Assembly (NCBI RefSeq): GCF_033473495.1
Contig: NC_088939.1
Coordinates: forward strand, 4,588,001-4,652,000
Source of the DNA: Cercospora beticola
Taxonomy: Eukaryota; Ascomycota; Dothideomycetes; Mycosphaerellales; Mycosphaerellaceae
DNA: 64,000 nt
Reading direction: 5' to 3'
Both the position numbers and the translations under genes were made by a program. Below the pieces are notes generated by a model. That model was not told the DNA's origin, did not search any database, and saw only the letters and a list, made by a program, of their open reading frames with translations. Of this stretch, positions 1 to 64,000 are shown piece after piece (the first letter of the stretch is position 1; every line of letters starts with the position of its first letter).

Positions 1-1068
1 GCCGAAGCATAAGCTGTCCCTATCAGGAGATCATCAGGAAACGGGTGAGATGAAATGAAATTCACTGACCTGCTCAAGATTGCCAAATGGTTCGAATTGA
101 CCCTCGAGGTCTTCGTACTTGACATCGTATGGCAGGTTGCGCACGAATAGGCGCATCGTGGTGCGCACCTGCTTGATGTCTTGGTCCTCGTGTTCGTCAT
201 CGTCTTCCGCAGGCGGTGTGGGTATTGAGGATTCCGGCTCCGCGGGTGTCTTCTCTCGTTGGCCGGGAGCATCATCCTGCTGTGGAGACTCGGCTTCCGA
301 ATCAGATTCAGCTGGCTTCGTGGGCACAGCTTCTTCTTCGTCATCCTCCAGCAGGCCAAGCAGGCGGCTTGTCCGAGAACGAGCCCATTCCGCATCAGAG
401 ACTGCCGGTATATCATTGCTTCCATCTTGCCCAAGATCTGTCGCAGCATCGCCTGAAGGAGCTTCTGCCTCGACCACTTCCACCGCCGCATCTTGCATCG
501 GTGTGTCCTGGATGGGCTTCGTCTCTGATCTTGTTCGTTTCGTTTTCTTTGGCACCTGCTCATACTCGTCATCGCTCTCCCCAGCCTCTACGACTGCAGC
601 CTCCTCGTCTTGCTCTGCTCCTGCGACCATCGCCTGGTTCTCGAGCGCCTTCTTGTCGGACTTCGATTTGTACGAGTCGAGGAACTCTTTCAATTTGGGG
701 TCGTTTTCGGTGGCGTCATCCTTGGGTTTGCTCTCGCTGTCGCGCTTGCGCTTCAGCTTGTTGCTCTCGGTAGCCGTCTGCTGGTTAGCACCTGTGACCT
801 TAGCTGTAGGATGACGTCTGGTAGCAAGGCTCTCGTCAATGGGCTTGGCCATCTCTACGCCGATACGAGACATGCGAATGAAAGTCTTGTTGAAGTACTT
901 GACCGCCTGTTCGGCATCCTCGCTGGTTTTGTAGCCAACATAGCCAATGCGACGATTGGGAAAGATCTTTGCATCTGTGATCTGCCCTTTTTGCCCAAAG
1001 TGCTTTCGAAATTGGGCTTCGTCAAAGGTGGGCGGGAGACCCTTCACGAAGATGCGTGACGAAGCCAT
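1..1068 (-). CDS. mrd1: MRD1-like multiple RRM protein, 5' part (partial at left edge)
   Basis: This is the N-terminal 333 residues of a multi-RRM protein. In yeast, Mrd1 binds pre-rRNA/U3 and is needed for 18S rRNA processing in the nucleolus. An RRM occupies residues 4-77, with RNP2 IFVKGL (6-11) and RNP1 RIGYVGYK (40-47). A long, acidic, Ser/Glu/Lys-rich linker follows, and a second RRM opens at about residue 302 with RLFVRNLPYD. RRM1, then an acidic linker, then further RRMs is the Mrd1 layout. The start was set at MASSRIFVKG (1066-1068); the reading frame stays open to 1179, but those upstream residues show no conservation and are probably 5' UTR. The coding frame reaches a GTCAGT donor right after Gln333 (intron begins at 69). 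The acceptor may be at 20 or 14, or outside the window; neither internal choice gives a convincing RRM2 continuation. The gene is divergent from the dynein light chain. MRD1 identity is inferred from architecture and motifs. Confidence 0.8.
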
Positions 1069-1327
1069 GGTGGGTGGGAATGTGGTGAGGATGGGGCGGA
1101 AGTGATTTTTCGAGCATACGAAACTGAAAGCGTGAGGGAAAAGTTTGCGGGAGGCGGCCCGCTTCCCGCTGTTTTCCACTTCGCATCCCAGCCATCGCGG
1201 GCGTCACAGCGTCACCCAACTTCACCCTCAACTCCCACCCGAAATCGCACTTCGACGCGATTCTTTGATACAACCAACTGTACAGCTGCACATATATACT
1301 CTGGCCACACGCGCACATCCCATCAAG
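1069..1327. promoter_or_regulatory. Shared divergent promoter, MRD1-like / dynein light chain
   Basis: The 259 bp between two divergent start codons must hold both promoters. A TATA-like catatatact lies at about 1291-1300, some 30 bp upstream of the dynein light chain ATG, and the ATG is preceded by atcaag. A direct CGTCAC repeat at about 1203-1215 could be a bZIP-type site. Binding is inference only. Confidence 0.45.
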
Positions 1328-1988
1328 ATGGCAGACGACAAGCATGACGAGAAGCTTGAGGGTGAGTTCGGTGGCATTGCGGTGTGGTAGGCAACTCTGG
1401 ACTGACCAGCATTGCAGCTCAGATCAAATCGGTGGACATGGTGCGCAAGACTCCTCGATAGCGAGACTAGGCGACGAAGTCTGGGTACTGACCAAATGCT
1501 TTGCAGAACGAGGACATGCAGCAAGAAGCCATTGAAGTCGGTGGGTAGCGGGCATTTTTCCCCCAAAAGCTCCAATGCTGACTGATTTACAGCACAAGAA
1601 GCAATGAACAAGTTCACCATTGAGAAGGTACGCTCTCGTATCCTGAGATCCAGGATTGAGGAAGTTGCTAACAATCGAATAGGAAATCGCTCAGCACATC
1701 AAGCGCACGGTACGTCCCCGCAGTCACGACTGAAAGCACATCCACCTTCGATCAACATCTGACTTTTCCCTCAGTTCGATGAACGCAAGGGTGCAACATG
1801 GCATTGCATCGTGGGCAGGAACTTTGGGTCATTCGTCACTCATGGTGAGTTGTCAGCCGCGCTCTCCTGTCTGATGAGGCTGTTCCAGCCCCACTTGAGC
1901 CATTCCGCTGACTCGTGTCGCAGAGACGAAGCATTTCATCTATTTCTACCTTGGTCACTGCGCAATCCTGCTGTTCAAGACGCAGTAG
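1328..1988 (+). CDS. Dynein light chain LC8 type, cytoplasmic
   Basis: This encodes the LC8-family light chain, a dimeric hub that binds dynein intermediate chain and many other partners. Splicing seven exons (1328-1361, 1418-1440, 1507-1540, 1593-1627, 1683-1709, 1775-1844, 1924-1988) gives 95 residues, close to the usual 89. Every junction is GT-AG and every phase closes. The product has the family hallmarks: [15 protein letters not shown] near residue 22, [48 protein letters not shown] and a C-terminal AILLFKTQ. The [20 protein letters not shown] block is almost invariant in eukaryotes, which fixes exons 6 and 7. The N-terminus (MADDKHDEK) is slightly longer than in animals. Six introns in 288 coding bases is dense for a filamentous fungus, and the smallest exon is 23 bp. 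Identity is very secure; exon borders were deduced by eye. Confidence 0.95.
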
Positions 1989-2483
1989 ATGGGAACAGTC
2001 ATGTCGGCGAGGAATTCAAAAGGGGACTGAGGTGCTTCTCCATACTTCACATGCAGTTCAGCCCATAGCCCAAATAGCTTGGCACTCAATAAAAGCTGTT
2101 TCGCGGCTTGGACCCTTGAGTCGTGCTTCTTCAGTGGAACTGCCTCACTTGTCTGTTCACGTAGCAAGTAAATGATATCTTTATACCATAACGAAGCTCA
2201 TTTCACGCGCTCGCGGCAACAACCATCGCTTGATACCCATGCAAATTTCCCCAGATCGACAGCCATGTGCCGGCATGCAGCCGTATGCTTCAATCCGAAA
2301 GCGAAAGTTGCTGAGCCTCGCGCCGAGCGTTCCCAAGCTCCTCTGCCGCGCAATCTTGCGACGACATCATCGCCAAAGCCACAACTGACTGCAGTCTTTC
2401 CTTGAGCCAAAGCACACATCCAGTATTGCCAACGGAGCCATAACCGACAGCGACACCTCGATCAGACACCCGCGACAGACAGT
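1989..2483. other. Intergenic, dynein light chain 3' UTR and zinc-ribbon gene promoter
   Basis: No coding sequence, RNA gene or repeat is evident. Short open frames here lack splice-supported or conserved content. The segment should hold the terminator of the upstream gene and the promoter of the downstream one, both transcribed rightwards. Confidence 0.5.
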
Positions 2484-3071
2484 ATGGCCTTCATCTTCAC
2501 CTGCGGAACGCACAGTACGTCACCTACGCGCCACGCGCGACACACGACAGCTCCCATGTCTCGCTAACACTTCGGATGCGATAGCGTTCCAAAAACTACT
2601 CAAAGGCTACGAGAACGTCACCGTTCAGTGTGGGCGATGCGGGAATTGGTCATGCAAGATCTGTACAAAATGGTGAGTTGGGAGCACAAAAGAACGCAAC
2701 TCCCAGAAAGGAGTAGAGCGCCATCAAGGTCGCAACATGAGCTCCCACGAGCTGACGCTTTGGTACACAGGGAATGGTTCACATTCTGTTTCGTCCCGAT
2801 CATCCCATTCTCCCTCAAACCCTACCGATTGATCAAATGCCATATCTGCCCATTCGAAACCAACGTCGAGAACTCGGATGATGCGGTGCGACAAATGCAA
2901 CAGATTGATCAGGGAGGAGTGCCGATGCAGCCACCGCAACAACAGCAGCCACACGGCGGGCCGCATCAGGGCTGGAATGCTGGGAATCCCTACGGAGGTC
3001 AGCCAAACATGAGCGGAGGAGCAGGAGGAGGGCAGTACCAGCAGCCACAGGGTATGCCGCAATACAAATAG
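2484..3071 (+). CDS. Zinc-ribbon family protein (fungal zinc-ribbon 15 type)
   Basis: Three exons (2484-2514, 2585-2672, 2771-3071) encode 139 residues. The protein starts MAFIFTCGTH, and spliced exon 2 reads QKLLKGYENVTVQC. Paired metal ligands follow: CGRCGNWSCKIC, then a hydrophobic WFTFCFVPIIPFSL stretch, then CHICPF. This Cys-pair, aromatic WFTFCF segment, Cys-pair order is characteristic of a widespread small fungal zinc-ribbon family of unknown biochemical role. The hydrophobic stretch is too short for certainty about membrane insertion. The last 55 residues are low complexity, rich in Gln, Gly, Pro and Asn, and probably disordered. Introns are 70 and 98 bp with canonical borders. The family assignment rests on remembered sequence pattern, and no function can be given beyond zinc binding. 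Confidence 0.85.
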
Positions 3072-4266
3072 GGTCCTGGTAAAAGTGTATTGCAGGACGG
3101 AGACAGTCCAGAAATTGGCGTTGTTAGGGCAAGAGCATGTCTGGATTTGAGATACCACAGCTTTTTACGCGTTATTCGCGAGTAATCGAGCCTTGATTGA
3201 GGCCAATTCTGCCGCATCTGCTCCACTCTGAGCACCGGATCATGAACTAGATTTCACGAAGGACGGATGCCTCCGTCTGCATGAGCACTGTCTGGGTCGA
3301 AGCTTGGTCATGCACCTGTGCTAGGCCCAATGTCATCTGGTTGAGAACGCAAACGCGTTCGTCCTGGAGCAATTCTATCCCGACTCACGCGTCATGCTTC
3401 AGTCGGGCTTCGTCAAGCGGTATAGCGGAAGTGGCGTGGCACACTGCCCTGTAGCTTCCTCTTTTGCAGGAGGCTCCTGACAATCGGCTCTTCTCCCTCT
3501 GGCATCCTATTCAGGGTCACTCAACTCGCTAGTCCGGAAGAAGAGCACCGCCAGTTCCATATAGACTTCCAAAGTCGCAGAAGAGCAGACGCGAGCTGAT
3601 TTGCGTCCTTCGCAAGGCGTCCTCACTCGCCGTCTTCTTCGCCACAGCGGTTGAACACTGCTTGATTTGGAGGCTCGTATCCCTAGTGAGTTCGATGCCT
3701 GCCGCAGGATTGTGAGGTGGTGGAGCGTGGCGTGCCTGGTCTCAGTTTCGCGGAGCTAATACGTGCCACTGTCAGGATTTTGCAGCTCGATTCGACAGCG
3801 CGAACGCCGGTCAATGGCAATAAAGGGCGCTGCCTCCACTCGAAACTTCTGCCACGTCGCACTCCATAACAAGATTGCTCTCCCTGAAGCCTGAAATGGC
3901 ATCAGAAGCGGCACAGAGCCATTGGATCGGAAACGTTATGAAGGTCTCTGCGAAGCGCAGCGTTGTGCACCCCTTGCAACTCCTGCAGATTGGCTCGAAC
4001 GGGCACTATTTCCCGCGTGATGCAATTCAGACGGGCACTTTCTTCTTCGACTTGCGGACCGTTGTCGCAAGGAGTCAAACAGAAGACCGGAGGCACCGGA
4101 AGATCGCTGTCTGGACGGAACAGACGTTCTTGGAGCACTCGCCAGCCTCAAGTGCTTTCAACAGCTCTGGGGTGCCGACGAGGCAGCGTCATGAAGGGAG
4201 CGAACCACTGTGGGCGGGCGCAAGTCCGTGCGGCAGAGAATGACATTCATATATTCCAAGCAATTG
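3072..4266. other. Gene-free intergenic stretch
   Basis: About 1.2 kb of normal base composition with no exon structure I can support. Open frames at 3875-4304 overlap one another in several frames and show no domain or codon signal. It separates the zinc-ribbon gene from the hairpin repeat cluster. Confidence 0.45.
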
Positions 4267-4470
4267 TGCTTACTCAGATAAGTCGGCGGCTAATCGCTGA
4301 GTAAATGGTAGACCCGCATAAATGGGACCGTCGGCTTATCGTTTTGCTTTTCTATGGCGAAATTCGCAAGTCGCGTGGAGGTCAGGGGTTCGAAATATGC
4401 TTGGTGCGTGGTACATTTTCTTCTACCTGCCGCCTTTTTTTGCTTCTGGCTTACACATTCTGACTCGAGG
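4267..4470 (+). repeat. Hairpin repeat, copy 1 of 3
   Basis: A short dispersed repeat opens with gcttactcagataagtcgg. A 12-bp stem (4278-4289 with 4328-4339, two G:U pairs) encloses a loop of 38 nt. It is followed by tcgttttgc and then, at 4381-4396, by ggggttcgaa, which resembles the T-loop/B-box of a tRNA. Copy 1 is the most diverged in the loop. Similarity to copy 2 continues loosely to a shared tgactcgagg at 4461-4470. The strand given is the one with the tRNA-like box forward. Whether it is transcribed is unknown. Confidence 0.65.
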
Positions 4471-4690
4471 ATATCAAACATCTCCCCCAAGAGGCCCCGC
4501 ACTCGCGAATTGCTAGCTAAGACAGCGAGATATCGCTGTCTCTTTTTCGCCGCAGTATAGCTAGCAACATAACCCCAGGTCGCGCCACTCCATCGTACCG
4601 TGCACTCGCCGCACGCAAGTATGCCACGCCGGTGCCGTATTGCGAGAAGTGCCGCTGGTCTCTTTGCTACATTGATATGTCCGGGGAAAT

Positions 4691-4886
4691 CATGCTTACT
4701 CAGACAAGTCGGCAACTCATCGTCGATTCTAGTTCCGGCAGATCCCCATAAGCAGGATTGTCGACTTGTCGTTTTGCCGTTCGGTGCAGAATCCGGGCGG
4801 GTCAGGAGTTCGAATGCTAGTCACATTGGTTTTCCCTCCATTCGCTTTTTGCCTTTTATTTTTACTTCGCAGCTTTTGACTCGAGG
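4691..4886 (+). repeat. Hairpin repeat, copy 2 of 3
   Basis: This copy has the same layout as the one at 4267: catgcttactcag, then a 12-bp stem (4704-4715 with 4758-4769, one G:U pair), then tcgttttgc and a B-box-like ggagttcgaatgc at about 4806-4816. The loop shares a long near-identical core with copy 3, including ttccggcagatccccataa. A shared tgactcgagg ends the recognisable similarity to copy 1 at 4877-4886. Confidence 0.7.
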
Positions 4887-5396
4887 CGCGACTGACGCGC
4901 TTACAGGACTGTGATGGCTGAGGCAGCGCAGTGCAGCACTAGAGACGGCTTCTCGACAAGAATCTTTTGGCCGTCTAACTACAATAGTCTCTGGACGCTG
5001 CCAACGGTTCGCCGCAGCAGCAGCAACAGGGCGTTATCAAGGAACCACCGCAACACCCGCTAGGGTTACCCCAACTTCTCGCTACGCTGACACAAAGGAT
5101 AGACAGCATCCGCAGCGCGCACCTCACAGCACGCAACGCCAACGCAAGCGTGCGGGGGACCATCGTCGATATACGGTGCAGGAGAGGTTTTGCATGACCT
5201 CGCACCATCGCTCCGCCTGTGCCAGATTGGCATCTGCGTCCCAAGCGTCAGTGCGTGTGGCGTAGCATTTCCGCTGCGTTCCCTGTTTTGTTGTTGCCAG
5301 ACGGAGCAGTCCCTTACTGTACTCCTCGAATATCATGATTTCTCTGCTCGCTAACGTTTGGTGGTAGGCAACCGACGTTAATATGTTCTAAGAAAA
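4819..5396. other. Spacer between hairpin repeat copies 2 and 3
   Basis: Beyond the tail of copy 2, no gene, RNA gene or further repeat is evident. A run of CAG/CAA triplets near 5013-5030 lies in a short open frame with no supporting features. Confidence 0.4.
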
Positions 5397-5517
5397 CATG
5401 CTTACTCAGACAAGTTGGCGACTCATCGTCGACTTTAGTTCCGGCAGATCCCCATAAACAGGATCGTCAACTTGTCGTTTTGCTATTTTGGCGCAAGGTC
5501 AGCGGTTCGAATGCCGG
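5397..5517 (+). repeat. Hairpin repeat, copy 3 of 3
   Basis: Third copy: catgcttactcag, a 12-bp stem (5410-5421 with 5464-5475, one G:U pair), tcgttttgc, then gcggttcgaatgcc at about 5502-5515. Relative to copy 2 the stem carries C-G to T-A and A-T to G-C double changes that keep pairing. Similarity ends soon after the B-box-like motif. Confidence 0.7.
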
Positions 5518-6092
5518 GCAATTCTTGCTTCTTCTCACTGGACGACTCCTTTTTGCTACCGGAGTCTGCACTGGCTTCAAAAACCTTGTTGCCGGTCGCA
5601 ATTAAAGGATCTCCAGGTCCACGCTCCATTCGAGAGATACTAGAATGGATGCCTGTGCTCGTTTTGCTAAGGACAGTCTGCTTTATCAGGCAGTGCAGGC
5701 TCTTCGAGCCACGCGGCAGTACCGTTTCTCAACTACCTGAAGCTTTGATGGAATCGCGACAATCGCAGCCACCCTTTTTGCAGCTCCAATCCGCTCGCGA
5801 AACAAGAATTACCCTTGTAGGCTCAACACGCGATGACGGAGTCAAGTCGAGCTTAGGTCCTGTTGCAAGTACATCCGATCACACATCCCAGCAGCAAGAA
5901 TAGGTTCGACCGTCGAAGCAAGGGAGACTTTGCGATCACTGTGAGATCTCACAATCAATTTCCGCAGGTGGGATCAATATTTGTTGGCAGCAAGATGTGT
6001 TCGATCGTAGGAGTGGAAGGCAGCTACGGGACTTTCTCTTGCTTTTTCCAATCAATTCGTTCAGCTGAGCTACTCGAGTGAAACAAAATACT
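5518..6092. other. Gene-free stretch upstream of diverged tandem units
   Basis: No supportable gene. A 143-codon open frame (5472-5903) begins inside the hairpin repeat and shows no recognisable domain. A motif near 5984-6016 (ttggcagc...tcgatcg...ggagtgg) resembles motifs in the tandem units at 6093-6275. Confidence 0.4.
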
Positions 6093-6370
6093 GCGCTTTT
6101 CCCGGAATTTCGGAACCAGACGAGCTGGCTGGACTCTACACCTCTTGGCGGCGACAAGCGCTCGATTGCGAGAGTAGAACAAGACTCATTGCTTTCCCCG
6201 GCATTCTGGGATCAAGTGGCTCGGCTGGAAATTGCGCCGGTCGGCAGCATTCTGCATTGGATAGCGAGAGCGGCGGACTGCTTTCGGCTCTCTCTGGAGT
6301 GTCTGAGCCGCACAAACCCACTGCTACTACCTCCTATGAGCAAGCAGCATGCATTCGAACGACAGAGACA
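6093..6370. repeat. Diverged tandem units of about 96 bp
   Basis: Two adjacent stretches share a spaced set of motifs: gcttttcccggaatttcgg ... cttggcggc ... ctcgattgcgagagtag (6093-6176) and gctttccccggcattctgg ... gtcggcagc ... ttggatagcgagagcgg (6190-6273). A third, weaker unit may end near 6368 (gcattcgaacgacagagac), giving a spacing of about 96 bp. The units are old and indel-bearing; no function is apparent. Confidence 0.4.
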
Positions 6371-6728
6371 ACGGAAATAGCTGTTCCCTCCTTGAACTGC
6401 TATCTGAAACTTTCCGCACAGGTTTACATCCGTTGGCAGCGAGTGGTGACCTGAGACAGAGAGCTCCCCAAGTCGGCAGCAGAAGTGAAGCCAAGTGAGA
6501 ACTGAAGTGAAGCTCGACACGCGCGACAGCTTCAACCTTCAGATTTACAACTGAAGCAACAAACACTGCTCACGTCTTGCACTAGCTGCATATGAGCCCC
6601 TCGCCGCCGCCGCCCACAAAACTTCGCACTTTTTCCAACCAAACCCTCTCCAGAACATCACCACCTCACCACCTCACCACCCCTTCCGCTCTCGCCTCGC
6701 CTCGCCTCGCTTCGCCTTCACACACAAA
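6371..6728. promoter_or_regulatory. Upstream region of the 6729 gene with pyrimidine-rich leader
   Basis: The 130 bases before the ATG are strongly pyrimidine-rich on the plus strand, with ccacctcaccacctcacc and a short (tcgcc)n run at about 6693-6714. CT-rich tracts of this kind are usual around fungal transcription starts. No TATA box is obvious. Confidence 0.45.
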
Positions 6729-7276
6729 ATGGCCGACAGACTCGAAGAACAGAAGAACGCTGTCGGCGAATGCATCAAAGCCGAGATAGCACGAAGTAAG
6801 ACTGTGAAAACAGTCCTTCAATCATCACAAGGTACTATTCTCCTTAACTTACTAGTGCGCGCACTTCCTAGCCAAAGAACTAACCTAAGCTTCTAGAATT
6901 CTGGATTATCATCCGCGATGCTATGCGCGAGCCACCTTACAACATATATCTGAGCGAATACCAATGCCGCGGCCTCTACAAGACTTGCCGTAAGGCCAAA
7001 ATGCCTCTGCCCGACGTGAGGCGATACATTTCCAAAGCAGTGAAGAGAAACGAGCGAGTGAGGGCAGCGATTCTGCGGGAGAAAGCTGAGTTGGCGGAGA
7101 GTGAAGGAAAAGGAATGGAGAAAGAAGCCGTTTCGGCTGAAAATGAGGAGGATGCTGAGGCTGAGGATGCCGGCGGTGATTCGGACATGGAGGATTTGGA
7201 GATGGAGAACGACGGCGAAGATGAGGGTGAGGACCTACGTGCCGTCCAGATGACCCTGGCAGTGAGGACAAAATGA
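6729..7276 (+). CDS. Hypothetical protein with acidic C-terminal tail
   Basis: Two exons (6729-6831, 6897-7276) encode 160 residues. The 65-bp intron has a gtacta donor, a plausible ctaac branch site (6880-6884) and a tag acceptor, and the phase closes to give SSQEFWII. The N-terminal 100 residues are mixed and basic, with Cys, Tyr and Arg/Lys-rich stretches (EYQCRGLYKTCRKAK, VRRYISKAVKRNERVR) that suggest a helical, possibly nucleic-acid-binding region. From about residue 105 the chain becomes Glu/Asp-rich and is probably disordered. I do not recognise the family. The start has adequate context (acaaaatgg) and follows the pyrimidine-rich leader. A basic core with an acidic tail resembles many nuclear or nucleolar proteins, but that is a guess. 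Confidence 0.7.
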
Positions 7277-8066
7277 GCGACATAGAAATAGCCTCTTCCA
7301 CCACATACGAAATTCGACGGCACGCAGACTATTTCCGGCAGTCTTGTCATCCGAGTCCATGTTCTACAGCCTCGAGCGACTGAACTGCAGCTACTCTACC
7401 TCTCGGGCCCTGTGGCTTGAAATTGGGATGTGCTGCTCTGTTTGGCGTACGCCGCAACCCATCTGGGAGAGAGAAACTCTATGGCCTGAGGGCGCATCGT
7501 CTGCAGATTGATCATTGATCGAACGAAGAAAAGCTCGCATAGCTAGAGAGCCTTGACTGTTGTTGAAGTTCGCTTGTGGTATGCTCTTCAGCTCCTTCGT
7601 TGCACGTATACCTTTTTGCGTTCAGCACGCTGGAGCAATCCCATGCTCGCCACGTCCATGCATGCCATATGGTCATCCTGCTGGACAACATGTTGAGATC
7701 GGAAGAAGACGAACACTGTAGAAATGCAAAAGAAGTGCGGACCCAGAAAGCGGGAAGCGGCGAAAGGCGTTCGCCAGGAGGCAACTGCGGCCTCAAACCG
7801 ACATCCCTTAGCCGCATGTAAAAACGTGCCAATCATATGCCACAGAATGCTGACTTCTCGCCAACCATTCACAACAAAGCCATTGATAAGGAATATTTCA
7901 TGCTTGTAGAGCTGGATCAAAATGCAGAGACAGAGTTTCAGATATGTCACTGCCAATTTTAATTGGTGCATCTCGCCATGGAGTGACTTTCCATTCATCT
8001 TCAAATCATGCACGATCATCAAGGTATCATCTATCTACAATGCTCCATTTCAGTCATTCATTCATT
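7277..8066. other. Convergent intergenic region
   Basis: This is the 3' UTR space between two convergent genes. Open frames on both strands overlap and show no conserved content. Nothing else is seen. Confidence 0.45.
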
Positions 8067-9973
8067 TCAAATCTTCACTTCAGCTGGAACGCTGATTTCC
8101 ATGATATCCACGCCCTTTGTGATTTCGCTCTTGCTGGGCATCTTTCCTCTGCGCATCAGCTCGGCGCTCTGTGTCATGTATGGGTCCTACAATCAAGTCA
8201 GTAAGGGAACGCGGTGTGAGGAAATACCAGATCTGGTGCGTAGTCGAGACATACCTTCATCATACTCGCAACAGCCACGATCGTATCACCCTTGGTATAG
8301 TATGCAACAAAGCTCTGCTTGCCTTCGCTGACATCTGTGTTGCCTTGCACAATGACATCGTCGTAGCCGTTTGGCGTGTGTCCGCAGTAGCGCAGTTGAG
8401 CACCAAGAGCTGACCAGAAGACAGGAATGAAGGGCTTGGGTTTTGACCCGGGGTTGTTGATGGAGTTGGCAACGCTTCGTCCTTGGTTCTGCGCGACGTT
8501 CCAGTGCTCAATTCGCACAGGCTTGCCGTTTCCATCAGGTCCATGGTATGGATATCTCGCAATGTCTCCGATGGCCCAGACGTCCTTGAGGCCGTTGACA
8601 GCAAAGCTCTCGTCAGTCTGGATTGAGCCATCCTTCTCGAGGGTGACGTCGCTGTTCTGCAGGAACTTGGTCGCTGGCTTGACACCAACGCCCTCAATGA
8701 CGACGTCTGCCTCAAGTGAGATGCCGTCCTTCAGCTTCACGCTGCCGATGTAGCCACTCTTCGAGCTTGACTCCTCACCCTTCTCGACCTCCGCCTTCAT
8801 GTAGAACTTGACGCCGTTCTTCTCTAGCAGCTTGCGGAAGATGTTGCCGACTGTGGCGCCGAAGACGGTCTCGCATGGCTCGCCCTCCATACCGATGATC
8901 GAGACTTGGTGCTTCTTGCCTGCAAGAGCATTGCCAACCTCCATACCGATGAAGGAGCTGCCGATGACAACGATCTTCTTGCCTCCATCTTCACCTGCTG
9001 CACCAAGGATCCCTTGTACATTCTCGAGTGTGCGAAGGAGGAACACATTCTTCAAGTCGCCCTTCAAACCTGGCAATGGAAGCTGATTTGGTGTGCCACC
9101 AGTCGCGAGGATGAGTTTGGTGTAGTCTGTCTCTGTCTTCTCGCCCTTGATCTTCTTGCTCTTGAAGTCGATCGCAGTCACGATGTCGTTGACGAACTCA
9201 ACATCACCCTCCTTGTAGAAGTCTGGCTTCCTGAATTGAACCTTGTCGGCCGTGTCCATGAGTGCCTTAGACAGCTTCGTCCTGTCAATGGGTGGGTGGC
9301 CCTCGCTAGCGATGGATGTGATGTGTCCCTTGTATCCACCAGCTCGCAGACCTTCGATGAGACCCATGGCACCACTACCTCGCCCAACAACGACTACTTT
9401 GTCCTGCCCTTGGGCTTTGCACTTGATGCTCAGTGTTCTCCGTGCAGCCTTGATGTCTGCCTCGTTGCCCTTGATGTACACTCCACCATCTTTCTGAACG
9501 ATCTCGAATTTCTGCAATGGGTCTGGAGCTGGGGCATCCTCGATATCGCCGGTTGCAACGTTGAAGCAGGCACCGTGCCAGGCTGTTAGATATCAATGTC
9601 AGCTTCGAAGTCGTGTTTGCCGCGCACGAGTCAGGATGGGTGAAAAGAACTACTTACGACACGTCAGACGGCCATCGCCAGTTAAGACACCCTTGGCCAG
9701 AGGTGCTCCGTAATGCGTGCACTTTGGTGAGAGAGCATGCACCTCATCCTTGACCTTGGCCAGCAGAACAGTAGCCAACTTGTCCTCGCTCGCCTGGACA
9801 CCTTCCACCTCTACCTCTTGTGTCTGACCATTCTTCAGGTCGATGCTGGTCAAGCCCTTCAGCTTGAATTCGGTGGCCATGATTCTGAAACTCGTGGAGA
9901 AAGCTCGCGGGGTGAAAGTCGAAGTGGCAGCAGCGTTCCTCAGGATGTGGAGCAGGCTGCGTGTCGAGAACAT
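8067..9973 (-). CDS. AIFM3-like Rieske / FAD-dependent oxidoreductase
   Basis: Three exons (9973-9658, 9582-8255, 8186-8067) encode 587 residues. Splicing exon 1 to exon 2 creates CPWHGACF, completing a Rieske [2Fe-2S] site with CTH (85-87) and CPWH (105-108). A pyridine-nucleotide-disulfide oxidoreductase module follows, with FAD motif VGRGSGAMG (171-179), an ATGG strand end (265-268), NAD(P)H motif GSSFIG (313-318) and the second FAD motif AIGD (442-445). The last exon supplies DPYMTQSAELMRRGKMPSK, conserved in AIF-like proteins. A Rieske domain fused N-terminally to this module is the AIFM3 arrangement, implying NAD(P)H-driven electron transfer through FAD to the cluster. The first 31 residues are rich in Arg, Ser and Ala without acids, like a mitochondrial presequence. 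An in-frame Met32 (MATEFKLKG, codon 9880-9878) could start a cytosolic form. Introns are 75 and 68 bp. The physiological substrate is unknown. Confidence 0.9.
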
Positions 9974-10784
9974 GAACTAAGTGCGTATAGAAAGTGCAGT
10001 AGTGAGTGGTGTGCAGCTGGTGAGGGAGCGACAAGGACCAGGCGCGTTGCATGGCTTCGTCAATGGACTCGTCATGAGTTCCGATTGATCGTGTTCCAAC
10101 AGCTCACCATGATGACATTGCCCGACAGCTCAACCTCCACCAATCATACGCCCCGCAATGGTCGGCCGGACAGCTCCCCGGTGCTGCACTTTGTCAGCAC
10201 AACAACGCGCCAACTGCCCGAACATCACCACGCGGATTTATCGCCATCTTCCTTTTCATTGATTCTCCCTTTCCTTTCTTCAGAGTATTCAGGGCAGGCG
10301 ATTTTTGTTCCCTCGTCTCATGGTGTTTGCAGTATCGATATCACCGGCCTATCTCGCCGGAAACTTAGAAGGTCTCATGAGAAGCAATACATCTTTTCTG
10401 AGCAGCAACGCTGAAGGGCCCGGGCGTGCTTATGAAGACCAAGACCAGCTCGACTCACCCGTTGTATCCTTCACCATCAAGATGTTCACTTCGCGCGTTT
10501 GATCTCCGCAAAGTGTTCGTCCTCTTCCATCCACTTGTTCCACTCTTTCAACTCTTCTTCATCTGTCAACACTCGGATACTACTTAGACATGATGAAGGA
10601 ATAGTCGCAGAGCTATGCGGCGATATAACGTTTGGCCTTGTGGCCAAGTGCATCTAGGAGTCCATATCTACGATCCTTCAGCCCCACTTCGGCCGCAATC
10701 TGCACTCGGTACTGACTGCGTATTTGCAGTGTCGTATGAGAACTAACCCAGGTGACATAATCCGTTCGCTCGACCTGTAGCGCA
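9974..10784. promoter_or_regulatory. Divergent intergenic region, AIFM3-like / HET-domain genes
   Basis: 811 bp between two divergent genes must contain both promoters. A CCAAT pentamer is present at about 10,139. No exon structure is supportable, and open frames in the interval overlap each other without domains. Confidence 0.45.
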
Positions 10785-12938
10785 ATGGCCGAACTAGGAG
10801 CCTGGGACACCTCCGCCTTTTGGGAGCAAGACAATCCCGAACTGGGAGCCATCCCATCCGGCTTCGAAATAGCTTGCGGAGATGAAGCCCTCGTCGAGAA
10901 TGTCGCGACGCCAGAAACCTCGAAGTTCCTCACAGAACAATTGACCGCATTCATGAAACGGAAAACCCAAGCACCGGATCCAACACCAGGACCTACAGAC
11001 GCCAACAGCACATTGTACCAACTAACCCCACCCCACCACATCCGCGTCCTCAAACTCGGCCCAGGCCCCATGGACGCACCCCTTATCGCCACCCTCGAAC
11101 AAATCAGCGTAGAATTTGATTACACACGAGACTCCTCCGGCTGGCGTCTCCCGTGCTCCTTCGGGATTTCTTTCATCAAACAGAAAAAAGTCCCATACAC
11201 GGCCATCAGCTACTGTTGGGGCGACGATAATTTCATTCGACCGATCACAGTCTCTGGACATTCTAAGATGATCACAATCACATTAGACGGTATTCTTCGA
11301 CATCTTCGAGACCCAGAAAAAGAAGTTACCTTGTGGGCTGATCAATTATGTATTAATCAGCAAAGTCCTGCTGATCAGGAAAGTCAGGTGAAGTTGATGG
11401 GCATGGTATATACTAAATCTCGGAATACGGTGATTTGGTTGGGTAAAGAACCTGGCAAAGAAGCTTTCAAGGCTTTGCAAGGCTTATCGCAGGCGACGAT
11501 GGGAAGCGAAGAATTGCTAGATGAGGAATTGAAGCATTTGAGAAGGCCTAAAGGTGAGGACGCGGAGACGATGCTGAGCCTGAGGGCTTTGTTGAGGCAG
11601 CCTTGGTTTCAGAGGACGTGGATTATACAGGAAGCTGTTCTTTCACGAGAATTGTATTTGATGGCTGGACGGGACACGATTTCTTGGGAGGATTTTGCGG
11701 GGTATTGCATGGGAATTCATGACTTAGGCATCTTCGATGATGAATTTGATGTCAAAGGAAAGTCAGGCTTGGCAGTTGCGGCGGAGATCTATTCGGCGAA
11801 GAACTACTCTGACACGAGCAACGGGACGGAGTCGATGTTTCGATGGTTGGTTGATACGAGGTATGCTGGAGTGGAAAAGCCGGTGGACAAGGTATACGGT
11901 GTGCTGGGTCTTTGCGATAGTGATGTTGTGCCGGATTATAGCAAGCCGAAGGAGAAGTTGTATGGTGAGGTGGCTTTGCATGAGGTGAAGCAGGCTGTTG
12001 CAGCTATCGACAACAGGATCGCTGCTGGAGATCAGGATCTAAGAATGGTTCAGCATAATATGACGAGCATTTTGGCTTGTATCGATCACGATACGGATCC
12101 GGGGACAAGCAAGCTTTCTTCGTGGGTACCAGACTGGTCGAAACCACGAATCACAGTTGCTCTGGCATACAGGACTTCGTGTCTTGCTCATTACCGCCCA
12201 GGTAACACCAACGGACAAGCCGTCTTCAGGATCTCCGAATCAGACATGATAATTCATGTCCTCGCAAAGCCTCAAGATAAAATCACCCAACTTTCAGAAG
12301 TCTTCAACGACCCTCATCTCTCCCTCCAGGATCCTCTAAACACCAACGCCACCCTCCAAAACTGCATCGACTTTCTCCAACAACCACATCCCGCCAAACC
12401 TTCAATTTCCTCATACTTCTCCAATTCCCAATTCTGGCACTCCTTCTGCTCTACCCTCGTCGCAGGAAAAGACGACATCGAAGGCAAGAATACCTGTTCA
12501 GAAGCATACACTGAGATCTTTAGTTTCTTTTGCGACCAGCTCAGTACTTCGACACCAGGACAGACGTATACTGCGAGACAAAAGAGGCCTGCGAAGCGAG
12601 GAGTTCTGACGTTTGAGCATTTTCAAAGTGGTAAGAATGGGAGGACTTTCAGGGCGTTGAATACTGCTTTGAGGAATGCGTTGAAGGGAAGGAGACTTTG
12701 TTGGACTGAGAAAGGGTTTGTAGCGTTGGTGGGCGGATTTGCGAAGGGAGGAGACCAGGTCCTCACAGTTCCAGGGTGTGCGGTGCCGTTTGTGATGAGG
12801 AGAGCTGAGAACGGAGGAGAGAATATTGGTGAGAAGAGGTATACTCTGGTGGGAGAGAGTTATGTCCATGGGCTTGTGGAGGATGTGCGGAAGGACTTTG
12901 TGCCTTCGGATGCAATGGAATGGGTGTCGATCGTGTGA
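10785..12938 (+). CDS. HET (heterokaryon incompatibility) domain protein
   Basis: A single uninterrupted 717-residue frame. The HET domain spans about residues 136-290 and carries its three diagnostic blocks: YTAISYCWGDD (138-148), LWADQLCINQ (183-192) followed by a Met-x-x-Val-Tyr segment and TVIWLG (215-220), and WFQRTWIIQEAVL (274-286). HET domains trigger cell death on non-self recognition between hyphae and are very numerous in Pezizomycotina. The remaining C-terminal 420 residues have no recognised domain, although several weakly conserved tail motifs of these proteins are present (DKVYGVLGL at about 366). No transmembrane segment or NACHT motif is visible. Start context and phase are unambiguous. 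The gene ends 320 bp from the AT-rich block, a location typical of fast-evolving HET genes. Confidence 0.93.
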   Translation: MAELGAWDTSAFWEQDNPELGAIPSGFEIACGDEALVENVATPETSKFLTEQLTAFMKRKTQAPDPTPGPTDANSTLYQLTPPHHIRVLKLGPGPMDAPLIATLEQISVEFDYTRDSSGWRLPCSFGISFIKQKKVPYTAISYCWGDDNFIRPITVSGHSKMITITLDGILRHLRDPEKEVTLWADQLCINQQSPADQESQVKLMGMVYTKSRNTVIWLGKEPGKEAFKALQGLSQATMGSEELLDEELKHLRRPKGEDAETMLSLRALLRQPWFQRTWIIQEAVLSRELYLMAGRDTISWEDFAGYCMGIHDLGIFDDEFDVKGKSGLAVAAEIYSAKNYSDTSNGTESMFRWLVDTRYAGVEKPVDKVYGVLGLCDSDVVPDYSKPKEKLYGEVALHEVKQAVAAIDNRIAAGDQDLRMVQHNMTSILACIDHDTDPGTSKLSSWVPDWSKPRITVALAYRTSCLAHYRPGNTNGQAVFRISESDMIIHVLAKPQDKITQLSEVFNDPHLSLQDPLNTNATLQNCIDFLQQPHPAKPSISSYFSNSQFWHSFCSTLVAGKDDIEGKNTCSEAYTEIFSFFCDQLSTSTPGQTYTARQKRPAKRGVLTFEHFQSGKNGRTFRALNTALRNALKGRRLCWTEKGFVALVGGFAKGGDQVLTVPGCAVPFVMRRAENGGENIGEKRYTLVGESYVHGLVEDVRKDFVPSDAMEWVSIV

Positions 12939-13260
12939 TAGCATCGAGGATCATGCGAGAATCATGGTGATTCACTTTCTAAGTGCATCGTCCACCTCCA
13001 TCCAAGGAGATGATTTCAAGGAGGCAAGTGGTGATCGAGACGGGGTCGCTGGTATCCACGCCCTCGAGACGCGACCACAGCTGCATTGGCCCTTTGAGAC
13101 CTGGTCATATAGCTGATGCACATGCATGCTCTATCACGCCCTGTTGTTGACATGTTGGATACGCAAGCTCGAGAAGGCAGATGTTATGCACTGAAGTCAA
13201 AGTTGGGGCCAAGACCTAGAAGTGTGCCCCACGTGACCCATAGAACCTCGTAAACCTACA
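12939..13260. other. HET gene 3' flank, last normal-composition sequence
   Basis: Ordinary GC content with CA and TG present. Nothing else is evident. Composition changes abruptly between about 13,255 and 13,285. Confidence 0.55.
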
Positions 13261-14529
13261 ATTCTAGTATGTTTTTGAGGTAGTGTTTCTTAACTATTAC
13301 TATATAGATTGTTATAATTTAAACTATATTATAATCGCTATATATTAAGCTTACTAAACTAAAGGTTTAGTACTACCTTCCTACTTAGTTATTATATTCT
13401 TAATAGTTTAGCTAGATTAGCTTATATACTCGCTACTAGCTTTATAGGCTCTATAAATATAGGCTATAGAGATAGTGCCTTTAACTCTACTTATTTTAAT
13501 TACTTTAGAGCTTTAATTAATTAATTAAAGTATTACTAGAGCTATCTATTAGCTACTTTATTTTCTTTAATATATTATACTTCTACCTTTACTTTAGTAG
13601 CTTATTCTTACTTAGTTATATACTAATTAAGCTTTTCTAACTTCTACTATTCCTTTATAATTAATTTCTATATATTAGCTAGTTTCTTAGCTTATTTCTA
13701 AGCTTCCTTCTTAGTTTATTCTACTTCTTTATTTAGCTATTATTAAGCTATAAAGTCCTTAGCTTCCTTTATTTTCTAAGAGCTATATATTATAGTACTA
13801 CTTATTATAATATAAGATTCTAAAGATATTATATCTCTCTATCTAATAGTTAGACTTTAAGTAAGTAGTACTTTAGACTTTAGGAATTCTTAGTAGAAAG
13901 TATTTCTTTATAGGCTTATAGTAGATAGAAATCTAAGCCTCTCTAACTACTTATTATAAAAGATTTTACTTTACTTTATTCTACTATATCTAGATAAGTT
14001 AGACCTCTAAATTTAATAGGTTATAAGCTTAGGTTTATATTATAGCTAGAAAGCTAGAAGCTAGAGGATATAATAGTAAGTACTCCTAGTAGAAGTTAAA
14101 GTACTTTAATAAGAGGCTTAAAAGTAATAGTAGAATCTAAAGCTATAAAAGAGTTAGAAGTAAGAGGAGTAGTCTTATAAGTATAAACTAGATAGTAGAA
14201 AGAATAGTATATATAGGTAGATAGGATATTATAAAAGAGTATATAGTAATATATAGACTATCTTAGACTCTCTATTTAAAAATAGACTAATTCTTATAGA
14301 ATTATTATATATTATATACTCCTCGTATACGTATATACTATACGCTAAGTAACGTAGTATTAGCTAGCTACTAAGCGTTAGCTAGGCCTAAAGTCTCTAG
14401 CTTTAGACTTTACTTTACTCTTATAACTATTTTTTTCTTTTTATAGAGCTATTTTAGCTCGTTAGGCGAATAGTAGTATATTCGTCTATATATCGTATTT
14501 TATATATATATATATCTTATTTTACTTAA
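13261..14529. other. RIP-mutated flank left of the Copia element
   Basis: Mostly CpG-poor degenerate sequence. At 14,016-14,040 an aatttaataggttataagc string matches the Copia LTR-end/primer-site junction at 14,751-14,768, so the 5' LTR end of a related older element probably lies here. The stretch 14,318-14,510 is CpG-bearing and different in origin. Positions 14,068-14,229 recur inverted at 30,891-31,054. Confidence 0.5.
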
Positions 14530-14759
14530 TATTAGAAAATATAGTCTAGTTAGATATTCTAAGAGATACTTTAGAGATTAGAGTTAGGTAATATAGGTTA
14601 TATAATACTAGGTTATATAACCTAGCTAATACCTATCTTAGAAGTAAAATATAACTTATAACTAACTAATATAATTAACTCGATTAGTTCCTACTTATTA
14701 TCTCTACTTCTACTATATTATATCTATCTAATAAGTACCTACGAGAATATAATTTAATA
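14530..14759 (+). repeat. Copia 5' LTR (230 bp)
   Basis: Begins tattagaaaatatag and ends aatttaata, which would be TG...CA before RIP. It matches the 25,307 copy and the solo copy at 58,114 over its full length. All three are 230 bp once the LINE in the second copy is removed. Confidence 0.9.
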
Positions 14760-14774
14760 GGTTATAAGCCCGAG
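14760..14774 (+). other. Copia primer-binding site
   Basis: Directly after the LTR lies ggttataagcccgag. With one TG-to-TA change reversed it is complementary to the anticodon arm of initiator tRNA-Met (the CAT loop flanked by its GC-rich stem). Priming from a half tRNA-iMet is known for Drosophila copia and some fungal relatives. Confidence 0.65.
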
Positions 14775-16364
14775 TTTATAGAGAGGCTCTAAGTAGTAAG
14801 AGTTAGCTTTCTTATTCTTAAAGTAATACGTATTATCTCTTATAGGACCTATAGTATTAATTAGATAGAGAAGCAGAAAAAGAGTATAAAAGAAACTAGA
14901 AGTATATCCTATCTATACTACTTTAAAGCTTTAGAAGATTCTAGTTATAAGCTAGAAGTCTCTAAAGAGTAGATAAAATAGAGAAAAGCCTAGTAAAGTA
15001 TACTCTACTTTAAAAGAGAGGTATAATAAAGGAGTATAAAGAGGAAAGGATTAGCTTTAGACTATAGTACTTAAGTAGATAAAACTAGGTCTAAATACTA
15101 GGTACTACTAATACCTTAGAACTAGCTAGTAGTACTTTTCTAAGAAAATAGATCTTTTAGAGGTTCTCTACTTAAGAACCTAACTAACTTCTATAAAAGA
15201 GAAGAGTTCTTAGATACTTTAGCTAAAAGAAAAGAGTTTTAATAACTAGAGAAGGCAGAAATCTAGAAGCTACTAATTAGATTAAAAGAGCTTATATTTC
15301 TAGAGTTTAGATTTATTTATTTAATTTTATAGAAATAGATTTAATAAGTAAATTAGATAGAAAGAGAATACTAATTCTAATAAAAGAGAACTAGAGACTA
15401 TAGTTTAAGCTATAGAAAAATATACTTAGAAGAAAAGAAATCTTCTAGATAATCTTAGACTTAAAGAGATTATTAGTACTTACTCTAGCTAAAGCTAAAG
15501 TATCTAAAGCTTTATTAAGTAAAGAGAAAGGTACTATATTTTTAGAGTTTAGTCTAAAATAGTAGAAAGATAATATAAAAGTAATCTATATTCTAATAGA
15601 AAGTCTTTATATAGATAACTAAAATAAAGTAATAGATAAGATAAGAGTATATAATATCTAGATAAAGCTATATAGGAAATATAGTAAAGTCTAATAGGTA
15701 TATATAATAGCTATTATCTAAGAATTTATAACTTTTAAAATAGAACTAGAGGATATAATTAGAAAATTATAGATCTACTTTAGTAATCTTAAAAGAAGGA
15801 TTATAGAGATTAACTAGAAGAAGTTATACTATAAGACTTCTAATATAAGAATTAAGTATCTACTCTTTATACTTCTAGCTAAGTATAAGAGTATAAGGTA
15901 GACTATCTAAGCTTAGAAGGACTTAGACTCTAAAGAAATCCTCTAACTTCTTAAAGTAGAGAAGTTAATATAGTATAGATACTAGTTATAAGAAATAGTA
16001 ATATTTACTAAAGAAAGAGAGATCTAAAGTATAAAGCTAAAATACTATTTCTATAAGAAGGAGTATTTTAGAGGTATTACTAAGTATCTATACCTTAATA
16101 AAGCTAAGAGAACTATTAACTTAAAATAGGCTACTAGAGTAAAGAAGAGAAGAATACTACTTAGAGAGAGTATATTTAGAAGGAGATCTTTACTAAATAA
16201 AGAAGTATTAAAAGAAATAGTAAAGAAACTTAACTTAAAAGTCTAATCTCTTAAGAAGAGATAAACTTTAAAGAAGTTTTCTAAGAAGATATATACTACC
16301 TAAGAAAATATAGAGCCTTCTATAGTATCTAAAGTATCTTAATCTCTATTAGAGAATAATAATA
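14760..16364 (+). mobile_element. Copia internal region, left part (gag)
   Basis: RIP-degenerate gag-like frame on the plus strand. A CCHC-type knuckle can be traced at about 16,040-16,075, where the Cys codons now read Tyr (YFYKKEYFRG). The region is CpG-poor. It stops at a LINE insertion whose 12-bp target duplication (agaataataata) occupies 16,353-16,364 and 21,401-21,412; the element resumes at 21,413. Confidence 0.75.
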
Positions 16365-19300
16365 GAGATAGATAATTCTTATACGCTAGTCTACTTCTTT
16401 TAACTAGAGTAAGTAGTACGCTCTATAGATTTCGGTTAAAGGAAAAGCCTTCGAAAAACCCTCGTATATCTCTTTATTTATAGCCTATATAGCCGCTTCC
16501 TTCGCTTCTATTTTTCTTCGGATAATACTAGGTATCTAGTAAGTCCTTCTTTTACTAGACTCTATCCTTCCTTTTCTCTCTTCTCTTATCCTTCTATATC
16601 TTTTCTCTTATAAGTAAGAATTAGTCTAGGATCTCTTCCTAGATAAGCTACCTTACTATTATATATAGCTCTCTCTTTATATTAGCTAGATCCTTCTAGT
16701 TTATAGATACCTCTACCTAGAATAGTAGGTATCTTCTCTCGTTCTATTTTAGATAGAATATATATATATATTTTAGTATTTTATATCCCTACCTATATTC
16801 GTAGTCTAGTATAAAACCTAGAACTCTTCTTTTAGTAAAATACTACTTTATTCTAATATACTCTATCCTTAAGAGTATAACTATTATACTCTCTAGTCTA
16901 GTAAGTCCTTTATATAGAGTTAGTCTAATAGTAGAGGAGGTAGTAGTTTTCTATACTAGTAGTTATTCCTCTTCTACTCTTACTCTTCTTTCTTTCTTAT
17001 TTCTTTCCTACTTTCTATTCTACTAGTATTTAGCCTACTATATCTTATAGCCTAGGTATACCTATATCGTTATTTCTTAGCCTTATACTATCTAGAGCAT
17101 TTCCTTCTATCTAGTTTAGGTTAGTAGTATAGATTACCTAGCTCTCTTTCCTACTTATACTTACCTTTTAATCTCTCTATATCTATCTTTAATATACTAG
17201 TATATAGATTAGGTATTTTACTTTTTAGATACTTACCTAGCTAGGTCCTAGATATATAAATAGAGAGAAGTAATATTTGCTTCTCTCTCTAGAATAGCTA
17301 TTATAACTAACTTATATACTCCTATAATATTCCTTAGAGCCTCTCTCTAGATCTTCTTAATAGATTTAGTAAGGTTCCTATAGTAGCCTTATATACTCTC
17401 TAGGTTAGACTAGACTTAGTAGCTAAAGGTAATAGCTAGTCTTACTACTACTATATAGAGATACCTTACTTTTTAGAAGGATACTCTCTATATAGACTTA
17501 TATAGTCTCTAAAGTAATTATATTTAGTAGGCTCCTTTTCCTACTACTTATTTAATATATAGGCTCTATTTAAGTTTAGTATCTACTTATACTCTAAGGA
17601 GTCTAAGTAATAGTAGTAGTTCTCTATTAAATCTCTAGATTTAGACTATAGCCTTAAAGTTATACTTCCTACTTCTAGTAAAGTAGATTAGCTAATATTT
17701 CTATAGTATAAATTCTACTCTATATCTCCTTACTTATTCTTTATATTTCTAGTAGGCTTTCTTAAGTTACTTATAGTTATCCTCTATTAATATACTATAT
17801 ATAAGGATATTAGAGTTATCTATAAACCCTATTACTAAAGTAGTCCCTTTATAGAGTATTAGAAGTAGAGTAGAAGTAAAGAAAAGGAAGAGAATTAGAG
17901 ATAGAGTAGAGCCTTAGAGAATTCCTATATTTTAGAGCCTTAGTTAGTCTATAAATTCTCTAAGCCTTAGGTAGGTAGTCCTATCTTAGAGGAATAATTA
18001 GATAAAGCTAATAGTATAGTCTAGGAAGCCTTTTATTCTAATATTATAAAGTAGCCTCTAGTAGGAGACCTTATTAAATACCTCTAAGATATTAAGGTAG
18101 AGTATAGATACTATAGCTCCTAGCTTAGTTTCCTAAATAGTTTTTACTTACTTAGTAATAAGGTCTAGTACTAAGGTAGTAGACCTACTAGGTCTAGTAC
18201 CTATTTATTCTTCTAGAAGAAGCTTCCTTTCTTTAGCCTTTTTAGATATCCTCTTAGTAACTATAGCTTCTAGGACCTTTACTATTATATTAAGTAGAGT
18301 AATAGGTCTATATACTCCTAGCTTTAAGTAGTCTAGCTTCTATAGTTTTCTAAGTACTACTATTATAGAGTACTTAAAGGCTTTAGAGTAGTATACTATT
18401 CTTAGGTATATAGTAAAGAGTTTAGCTAGAATTAGAGAAAGTTATTCCCTATACTCTTTTAGTAAGAGGTTTAGTATTTAGTTAGGTCCTAGAGCCTTAT
18501 TACTAGATAGTTTCCTAAGGACTTCTTCTACTTTCTTTAGTTAAACTTTAACTTCTATCTAGAATTAGAGTAGTAGTTAGGTATATTAGATATTACTTAA
18601 GTCTGCCTCTCTTAAGTCTAGAAAGAAGTATCTTACTAGAATTATAGCCTTCCTCTTATTAGTATCTTTATTATACTCTATATTAGCTAGACTTAGGAAG
18701 TATAGTAGCTAGTACTCTTAGTTAGCTCTCTCTCTAGCTTATTTAGCTATTTTCTAGATTTTCTTAGAGTCCTCTATAACTTCCTTTATTAGTCTCCTCT
18801 AGGCTAGGTTCTACTCTTTTCTTATAGCTTTACTTCTTATATATAATACTTTAAGATATAGCTTATAGCTCTATTTTATCTTATAGTTCCTCTATTCTCT
18901 TCTCTTCCTTCTTATTAGCTTTATAGCCTCCTTATATTCCTAGGTCTATACTATCTTTATATAGCTTAATAGTCTAGCTATTAGAACTATCTCCTCTATA
19001 ATTCTCTAGATAGAAGATTATATTCTATAGGCTAGTATATCTAGGTATTCTCTTATATTAAGTAGGAGTTAGTTAAGTTAGTTAGTATCTTAGGCTATAA
19101 GGTCCTAGATTCTATCCTAGTAGGTAGCTTTCTACTACTTTCTCTAGCTTCTTCCTCTTAGCTCTTAGAGGTTAATATAGAGAGTTATTCTAAGAGAGAT
19201 ATAGTTAGAGCTATATATCTCTTCTAGAAGAGCTTTATATTCTTAGATTAGGTTTTAGAGAGAGAGGCTAATAAAGACTAGGTCTAGTATTTAGTAGCTA

Positions 19301-21400
19301 GCTATATATCTTTCCTATATAATTATTCCTAGCTCTAGAGCTAGCTATAGTTAGGCCTCTATAATTATGTTAATAAGCTTATCTACTATAGTATATTAGG
19401 TTTAAGTTATATTTCCTCCCTATTTTAAGTAGTAGAGATTAAAGTCTCCTACTACTATATAGCTTACTTTTATATCTCTTAGAGTTTATAATAGTACTTC
19501 TTAGAGTATAGAGATAGTCCCTTCTTATCTATAGCTTATTAGCTCTAAGGAGTTATAGTAGTTATAAATAGAGATAGTTCCTATAGATATCTAGACTTAG
19601 ATAGTTACTAAGTTACCTATATTATAGAAGAGTAGTTTCTAGCTATTAGTTCTAACTTTATCTAATATAAGTATTACTACTCTTAGGTTTTGCTAGAGTA
19701 GAAGGACTATAGAGTATCCTTTCTTAGCTTTAGTTCTACTATTTATAGTATTAAGCTATAGTTCTTATAGTACTATTACTATAGCTTCTTCTATAGCTTA
19801 GCTATCTAGTAGTAGAGTTTAGGTAGTATTTAACCTATTAATATTATATTAGTAGATTATTAGAGTTTAGCTACTTATAGGATTTATAGAATTCTTAGAA
19901 GAGGAGCTTAATTAGGTTAATATCTATATCTTCCTAGAGAGTACTTATTACTTCTTAGGTATCCTTATTCTTCTATATAGGAAGGAAGTAGAGCTTACTT
20001 ACTTGCCTTCTACTAGCTATTACTATTACTATAGTACCTAGAAGTCTACTTTTATACCTAATATCTCTCTATAGAGACTTAGCTAGTAAAGCTTTTCTTT
20101 TAAGGATTATAGGTTCTATAGTACTATCTCCTTATATTAGGCCTAAGGCTACCTTCTATTACTTTTTAAACTACTCTAAGAATGCTCTTACTTTAGCTTT
20201 TATAGTAGCTTTATAGCTATATTAGAGAGAGTATACCTTATAGTCTCCTCTATAGTTACTATATTTAATTTTCTTCTCCTTATAGCTATCTATTCTATAC
20301 TTCTCTATATAGTATCTATATATATCTTCTATAGCCTTATAGTAGATAGTAATATATCTAAAGCTATTATACTTTAAGTATTATATAATCCTCTACTATA
20401 AGTAGTATAGTTCTACTATATACTATATTAACCTAATAGTAATACCTCTTCTATATATTTCCTTTATAGTCTATCTATCCTATACTACTATTACTACTAA
20501 TAAGAAGTTAGTCTCTCCTCTTACTTTTTAGTTCTTAAGCTAAAAGGCCTTCCTAATTTTAAGCTTCTCTAGGAACTAGATAAAGTTATCTTAGTCGAGC
20601 TAGACCTAGCTATTTATATTCTCTAGCTTCTAGGATATCCTAATACTATATATAATTACCTAGGTACTTAGTATCTCTACCTAGGCCTCTAGGTATATAG
20701 CTTTAAGCTAAGATTAGTCCTTCTCTAGTCTACTTTTCTTTCTTTCTCTATAGAGGATAACTTTAAGATCTCTACTTAGAAGCTTTTATATAGCCTTAAA
20801 CTACTATACTTCTAGTTTCCTTCTAAGCTCTTTATAGCTTATCTTCTTTACTATCTCTCTTTCTTCTTAGTTTCCTATCCTTACTAAAATAGTTATAGAT
20901 ACTTAAAGCTAGAGCCTTAGTATTATATATCTAAATTAGGCTATCTAGGCCTATATTTTAGAGGTAGTAGTAGTAGGTATTAGGCGGCTCTAGAGAGTTT
21001 TCTAGATAGCTTAAAGAGTCTAGGACTCTTCCTAGTAGAGGGCGAGATAGAGGAGAGCCTATTAGGTCTATTAGAAAAGGAAGAGAGTTAGGAAGGAAGA
21101 AAGAGTTATCTAGATATCGAGGTAACTCTAGATCTATTCTATAAGTATTTTTAGGTTCTTTTAGATTATTAGTTTTAGAGTATTAGTATTAGTAGTTACT
21201 TTCTAGCCTTATTAGCTAGAGAGAGGTAGTTACGAGCAGATTTAGGCCGTCTAGAAGTTAGAGTTATAACTTTCTTCTTCTAGGCTCTCTTCTCTACTTA
21301 TAGTATTATAGTATCGGTCGAGAGGTATTATTATATATTAGAAGGCCCCGAGGCCTCCTACTATCGTCGTCGTCGCCTACTAGAGTACGTTTATATTTTA
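16365..21400 (-). mobile_element. LINE 1, minus strand, full-length-like, inserted in Copia
   Basis: A 5,036-bp non-LTR retrotransposon flanked by identical 12-bp duplications. On the minus strand the RT block reads GI-L-stop-GSTLSLIL near 17,920, the RIP form of the usual GIPQGSPLSPIL, followed by GFIDNSNIL near 17,815, the RIP form of the FxDD active-site strand. The 3' end (low coordinate) carries a (TATC)n tail. Its last 110 bp or so resemble the ends of the 1.24-kb elements at 36,915 and 59,767. The interior is CpG-poor, while both termini keep CpG. Confidence 0.85.
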
Positions 21401-21412
21401 AGAATAATAATA

Positions 21413-24400
21413 TTAATAAAGTTATATACTTAACTATAGAAGTAAAAGGTAAGTATATACTATTAAGATAGCTACTTAACTCCTATACTTTATTATATAT
21501 AACTAACTAAGAATTACTTTTTAGAGAACTAAAATCTCTTTAGAGAAAAAAGTAGATTAAAGTTAGAAATAGCTATCTAATAGCTATATATATATAGGAA
21601 ATATAGTAATAGATAGAAAAAAAGAAAAATAGATTATTCTTAAGAATATTCTCTTTATATCTAGTCTAGAAGTAAATCTTATTTCTTAGAGCTAATTTAG
21701 CTAGTAGTATAGTATTTAACTACTAAAATTTATACTTATTTTATTATCTAGGAAACTAGTTATCTAGATAAAACTATTAGAAGGAGTACTATTTATTAAG
21801 GAGATTAATAATATATTATAGAAGCTTATAATATTATACTTTAATTAAAAATAAAAGAATAAAGTCTATATCTTTAAAGTCTAAGAAAAGTTCTAAGAAT
21901 AGTAGAAGCTTTAGTATAGAAGACTTATATATTTTAGAAAGAATCTTCTTAGAAACCTATATAAAGTATTTAACTTAAAGGCTTAGATTCCTATTCTAAA
22001 GAAATACTAACTTTATAGAATATATTCCTTAGTAAAAATAAAGAAATATAGAAAGAAAGAAACTAAAAGAAAACTCTAAAAGTTATCTCTAGTTTCTATT
22101 AATATCTATAGTTCTTTACTTATTTTAAGATTAGGATATAAATAGTAGCTTAAAATTATTAATAACTTCTTAAGAAAGAAATAGACTTTCCTAATAAAGT
22201 CTAGAGAAGATATACTAAGTATCCTTAAAAACTAGAAAGTAAAAGCTAAGCTATAATTAGGAAACTCTCTCTAGATTATAAGGAGTAATAGAGTAAGAGA
22301 GCTTCTTACTATACTAAAGTAGTAGAAGAAGGAATATAGAATTTCTTTCTATATAACTAAAGTATATAACTCTATCTAGAATAGAGTAGTTAAGAGGTTA
22401 ATCTAAACCTTTAAAGACTATATAAAAGTAATACTAGAAGATATCTATATACCTATTAAATTCTAGCTAGAAGCTTTAGTAGCTTATATAGTTATTAGAA
22501 ATTCTCTTTCTAATAGTCTAGAAATTAATAGATTTAAAGTATTATCTAAGAAAGCCTTTTTAGATATTTAACTCTTAGTATTATACTTTAGAGTTTAGAG
22601 TTATAAAGTAGTAGTCTATATAGATCCTAAGTCCTAGCTAGTAGAAATAAGATTAGATAAACTAATAAATAGAAGTAAAGATACTATATTTATTAGATAT
22701 ATTCCTAATACTACTAAAATATAGCTCTTCTAGGAGCCTAATATAAGAGCTATTAAAGCCTATAATACTACTACTTAGTTTAAGTATAAGAAAGGAGGAG
22801 ATATAGAGCTAAATATTCCTAAGCTTAATTAAGTAAGTAGTATACTTATTAGAAACCTAGTTAGTAGACTTCTAAAGAAGCTAATAGTAGTTATACTTTC
22901 TATAGCTACTATACTTATAGCTATAGTAACTAAATCTATAGGTCCTAGCTAAATACTCTTTATATAGTTACTATCTCTACTAAAGAATAATAAGAAGTAC
23001 TAGAGAATAGAGAATCTAGAAGAAGAAAACTCTAGAGAACTATAACTCTAATAGGAGAAAAGTAGAACTACTAAACTATCTAAGCTAAGCTAGGAAGTTA
23101 ATAGATAAGCTAGTTCTAGTACTAGTAGAAGACTATATTCTAAAGTAAAAGGATTAAATATTATATAGTAGGATCTATAAGGAAATAGAGATTAGAAGAG
23201 AAACTAAGACTAAACTTATAGCTAAAAGAGAAGGAGATCTATTTTAAATAAAGGACTAGGCCTAGAGCTAAAAGCTTATAGTATAGTAATAAGATAAGTA
23301 CTTTAGAAGAGATAGAGAGAATATAGATAGAAGGAGGAGCCTAGTACTAAGTATTATAAAGTATTCCTAAGCTAAGTCTAAGGCTAAGAATAGAAGTAGA
23401 TTTAGAAAGCTCTATTAGAGGTTTAGGAGTCTATATTTATAGTAATTACTCCTTAAATCTCTATATAGAGATAAGAGGTACCTATTCTAAAGTCCTATAA
23501 AGAGATAATTTAGGATCCTAAATAGAAATATATATAGAAGGATATAGTCTAAAAGGAACTAACTATATTAAGAAGTAATAATACCTAGATAAAAGTTATT
23601 CTATCTAAAGGAGTAAACCTTATTATATCTAAGTAGGTATTTAATATAAAGAGATTAATTAGTAGAGCTATTAAGAAGTTTAAAGTAAAACTAGTTATAA
23701 AAAGTTTCTTTTAGAAGTTTAGAGTTAATTTCTAAGAGACCTTTATACTAATAGTTAGATATAATACTTTAAGAGTATTTATAGCTATAGTTTATAAGAA
23801 GGATCTAGAACTCTACTAAGTAAATATAAACAATATATTTACTAAGAGTAAACTTTAAGAAGAAATCTTTATAATTCTACTACTAGGAGTTAAGATTCTA
23901 CCTAATATAGTCCTATAAATCCTAAGAAGCTTATATAGACTAAAGTAAGTAGTAAGAGACTAGAATAAACTCTATATCTTAAAGTTAAAATAGATTAGGT
24001 TTATATAATTAGAAGTAGACCTATATCTTCTTATCTACTAGGAAAGGAATATTCTAATCCTAACCTATATAGATAATATTCTAATTATAGTACTAAAGCT
24101 AGAAGATATACTTTAATTTAAGGAATAGCTAGGTAAAGTATTTAAGATTAAAGATCTTAGAGAACTAGAGAAAATCCTTAGAATAAAGTTAATAAGAGAT
24201 AGATAAGCTAGAACTTTAAAGCTTAATTAAGAATACTTTATCTAGAAGAACCTTATAAAGCTAGGAATAACTAAGAAGATAGCTAACCTAACTCTCTTAC
24301 TAATAGATAGTTATAATAGCCTAAAACTAATAGGCTTATATAATAAGAGAGAGAATAAGATAGAGTACTAAAGCTAAACTAGTATCTAGATATAGCCTAT

Positions 24401-25306
24401 AGTTATAATAAGACTAGATATTACTTTCTCTTTTAGAAAGTTAAGCTTATATATCTTAGACCTAACTAAGAGATATATATAAGCTCTAAAGAAACTAGCA
24501 AGATACTTAAAGTTATCCTAAGACTTAGAACTAATATTTAGAAGAAATAGAGGAAGTCTAATAGGATATTTAGACTCTAACTATATAATAGATAAAGTAG
24601 ATAGAGTTTTAATCCTTAGAAGTATTTTCTTTCTTTATAGAGCTCTAGTTTCTTAGATAAGTAGGAAGTAAAAGTCTATTATAATATTAATAATAGAAGC
24701 TAAGTATATAGCTATAAATATATATATAAAGTAATCTTAGTTCCTAGTAGTACTCTTAAAGAAGATAGACTATATAGAGTTAGTAGGAGAATATCTATTC
24801 TAACTAACTATAAAAGTATATCCTAATATAGTAAGAGAACTAAAGCTAGTATAAATTATAGAAAATAATTAGATAGCTTTAACTCTTATTAAAGATATAT
24901 ATACCTATAAGAGATCTAAATATATTAATATTATATATAACTATATTAAATATCTCTAGTAGTAGAGGAAGGTTATAGTAGAATATATTCTAATAAAAGA
25001 AATAGTTACTAATAGCCTAACTAAACTAAAGAATAGGCTATAGTTTTAGGAGTTTATAAAATAACTCTAGCTTATATAGAGAAAAGCAAAAGGATCTCTA
25101 CTCTAACTATAGATTAAACTCTAGACCTTAGAATAATTAATAAAAGATATATACTCTAGTATTAGTAATACTATAGTATATATAAAACTAAGCCTAGGAG
25201 TTATACTATAGAAGAAGTAGCTTACTATATATAATAAGTAATTATAATTTAGAAATAGATTTAAATATAGGAATATAAATAGAAGACTATCTAGTCTAAG
25301 TAGAAG
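21413..25306 (+). mobile_element. Copia internal region, right part (integrase, RT, RNase H)
   Basis: Continuation of the element begun at 14,530. Downstream of the integrase region, the RT shows VNINNIFTKSKL at about 23,820 (RIP form of the VDVNNAFxxSxL block), SLYRLKQ near 23,930 and the active-site strand YIDNILI at about 24,066. The RNase H segment near 24,560 (GYLDSNYIIDK...) and KYINI near 24,920 follow in Copia order. Gln codons have become stops and Met is gone. CpG is almost absent over the whole interval. Confidence 0.88.
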
Positions 25307-25505
25307 TATTAGAAAGTATAGTCTAGTTAGATATTCTAAGAGATACTTTAGAGATTAGGATTAGATAATATAGGTTATATAATACTAGGTTATATAACTT
25401 AGCTAATACCTATTTTAGAAGTAAAATATAACTTATAACTAACTAATATAATTAACTCGGTTAGTTTCTACTTATTATCTCTACTTCTACTATATTATAC
25501 CTATT
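25307..25505 (+). repeat. Copia 3' LTR, first 199 bp
   Basis: Matches LTR positions 1-199. It is interrupted by a LINE at 25,506; the last 31 bp of the LTR resume at 30,574. The final 15 bp here (25,491-25,505, tatattatacctatt) are the left copy of the LINE target duplication. Confidence 0.9.
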
Positions 25506-28500
25506 ATATAGGAAAAAAAAACATAAATAGTAAAGACGAAGCAACTACTAGTAATAGCTAGCAAACTAAAGAGATAGATAGGAGGGCCTCTAGTAATAGT
25601 AGCGGAGGAATAGGCGGTTAACTAAAGCCTCTACTAGTAACGCTAAAGGTTACTCCGAAGAGCGTAACGCGCTCTATAAATCTAGTAACTACTATACTAA
25701 TATACTAGATATAAATAGACCTAATAGATAGACTTAATAGAGCTAGATAGGTCCTCGAGACCGAAACCTCCTTACTTAAGAACTCTATCCTCTCTACTTT
25801 CTATAATATATACGAAGTCGCGTCTCTACTCCTCCTCTACTCTATCTAGAGCGACCGAATCGACTAGCTTACTAAAGAGGTAAGCAAACTCGCCGCTATA
25901 ATACGCGTAGCAACTCTAAAGACTACCTCTTCTACGACTACTAAAAGAGAATAGGATACGTACTATATATCTATAGTTAGTTACGTAACTACGATCCGAG
26001 TACTAGAAGGAAAGAAACGCGAAGCTCTAAAGAAGAGGTTCTATATAGATATTCTTAAGAGTATTAAAACTATAGATAGTAACGTAGTCGGAGTCTAGAA
26101 AACCTACGACGGAGTAAGAGTATTCGCTACTAGTAAGGCTAGCCTAAAGGAACTAGAAAAAGACGAAAAGTAGGTAATAGTTTACTTTAGAAAGTTAGTA
26201 AGAATAGAGAAGAGCAGCTTCTAGCTACTAGTATATAACGTACCGATAACTAGTATATAAATAAACGCAAACGATACGATTATATAGTTTATTTAAAGTA
26301 ATAGAATACTATACTCTAGCTTAGTTATTAAATAGGCATTCTTTCTAAAAGGCCTAGTCTATAGAGTAGATAGGAAGACGACGAGCGTAGTTATCGAAGT
26401 AAATAATATCGAAACGGCTAGAGAAATCTACCTATAAGGTATTACCTACGAAGAGTACTTCCGGACGGTCGAACTATACTCCTCGAAGTATAGACCTATA
26501 TAGTATAGGAAATATATATAATAGAGCTATATTAAGAAGTACTATAAAACAGAAGTAGAGTATAGGAAGTATATAGAGAAATACGAGATAAGTATATATA
26601 TAGCTAGTAGTAATAAGTATACTAACTATAGAGGGAAATACGCGGTATAGTAGTTAGAATACTAGGTAAGATAGATATAGAAGGAGAAGGTATAGAGAGC
26701 CTATATCGCGCTATATAATATCCTCGACCGAATAACGATAAAGATAAGCCTAATAATAGAGAGTATAGCTCTACTACTACTCCTACTACTACTACTAGTA
26801 CCTATATACGATATAGGAGATAAGCGCCTAAGAGCGGAGTCTCCGATAGATATAATACTAGCTAGGCGAGAGCTAGGAAGGCCGAGGAATACAAATATTA
26901 TATAGATAGTAAGAGACCGTAGCTAGAGCAAGATTATAAGCTTTATAGAAGGCGACGACTATACTTTCGATATATATATTCCTCTCTCTAGCGCGCCTAA
27001 AGCCTTATATTACGCGATACCGACCGGGAACCTAATAGACGATAATATAGTAGACGATAATAAATAGTATACCTACTCTTACTATCCTATAGTATAATAT
27101 AAACTATAGTAGAAATAAGGTAATAATCTTCTTCCTATAGATACTCGACCCGAAGAGATACTATATAGTCGCTATTTAAGAACCTTAGATTAATCTATCT
27201 ACGAAACTAATATCCTAAATACTAGAGTACTATTATATTATCTCCGGATCGGGAACTACGAGAATATATACGTATATCTCTAAAGAAATCGACCTCTAGA
27301 CGTAGAAAGCTATAATAGTAGAAGACGATATTATTATAGTTATAGTCGAAATATACTACGAAAGTATAGTAGTCCTTAACTACTATAATCTACTATAACT
27401 AATAGAAGGCTATAAAGAGAGGACGCTTCTAACTATTAGGAGACTCCTCGAGGATAAATAGTAGTTTATAATAGTTAGAGACTTTAACCTATACTACTTA
27501 GACTAGTTAGAAGGCAACTCTCGACTATACCGGATAGCGTTAAAGCTAAGAGCTATTATAGAAACTAACGACGTATAACTAGCTATATCTAAGAGACTTA
27601 TTATCTAGGAATCTCCGAGAAGCTAATAGATACTAGATCTCTTATAGGTTAGTAGAGATATCTTCCTTAGTTTTATCTAATATAAGATAGAAGAGGAACT
27701 AGATTATAGCTCCGACTACCGGCCTATAGCTACCGAACTCCTTCTATCCTATAAGTATACCTAATATAAGCCGCGCCTATAATAGAAGAAAGCCGACTAG
27801 GAAGGAGTTAGAGAAGGTATAAGAGCGACTATAGACGAAATTACTACTCGACGCCTAAACTCTACGATAGATATTAGCTAAATAGCTGTCGACCTAACTA
27901 CTATAATTACGCTTATAATCCGAGCTAAAGTACTAGTTATAAAACCCTTACTATACGCTACTATATAGTAGACTATAGAATATAGCCGCCTTACGAAATA
28001 GGCTCGCCGAGTAAAGTAGATATAGTAAAGGAGTAGGGACGTTCTTAACTACGTCCTATACCGAAAGGCCGAGAACGCAAAAAAAAGACAAATTCGACGC
28101 AATATAATATAAGTATAGCGAGAGACTATCCGAGAAGTTATAGCTAATAATAGCAAAGTATAGAAACTAGCGAAATAGATAAGATAACCGAAATAAGCTA
28201 CTCTTCTCTAATTCTCTTCTATTCGATTCTAAAGCGGCTACCTATAAGATAGTAATAAGAGTAAAGCGAGAGCTCTAGTAGTATACTTCTTCCTACTACT
28301 AGTTAATATAGACCTAAGCGATATCTAGCTAGTTTAAACTCTAATAATCTCTATCGACTAAGAGATTATAATAGAAGACGTACTTAAGGCGATAAAACGA
28401 CTCCCGAAAAACAAGGTACCCGGCCTAGATATAATCCCGAACGAGCTCCTTAAGGTATATACTAGTACGCTCGCTCTAGCTCTATCTAATATCTTCTCTA

Positions 28501-30558
28501 TATATATAAAACTAGGCTTCTATTCCGAAACGTAGAAAAACTTAACTATAGTAGTCCTACGAAAGCTCTAAAAACCGGACTATATAGAGGCTAAGTTATA
28601 CTAACCGATCGCCCTACTTAATATAATAGTAAAGCTCCTTAAAGCTATTATCGCTCGACGTATATTAGCTATCGTAGAAGAAAGAGACCTACTCCTAGTA
28701 ATATAGATAGGAGCCTAACTAAACCGCTCTACTCTATCCGTACTAGAGTTAATAACCGAATAGATCTATATAGTATAGAGCTACCCGAAGCCGAAAGTAG
28801 TATTAATACTCTATCTAGATATCTCCGGCGCCTTCGATAAAGTCTTATATAGCTACCTTATTTATATTCTATACTAGAAAGGCTTCCTACTATAGCTAAT
28901 ATACTTCGTTACGTTATTCCTTATAGACCGTACGACGAGCCTCCGACTTAGTAACGCTATAAGTAGCAAATAAGCGATAATAATAGGAATCCTATAGGGG
29001 TCTACTCTATCGCTAATCCTATTTCTATTTTTTATATCCGAACTCCTCCTATAGCTAGAAAGTAGAGAAACGATAGAGATAGAGTTCGTCGATAATACGG
29101 GAATACTAGTAGTTAGTACTACGACCGAGGGAAACTATAAAAGGCTAGAACGGGCCTATAAGAAGTATTATACCTAGGCCGAGCGATATAGAGCTAAGTT
29201 TGCCTCCGATAAATACTAACTAATCTACTTTATAAGGAAGAGAAAATAGAATAAAATAGCAAAGGTTACGATTATAGAGTTTAATAGCGAACTAGTAGAA
29301 TTACTACGCTTCCTAGAAGTCTAGGTAGACTCGAAGCTTAACTAGAAGGCGAATATAGAGGCTACTATATAAAAGGTAAGGGCGACTACTAAGGTACTAT
29401 AGAGACTCTCGTAGTCTACGTAGGGAGCCGACCTACTCTATATAAGACAAATATATAATATAATTATACGAACTACGCTTATATATAGTAGACCGGTATA
29501 GGCGATACGATAGTAAACGAATATATAACTCTTCGAAGTCGCCTAGAACGTTAACCTATACCGAATTACCGGAGCCTACTATACTATACCGGTAGACGCG
29601 CTACGCTACGAAATAGGTACTCCGCTAATTAAAGACTATCTATATAAGAAGACGTCTCGATATATCTAGAAGATAGAAAACCTAATAGTAATAGAATATA
29701 TATAGTATTAGTACTATAAGATTAGAAACTCGTACTACCGATAATATATAGAAGATCTCCTCTAAATAAGTAATACCTAACTCGGCTACGATATATAGAA
29801 AGAAGTATAGCCTAACGAAGTATAGAATAGATACGATACTCGATACTCTTAGTAGGAGGAAAGCTAGAGAACTATAGTAGCCTAACGATAGGAGATAGAC
29901 CTATAAGTACTCTCTATATAGTATATATAGATAAGAGGAGACGATAACCGATACCGGAAATATAAAGAGCTCTCCTGCTCTAAGAGTACGGCTATAATAC
30001 TACTCCGAATAGAGTATATCGAGCTTAATATATACCTATATACGAGGAATGTCCTAGAGTTCGATAGCTCGGTATACGAGTATAGAGTAAGACGATAAAT
30101 AGGGAAATATATCCTACTCTAGTACCTAAATATAGTATAGAGTAGGAACGAGTTTATCCGATTAATAGAGAGTATAAATATATAGACTATACTATTAACT
30201 ACGAGAGAGATAAAACTAGTAGTATAACGCCTAATAGTACTTAAGTGCCTCTAATAGTTCGTATAGGTAGAAGTAGAGCTAACGATAGAGTAGAAACGAG
30301 AGAAAGAGATAGGAAAAGAAAAGAAAGAGAAGAGCCTAGACCTAAGAGAGAATAGGTACTCGAGGATCGCTAATCTACGATCGTATATAATAATAACCCG
30401 ATACCTAAGAGCGCCGTAATAGGTATAATATACGAAGTAAATAGAAGATAGGTTTTTATATCGCGAGACTTTTCGCTCTCTAGATAAAGATATATAGATA
30501 GCTCTATATAGATCTAGATAGGAGCCGATTTAGGAATATAAGACTTTATCTATCTATC
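25506..30558 (+). mobile_element. LINE 2, plus strand, full-length-like, inserted in Copia 3' LTR
   Basis: A 5,053-bp LINE with a 15-bp target duplication (25,491-25,505 and 30,559-30,573) and a (TATC)n 3' tail. An ORF1-like region comes first, then an endonuclease-like region from about 27,100, then RT. The RT reads AIKRLPKNKVPGLDIIPNEL at about 28,390, followed by LDISGAFDKV (28,818 onward), GSTLSL near 29,000 and FVDNTGIL near 29,090. Trp and Gln codons are now stops. CpG is abundant, unlike the Copia element around it. Confidence 0.88.
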
Positions 30559-30573
30559 TATATTATACCTATT

Positions 30574-30604
30574 TAACGAGTACCTATAAGAATATAATTT
30601 AATA
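30574..30604 (+). repeat. Copia 3' LTR, last 31 bp
   Basis: Reads taacgagtacctataagaat and ends aatttaata. Together with 25,307-25,505 it makes exactly 230 bp, the length of the other two copies. Confidence 0.88.
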
Positions 30605-31055
30605 CTACTTAGTATAAACTAATCCTCTAGTCTTATAAGATCTTCCTTTAAATAGATAGTAAGTTCTATCTATATAGCTATTTTTAGGAGACTCTCTCTA
30701 ATAGTCTAACTACTCTTCTAACTTTATTCTTTTCTACTTTCTAGTAGTAGAGAAATACTAGACTAACTCCTAGTATTATTAGACTATAACTTTTATTTAC
30801 TAAGTACCTAGCCTAAGTACTTTATAGAGTTTATTCTCTATCTTTATATAGCTATATAGTATATCCTTCTACTTAGAACTAATATATATTAGATATTCTA
30901 TCTACTTATATATACTATTCTTTCTACTATCTAGTTTATACTTATAAGACTACTCCTTTTACTTCTAACTCTTTTATAGCTTTAGATTCTACTATTATCT
31001 TTAAGTCTCTTACTAGAGTACTTTAACTTCTACTAGAAGTACTTACTATTATATT
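30605..31055 (-). repeat. CpG-poor RIP-mutated segment with inverted copy of 14,068-14,229
   Basis: Positions 30,891-31,054 are the reverse complement of 14,068-14,229 with few differences. The rest is unidentified CpG-poor sequence. Composition changes to CpG-rich at about 31,056. Confidence 0.65.
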
Positions 31056-34000
31056 CGTAGGAACGGCGATACTACGTCCGGAAGTAGGCGCCTCTAATCG
31101 AGCTACTAGATAGCCTAATATAGTAATCTGCGGCCTACGCCTATATATTGCTCGAGTATAAGACGTCGCGTCTCTTACTATATCTATCTATTTTGCTTAT
31201 AATTCTCTTTCTATATATCTATACTCGCGCCTATTATACTCCTACGCCGACTACCGGTCCTACTACGCTCCTATTATATAGCTATTACTCTCTTAGATCC
31301 TCTAGTACTAGCTTATAGGCTATCTCGGCCGCCTAATTCCTCGCTCTAAATTACTACTATAGAATCGTAGTAGATCGATCGTTCTTCGTACTCGCCTAGT
31401 ACTATACTATCTACTACGCGATATACTAGCTCCTTCTCGAGGCGATTTATAAGATAGAGAAGAATACTCGTAGCTATAACTCTTCCTAGCTCGAGCTAGT
31501 ATATATATAGAGCTCGGTAGTAAGCGCGCGCGACGCTAGCTATAAGTTACGACTTCGGGAACTCCGACTCTATAGCGCAAATAACGCGTTATATTATAGA
31601 TAGTTAAGCCTAAAAGAAAGTATTAGGAAGAGATAAAACGAGGCGTAGTATATATTTCTAGAATATAGCTAATAATATTCTCTATAGATCTCGGTAGTAA
31701 GGGCGCGTAACGCTAGCTATATACTACGACCTTAGAGGCTCTATCTCTATACTACGTAGAACCTATTACGTTATAGATAGTTAAGTCCGAAAGAAGTAGT
31801 TAGAATATAGCTAAACGAGGTATAGCGTATATTCCTAGAACTTAGCTAATAATATTTATAAAAGAAAGAATATAAATAGGTCTTTATTATAGTATAGAGA
31901 GTATATATTATCGCTATAGGTACCGAGTTTATCTCTACTTATATCGATATACTCTAAATAGTACTCGAGGAAATAGTAGTATAAAATATCTATTTAGAGC
32001 CTAGCTTTCTCGTCGAGGCGATATAGAATAGAAATAAAGATACCTAAATATAGAAAAGGCACGTAACGCTCGTCTCGAAAAAGCGACTTCGAGGCGTATA
32101 TATCTAGGCTCGCGTTATCTTCGGCTCTATTTTTAGGCTCTAATAGGTAGTATAATTATCTTTTTAAGTATTATATAAGTAGATTAGTATTAGTAATTAG
32201 AAGAGAAGTCGCGGCGAACTTTTATTCTAATAGTAGGCCTTACTATAGTATAATCGATAGAGCTTATATAGTCTACTAGAACTAGATATTATCTAGTAGA
32301 ATATAAATACTCGTAGGCCTAGTCTCCTATAGAATATCTACTTACTTCTTAGCTTTTCTTCTTATATTATATCGAAATTACTTTAATAGATACTATACTT
32401 ATATCCTTCTACTCGAGTACTACTACTTAATATAATAACTTTATTGCTTATTCCGGACTACCTACTACGAAGAATAGTAAAAGAACTTCTATAAGAAGAA
32501 CTCTCTATATATAGAAGAAGAGCCTACTTATATATTTAAGTTCTTATAAAGATAGAGATAGATATTATAGTAGTATCGGCGCCTAAGGTAGATCTATAGC
32601 GCGTTATATAATTAGTAGGTAATAACTACGAACTAACTTCTCTACTAATAGTATACGATATATCTATTATTATACCTAGTAGATTTAAGCTCTCTACGAA
32701 TATTGCCTTAGCTTCTACTAATAGATACTATAAGGTTAAAGACTATATAATAGCTACTATCGATAGTAGAGACTTATTCTCTAGAGTTCTAGAGTCTCTA
32801 TATAACTTTAGTAAGTAGAGTAGTCTTAATATCGATCTACTATTCTAACTAGGTTAGACGAGTATCGAGAGCGTATCTATAAACGCTATAGTTTCTATTA
32901 GCGTACTAGACTCGATAGAAGTATAGGTTATTACTCTAAGTAAAGCTCGAGAAGATATACTAGCTAAGGACTATAATTAAGAGTTTATAGTAGTACTAGA
33001 TCTACTCGCTATAGATACGAGGTTAGACCGAGGTACTTATACTAAATTTAGTATAACGTATATAGTAGCCGAGTCGCTACTCTACTTCTCTTTAGATATA
33101 GTTACTCTATTAGAGTAGAATCGAGGCTAGTAGCGAATGTTTTATAGTATAGATAACGACGCGATATAAGTTATAGAGTATAAAGAGTAACTTAGGTAAG
33201 CTTAGTAATATTCCTCGGCGCTAGTAATAATCTACTAAGTTATAGTTAGGCCCGATTGCCTATAAGATACGCCGAAAGTAGATAACGTATTCTACTACTC
33301 TATTTAATCCGAGAGCTTAATATAGAAAAGGTAAGACAATCGTTTATCTAACTCGCCTATTCGACTTAGAGACGAGCTAAGTAGTCGTAGGTATAGTCCG
33401 ATACGTTCTTATTATACTCTTAGGAACTATATAGAAGTCGATAGTAGTAATAACGAGATAAGACTATAGAAACTATAAAGGCGTCGCCGATCGATTAGCT
33501 ATATTCTTCGAGGTATTTTAGAGACTAGCTCTCCTAAGTAATAAAGCTAACTAAGCTATACTTCGAATATTACTTTACTCTACTAGAGAATAGCTATATC
33601 TAATAACTTCTAGTCTAATCTCTAGCTAGGATATCCGGCTAATATAGAAGAGTATACGTTCCTAGTAGAATTATAAGAAAGTATCGGCCTATCTATACTA
33701 CCTAGAGTAGATAAAAACCTTAGGCTCGGTAGCTTACTCGACGACTAGCTATAGACTAGCCGTTCGAAGCTAGTCTATAGAGACGTTACTTAAGATAATT
33801 ATATAAGAATAGATCTTCTATTCTTTTTTCTAAGCGCTACTAATAAGACTAGTCTTTATTCGAAGAAAGCTAGTATTCTCGATCTAAATAGAAACCTTAG
33901 TATAGCTATAACTACTCGAAAGTCTTACTATATATATACTATACTAATAGTATAGCCTACCTATATCGCTCTACGAGCTCTATCTCTTAGATACTATATA

Positions 34001-36914
34001 TATATATTAGAAAGTATACTTATTAAGACGTAAGCCTATAGGCTATTTCTAGTATAAAAGACTAACTCTACTCGAGTCCGGTCTATAATATTAAGAATAG
34101 GCCTATATAGGCTATTAAGAAAATTATAAGTAGTCGATATAAGGATAGTAAAACGCTCTATAAAGTAAAGTAGAAGCTAATATAGAAGCTAGTAGAAAGT
34201 CTACGAGAAACTATAAATAGAGCTATTACTAAATTTTACTATAGAAAATTCTAATAAAGCTATTACTATTAGAGCTCTACTTAATAAAATAAAGAGATCT
34301 AAAGTAGAAGGAGTACCTATATAATTAATATATAGACCTAACTATCTATTAATACCTATATAGATTCTTCGCTATAAATATAAGCGTATTATTAGGTTCG
34401 CTATAGTACTTACTATCCTATATTAAATAACGTTTTACTTTACTTAACTCTCTATATACCGAACTTAACGAAGTTATTAGTAGGTACTTATACTAGAGTA
34501 ACTATAGGAAGGCTATCTATAATATCTACTAGGATACGTTAGACGTTATAATAAAGAGCTTAGAACTAAAAAGGCTATACTTTACGTCGTACGAATATAC
34601 TAGTAATAATATATAATTTAGGCGACGTCGATTCGGAAATATTTTTTAGGTTTAGGTTCTCGTTATCGTACTCTATCTTAGTCTCGCGAATCGTATTATC
34701 CTATTCTCTAGTTCGTAATTATATCGGCTAGTATATATACGTACTTAGGCTACTACCGAATAAGTATAGTATTTAATCGTTATATTAAGAATCTTTAGTA
34801 AGCTACTCGTAGCCTTATAAAGTACTATTACTTATTTCTAATTTACGAGTATAGTAGAATAAGAAGAAGAGTATTCCGAAGCTTACTCGATAGACTACTT
34901 TAATTCTACTACTATAGTTACTCTAATATTTTTAGGAAGTTAATATAAGATACCTACTAAATAAATACTACTTAGTACTATCCGATATAGAAATTTATAA
35001 TATCTATAATAGGAGTAGCGATAACGGAGCGTAGGAGCGTAACTTTAATATAGAAAACCGATAATTCTAGTATCTCGTAGTATTTAAAGTCTTATAGATT
35101 ACTATAGTAGCGGTCGTAGCTCTCTTTCGCTAATCTTAGATATATAATAACCGTACTACTACTATACGTATCCTTACTCGTAGTATTTATATATATATTC
35201 TATTTAAAGCAGAGGTATTAAATCTAGCTATAGCGAGTTATACTAGTAAAACCTTCTAAAAGTTACTAGCGATATAGCTCGCCTCTCTATAATTAGTTTT
35301 CTCTCGCTCTCGCTAGGTTAATAGTAGTTTATACTTACAGTTCGGAGAAAGTTTACTTAGCGCCTATCGTTTAACTAGTCTACTTCTTTTAAAATCGAGG
35401 ATTATAAGCTATCTCGTATTCGCGTTATAGACTATATTCTATAGCGCCTTATTATAATATAGGACTTATAGGCTACGAATAGCCTCGTATACTTTCTTAG
35501 CTTATTCGTCGTATATTAGTTTAATAGACGCGAAGGTCTCGTACTAGACTATTAGCTATACTAGCGATTTCTCTACCTAGCTTAGTAGTAGGATATACTT
35601 TAGCTCGACTCTATTATAATAATATAGCAACTTAAGCCCGATAATACTATAGTATATAGGTACGTATCGCTCTTATAAGCTCTTTAGTCGACTATATATA
35701 GTTACCTTATACTCGAGGTAGCTTCTATAAGTATTATCTATATCTTTTATAACTAAAGTATACTCTCTAATATTTAGGCGAAGTTTTAATAATACTCTCT
35801 AGGAACTATAAATAAATAGAAGGCAATAGTTAGTAGTACTACTATAATTAGTAGTAAGTTACTAATATATATACTAAAGGAACGAAGCTTAGGACAAATA
35901 TCTCGACCTATATTCGATTACGTTTAGATAAGAGAAGTCTATCGCAAGTTCTTAGTAGAGACCGAGAAGGTAATTATATAAATAGTACGCTCGTTACTAG
36001 ATATATATACGAACGTACTCTCCTTAAGGTAGAGCCTACTACTATCTACGCTCTCTCGTACGCCTTATTACTATATTCCTCGCTACCTATAAATATATTT
36101 ATGCTCTAGAAGTAGAGCTTATAGCTCGTTCGGCGCTATTACTCTTAGACTCGTTACTTTTAGATATTATATCGGTGTCCTATCTACTATATTAACTATA
36201 GAGGCCGATTAGTAAGCGCTATATACTTTTACGCTATATATATAGTCGATATTCGGAGGCTTCTTTAGACTTATACTCCGTTTCTAGAATCGTTATAAGA
36301 ATATCGATAAATTCTACCTACTATCTCTTTAACCTAGCTTTCGCGTTATAGATCTAGGCCTAGCCGAGTAAGTCTTCTAATAGCGCTTACTAAATAAATA
36401 TAAATACCTAGGAGATAGCTATTCGTTCTAAACGACTCTCTACGTCTATCTCGTAGTCGTTCTTTAGTATATTAATACTAAAGTAAATAGCTATAGAGTC
36501 GTCTAGTATCTATAGGAAAATATATACCTCCTCTATATAAATATATCTATAGCGAATATACTTATCGATTATATAAGAGAATAGTTATATAATAACTATA
36601 GCTAGTAGGCGTCTATAGAGAAAGACGAAGCTATTTCTATTCTATTCGATTATATTTCGCTTAGAGTTAATATTAGACTAAAGCCTAGTATAAATCTCTT
36701 CGATAGTTAGCTTATATAGCGCTTTATACTTAATTGCAATTAATAGCTAGACGCTTCTATCTTCTTACTAGAGTATATAGAATTAATCTGCTTATATATT
36801 TCTCTATATTTAATTACTCTTACGTTAAATCGCTAGTTCCTCTATTATATTACTTAATATAGCTATTTCTACTTCTTAGAATCTCTTCTAATTCTCGAAT
36901 AATATCTAGCTATA
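31056..36914. other. Unidentified RIP-degenerate element(s), CpG-rich
   Basis: Long stretches read as coding once TAG/TAA are taken as former Gln/Trp codons, for example on the plus strand from about 32,690 to 33,530. I recognise no domain. The segment continues at 38,152 once the 1.24-kb element is removed, because the 14-bp duplication at 36,901-36,914 and 38,152-38,165 marks a simple insertion. It could be one large transposon, several nested ones, or include host genes. Confidence 0.4.
31511..31864. repeat. Tandem duplication, period 177 bp
   Basis: Two adjacent units start (agct/atct)cggtagtaag at 31,511 and 31,688. Both contain a ttatagatagttaag core and end near cctagaact/atagctaataatatt. 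After the second unit lies ataaatagg. The pair could be a promoter-type subrepeat or duplicated LTR piece of an unknown element. Confidence 0.6.
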
Positions 36915-38151
36915 TGCCTACGAAGTCCTATTATATACCTCTATACGGTTATAGGTAGAAATAAATAGCTTCGGCTATACTAGTAAAGTATAGAGCGGCT
37001 AGATATCTATAGAGATAGGAAGAAAGCGATAAAAAAAAGTCTAGAAATCTATAGAAGTATATACCGGGCGAACTCTAACGAATACTATAAACTAGAGCTA
37101 GCGCAGCTAGAACTAATATAAGACCTAGTACTAAGAGACTAGACTAGAATCTCTAGATAGTAAATTCTATTCTAGGCTTAGGAGCTAGAGTAGTAACCTA
37201 GTACTAAAATAAGCTAAAGAGGAGGAAGGAGTATACTATAATTAAAGCTTTAAAGTAAAGCAGAAAGAGCAGAGAGGAGTATAGGATAAAGTAGCTAAAA
37301 CTATAAAGGAAAACGTCCTAGTCTAGGTAGAAGGCAGGATAATAAGCTAAATAAGAGGCCTAGAAACCTCTTAGGAAGTACTCTAAAGAGAAAGGAGGAT
37401 ATATCTCTATATACTAGTATATACCTCTAGTACTACTAGGTTTAACTACTTATTCTAAGAGATTAGGAACTCTATCTATAGAGCCTATTTGCCTACTAGG
37501 TCCTATAGTAGAATTATATAATAACTAGTAGAACTATAGAAATAGAGATATTTATCTAAGGTCTAGCTCTCCTAGGTACCTTATAACTAACTCTAAAAGT
37601 AGAGTATCTAATAAAAGTAACTCTTATTCTATATTTAAGGCTACCTATAATAGAAGAGCTAGTTTAGAATACTACTACTTAATATAATTTCTATAAATAT
37701 AGGTTATATAACTTAGATACTAAGTAAGGTAGAAAGTTTAGAGTAGGAGTATAATATTAGAGAAAGCTCCTACTATAGACTAGTAAGAAAGAGTTAGATA
37801 TAAGATTAATATAAATACTAGTATAGAGACTAGGACTATATATATAGACTTAAGTCCCTAAGCTAGTAGATAAGAGAATTAAGCTTCTAAGTAATAATAA
37901 TATAAGAAATAACTAAGGAGAACTACTATAAAGGATCTAAACTATTAAGATAACGCAAATTGTCCTAAGAAGAACTAGAAACTATAGAAGCGGTAGGCTA
38001 TATAGAGCTTACTATAAAATATAAAAATATAAGGAGGTTTTTCTACCGGAGTACTAGTACGAGAGCTTTTCTATCTACGAAAAATATAGAGCGTACTACT
38101 TACTCTAGTTAAAAGAAGTAGACTAGCGTATAAGAATTTATCTATCTATCT
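36915..38151 (+). mobile_element. 1.24-kb non-autonomous retroelement, copy B
   Basis: Starts gcctacgaagtcc and ends in (tatc)n. It is flanked by a perfect 14-bp target duplication, aatatctagctata, at 36,901-36,914 and 38,152-38,165. It is similar over its whole length to the inverted copy at 59,767-61,001, which has the same two ends. No RT or endonuclease motif is seen. A long gag-like frame can be followed if TAG/TAA are read as former Gln codons, but I do not recognise it. Its 3' terminus resembles that of LINE 1. Confidence 0.8.
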
Positions 38152-41100
38152 AATATCTAGCTATACCCTAGTAGGCTAGGAGCTAATTAATAGCTCTATA
38201 CGAGCGCCTTATATATATCTTTAACTATCTTTTCTACTATAAGCTATTATAAGAATTATAAATCGTTTTCGGACTCGATCGGATTAATATATCTCTTAAT
38301 AGACTTATACGCCTCTATTAATAGATAGAGTAGCTCTTACTATAGCTCTATAATACTACTTAGAATAGTCTAGATATACTACTATTATTCGATAAAGTCT
38401 TCCTAGAGAATAATAGTCTAGAGGAAGAGCCTTAAGGTTAGATCGGTAGTAGAGCTATAGGTAACTAAGAAGAGGTCTATAACTAGACGAATCTTTCTAT
38501 AGAGAGTATAGTAGCTTTCGAGAAAGTCTATAAGCGTCTAATTAATAGCTATTATAGCTACTTCTTCTATATATTCTCGCTACTACTACTCTTCCTCTTA
38601 CTACTACTACTCTTTCTATTATCTATACTATACTTCCTCTTATTGCTACTATTCTTCCTTTTATTACTACTATTCTTCCTCTCGTTACTACTATTCTTCC
38701 TATTATCTACGCTCTATAACTTCTTACTTACGCTATACTTTCTCTCTTTAATACTATTCTTTCTCTTTTTAATACTCTATAATTTCCTAGTTTAGCTACG
38801 CTTCTATAAGCTCTGCCTATAGCCTAGCGATCTCGTCGGCTATTATTCGTATATTATTAGCTTAATAGTAAGCGATCTAAGTAAATAAATATACTAGCTA
38901 ACTTTCGGCCGTAGCTACCTAGACTTTACTAGTTAATTACTAGAGCCGAGTCTCTATAACCGAAGCTTAATATTTCTACTAACTAGTTAATACTAGTAGT
39001 AGTCTCGAATAATAGATATATTATTATATATTACTAAAATCGGGCTACGTATTATATCTAGTCTAAATCGTATACCTAGCTAGAGCTATAGCTTATAGCG
39101 TATCGGCTAGCGCCGAGTTCCTATTTAAAGTAATTACTATAACCTATATATAATAGAAGATAGGCTTAGTACTATAGTTACTATAGTAACGATCTACCTT
39201 ATAGTAAATCTATATTAGCGACTATATATACTTCTATAGCTACTTATATACCTCTAAATAAATATGTATATATAAGAGCGTTCTAAATAAAGAGTCTCGT
39301 AATTACGTAATAGTTTTATTTTAATTATAGTCTGCTTATACTACTAGACTTTATAGATTATTTACTTATATACTCTATATCTATATAAACGCTCGTTCTA
39401 TAGTATTACCTCTAGAAGCTATAGTCTAAAACTATTTAACTCCTTTTAGGAATTACTTTCTAAAATAAATATAGAGTTATTCCTTAGTAAGAGATATTCC
39501 TTCTAGTAGATTCCTATAGTAATATTATCTCGAATAATAGCTATATACGTTATTATATTATTAAGTAGAAGAGCTTAGATAATCTCTATAGTCTCTAGAG
39601 ATCTACTTATAGCTAGTTAGTTTATTTAGTAGCGCTTCTATAGATCGAGCAAAGCTATTATAGTCTATATTTAGATAGTAGGTTATATAAGGTACTAGAT
39701 AAGTATTATACGATACCTATATAGTTAGTCTACCTCTACGAGAAATATCTCGCGCGGCTCGTATAACGAATCTATAAAAGCTATCGATACTAAGTAAAGT
39801 ACTAGCGACTAGTAGTATATCTAGGCGTTACTATAGGTCCTATTCTATCGTTATAGCGATATTATACTCTATATTAGTAAAGATATCTTCTTTATAAAGC
39901 GTAATATATAGGTATATAATACTATAGCTATAGTAGCGTAGGCTACGAACTTTACGCTCGTCTTATTCTTTATAATAGTCGAGGTATAGTCTCTAAAGCT
40001 CTAATATAACTATTAGATAGTAATAAGATAGACGGATAGTATATACTATCTTCTTAAGCGAGCTATAGAGGTATATAACCTTCCTATTAGCTAGCTCTAC
40101 TTCTGCTTCGAGGCTATTAATATTCTAAGTATAGAGCTAAAGTAGCCGACTATTAAATCTCTCTAGAGACTCGTAGAAAGGTATTAGTTCGGCGCGTATA
40201 GCCTACGTAGCTAGGAAGTCGATAGCCTTCTTAAATATATCTATTAAGTATTATAGTATAGAAGTATCGAGAGTATACTATAAGTTATATATAATAAAAG
40301 TACTATAAGAGGAGCAAAAGTCCGAAATATCTACCGATATCGAGATTCCTATATCTATAATAACTAAGATATTATAATATTTAGAAAGTATAGCGATAGT
40401 ATCCTTAGTATACTATAGGTCTATACTATTATAGAGCTCGAGTCGCTTCTAAAAGCGTAATACGTAAGTCGTAGTAGCTTTCTATTTAGATATATTTAAG
40501 TACGAAATAGTAGAGTATATAGGAGAGCTAATTAGAAAAGAAAAAGAAAGAAAAGAAGGAAGAAAGTCGGGTAGGCTACGAATATAAAGGTCTAGAGCTC
40601 CTACTATCTTACTAGCTACGCGTAGTAGTAGCGTTATCTACTTATAGAGCTCTAAGCCGCGATATATCTCTACTATAGCTACTATTCTAGTACGAGTCGA
40701 TACTATAGTTAGATAGAGAATAGAGTATAGTATATAGTAGAAGGCCTCTAGTATATTCGATTAGCTAATATAAAAGTCTATAGAGCTATCGTAGGCTATT
40801 CTGCCCTCCGAGATTATATTATCTACGTAGAATATAGCTATTAAGGCCTAGAGTATATAACCGAAGTCGTAAGTCGAGATACTTATATTAGTTATTAGTC
40901 GTATACTATATCTAGCGTTATCTAAAACTTTATAGATAGATAGTTATAATAGAAGAGGATCTTCTATATTACTATATATCTTCTATTATTAGGAACGGCT
41001 ATAGTAAATATACTAGAGTTAAGGCCTATATAGCCGACTATATACTTTAACTAGCCTCCGAGTTACTAGGTATAAGAACTCCGCTCTATATAAAACTAAT

Positions 41101-42180
41101 TAGTAGTATATTAAAATATCCTACGTTCGAGTCGTATAAGAGAATTCTCTTCTATCTAGATACTTAACTAGAGAGGTCTTCGCAGACCTTAGAAGATATA
41201 GATAAACTCTAAGTAGATCTATTAAAAGCTATATATAGTAACTATTATAGTACGAAGTATCCGTCGTAGCGTCTATATAGCTAGATCCTAGCAGAGTTAC
41301 TACGCTACTATTAATATTAATAAACGTATACTCTATTATTTACTTACTCTTTATATAATATATACTCTAATATTTCTTTACTTTTATATACTTATAGCGC
41401 CTACTACTACTATTTAGATCTTATAGCTCTATAAACTACTAAGTAGTAGAGAGTTATAACTAGTACTACGCGCCGAGGAAGCTCGTCGTCGACTACTTTT
41501 AGCTCTTAAACTAGCTCTTACTATTACTATAGCTCTTCTCTACTCGAGTTAGAGAAAGTTATTAATTTATCCTAGAACGTTTAATCCTCTACTTCTTAGT
41601 ACTCGTTATTATCGGATACTTTAAGTATAGGCTAGTAATAAGCGCTAGGCTATTACTATTTATTTCTTATAGTAGCTAGGCCTATACGAGGCTAGGAGAA
41701 ATATAGGATTCCTTATTACTTTAAATTATTTTCTTCTTCTATTTCCCTTTTATTTCTTATATCCTTATTACTCGTTATTCTCGTTTTAATAGGTTAAGGT
41801 ACTACTACTATCCTATATAGTATCGGTCGCTATATACTTAGCTTCTATATTAGAATACTAAGAGTATAGGCCGACTAATAATATACTAAACGAGTTAGTA
41901 TATCTTTATATCTATAAAATAGAACGAAAGCTATATTACTAGAAATATAAAGTATCGATATCTAGAAGGACTAAAAACGAGCGAGAAGAGGATAGTAGAA
42001 CTTCTAGAAGATAGAGAGTATATTACTATACGTCTAAAATATATAGTATTATATAGTACTATTAACTATCGGAGCCTATATCGAGGTACGTATACTCTAA
42101 ATATAATAAAATCTAGAGTAGTAGGAGAAAAGAAGTTAGACGTAGTAGAAGAGAGTAGAGATAGTATATAATAAATAATA
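38152..42180. other. Unidentified RIP-degenerate sequence, CpG-rich
   Basis: Continues the segment interrupted at 36,914. Degenerate coding can be traced on the minus strand, for example around 39,240-39,960, but no domain is recognised. A CTA/CTT-rich low-complexity patch lies at 38,560-38,770. Confidence 0.35.
38560..38770. repeat. Low-complexity (ctactactattcttcct)n patch
   Basis: Irregular repetition of gctactactattcttcctctt-like units of about 24 bp over 200 bp, purine-rich on the minus strand. It may be the remains of a repetitive charged segment encoded on the minus strand. Confidence 0.55.
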
Positions 42181-42511
42181 GTAGTAGCTAGTAATAATAT
42201 ACTATAGAGGCAAATACTAGTATAGATAAAGCAAGTAGAAGAGCGAGCAAAATAAGCGGAAGAGCGAGTAAAATAAGTAGAAGAACGAGCTAAGTAGATA
42301 GGAGAGTAAATTAAGAAAGTAGAAAAGTAAGTAGAGTAGATAGGAAAACGAGTAGTATAGGTAGAAAAGAAATTAAAATAGCTAGAGGAAATAGTTATAA
42401 AGGTACTAATAATCGAACAAATTATAACTATAATATAAGAGTAAGTAGTAGTAAGTATTTAGTAGTAAGTAGTAGTAAGTATTTAGAAATAACTAGCTAA
42501 TATAGCTATAT
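42180..42511 (+). mobile_element. LINE 3 ORF1 or 5' region with coiled-coil repeat (left of Gypsy)
   Basis: The plus strand reads a heptad-like repeat, EVEERAK-x-AEERVK-x-VEERAK, with TAG at former Gln codons (about 42,225-42,400). A duplicated agtaagtagtagtaagtatttag follows at 42,440-42,485. It ends at the Gypsy target site, so it should be continuous with 47,856 onward. Assignment to LINE 3 is inferred from that continuity. Confidence 0.5.
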
Positions 42512-42516
42512 CTACT

Positions 42517-42711
42517 TATAAGAGCTAGAGGTATATAGCTCGAGAGGTATAGCTTGCTAGGCGTTAAGATATAACGGCTAGTACTACTTATACTTAGCGT
42601 AGGATAAAAGTATATAGAACGTATATAAACGAAAGAGGCAAGAATTATTCTTAATATCTCTAGATAGGAAGTCTAGAGGCGCTTAATATATTACTATATT
42701 CTACTCTTATA
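42517..42711 (+). repeat. Gypsy 5' LTR (195 bp)
   Basis: Begins tataagagctag and ends actcttata (TG...CA before RIP). It aligns without gaps to the 3' LTR. A TATA-like tatataaacg lies near 42,622. Confidence 0.9.
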
Positions 42712-45700
42712 ATTATAATTCTTCTACCTTATCGAGAGTAGCAATCTATTAAGGCCTATTATACTTACGCAAAACGTATCTACCTAGCGGACTAATTACG
42801 ATAACGACGTACCGAACGATAGATAGCTATTAGGCTATATCGAAGAGATATTAGAATCCGGAATAGTATAAGCTAAAAAGAAATAGGACGAGGATATAAA
42901 TAATACCGACGACGCTAGTAACGCGTATATAATACGTAGGCGCCTCTAAGCTAAAAATAATATATTACGCGAATAGCTAGAGATCCGTATCCTTAAGGCT
43001 AAGAACGAACGCTTACTAAGAGAAGTATAGATAATTAAATTACTAGTACGGCTAAGCGCGATAGTACTAGGCCTTAGATAGCCGATATCTTAGTAAGGCA
43101 GCGCGTCTATAAATTATACGAGTAGCGTACGTTCCGAAAGCGACGAGTATAGCTTATACGAGTCTATTAAGCTACGTACGCCTAAGCTTTTTAAGAGTAA
43201 GACTATAAAGAAGGTATACGAATTTATCTATACTCTCGAAGTAAACTTTATAGCTATACTAAAGAGGTTCCCGACGGATTACTAGAAGGTAATTACGGGT
43301 ATTATATACTTTATAGGCGAAGTGTAAGAGATATAGTATAATAAATACCTAGGCGTTCTATCTATAGGATATACCTAGTCTCGGTTCTATTAATTCCTAT
43401 ACGATATCGTTAGAGATTAAGCGAACTATATACTTCTCGTAACTATAGAATACGAGAATATACGCTAGAGTAAGAGCTAGAGCGTACGATAGTTCGTAAT
43501 AGACCTTAGTAACCTAGAGTCTTAGTTAGGTAACTATACTAAGATATAGCTAGTATACTAGTTCCTCGTAAAACTAAAGCTATTACTACGTAAGGATATT
43601 ATTAAGAACTATACTATCCCTAATAAGCGTACTAACTTTATTACTCTAGTAAAGCGCCTCGAGTAAGCTAAGAAAGCTATATCTTATAAGCCGTATTATA
43701 GTAATACCGAGAACAAGTAGGCTAAGTATAAGTATATCGATAGCGACGCTTCTTATAAAGGAGCCTCCGGTTCGACTAGTAGCTAATACGATACCTATAG
43801 TAGTAAGCCGAAGGATAAACGTAGAGGCAAAAGCAAAGGTAAGAGCTAGTAACCTATATACTTCGTATATAACGAGGTTAGCTATATTAGTTCTAACTAC
43901 TCGAACTCTAAGAAAGATAGTAATAAGCCGGCTATTCGTAGAATAACTATAGCAAAGGAGTAGAGAGCGAAAAAAGCTAAGGCGCCGGAGATAACGCGCG
44001 AGTTACTAGCGCTAAACTAGATAGCGATAACTCTCTACTAGTTTAGAGCGTACTAGCGACGCGTATAGAAGAAGAAGTCGAAACGTAGCTAGGTAGTAAG
44101 CCGGCCGCTTTCCTTCTCGACGATACTACGGATATTAATATAATATTAAGGGCCTTTATACTATAGTATAACCTACTAATAAGGCCGAATGCGGCCCTAC
44201 TACTAGTTACTACCTTTATAGGTAAATTAGAGCACTATTATAGTACGCACTATATATATATATAGATCGTAGACTCTAGTAGTAAGGAGCGATCTATAGG
44301 TAGTATCTTCTATATATATAATATACTAACTCCTAACGTAATCTTAGGCCGTCTATAGCGACGTACTTAGCGCGTACTAGCTAGTAGCGCTATAGATAAA
44401 TAGCTATATAGTAACGATCGTTTTAGTAAGTTCGAAGTCCGAGAAGTCTATAAGTTCTTTAAGGATCTTTAGAAGGCACTAGTAGTGTTTATAGTAAGCC
44501 TAAGTAAAATAGGCGATAAGGTTAAGCCTATCTCTAAGGAGTTCTATTATTTTAATAATATTCTTAATCTAATAGAGGAAATAAGAAGCAAGCTAGTTAA
44601 TAGTATAGAGTATACGATTAACCTACGGCCTAGAACTATACTACTATTCCGTCTACTATATTACTAGTCGGAGCGAGAATTAGACGAGCTTAAGAAGTAC
44701 CTAAAGATAGGACTCGAGTATAATTAGATCGAGCGTTCTAATAGCGAGGCAGGTACGCCTATTCTATTTATACTAAAGAAGAATAGCAAGCTACGGTTAT
44801 ATATTAACTACTATAGGCTAAACGAGATTACTATTAAGAACCGGTATCTACTATCTCTAATTAGTAAGACGCTAGATAGGCTTATAGGAGCTATATAGTT
44901 TATATCCTTAGACTTAGCTAATATATACTACTATATTCGGATTAAGCTAAGTAACTACTAGAAGACTACGTTTCGTACGTACTATAGCTATTTCTAGTAT
45001 AAGGTAATACCCTTCGGCTTAACGAATATACTAGCGACGTTCTAAGTATATATTAACTATACGCTAGTAGAGCTAGTCGATATAAGCTATATAGTATACC
45101 TAGACGATATCCTAATCTATAGTAGGATACGCGAGGAACACGTACGAGACGTATACGCTATACTTAAGAGGCTCTATAAGTTTAGACTCTACGTATAGCG
45201 TTCTAAGTATAAGTTCTTCTAGAAAAAGGTCGACTTCCTTAGATTCGTAGTAACTACTAGTAGCGTCGCGATAGACCTAAGTAGAGTAGCCGCAATCGCC
45301 TCGTAGCTAACTCTAACTATACTAATAGAAGTTTAATCCTTCCTTAGATTCGCGAACTTCTACTATCGATTTATCTTCGGATATTCGAGAGTTATAGTAC
45401 CTTTAATAGCGCTATTAAAGGGTATAAAGGATAGAAAGAAGCTAGAGCTAATTAAGTAGAAAGCAGCTAAGAAGCAGGTATTCTATAAGCTAAAAAATCG
45501 ATTTTAGACTATACTACTACTAAGGTACTTTAACTCTATACTATACCTACGAGTTAAAACCGACGCTTCCGACTTCGTAGTAGCTAGTATCCTAAGCTAA
45601 CTATTCGAAGCGGAATAGTATCTAATTACCTTCTTCTTATAGAAGATAATTAACGCTAAATATAACTATAAGGTTTATAATAAGGAACTACTTATAGTAG

Positions 45701-47655
45701 TTAAAGTATTTAAGGCGTAGCGACTATACCTCGAAGGCGCTACGTATAAGGTTAAAGTACTTATTAATTACGCTAACCTTAAGGGATTTATAGGTATTAA
45801 GTAGTTAATAGATAGATAAGTAAGGTAGGCGATATTCCTCGCTCTCTTTAATTTTACTATTAGCTATCGAGCTAGTAAGCTTAACCTAGCCGATACGCTA
45901 TCTAGACGTAGCGACTATATATAAGAGGCGAAGGAGATAAGTAACCTCCTACTATTACTATAGTAGAAACTCTAGATATAGAGTACTATACCTATAAGCG
46001 GCTTAGTTATTGCCCGTATAAAAGCTACTTACTAGGCTTAGTTAGATACCCTAAAGGTAGTTATAGTAGTAGTTAAGAGCAGAGAGGTAGCGCTGCCCGA
46101 TAGTAGGTATATTATAGTAGCGGTTAACCGTTCGGTTCGTCCGTTTAGCTTTACTCTACTCTTACGAGTCGCTAGCGCTATTACTACGTAAGAGTAGCCG
46201 TACGCTAACGTCTTAGATATAATTATTAGGTATACTACTATATTAGTATAGCTCGATCCGAAAGCAAAAGTACTATACGAGTAGGCTGAACGCGAAGGCG
46301 TAGCGAGCGAGAAATATACTATTAAGGATAGCTATATATACTAGGAAGAGGCTCTATATCTACCGAACGACCTAGTATTATAGACGTAGGTAATCTATAT
46401 ATACTACGACGATATCCTAGCGGGCTATTTTAGTAAGGATAAGATAGTAGAGTTAGTTAAGCAGAAGTACTAGTAGCTAGAGGTTAGTAACGACGTAAGG
46501 TAGTACGTCGAGTAGTATAGTAGCTATTAGAAGGCAAAAGCGAGGCGCTATCGCCTCTATAGCGAGATAGCTACGCTCCTACTACCTAACTATTCTTAGA
46601 AGGATTTATCTATAGACTTTATTATAGATCTTCTATCTAGTAAGTAGAACGGCTATATCTTCGACGCGATCCTTATAATCGTAGATCGTTACTCGAAGAT
46701 AGTAACTTTCGTCCGAACGATAAAGTACTATACTAGCGTAGAGCTTATAGATATCCTAATTAACGAAATAATACGACTACGTAGCGTACTAGCTAGTATC
46801 GTAAGCGATAGAGGCTTAGTCTTTACTAGCTAGTTCTAGTTAGACTTCTACTACGAGACGTATATAAAACGTAGGCTAAGTACTATATTCTACCTATAGA
46901 CTAATAGTTAAACCGAGCGCGCAAACTAGACGCTTAAGTAGTACCTATATATCTATTATAGTAAGCGATAGGACGACTAGGCGTCTATCCTATCGTTAGC
47001 GGAATTCGCGTATAATAATAGCGCGAATACTACGCTTAAGATATCGCTATTTCGAGTAGTATATAGGTTTAATCTAGACCTTTCTATAGAAACGTATAAG
47101 AGGAACGTAGACGAAGCTCGGGACGCGCTTCTTCGGAGAGAGGTACTAGTAGCGAAGGATACTATAGAGAGGTTAAAGCGGAACTACGAAGAGCTAACTA
47201 AGCGCTAGTAGTCGTCGTCCTCTGCCTTCGGTAGGTCGTCTACTATACGAGAGAGATAGTTAGCGGCTAGGATAGTAGGAGCGGAGGTAGCTCTCCTAGG
47301 AGGTATATTACTTATAAGTCGTATATAAGGGAAGTACTAGATAGTTAAGTATATAGTACGAGTTAGATACGAAGAGCTTACTAAATATAGATAGTTAATA
47401 GAGAAAATACGCGAAGAGTATACGACGAATTTATAGTATACTAGCGCCTTATAGCGCGAGCGCCGATAGTACGTACTATTAATAAGCCCGTTACTATAGA
47501 GAGTTACTATATAGCAACTAGCTACGAGCTAAGACTCGACTTAATATTTACGTACGTAAGAAGTAGTACGAATACACTAGATACTATACTAAGATAATAG
47601 AAATATATAGTCTCCTCTATAAGCTAAGATAGCTCTATTAGAGAGAGGAGATAGT

Positions 47656-47850
47656 TATAAGAGCTAGGAGTATATAGCTCGAGAGGCGTAGCTTACTAGG
47701 CGTTAAGGTATAACGGCTAGTACTACTTATACTTAGCGTAGAATAAAAGTACGTAGAACGTATATAAACGAAGAAGGCAAGAATTATTCTTAATATCTCT
47801 AGACGGGGAGTCTAGAGGCGCTTAATATATTACTATATTCTACTCTTATA
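47656..47850 (+). repeat. Gypsy 3' LTR (195 bp)
   Basis: Same ends and length as the 5' LTR. It is preceded by the purine-rich agagagaggagatag, the polypurine tract position, and followed by the target duplication ctact. Confidence 0.9.
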
Positions 47851-47855
47851 CTACT

Positions 47856-50800
47856 AATAGAAGTCGCTTATATATAGAAGTAGCTTATATACCTCTAGAT
47901 AGTTAACTTAGTAATATCTATAGTCTTATAATAAGTATAACTCTATTAGCTTTTATAAACTCTCTCTACTATACGATCGATCTCTCGAGAGCTAATAAAG
48001 CCGAGAAAGCGAAGATCTACTCTAGTATAGTTAGAAAGTATATAGAGAAAGAGATATAAGGAGTCGAAGAATAAGAATAGTAGCGCTATATAGTAGTTAC
48101 TAAGGATCTATATAATACCGACTAGATCTATATAGTATATAGGAATAAGAGCGAGCTAATATAGGTTAAAGAGGCGATATTAAAGACTATAGTAGCGATA
48201 CTAGGAAGCCGCGTACTATACGACTAGCTCTACTCGATTAAGGTCGATAATACTAACTATATAGCTATAATTACTAAGACGAGAGACCTTCGACTAGGAG
48301 TAATTAAGATACTAGAAAAAGAGAACGAGACTAAAATCGCTAAAATTATATAGATTAGCCGAAAAGATAGTATAAAAGTATATAGGTCGATAATCGTCTA
48401 TCTAACTTATAGTAACGATATAGTACGCCTATTATAAGAATAGTACTTCTATATAGTAGGAGAATTAGTATATACTTAGGTTTACGAACTATACTAACGA
48501 CTAATATAGTACTATAGATACTAGGAGATAGACTATATCGTATATATATATAACAAACTATAGAGGTATACTAAGTACGCGTAAGAAGGTTACTACTATA
48601 CCGAATACGACGCCGAGAGTTTAGTTCTAAAGTATATCTCTTATAGTAGACTCTACGAATTATATAGTAAGAACTATCGAATACTATATCCTCCTTCTAT
48701 CGCTAATATCTAGCCTCTTAAAGGTCCTTTTACTAAATATTAGTAAGTAGCGAGTAGTATAATATAGCGTAATAAATAATATAGACCTCGAGGACTTCGG
48801 AGTTATTATATTATTAGAACTTTACTTATTTATAAAAGAGAGTAAGGTATTAACTATACTACTAGGCTATCTATACTAGACTAAAATAATACCTATAGAA
48901 ATACGCGAAGATAGATAGATAATTAGAAGTATATTCTAGATCTAGAAGGGAATAGAGAGTAAGCTAGTCCTAGTACTCTCTCCTAATATTACTATAGCGT
49001 TACTATATCTACCCGATTAGTTAGTATTTATCGTATCGGTCTATATAGTACTAGCTAACCCGTAAGTACTCGTAGAGACGATATAGCTTCTATAGTAAAG
49101 TATAGATACTATAAGGAGATAAGTAATAAAAGAAAGAATAGATATACTTCTTACTAGCGACTTTAACTAATATAACTAGCTATAGAGTAGAGACGATATC
49201 TTACCTACTCGATAAAGAGAGACAGACGGACTCGTAGACTTTATAAACGACTATACGCTATATAGTCTTCTACCGAGAGGTACTAAGATATAGTAGAATA
49301 GTAAGTATAAGAGTACTATCGATCTAGTACTAGCCTCCGAGGAACTAGCTACTATACTTATTTAGTATAGGATTTATAGAACTAAGTATAGATCGGACTA
49401 CTATACGATCGAGACTACTATTAATATTAATACGCTAGAGTATATAGTTTAGCTATACCTACTACTTAAGAATATACTCTAGAAGGAGATTTATACGAGG
49501 ATTACTAGTATACTCTAGCTATTAGCCGTAAACGTATATAGGTATATACTAGTAGATATATAGATATAGGCCGACTAACTTATAAGTATAGTACTTATAG
49601 TAGTTTATATACTTACTCCTATCGCGAAACTATTACTATATACTAAAAGGTAGTAGATATACGACCTTACTAAGCTTTATTAGATCTATATCTATTAGAG
49701 GAATAGAGTAAGAAGCTATTATAGAGTAGGAAGCTATAGCGAATAACTCGAGAAATAGATATAGATCGCTTCTAAGGAATACTATAATACTATCTATTAG
49801 TAGTAGAGGAGGTATAGAGAAGAATTCTTAGACGATACTAATAATATCTAGTAGGTAGCGAAGTATATAAAGGCCGATACTAGCCTAGGCTTATCCTAGA
49901 TCCTATTTCTTATAAGAAGAGATAGGTCGATTATAAGTAGTAAAAGAGAGTAGGCGACTAAGTTACTATTAATATTCTTTCTACCTCTTCTACTTATAAT
50001 CGAGAACGAAGAATAGTAAAAGTAGAGGAGGCTAGTCTATATATCTCCGCTTACTATAAATAAAGTTAAATAGAGTATATTCGTAGTATAGTCGTAGAAA
50101 GTAGTAGAAGAGAATAGGCTACTAGTAGTAGTATAGAAACGAGTATAGCTAGCTATAAAGAAGAGAGTTCTAATACTCTTTCGAACGTTACTATAAGAGG
50201 GAATACTACTAGTCTAATAGAAGATAGCTAAAATTATTCTACTAAAGAAACCTAATAAGAGCGACTATATAGCTACGAAGGTATAGCGACCTATCTCGTT
50301 ACTCGCTACGCTTAGTAAAGCGCTTAAAGTAGTAGTAGCTAAAAGAATATTATATATAGTCGAAACTATAGGCCTTCTACTAATAAACTACTTCGGAGCT
50401 TAGAAGAGACGATTAGTAGTATAGGCGATCCTTCTATTATAGGAATATATCTATAAGATATAGCGTAATAGGAAAGTACTTAGTCTAATTAGCTTCGACG
50501 TAAAAGATATATATAATAGAATATATAAGGAAAGACTACTATAGCGACTCTAAGTAAAAGGTATCTCTATAATACTAGTTAAATAGATCGATTCCTTCTA
50601 CTCGAACTAGTCGGCTATAATTATAGTTAATAGCTATATATCGGAGCGATAAGCGCTATAGTAAGTAGAATTACTATAGAGGTCGCTACTATTACTAGTC
50701 CTATTCCTCTTCTTTAATATAGACTTTATCTAGTATAAGATCGATAGTAATAGTAGTACTATAGTATTTATCGACGACTATATAGCGTAGGTTATAGGCC

Positions 50801-52560
50801 CCTTTATAGAGGCAAACTAAGGTAGGATCTAGGCGGTTATCGACTAAGCGATAGAGTAGGAATAAAGAAGTAGAGCTACCTTTAAAGGCGATAAGATAGT
50901 ATTTATCTACTTTATACGAATACTATACTAAAGTAGTACCCGACTAGTTCTAGTTAAGAGATAAGAGATAGAGCTAGTAAATAGTATAAAGATCCTAGAA
51001 GTAGTTATAGACTTAGAACTTCGATTCTAATAGTATATTATACGAGCGGCTACTATAGGTCTTACTACTATAATAGTACTAAAACGACTACGAGAGCTAT
51101 TACTATCTACTACCTATAGGCTATTCGAGATAATAGTAGCGCTAGTAGTCGACTATATATCGCTAGTATAGATATATAAGTATAAAGAGCGACTTATAGC
51201 TATAGTAAATCGAGTATAAAGAATCGGAGTATAGGTAGTTATAGGCTACTTCTATATAGTAGTAAAAGAAGTAGCCGAAGTAGAAGTAAGTATATATATA
51301 GTCTAGTAACGATATATAGCTAAAGCTACGAGTATATAGATCGATATTCTCTTACTACCTATAACTAATCTACTATCGAAACTTAGAGTTATATCGACCC
51401 GAAGGTTCTGCTCTCTACTATAATAGATATTAACTACTTATAAGATATCGATAAGAGATATAGAAAGTATCGCGCTATATATAGTAGTACTATAGTACTA
51501 GCGACTAGTAGTAGATATAAAGGAAATAATAGAGGAAGTAGTAAATACTACTAAATAGAGCGTAGATATCTATATTATAATAAGCTCCTTAGCGAGAAAT
51601 AATATTATCGGAGTAGGAGTCGTAATATAAGATACCGAGTAGAGAGAGCCTTTATCTACTATCGTCTCGACTATAGTATTAGTAAGGAAGGAGTATAACC
51701 TATATATAGCAGCCTTAATAGCGTTAGTAGAAAGCCTTATATAAATATCTCTATCTATAGTCTCGTAGAATATATATCTCTTCTTAGATAACCGAGTAGT
51801 ACTATAGGCTATATATAGTCCTAGATACTAGTTAGAATAGGAGACTATATAGTAGATCTATAAGAGTATAGGAGCCTTATAGAGCTATAATACTATCCGG
51901 TTAGTATAGTATTCTACTCTCGAGTTTAAGCTTAGCTAGAAAGCAAAAGAGGTAGCAAAAGCTATAATAGAGCTAGGTCGAATACTATAGTCGACCCGGC
52001 TAGTAGCTAGATCGACTACTATTAGCCTCTTAAAAGTAGAAATAAGAAAACGATAGTAACTAATCGAAGATATAGGAAGATATATATAACGAATCGATAC
52101 TATAATACCTAGGCTATATATACGAATACTATATAATTGTCTTAGAAGTAAATAAGTAAGCGTATTAGTATAGCTCTAGACTAGAATATTATAACTAAAT
52201 AGCTATCTCTACTAGATAGGAGCTATAGAATTAGACTAGTATATATATATATAAGTAAGTAAAACTATTAAGTATTTCTTATTCTAGTACTATCTATAGG
52301 ATAATCTCCGACTATAGATACTATAATATATAGATACTATAAGAGGTAATATCTCCTTCTTTCTTAGAGGAAAGATAGTATTAGATAACGAGAAGTAGAA
52401 ACCTATAATAGAAGTAGTCTTAGCGACTATCTAGTTTATAATAGCTATAGGCTACCTCGAGAGCTTACTATATTAACCTTCCTCTAGCTAGAGAATAGTT
52501 AACTAAGATATATAAAGTATATAATACTAGTAACTCTATACCTACTACTACTAACTATAC
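47856..52560 (+). mobile_element. LINE 3, Tad1-like, plus strand
   Basis: ORF1 ends in zinc knuckles at about 48,500-48,690, the Cys/His now Tyr. The endonuclease follows, with TSDFNQYNQL near 49,155 and STIDLVLASEELAT near 49,315. RT starts LLKKPNKSDYIATKV (about 50,235) and continues through RPISLLATLSKAL, FDVKDIYN (about 50,497) and FIDDY (about 50,770). RNase H begins near 51,580 (RNNIIGVGVV). The C-terminal block ISFFLxGKIV near 52,355 is the usual end of fungal Tad1-type LINE polyproteins. The left end is hidden by the Gypsy insertion; the right end is approximate. Confidence 0.85.
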
Positions 52561-52679
52561 GATAGACTATCTCGAGGCGGCGTATCTAATATATAACTAT
52601 ACTACTAACTTTACTACTCTACCTCTAATACGCTAGGTCGCCGAGGTAATATATAAAGTTATATAGAAATATTAGCGCT

Positions 52680-55560
52680 AAACTATACCTATAACTCCTA
52701 TAGCGTCGGGATTATCTACGCGCTAGATATCGAGAAGGCTATAGTAGAAGTAACGCTAGATAAAGAATATAGTAGGCTAGCGAAGATAGCCGAGGATAAT
52801 AATATATACTTATTTAGTAGAATTAGAGCGTATAATATAGTAGTTATCTACCTTCCTACTAGTATTATAAGGAAGGCTTTAGTAGCTATTATAGCTAAGG
52901 ATATAATATATAGCTTCCTAATTAAGATTAGCTTTATAGTTAGTATTTATAGTAGAGTATAGAATAAGAAGACAGATATTAGACTCGGTAACGTAATCGT
53001 TAGCTAGCTAGACGGGATATATAGTAGCGTTATATAGTAGAACTATAGTAAGATAGAAAGAAATAAAGTATTCTAGAGAAAAAGAATACTAAATAAGCTA
53101 CTACGCCTATTACTAAATATAGTATAGAGTCTAAAAGCGAAGTATCTACTTAAAGATAGCGTAGTTAGCACTTACCTCGAGCGGATATTCGCTAAGTATC
53201 TATAGCTAGTAGACGAGTTTAAATACTAAGGCCTAGAGTATAATAAGCTATTTAAAGCTAGCTATAGTTATATTAGTAAAGGTAGCTACGATAGCTACGA
53301 TAAAGCTAGAACTATTAGACAAAAACTAGGCTATAAGGATAATAAGCTAAGGATATACTATAGTAATATTACGTCGGGCGACTAGGTAATAAAGAATAGG
53401 CCGATAAGAGACTATATTATATAAGAAGAAGGGATTCTATACTTCGAGATAGAGGCGGTAGAGCTAATAGATACGTTTCTATATATAGTTATCTATAAAG
53501 TATATAACTACGTAGACTCGTATAAGAATAAGTAGTAGTAGCTCTATATAGCGGCTATAGTAGCGTACTATATAAAAGAGCTTCTTAGAGAGGTAGATCT
53601 ATAGAGAGTAGAGTAGCTAGAGCTAGCGAGTAAGTAGAATATATATAGTACTATAATTAATTTTATATAACGAACGCGAGAGGCTCGAGCTAACGAGAGA
53701 TAGGCTACTAGATCCTATTTAGTATAAAAGAAGTATCTATAATAGACTATTTCGTATAATATAAGATAGAGATAGGCTAGCTCGAAGCCTTCTTCTACTC
53801 CGGATCCGAGAGTACTCGTAAGAAGGTATTTATAGTATATAGACTTAGTAGTATAGGTAAGACCTAGCTATATATAGAGTATATATAGAGGTACCGAGCC
53901 GACTTTATAGCTATCTTCTAGCTAGATAGGTCGTCGAAGAATATACTTAAGTAGTCGCTTACGAGTATAGTAGCTAGACTATCTAGTAGTATAGTATCGC
54001 CGGCTATATAGATATTATAGAATAGCTATAATATAGAAGAGTTAATAGATATCCTATAGTAGTAGCTATCGCTAGAGGCTAATACTAGCTAGCTAGTAGT
54101 CCTAGATAACGTCGACTACGAGTAGTAAGTAGTATATTATAGTCTAGACTCTTAGGTATATAACTATAAGGACTTCTTACTTTCTATAAATTATAGAAGT
54201 ATCTTAATTACGATAAGGCTCGCTAGACTATAGCGCTCCGGGTAGAGCCTCTACCTATCCGAGGTTAACTATAATCTAAGTAGATAGATACTCGAGTTAT
54301 ATATAAGTAGGTATTTACTAGATATATAAATATAACTATACCTATACGATCTATAGCTTAAGAACCGAGTTACTAATATATAACTTATATATAGGCGCCG
54401 ATATACTCCTCGAGAAGCTTAGTAGCTTGCCTCTTATACTCGTCTAGGTAGGTACGTATCTCTAGTAGACGAATATATCGGTCGTAGCGTATATTAGATA
54501 CTACGATATAACGTAGGACGTTCTAATATACTACTAAGACTAGTATCTACTCTAAGAATACGTATAGAGAAGTATATTAATAACGTAGAAGCTATCCTAC
54601 TAGTAGGTATACTTAGTTAAGCTAGAGATAACGAAGCTCCTCGATTTTTAGGCGTTCTTATATTATAGAGACGTATCCTATAGGCTTATTAAAATATATA
54701 TATAAGCTTCTTAGTAGAGGAAGAGTAGTATAGAAAATATACTCGACTTTATAATAGACGAGCTTTTATTCTAAGATTCGCTTAGTATCCTTATATAGTA
54801 CTCTCTTATAAGCGCTAAGAAGAGTAGTACCGGATTCTCTATTTACTTAGTTATATACTAATAGAGTCTATATAATATTATAGATAAGGAAGTTAGAGTA
54901 GCGTTATATATAATTGCGATCTAGATTATAGCGAGAATAGTACTATCGAGTAGTACTAGCTAGCTCTTAAAAGTATAAGAATTACTACTATATATAAAGA
55001 TAGTAGCTACTCGACTTAATAAAGAGACTATAGTAACTAGTTTAGAGTATAAGCTTTATAGAATAGCTCTCTTTATATAGAAGTAGGAAAGCTTATAAGT
55101 AGTAGAGATACTATATATATAAATACTAAGAGAATATAAGAAGATATAGAGACCGAAGTATATTGCTACTCTCGATACTATTAATAATCTCGAGATCCTC
55201 TATAAAGTTTAAAATAGAATAAAGAAAGTAGAAGAGATATATTTCTAAGTACTAAGTAGAAAGAAGGAGATATAGAGACCGAAGTATATATCTACTCTTA
55301 ATACTATTAATAATCTCGGGAACCTCTACTCTAATTAAAGTAGAATAAAGAAAGTAGAAGAGATATATCTCCGAGCGCTAAGTAAGTTCGAGGAGATATA
55401 GAGACTAAAGTATATATCTACTCTCGATACTATTAATAATCTCGAGGCTTTCTATAAGAATTAAAATAGAATAAAGGAAGTAGAAGAAATATATCTCTAG
55501 ATACTAAGTAAGTATAAGAAGATCGAAGGAAATTACGAATCCCGAATTCGTAGCTTATAA
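52680..55560 (+). pseudogene. RIP-mutated NLR: nucleoside phosphorylase / NB-ARC / TPR
   Basis: A degenerate host-type gene, not a transposon protein. It opens SVGIIYALDIEKAIVE at about 52,702, the RIP form of the VGIICALPxEKAAVE start of PNP_UDP domains in fungal NLRs. GNVIVSQLDGIY (about 52,990) and EGILYFEIEA (53,430) follow. The P-loop now reads YRLSSIGKT (about 53,837-53,863), with FTAIFW-like FIAIF, and the Walker B strand is LVVLDNVDYE (about 54,088). The C-terminus holds kinesin-light-chain-type TPRs in exact 126-bp (42-codon) units from 55,142. This architecture is an established fungal STAND/NLR type linked to non-self recognition and programmed cell death. The frame is kept over nearly 3 kb with substitutions only, so the copy was killed by RIP and not by slow decay. 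Confidence 0.87.
55142..55519 (+). repeat. Three TPR-encoding tandem units, 126 bp each
   Basis: Units start with agatatagag at 55,142, 55,268 and 55,394. Each encodes a 42-residue TPR with the TLDTINNLE helix A and RIKEVEEIYLxxLS helix B pattern. The equal spacing shows no indels. Confidence 0.88.
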
Positions 55561-56100
55561 GAGTACTTTTTAGCTCTTAAGCTATAGTATAATATAGCTA
55601 AAAGCTCTACTATATAATCTATAAATACTAGGAAGGAGAATACGAGTATAAGCTAGACTAGAAAAAGAGACTATCTACTTCGACTTCTAGAAAGAAGATA
55701 ATAGAGTAAGTAGGCTATAATCTATATAGGCTTATTAATATATTTAGCTAGCGATATAAATACGCTAGCTCTATAGCTTTATTAGTATATATATACCTAA
55801 TATCTTGTCTTCCTTAATCTATAGTAGTTCCGGATTTCCTTTAGACTATATTAGATATTAAAAGAAATATATTCGTTCTATAGTTTCCTATAGTAAGAAC
55901 TAAGTTAAGCTATATCTATTATTCTAAATATCTTCTTCGTATACTCTACTACTATATTTGTACTACTAGAGCTTAATATTACTCTAGTACTATAGTATAT
56001 CTCTTAATATATTCCTCGAATAGCGATATCGCTCTAGCTTCTAAATCTAGTATATTTAATTCTTACTTACTTCTTATAAGCTATTTTTCGCTACTCCTAG
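55561..56100. other. Spacer between NLR relic and transposase relic
   Basis: RIP-mutated; it probably includes the 3' flank of the NLR and the terminal region of the transposon to the right. No terminal inverted repeat could be fixed by eye. Confidence 0.4.
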
Positions 56101-57790
56101 CCGCGCTAAGTCTAGTTTCGGGAGTATATAAACTTAATCTAGCTATCTTTCGTTTACTACTACGCTCTTTCTTACCTATAATTAGAACTATAGCTTCTAC
56201 TATACTTTTTATAATTTTCCTAGCCTCTTTCTCTATTTTCTTAGTCTCTTTCTTAGTCTCTTTCCTAGCGCGCTCTACTCTTACTTTCTCGAGGTCTTCG
56301 TAGCTTATTACTCTCGCTATCTCTATAACGTTTAACTTAGTTAAGTAGCGGACCTTAACTTCGTTATTAACTTCTATTAGAAAATAGTTTTACTAGTAGA
56401 AGAGAGTATACTTAGTAAAGGATAGTTATATAGTATTAATAAGCTTCTAAAGGTACCTCTAGAGACGCTACTTCTTTGTCTTATCTAGTAGGTAGGCGTC
56501 CTACTCGATTAGGTATTATAGCGAAGTAATAGCTTCTATAGATATAGAAGTAATAGGAGTCTATAGTATATTACTTTTATTACTAGTACCTACTTATACC
56601 TAAGTAACTTCCTAAACTATAACTTTTATAAGAGGCTTAGGAGTATCTCTAATAATACTAGTAGTATTAAAGAGAAATAGGCCGGCCTTTAACTACCTAG
56701 CTCGAATATTTCTTAATATAAGTATACGATCCTATATAGAGCTATATAAGTAAGTAAAATATTCTTTTCTAACTATACCTATACTACTACGTTCTAACTA
56801 TTCGACTTAATTATAATAGGCTACCTTTAGTAGGCTAAAGACCGAAACGTTATAAGGCTAGAGCTTATAGGATATATAAAATAGAATATAATATAGAATA
56901 ATATTATTTTCGAAATAGATCTAAGACTTCGAGGATCTTATATATTCTAAAACTATTATAGATTAGTACTTATAGCTTCTACCTCGCGTAGTCTTTAGTT
57001 TAAGTATTAAAGATAAGCTTTAGCTATTATAAGCTAAGATATAAGTCGGTATACCTACTATCGGAAAACGTATAGTACTATTCTAGAGTAGAATATATAC
57101 TCTAATTAGATCTATAAGTTAAAGCGGGCTAGATTATTATCGGATTTAGATATCTACTATTAGTACTAATATACTCGATTACTATAATCGTCGTACGCTT
57201 AATATATACGCCTCTACTTCCTTATTAATTATCTCTACTAATAAGAACTTTAACTAAGCTAAGCTAGGAGAGTATAATACTAGTCTTATCTATATTATAA
57301 ATATTCTCTTATAAAATATTCGGATCCTATAAAACTAGGCCGATTACTTCGAACTAGTATATTACCTTATCTTAAATATTATACTAGTTCTAGTCTAGCA
57401 CTTTTGCTATACTAGCTTTTAGCTCCGAATAGCGTCTATAGAAAAACTAAAGCTAGTTCTTCTTAGATAGCTTACTTAGTCTTCTCGTAGAGAGTTATTA
57501 GTAAGTAAAGCTAAAGGCTATCGAGCTTACGTACTTAATCTATACTAGGCGACTAAGTATATCTTAATATATAAGAAACTTTATAATAGCTTTTTCTTTC
57601 TATAGATCGAGATATTATTAGCTTCGAGCTTTCTCTATAAGTAATCGCTATCTATATACGTAATACTAAAGCGTAGTACGAGGTATATTACTACGACTAG
57701 AACGAGCTCGAAAAGAGCTTTCTAAGCTAGAGTAGATATCTTCGGCTAAGGCCTAACTAGCTCTATCTATAGTACGTTAATATACTAAAA
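56100..57790 (-). mobile_element. Fot1/pogo-type (Tc1-mariner) transposase relic
   Basis: On the minus strand the C-terminal DDE region reads KLQPYNVSVFSLLKVAYYN (about 56,875-56,816), the RIP form of the HxLQPLDVGVFxPLKxAY block of pogo/Fot1 transposases. Upstream lies TTIIVIEYIST (about 57,195), matching the strand after the first catalytic Asp. A basic, Lys/Glu-rich tail (about 56,300-56,170, KETKKETKKIEKEARK) is also typical. Neither terminal inverted repeats nor TA duplications were located. Confidence 0.75.
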
Positions 57791-58113
57791 TAAAGACTAG
57801 AAGACTAGAAGAGTAGGAAACTAGAAAGTAGGCTCTATAGATACTCGAGAAGTTATCTAAGAATAGATAGTAGATAGAAGTAGATAGACTATAGATATTA
57901 AGGAAGTATTTAGAAGTAAGTAGCTATACGCTATAGTATATAGTATAATATATCTAAATATAGCGTAGCGTAAGTATTTATTAATATACGTTATAGTCTT
58001 ATATAGCGCTATTATATATCCTAAAATCTTATACGAACTAAAGCTTCTTCTACCGACTAGAGATACTCTTAGTATATATATCTATATATTAGAATAATAT
58101 ATTAAGTAGAGCA

Positions 58114-58343
58114 TATTAGAAAGTATAGTCTAGTTAGATATTCTAAGAGATACTTTAGGAATTAGAGTTAGGTAATATAGGTTATATAATACTAGGTTAT
58201 ATAACCTAGCTAATACCTATCTTAGAAGTAAGATATAACCTATAACTAACTAATATAATTAACTCGGTTAGTTCCTACTTATTATCTCTACTTCTACTAT
58301 TTTATACCTATCCGACGAGTGCCTATAAGAATATAATTTAATA
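58114..58343 (+). repeat. Solo Copia LTR (230 bp) with intact target duplication
   Basis: Full-length match to the LTR at 14,530 and 25,307. It is flanked by gagca at 58,109-58,113 and 58,344-58,348. No internal region is present, so it arose by recombination between the two LTRs of a complete insertion. Confidence 0.92.
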
Positions 58344-58348
58344 GAGCA

Positions 58349-59752
58349 CTATATTTCTAGACTACTTAACTATAGTATCTACCTTCCGAAGCTAGGAAAT
58401 AGTTGCGTTACGATTGAGTAGTAGAGTTATATCGCTTAAGAGTTAATTACTTATATTAGTATACTAATTAATAGTACGACTAGCTTATCTAATATTACGT
58501 AATACTTTAGTAGAATAATAGAGGGACGAGTATATATTAGAAGTATCTTACTTATATCTATATAAATATATAGGAAAATATATATAGATATAACTTTTAT
58601 AATATAGCTCGTATTATAGAGTAGCTCGCTAAACTAGAAAGAGAAAGAGAGGAGAGATATTAGTAGGTCGGAGGCCGGCGAGGAGATATACCTATATATA
58701 GTACTAGCTACGAACCTTCGTCTACTCTAGAAAGTAGTTCGGAGAGCTAAGATATCTCTATAGTAAGTTCTATAGTAGTAGATAGTAGACGTATATAGTA
58801 TATAACTAATAAAAGTAGAGCTCGCCTTACTAGCTACTATTAGAATAATAAGAGACGCCGAGGATATTCTAGTATCTATAAAAGTAAAAGTAAAGTTAAG
58901 GAGTTAAAAGGGAACTTAGAGAACTCGTCGCTACTTAAAGTTTCTTATAATAAGAGGATAAATTTAAAGAAAGAAGAGATAGTTAGTATAGGCGCGTTAG
59001 GTCCTATACTCTTATAAGAGCTTAATATATATAGGGCGTAGTAAACTCTATATATAATAGATAATAAGAACTACTAGTCTATACTACTAGCCGATAGGTA
59101 TTGCTCTAGCCTAGAGCTAGTAGAAAGAAGTAACTATTATCTTATAGAAGTACTCTATAAGAAGATAGTAGTAGAAGAAGAGAAGACTATTTCGTACTCT
59201 TATCGAATAGCTCTCTAGGTATTAATCTGCTCTACCTAGAGAAAGTAAAAGTTATATAATACTCCGACGCGACTAAACGAGATAAAAGTACTACTACCTA
59301 TAAGTAGGAAAATTAATAGCGTAAGATAGCCCGAGGTTTAGTTAGGCCTTAGGACTTTAGTTTAGAAGAATACTATTATACGTCTATATAGTAGAACGAG
59401 AATAAGAAACTAAAGGATAAGCGATAAGAACTCTATCTCGAGCTAAGAGGTAGAATATAAGTAAGAAACGAAAGGTATACGACTAGGTATTATATACCGA
59501 GCGCTAGAAAAAACAAAAAGATAGTAAGAATATAGTAAAGCTCTCGGACTTAGGTTTTCTTTATAAGATAAGGTTTTTGCCTAACTAGATAGGCAATTAT
59601 AATAGTACTCTTATAGAGTAGCTATCTCGATTATACTCGTATAAAAACAAATCTAGAGAATATTTTAAGTTAAGATAGTAAACGAGAGTATAAATATAAA
59701 GTTAATACTTAGAGATAGCTTATATAGATATTAGATCTATATATAGCTAGAT
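58349..59752. other. Unidentified RIP-degenerate sequence, CpG-rich
   Basis: Degenerate; no domain recognised. It interrupts or follows the elements on either side. Nothing else can be supported. Confidence 0.3.
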
Positions 59753-59766
59753 TAAATAATATAATA

Positions 59767-61001
59767 GATAGATAGATAATTCTTATATACTAGTCTACCT
59801 CTTTTAAATAGAGTAAGTAGTACGCTCTATATATTTCGTAGGTAGAAAAGCTCTTATACTAGTACTCCGGTAGAAAAACCTCCTTATATCCTTATATTTT
59901 ATAGTAAGCTCTATATAGCCTACTACTTCTATAGTCTCTAGTTCTCCTTAGGATAATTTATATTATCTTAATAGTTTAGTTCCTTTATAATATAGTTCTC
60001 CTTAGTTATTTCTTATATTATTAGTACTTAGGAGCCTAATCCTCTTACCTACTAGCTTAGAGACTTAAGCCTATATATATAGTCTTAGTCCCTACGCTAG
60101 TATCTATTTTAATCTTATATCTAACTCTTTCTTACTAGTCTATAGTAGGAGCTCTCTCTAATATTAAGATCCTACTCTAAACTTTCTATTTTACTTAGTA
60201 TCTAAGTTATATAACCTATATTTATAGAAATTATATTAAGTAGTAGTATTCTAAACTAGCCCTTCTATTATAGGTAGCCTTAAGTATAGAATAAGAGTTA
60301 CTTTTATTAGATACTCTGCCTTTAGAGTTAGTTATAAGATATCTAGGAGAGCTAGACCTTAGATAAATATCTCTATTCCTATAGTTCTACTAGTTATTAC
60401 CTAATTCTACTATAGGACCTATAAATAGGCTCTATAGACGGGGTACCTAATCCCTTAGAATAAGTAGTTAACCTAGTAGTACTAGAGGTATATACTAGTA
60501 TATAGAGGTATATTTTTCTTTTTCTCTAGAGTACTTCCTAAGAGATTTCTAGGCCTTTTATTTAGCTTATTATTCTGCCTTCTACCTAGACTAGGACGTT
60601 TTCCTTATAGTTTTAGCTACTTTATCTTATACTCCTCTCTGCTCTTTCTGCTTTACTTTAAAGCTTTAATTATAGTATACTCCTTCCTTCTCTTTAGCTT
60701 ATTTTAGTACTAGGTTACTACTCTAGCTCCTAAGCCTAGAATAGAATTTACTATCTAGAGATTCTAGTCTAGTCTCTTAGTACTAGGTCTTATATTAGTT
60801 CTAGCCGCGCTAGCTCTAGTTTATAGTATTCGTTAGAGTTCGCCTAGTATATACTTCTATAGATTTCTAGACTTTCTTTTTTTTTTATTACTTTCTTCCT
60901 ATCTATATAGGTATCTAGCTACCCTATACTTTACTAGTATAGCCGAAGCTATCTGTTTCTACCTACGACTACGTAGAAGTATATAATAGGACTTCGTAGG
61001 C
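59767..61001 (-). mobile_element. 1.24-kb non-autonomous retroelement, copy C
   Basis: Minus-strand copy of the element at 36,915. On its own strand it starts gcctacgaag (from 61,001 downward) and ends in (tatc)n at 59,767. The 14-bp target duplication taaataatataata lies at 59,753-59,766 and 61,002-61,015. Both copies keep the same 5' end, so this is not random 5' truncation. Confidence 0.82.
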
Positions 61002-61002
61002 T

Positions 61003-61127
61003 AAATAATATAATATAATATAATATAATATAATATAATATAATATAATATAATATAATATAATATAATATAATATAATATAATATAATATAATATAATA
61101 TAATATAATATAATATAATATAATATA
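61003..61127. repeat. (TAATA)n microsatellite
   Basis: About 24 near-perfect copies of a 5-bp unit. Copy C of the 1.24-kb element inserted at its left edge. A shorter run of the same unit recurs at 61,170-61,195 after a duplicated 40-bp flank. Confidence 0.9.
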
Positions 61128-61189
61128 TTATTATAGTAGGATATTAGATCTATATATAGCTAGATTAAATAATATAATATAATATAATA

Positions 61190-63550
61190 TAATATATTAC
61201 TATAGTAAACGAAAAAAAAACTCGATATAAATAATAATTATACTAAAGGAAGTAATAAGTATAATAGAGGTAGAAGTAGTAGCGTAGTTAAATAGGTCGC
61301 GCTAGTCTAGTATACTACTAGGCTAGATAGCGTCTCTATAGAGGTACTAAGCTTAGAGGTAGTATAGAGAGTAATAGATAAAGAGAGCTATTAGATAGTA
61401 ACTAGAGCCTAAAGTAAAAGGATAAATTATATAGTAGCTATAGCGGCCGGTAGGACTCTAGTAGTCTTCTAATTTAACTAGCTAATCGAAGCGTTAAAGA
61501 AAAGAAGAGCTAAAAAGTAGTTAGAGGATACTACTTATAGAAGGACTATAAATAAGTAGATCTAGAGCCTTAAGAGCCTTATTATATAGCTATTAAGCTA
61601 AAACGAAACGTAGTAGGAATAGATCGAGAGATAGATATAGAAGATCGGCGTACTTCGTTAGAAGATAGAAAGTATAAAGAAGCTTCTCTAGTAGAATAAT
61701 ACTAGTAAGACGATATACGTAGCGGCTATAACTACTAGCGTACCGGATATATAAAAGATAGTAGCTAGGCGATCTCTAAGAATAGATAGTTAGTAATAGC
61801 TATAGAGAGTATAAGTCGAGGACGATAAATATACTATTACTATTAATATATTATACTTCTAGAGTAAGAAGATAGATTTCGCGCTAGTTAAAGTAGCGCT
61901 ATAACGAGGAATAGATAATACTATAGCTATTTAAGAGATTAAGATTAAATGTCTCTAATAGTTACTTAGTAAGAAGATTAATATTATATTCGTAATAGAA
62001 GCTAAAGCGAAGAAAGTATAGGAGTAGCTAGGCTAGTTAGATATAGCTATACTAGAAGCTAGTATTAAAAGCGAGATATAGTACCTAGTAAAGTATAATA
62101 TAGTATCGAAGTAGATAGTTCTCGATACTATAGTCGAAGATAGCTATAGTCTCTATAAGGAGGTATATATAGAGTTCGTAGTTAATAATTAGGATAGTAA
62201 TATCGACTTTATAGTAATAAAAGCTAGCTAGCTTAGTAAAATAGATCTATAGAAGAAAATAGGATCTCTCGTTATTTAGCTAAGGAATAAAGTAGTAGTA
62301 GACTACTTACTAAAGACTAGTTAGGCTCTTTTTAGAGGTAGAGCGTATAGAGTATTCTACTCTCGATACTAACCTAGTATAGCTAATAAGATATACTTTA
62401 ATTATAATATATATAGCTACCTTTAAGGAGCGTATTATAGAGCTACTAGGTATAGGAAATATATAGGTCTATATTAAATATAGAACTACTAGAGCTAGAG
62501 TCCTCCGAAGTATATAGTATATATAGGCGAGTATCGAAGCTCTAACTAGATATATAAACGGTATCTATATTATAAATAATACCTCGCTACTTAAGCTAAG
62601 CTACTATCGATATAATAGACGTTAACGACTAAGAATACCGAGATAGGAAACCTAATATCCTTTTAATAACTAAATATCTATAGATTCTTTACTATAATAT
62701 AAGTAGGTAGAAGTATATATAGTAGAGTATATTAAGTAACGAAGCGTATTCTCGGTTTATAGTACTAGTAGTCGTAGAGCTATATCTATATATAGATAGA
62801 AGTATAGAGGAGGTATAGTATAGAAGCTATAATAAGTAGAAGCTACTTTTACTAATAGTATAACGAGAGTATAGCTCCGGCTAGTTCGTATATCGGGCGA
62901 TACTCTAAGTTAGTACTACTATTTAAGCTATATAAGTTCTAGTACTATTATATAATATTATAGCGATAATAATAATAACTATTAAAGGAATAGTTCTAGT
63001 AGTAGTAGTATATAATCCTAACGAGAGAGATAGTCGCGTCGAGAAGTATTAGGCGATTAATAAGAAGATAGTATATATTCGGTAGGCTATAGATAAAGCG
63101 TAATCTAGATAAGACGAAGAAATTAAGATATTAATATATTCGGATTTTAATCGATACTATTCGCTATAGAGAAGCTATAATAGCGTAGTTAAGTATAAGA
63201 AGGCTAAGAGAGCGCTAATTATATATTTTACTTAAGAATTCGGTCTCTAATCTATATTACTAGTAGGAACTATTATCTAGTAATATATAGGTAAAAACTA
63301 ATCCTCTACTATCGACGTTATCTTAGCTAGCTTAAGGTTAGCGAATTAGCTTATCTAGTACTACGTTTATAAGTATAATTATAGGTCGGACTATAGACTA
63401 TTAGAGATCGAGTTTAAAACTCGAGCTTTAAGATAGGAATCTAAACTAAGCTATCTAATACTAGAAAAGGTAGATTAGTCGTAAATCGGTATATAGATAG
63501 AGCTAAGACTATAGTCGATATATATTACGACCTCGCTTGCGATATAGTAG
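61190..63550 (+). mobile_element. LINE 4, 5' half (ORF1 and endonuclease)
   Basis: Plus-strand LINE remains. An ORF1-like region with degenerate knuckles near 62,450-62,610 is followed by an endonuclease reading IYSDFNRYYSL (about 63,135), SSTIDVILASLRLAN (about 63,305) and YRSDYRLLEIEF (about 63,380). These are the RIP forms of GDFNRH, TIDxxLAS and GSDHxxI in AP-endonuclease-type LINE nucleases. Similarity stops near 63,550, before any RT. Confidence 0.75.
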
Positions 63551-64000
63551 TAAACGGTCTTAACGGCACGTAACGCTATATATATATCGCGGTACGGCAC
63601 GTTCCGCGATACGCATTTCTTATATTTAGTTATATATTCTCTTACGCTCTTCTTAGATACCTTATCTTACGACTTCTATTCTACTACGATATTATATACT
63701 ATTATACTTTATAAGACTAATCTATACGACTAGGTTTATACAGTTTACGGTTTATAGTAAGTCGCTACGATAAAGCGCGATATCGACAATTATACGATAT
63801 ATAGTATAAATATAGTAGGTCGCTATATTAAGCGCGACTCTCTTTTTTTACGTATACGGTTTATAGTCTACTCGTTATCTTAATAATAGCGAAGCCGAGT
63901 AGTGTTAGTAGTAAGAATAGCCGCTACTACTCCTTCTACGTATCGCTTTTAAACGACTATATCGAGTTATAATTATAGACCTAGAGCTACGACCTAGATA
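63551..64000. other. Different AT-rich segment at right edge, with palindrome
   Basis: Not LINE-like. It holds a hairpin-forming tatcgcgg...ccgcgata at 63,585-63,611 and two cggcacgt motifs (from 63,564 and from 63,595) that keep CpA. Identity unknown. Confidence 0.4.

What the first reader, a model, noticed from the sequence alone, without database searches (positions are those of the whole stretch)
36915..61001. Two-copy 1.24-kb non-LTR element with fixed ends, probably mobilised by LINE 1
Copies at 36,915-38,151 (+) and 59,767-61,001 (-) share the same 5' start (gcctacgaag) and the same (tatc)n 3' tail. Each has its own 14-bp target duplication (aatatctagctata; taaataatataata). A common 5' end in both argues for a discrete element and against random truncation of a LINE. 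No RT is visible, yet the last 110 bp or so resemble the 3' end of LINE 1 at 16,365, which would let that LINE's RT recognise it. It is long for a SINE and may encode a gag-like protein. I know of no named family that fits.
Basis: partly seen in the sequence, partly recalled or inferred. Interest (0 to 1): 0.78.

Follow-up and report, generated by a model that had tools for sequence, protein, structure and literature searches.

The report
Ribozyme-headed LINE parasite in a fungus
A 1.0-1.25-kb, apparently non-coding mobile element in the sugar-beet leaf-spot fungus seems to borrow the copying machinery of a larger element through a shared tail, and to start with a folded RNA that looks like a self-cutting ribozyme giving its copies an exact beginning.

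Summary
Both window copies belong to a Cercospora beticola repeat family with two length classes (about 1.05 and 1.24 kb). A RIP-tolerant 5' pattern finds 107 places; of the 100 listed, 85 are followed by an element 3' end at the expected distance. Of 33 copies examined, 29 have target duplications, 17 exactly 14 bp. Four insertions have empty counterparts. The last 70-90 bp and the (tatc)n tail are shared with LINE 1; one element copy and the LINE sit within about 3 bp of each other in copies of one LTR element. The gag idea fails: every frame holds at least 12 stops shared by all copies compared.

New here: the fixed 5' end is the predicted cleavage site of an HDV-like self-cleaving ribozyme. 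Genome-wide, nine of the ten best matches to Rfam model RF02682 lie at base 1 of this element (seven exactly, two one base in), though below the curated cut-off. Helices P1, P2, P3, P1.1 and P4 can all form. Closest known systems: Drosophila R2 and R2/R1 hybrid SIDEs, trypanosome NARTc. My literature searches listed no such element in a fungus. Cleavage and mobilisation by LINE 1 are inferred, not shown.

The parts
36900..36914 (+). 5' target-site duplication of copy 1 (15 bp)
   Evidence: identical to 38151-38165; (L001)
36916..38150 (+). copy 1, long (1.24-kb) subfamily
36916..36996 (+). HDV-like ribozyme region of copy 1 (P1, P2, P3, P1.1, P4, J4/2); T at the position of the catalytic C, so predicted inactive
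   Evidence: homologous to the regions of L069/L070/L061/L065 hit by RF02682; pairs counted (row L001 of A1); position 69. The window copies themselves gave no match at E<=1
38079..38150 (+). 3' end shared with LINE 1, with (TATC)n tail
   Evidence: 95.7% over 70 bp to window 16366-16434
38151..38165 (+). 3' target-site duplication of copy 1
59753..59766 (-). 3' target-site duplication of copy 2 (14 bp, inside AT-rich repeat)
   Evidence: L029
59767..61001 (-). copy 2, long subfamily
60921..61001 (-). HDV-like ribozyme region of copy 2; T at the position of the catalytic C
   Evidence: (row L029 of A1)
61002..61015 (-). 5' target-site duplication of copy 2
16365..21400 (-). LINE 1, the proposed partner (about 5.04 kb; endonuclease-like and RT-like regions, broken by stops), inserted in an LTR element; its 3' end is at 16365
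   Evidence: uninterrupted LTR copies show its limits; RVT_1 E=2e-5 and Exo_endo_phos_2 E=0.0085, both below the curated cut-offs; R2 retrotransposon protein, PDB 9nl2, E=2.2e-8; 40 genomic copies match from query base 1-7 of its first kilobase
16366..16434 (-). 3' end of LINE 1 shared with the element
   Evidence: further LINE copies

Best explanation
It is a non-autonomous, apparently non-coding non-LTR retrotransposon made of three modules: (1) a 5'-terminal HDV-like self-cleaving ribozyme (about 80 nt, cleavage predicted exactly before base 1), (2) a drifting body of about 0.6-0.8 kb, and (3) a 3' module whose end and (UAUC)n tail are those of the LINE 1 family. Proposed cycle: RNA polymerase II reads into the element from outside (or from an unidentified promoter); the ribozyme cuts the transcript and leaves a 5'-OH RNA that starts at G1; LINE 1 proteins bind the shared 3' end; their endonuclease nicks TA(T/A)T-type sites and target-primed reverse transcription makes a full-length copy with a duplication of about 14 bp; RIP then mutates the new copy, often at the catalytic C. 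Shown here: fixed ends, TSDs, empty sites, shared 3' end, one shared target site, and sequence and fold agreement with HDV-like ribozymes. Inferred: cleavage, transcription from outside, mobilisation by LINE 1.
For: Ribozyme: full-length RF02682 matches start at element base 1 (L069 30.7 bits, L070 28.4, L061 26.1). In the 36-Mb genome, of 12 hits at E<=10, rank 1 is a separate locus (42 bits), ranks 2-10 are element 5' ends, 7 at base 1 and 2 one base in, ranks 11-12 are elsewhere (starts). RF01787 also ranks element 5' ends 1st and 3rd of 3, at weak E 1.7 and 5.8. 28 pairs, including P2 and P1.1 which the Rfam structure line leaves unpaired, form in 94.6% of 391 cells over 14 copies, against 25-41% when slid. 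Discreteness and TPRT: 29 of 33 copies have TSDs against 14 of 636 mismatched flank pairs, modal length 14 bp, no extra base before the element in 25 of 29 (L015 and L016 lie in one duplicated segment, so the 33 are 32 insertions). Empty sites for 4 insertions, in 1, 9, 3 and 26 fetched loci. Partner: last 70 bp 93-96% alike; element L033 and LINE 1 within about 3 bp in copies of one LTR element; LINE TSDs of 12-18 bp in 5 of 8 cases. Two constrained ends: transversions between subfamilies, first 150 bp / middle / last 300 bp: 0/145, 41/580, 8/293 (L069-L081) and 0/145, 41/579, 0/292 (L069-L001); 2/145, 39/574, 0/292 (L070-L003, summed).
Against: No Rfam match reaches its curated cut-off (30.7 against 44 bits). 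Hits at E<=10 to RF02682 also occur in 8 of 14 control genomes, and to RF01787 in 11 of 14, none over the cut-off; RF01788 gives one hit (E 2.2), on the strand opposite to an element start. No cleavage data. The copies are one homologous family, so the nine hits are not independent. The structure was drawn from these sequences, which favours it over slid versions. RIP alone can change both sides of a pair (TG opposite CA becomes TA opposite TA); shuffles reach the number of pairs changed on both sides in 114 of 500 and the number of further pair types in 432 of 500. Position 42 of P1.1 is A in 33 of 33 complete copies and G in two interrupted ones (L062, L065). LINE 1's own 5' end is different and gave no Rfam match in four loci, so the source of the ribozyme is unknown. 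3 of 8 LINE copies gave no clear TSD, and no control was run for LINE TSDs. The shared 3' end does not fold better than shuffles.
Confidence: 0.8

Rival explanations
1. Internally deleted derivative of an autonomous LINE that itself carries the ribozyme (the NARTc/RIME or R2-SIDE route), the parent being lost, RIP-destroyed or missed here. Same working, different origin; compatible with the mechanism above.
For: A documented origin of such elements (PMC4035085 background section; PMC3414825 passages). 9 of the 100 listed 5' ends are unresolved, and 7 of the 107 hits were not listed.
Against: LINE 1, which shares the 3' end, has another 5' end; none of the ribozyme hits that I examined heads a LINE, although ranks 11-12 of RF02682 and rank 2 of RF01787 were not worked out; no complete copy of the 33 is longer than 1293 bp.
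Confidence: 0.3
2. An unusually long SINE with an internal Pol III promoter, the ribozyme-like fold being chance.
For: No open frame, fixed 5' end, LINE-type 3' tail.
Against: No tRNA gene found in four little-mutated copies; no A-box or B-box match (consensus recalled), and T-runs of 4 and 5 inside, in the three copies scanned; ribozyme matches sit at base 1.
Confidence: 0.05
3. An element with its own gag-like protein (like HAL1 of mammals, recalled).
For: Length; RIP can create TAA and TAG stops, and L069 is itself partly RIPed (index 0.91), so an ancient frame is not excluded.
Against: At least 12 stops shared by every copy in each of six frames, in the short (7 copies) and the long set (25 copies), and indels of 1, 2, 4 and 5 bases between copies; no Pfam match at E<=1 in six frames of L069 with stops read as X.
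Confidence: 0.04
4. Randomly 5'-truncated pieces of LINE 1.
For: Shared 3' end.
Against: Common 5' end, with an element 3' end at the expected distance in 85 of 100 listed places; beyond the 3' end the element gave no blastn match to LINE 1 in the fetched LINE loci.
Confidence: 0.01

Closest known systems
R2 SIDE and R2/R1 hybrid SIDE of Drosophila (PMC3414825: passages seen)
   Same: [quoted passage not shown] hybrid SIDEs join the ribozyme of one LINE to the 3' end of another and have 14-bp target duplications
   Different: SIDEs sit in 28S rDNA and are cut from the rRNA transcript; this family is dispersed, and its ribozyme donor is unknown
NARTc and SIDER of trypanosomatids, with L1Tc (PMC4035085: abstract, outline and background section read)
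   Same: 5'-terminal HDV-like ribozyme of about 77 nt in non-autonomous non-LTR elements
   Different: NARTc is a truncated version of L1Tc and keeps its Pr77 5' end; here LINE 1 and the element share the 3' end only
SINEs with LINE tails (general knowledge; PMC3747384 seen in search listings only)
   Same: 3' end taken from a partner LINE, TSDs
   Different: no Pol III promoter found, longer, ribozyme at the 5' end
Fungal HDV-variant ribozymes of Li and Breaker 2017 (PMC5640933: abstract, outline, HDV section and term search)
   Same: HDV-class ribozymes in fungi, two of them shown to cleave
   Different: those variants have C-G at the cleavage site, a loop E in P4 and an extra base between P2 and P3; in my model the element has G.U, a UUCG-capped P4 and no extra base. 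'transpos' has no occurrence in that paper's main text

Membership tests
HDV-like self-cleaving ribozyme | nested double pseudoknot P1, P2, P3, P1.1, P4 | tested here: met
   94.6% of 391 cells paired in 14 copies; RF02682 full-length alignments
HDV-like self-cleaving ribozyme | curated Rfam cut-off reached (a library threshold, not a property of the class) | tested here: not met
   best element match 30.7 bits against 44; RF01787 20.7 against 37
HDV-like self-cleaving ribozyme | catalytic C in J4/2 | tested here: met
   C at position 69 in 14 of 33 complete copies; T (a RIP-type change) in 19 of 33 including both window copies
HDV-like self-cleaving ribozyme | self-cleavage 5' of G1 | not testable with these tools
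   needs an in vitro transcription assay
R2-type SIDE / hybrid SIDE | 5' ribozyme at the insertion junction | tested here: met
   ranks 2-10 of the genome search at or one base from element starts
R2-type SIDE / hybrid SIDE | 3' end shared with a LINE of the same genome | tested here: met
   shared 70-90 bp and tail; that LINE 1 is active today was not shown
R2-type SIDE / hybrid SIDE | insertion in the rDNA R1/R2 sites | tested here: not met
   5' ends on all ten contigs, varied target sites; rDNA was not searched as such
R2-type SIDE / hybrid SIDE | ribozyme descended from R2 | not tested
   no phylogeny of the ribozyme was made
SINE | Pol III promoter from tRNA, 5S or 7SL | tested here: not met
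   no ARAGORN hit in 4 copies; no A or B box by recalled consensus in 3 copies; no such Rfam match at E<=1 in 3 copies
NARTc/RIME-type deletion derivative of LINE 1 | both ends shared with its LINE | tested here: not met
   LINE 1 5' end differs; an unknown parent LINE is not excluded
Retrozyme | ribozymes at both ends of the unit, circular RNA | tested here: not met
   one ribozyme match in each of L069, L070, L061, L065 and L062 at E<=1; circular RNA not testable

The most novel reading that the evidence does not exclude
A fungal lineage of dispersed, non-coding retroelements that consist essentially of an HDV-like ribozyme and a stolen LINE tail: the ribozyme replaces a promoter-defined 5' end, so that any read-through transcript yields a full-length substrate for a LINE that has no such ribozyme. 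RIP disarms the copies by striking the catalytic C in its CA context while largely sparing the helices.
Probability: 0.55. Interest if true: 0.75.

Novelty: new variant of a known kind. Interest (0 to 1): 0.66.

Why it matters
It would place ribozyme-processed non-autonomous retroelements in a fungus, join a ribozyme to the tail of a LINE that shows no ribozyme of its own, and account simply for copies that nearly always begin at the same base. Little-mutated natural copies make a short in vitro cleavage assay possible. It also offers a case in which RIP has a traceable effect on a catalytic RNA.

Tried and rejected
Gag-like coding: rejected for the copies compared. Pol III SINE: not supported. 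5'-truncated LINE and internal deletion of LINE 1: rejected. Structured 3' recognition hairpin: single-strand folding of the 3' end is no better than shuffles (element z 0.66, LINE z 1.20; the third sequence in that call was a wrongly chosen stretch and is ignored). Own descriptor search for the HDV fold: too crude; it found 3 of 12 element ends tried and 14 places in the window, one of them the start of copy 2; dropped. First covariance model had its brackets two columns off; rebuilt; neither was used in a search. LINE similarity upstream of the shared 91 bp: suggestive only (1 of 500 shuffles as high). Related DNA in viral contigs: none for two exact patterns. Other fungal genomes could not be searched.
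Full report
What the window is. It lies at C5:4588001-4652000 of a 36.07-Mb, ten-contig genome. A protein at 8198-9517 matches apoptosis-inducing factor 1 of Cercospora beticola at 100% identity over 96% of the query; the longest contig of that entry is 5,177,381 bases, the length of contig C5. Beyond 14 kb the window is AT-rich (25-38% GC per 2-kb bin) and RIP-like: the two window copies have (CA+TG)/(AC+GT) of 0.06 and 0.04.

The observation. Copy 1 is 36916-38150 (+), copy 2 is 59767-61001 (-); they align end to end at about 92%. The genome search with copy 1 scored 40 of 201 candidates and gave 73 matches; of the 40 best, 37 start at query base 1-4 and 36 of these span at least 1170 bp. 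A search with the least mutated copy (L069) scored 40 of 193 candidates, gave 46 matches and found a shorter class of about 1.05 kb, 37 matches of it complete. A RIP-tolerant 5' pattern has 107 hits with up to 2 mismatches, control 0; the 3' pattern has 167, control 0. Of the 100 listed 5' ends, 72 begin a complete match (35) or (37); 8 more have a 3' motif at 1015-1213 bp and 5 more an element 3' end at the expected place, the body between being mostly unread: 85 in all. Three are partial in the searches, two are seen to be interrupted by other repeats (L062, L065) and one is the start of a copy split by a nested copy (L027). Nine are unresolved: no element 3' end at the expected place, one of them with a 48-bp opposite-strand match to LINE 1. 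For base-level work I took 43 loci; 33 gave complete copies, 10 were dropped because one end did not match my expressions. L015 and L016 lie in one duplicated segment.

Target duplications and empty sites. With one mismatch allowed, 29 of 33 copies score at least 9; 17 of the 29 are exactly 14 bp, 25 have no base between duplication and element; flanks of different copies reach that score in 14 of 636 pairs. The duplications start mostly with TA(T/A)T. Four insertions have empty counterparts in other repeat copies: L004 (1 locus), L010 (9 LINE loci), L017 (3 LINE loci), L033 (26 LTR-element loci), with an overlap of 10-14 bases as expected for a duplication. L010 and L017 are thus nested in LINE 1 copies, not continuations of them.

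The partner. LINE 1 spans 16365-21400 (-), inserted in an LTR element whose other copies are uninterrupted there. With stops read as X it shows RVT_1 (E 2e-5) and, upstream in the same frame, Exo_endo_phos_2 (E 0.0085), both below the curated cut-offs; the best-matching solved protein is an R2 retrotransposon protein (E 2.2e-8). 40 genomic copies match its first kilobase from base 1-7, and fetched LINE 5' ends share a start unlike that of the element, with varied flanks. Of ten fetched, little-mutated 3'-motif loci without a paired 5' end, seven are LINE 1 and three are element sequence. Element and LINE 1 share the last 70-90 bp and the (TATC)n tail. Element L033 and the window LINE 1 sit in the same place of the LTR element: 5' junctions within 1-2 bases, 3' junctions within about 3 (read). 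LINE duplications are 12-18 bp in 5 of 8 cases; 3 of 8 gave none, and no control was run. In those five the distance from the duplication to a fixed LINE anchor varies from 10 to 35 bases, while 25 of 29 element copies start right after their duplication: the LINE's 5' end looks ragged, the element's sharp.

The 5' end is an HDV-like ribozyme. Rfam found RF02682 (HDV ribozyme of F. prausnitzii) in L069, L070 and L061, full model, starting at element base 1, E 0.011, 0.037 and 0.12, all below the curated cut-off of 44 bits, and in L065 and L062 one base further in, E 0.039 and 0.46. In the whole genome the model's best match is another locus (42 bits, E 3e-5); ranks 2 to 10 of 12 are element 5' ends, 7 at base 1 and 2 one base in; ranks 11 and 12 are elsewhere and were not worked out. 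The same search rings at E<=10 in 8 of 14 control genomes, never over the cut-off, so a weak hit alone means little; the weight lies in the coincidence with base 1. The mosquito model RF01787 puts element ends 1st and 3rd of 3, at E 1.7 and 5.8, and rings in 11 of 14 controls; RF01788 has one hit (E 2.2), on the strand opposite to an element start. Neither the window copies nor four LINE 1 5' loci match at E<=1. By position: P1 1-7 with 35-41, a G.U pair at the cleavage site; P2 16-21 with 73-78 and 13-14 with 79-80; P3 22-24 with 32-34; a seven-base L3; P1.1 26-27 with 42-43; P4 capped by UUCG; J4/2 GCAAA. On 14 aligned copies 94.6% of 391 cells pair, against 25-41% with partners slid by 1-3 columns; the covariation score is reached by 1 of 500 shuffles, but the number of pairs changed on both sides by 114 and the number of further pair types by 432 of 500. 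RIP makes such changes by itself, so I rest the case on position and fold, not on covariation. The catalytic position is C in 14 of 33 and T in 19 of 33 copies, both window copies among the latter, so the window copies are predicted to be inactive. Which bases are catalytic or conserved in HDV ribozymes I recalled.

Two constrained ends, drifting middle. RIP does not make transversions. Between the subfamilies I compared three pairs of copies: first 150 bp / middle / last 300 bp give 0/145, 41/580, 8/293 (L069-L081), 0/145, 41/579, 0/292 (L069-L001) and 2/145, 39/574, 0/292 (L070-L003, summed). Large gaps fall in the middle. No frame is open: in each of six frames at least 12 stops are present in every copy of the short (7 copies) and of the long (25 copies) set, and copies differ by indels of 1, 2, 4 and 5 bases. 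The least mutated copy is itself partly RIPed, so an ancient coding role cannot be excluded.

What is known. Passages of PMC3414825 describe Drosophila SIDEs: a 5' ribozyme plus the 3' end of R2, and hybrids with the 3' end of R1 and 14-bp duplications. The abstract and background of PMC4035085 describe similar elements in trypanosomes. [quoted passage not shown] PMC5640933 (abstract, outline, HDV section, term search) reports 230 variant HDV ribozymes in 26 fungal species, notes 11 conventional fungal ones known before, and has no occurrence of 'transpos' in its main text. Two reviews of HDV-like agents and ribozyme-bearing mobile RNAs have no occurrence of 'fung' (PMC8256844, PMC7761336: passages). 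Two papers on Zymoseptoria elements have no occurrence of 'ribozyme' (PMC4522978, PMC9970103: passages); a paper on Pseudocercospora, which includes C. beticola for comparison, was searched for SINE and LINE terms only (PMC13041039: passages). Searches, judged by titles and the start of abstracts, listed no ribozyme-headed retroelement in a fungus; most subscription papers are not in that library, so this is no proof of absence.

Verdict. The anatomy is that of a hybrid SIDE: ribozyme in front, foreign LINE tail behind, nothing visibly coding between. The kind is known; the host kingdom, the dispersed setting, the long body and the partner without a detected ribozyme make it a new variant. I put 0.8 on the mechanism as a whole; the fold at the junction is surer than that, cleavage and mobilisation are untested.

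Noticed in passing
L108:761-829 (G000 C5:4780260-4780328 +): A second HDV-like ribozyme, 42 bits to RF02682 (E 3e-5 genome-wide, cut-off 44), in GC-rich DNA without similarity to LINE 1 or the element; it begins with C, like the fungal variants of Li and Breaker. Its gene context was not worked out.
   Followed up: partly
L108:3928-4338 (-): Nuclear RNase P RNA (RF00009, 37.2 bits, above its cut-off of 28).
   Followed up: no
L071 and L078: Two of the fetched LINE 1 copies end in (AACT)n instead of (TATC)n, a tail variant that might tell LINE sublineages apart.
   Followed up: no
copy 1, about window 37816-37868: An imperfect palindrome of about 53 bp inside the body: copies match the opposite strand there at 81-87%.
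   Followed up: no
window 61016-61190 and 59710-59766: The target of copy 2 is a long (TATAT)n array, and a stretch next to its 3' side (atttaatctagctatatatagatctaatatc) recurs upstream near 61150, so this copy may sit in a local duplication (by eye).
   Followed up: no
window about 14530-22914: LTR-type repeat that hosts LINE 1; 26 fetched loci hold it without an insertion at that place. A stretch at 14530-14760 recurs alone and may be its LTR.
   Followed up: partly
L062, L068, L011: Another repeat, with ends that look like LTR ends (TGTAAG...CTTACA), appears to interrupt these three element copies (by eye).
   Followed up: no
ribozyme stems of RIPed copies: RIP turns TG opposite CA into TA opposite TA, so fully RIPed helices stay paired while half-RIPed ones show G.U or mismatches; RIP can thus mimic compensatory change.
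   Followed up: partly
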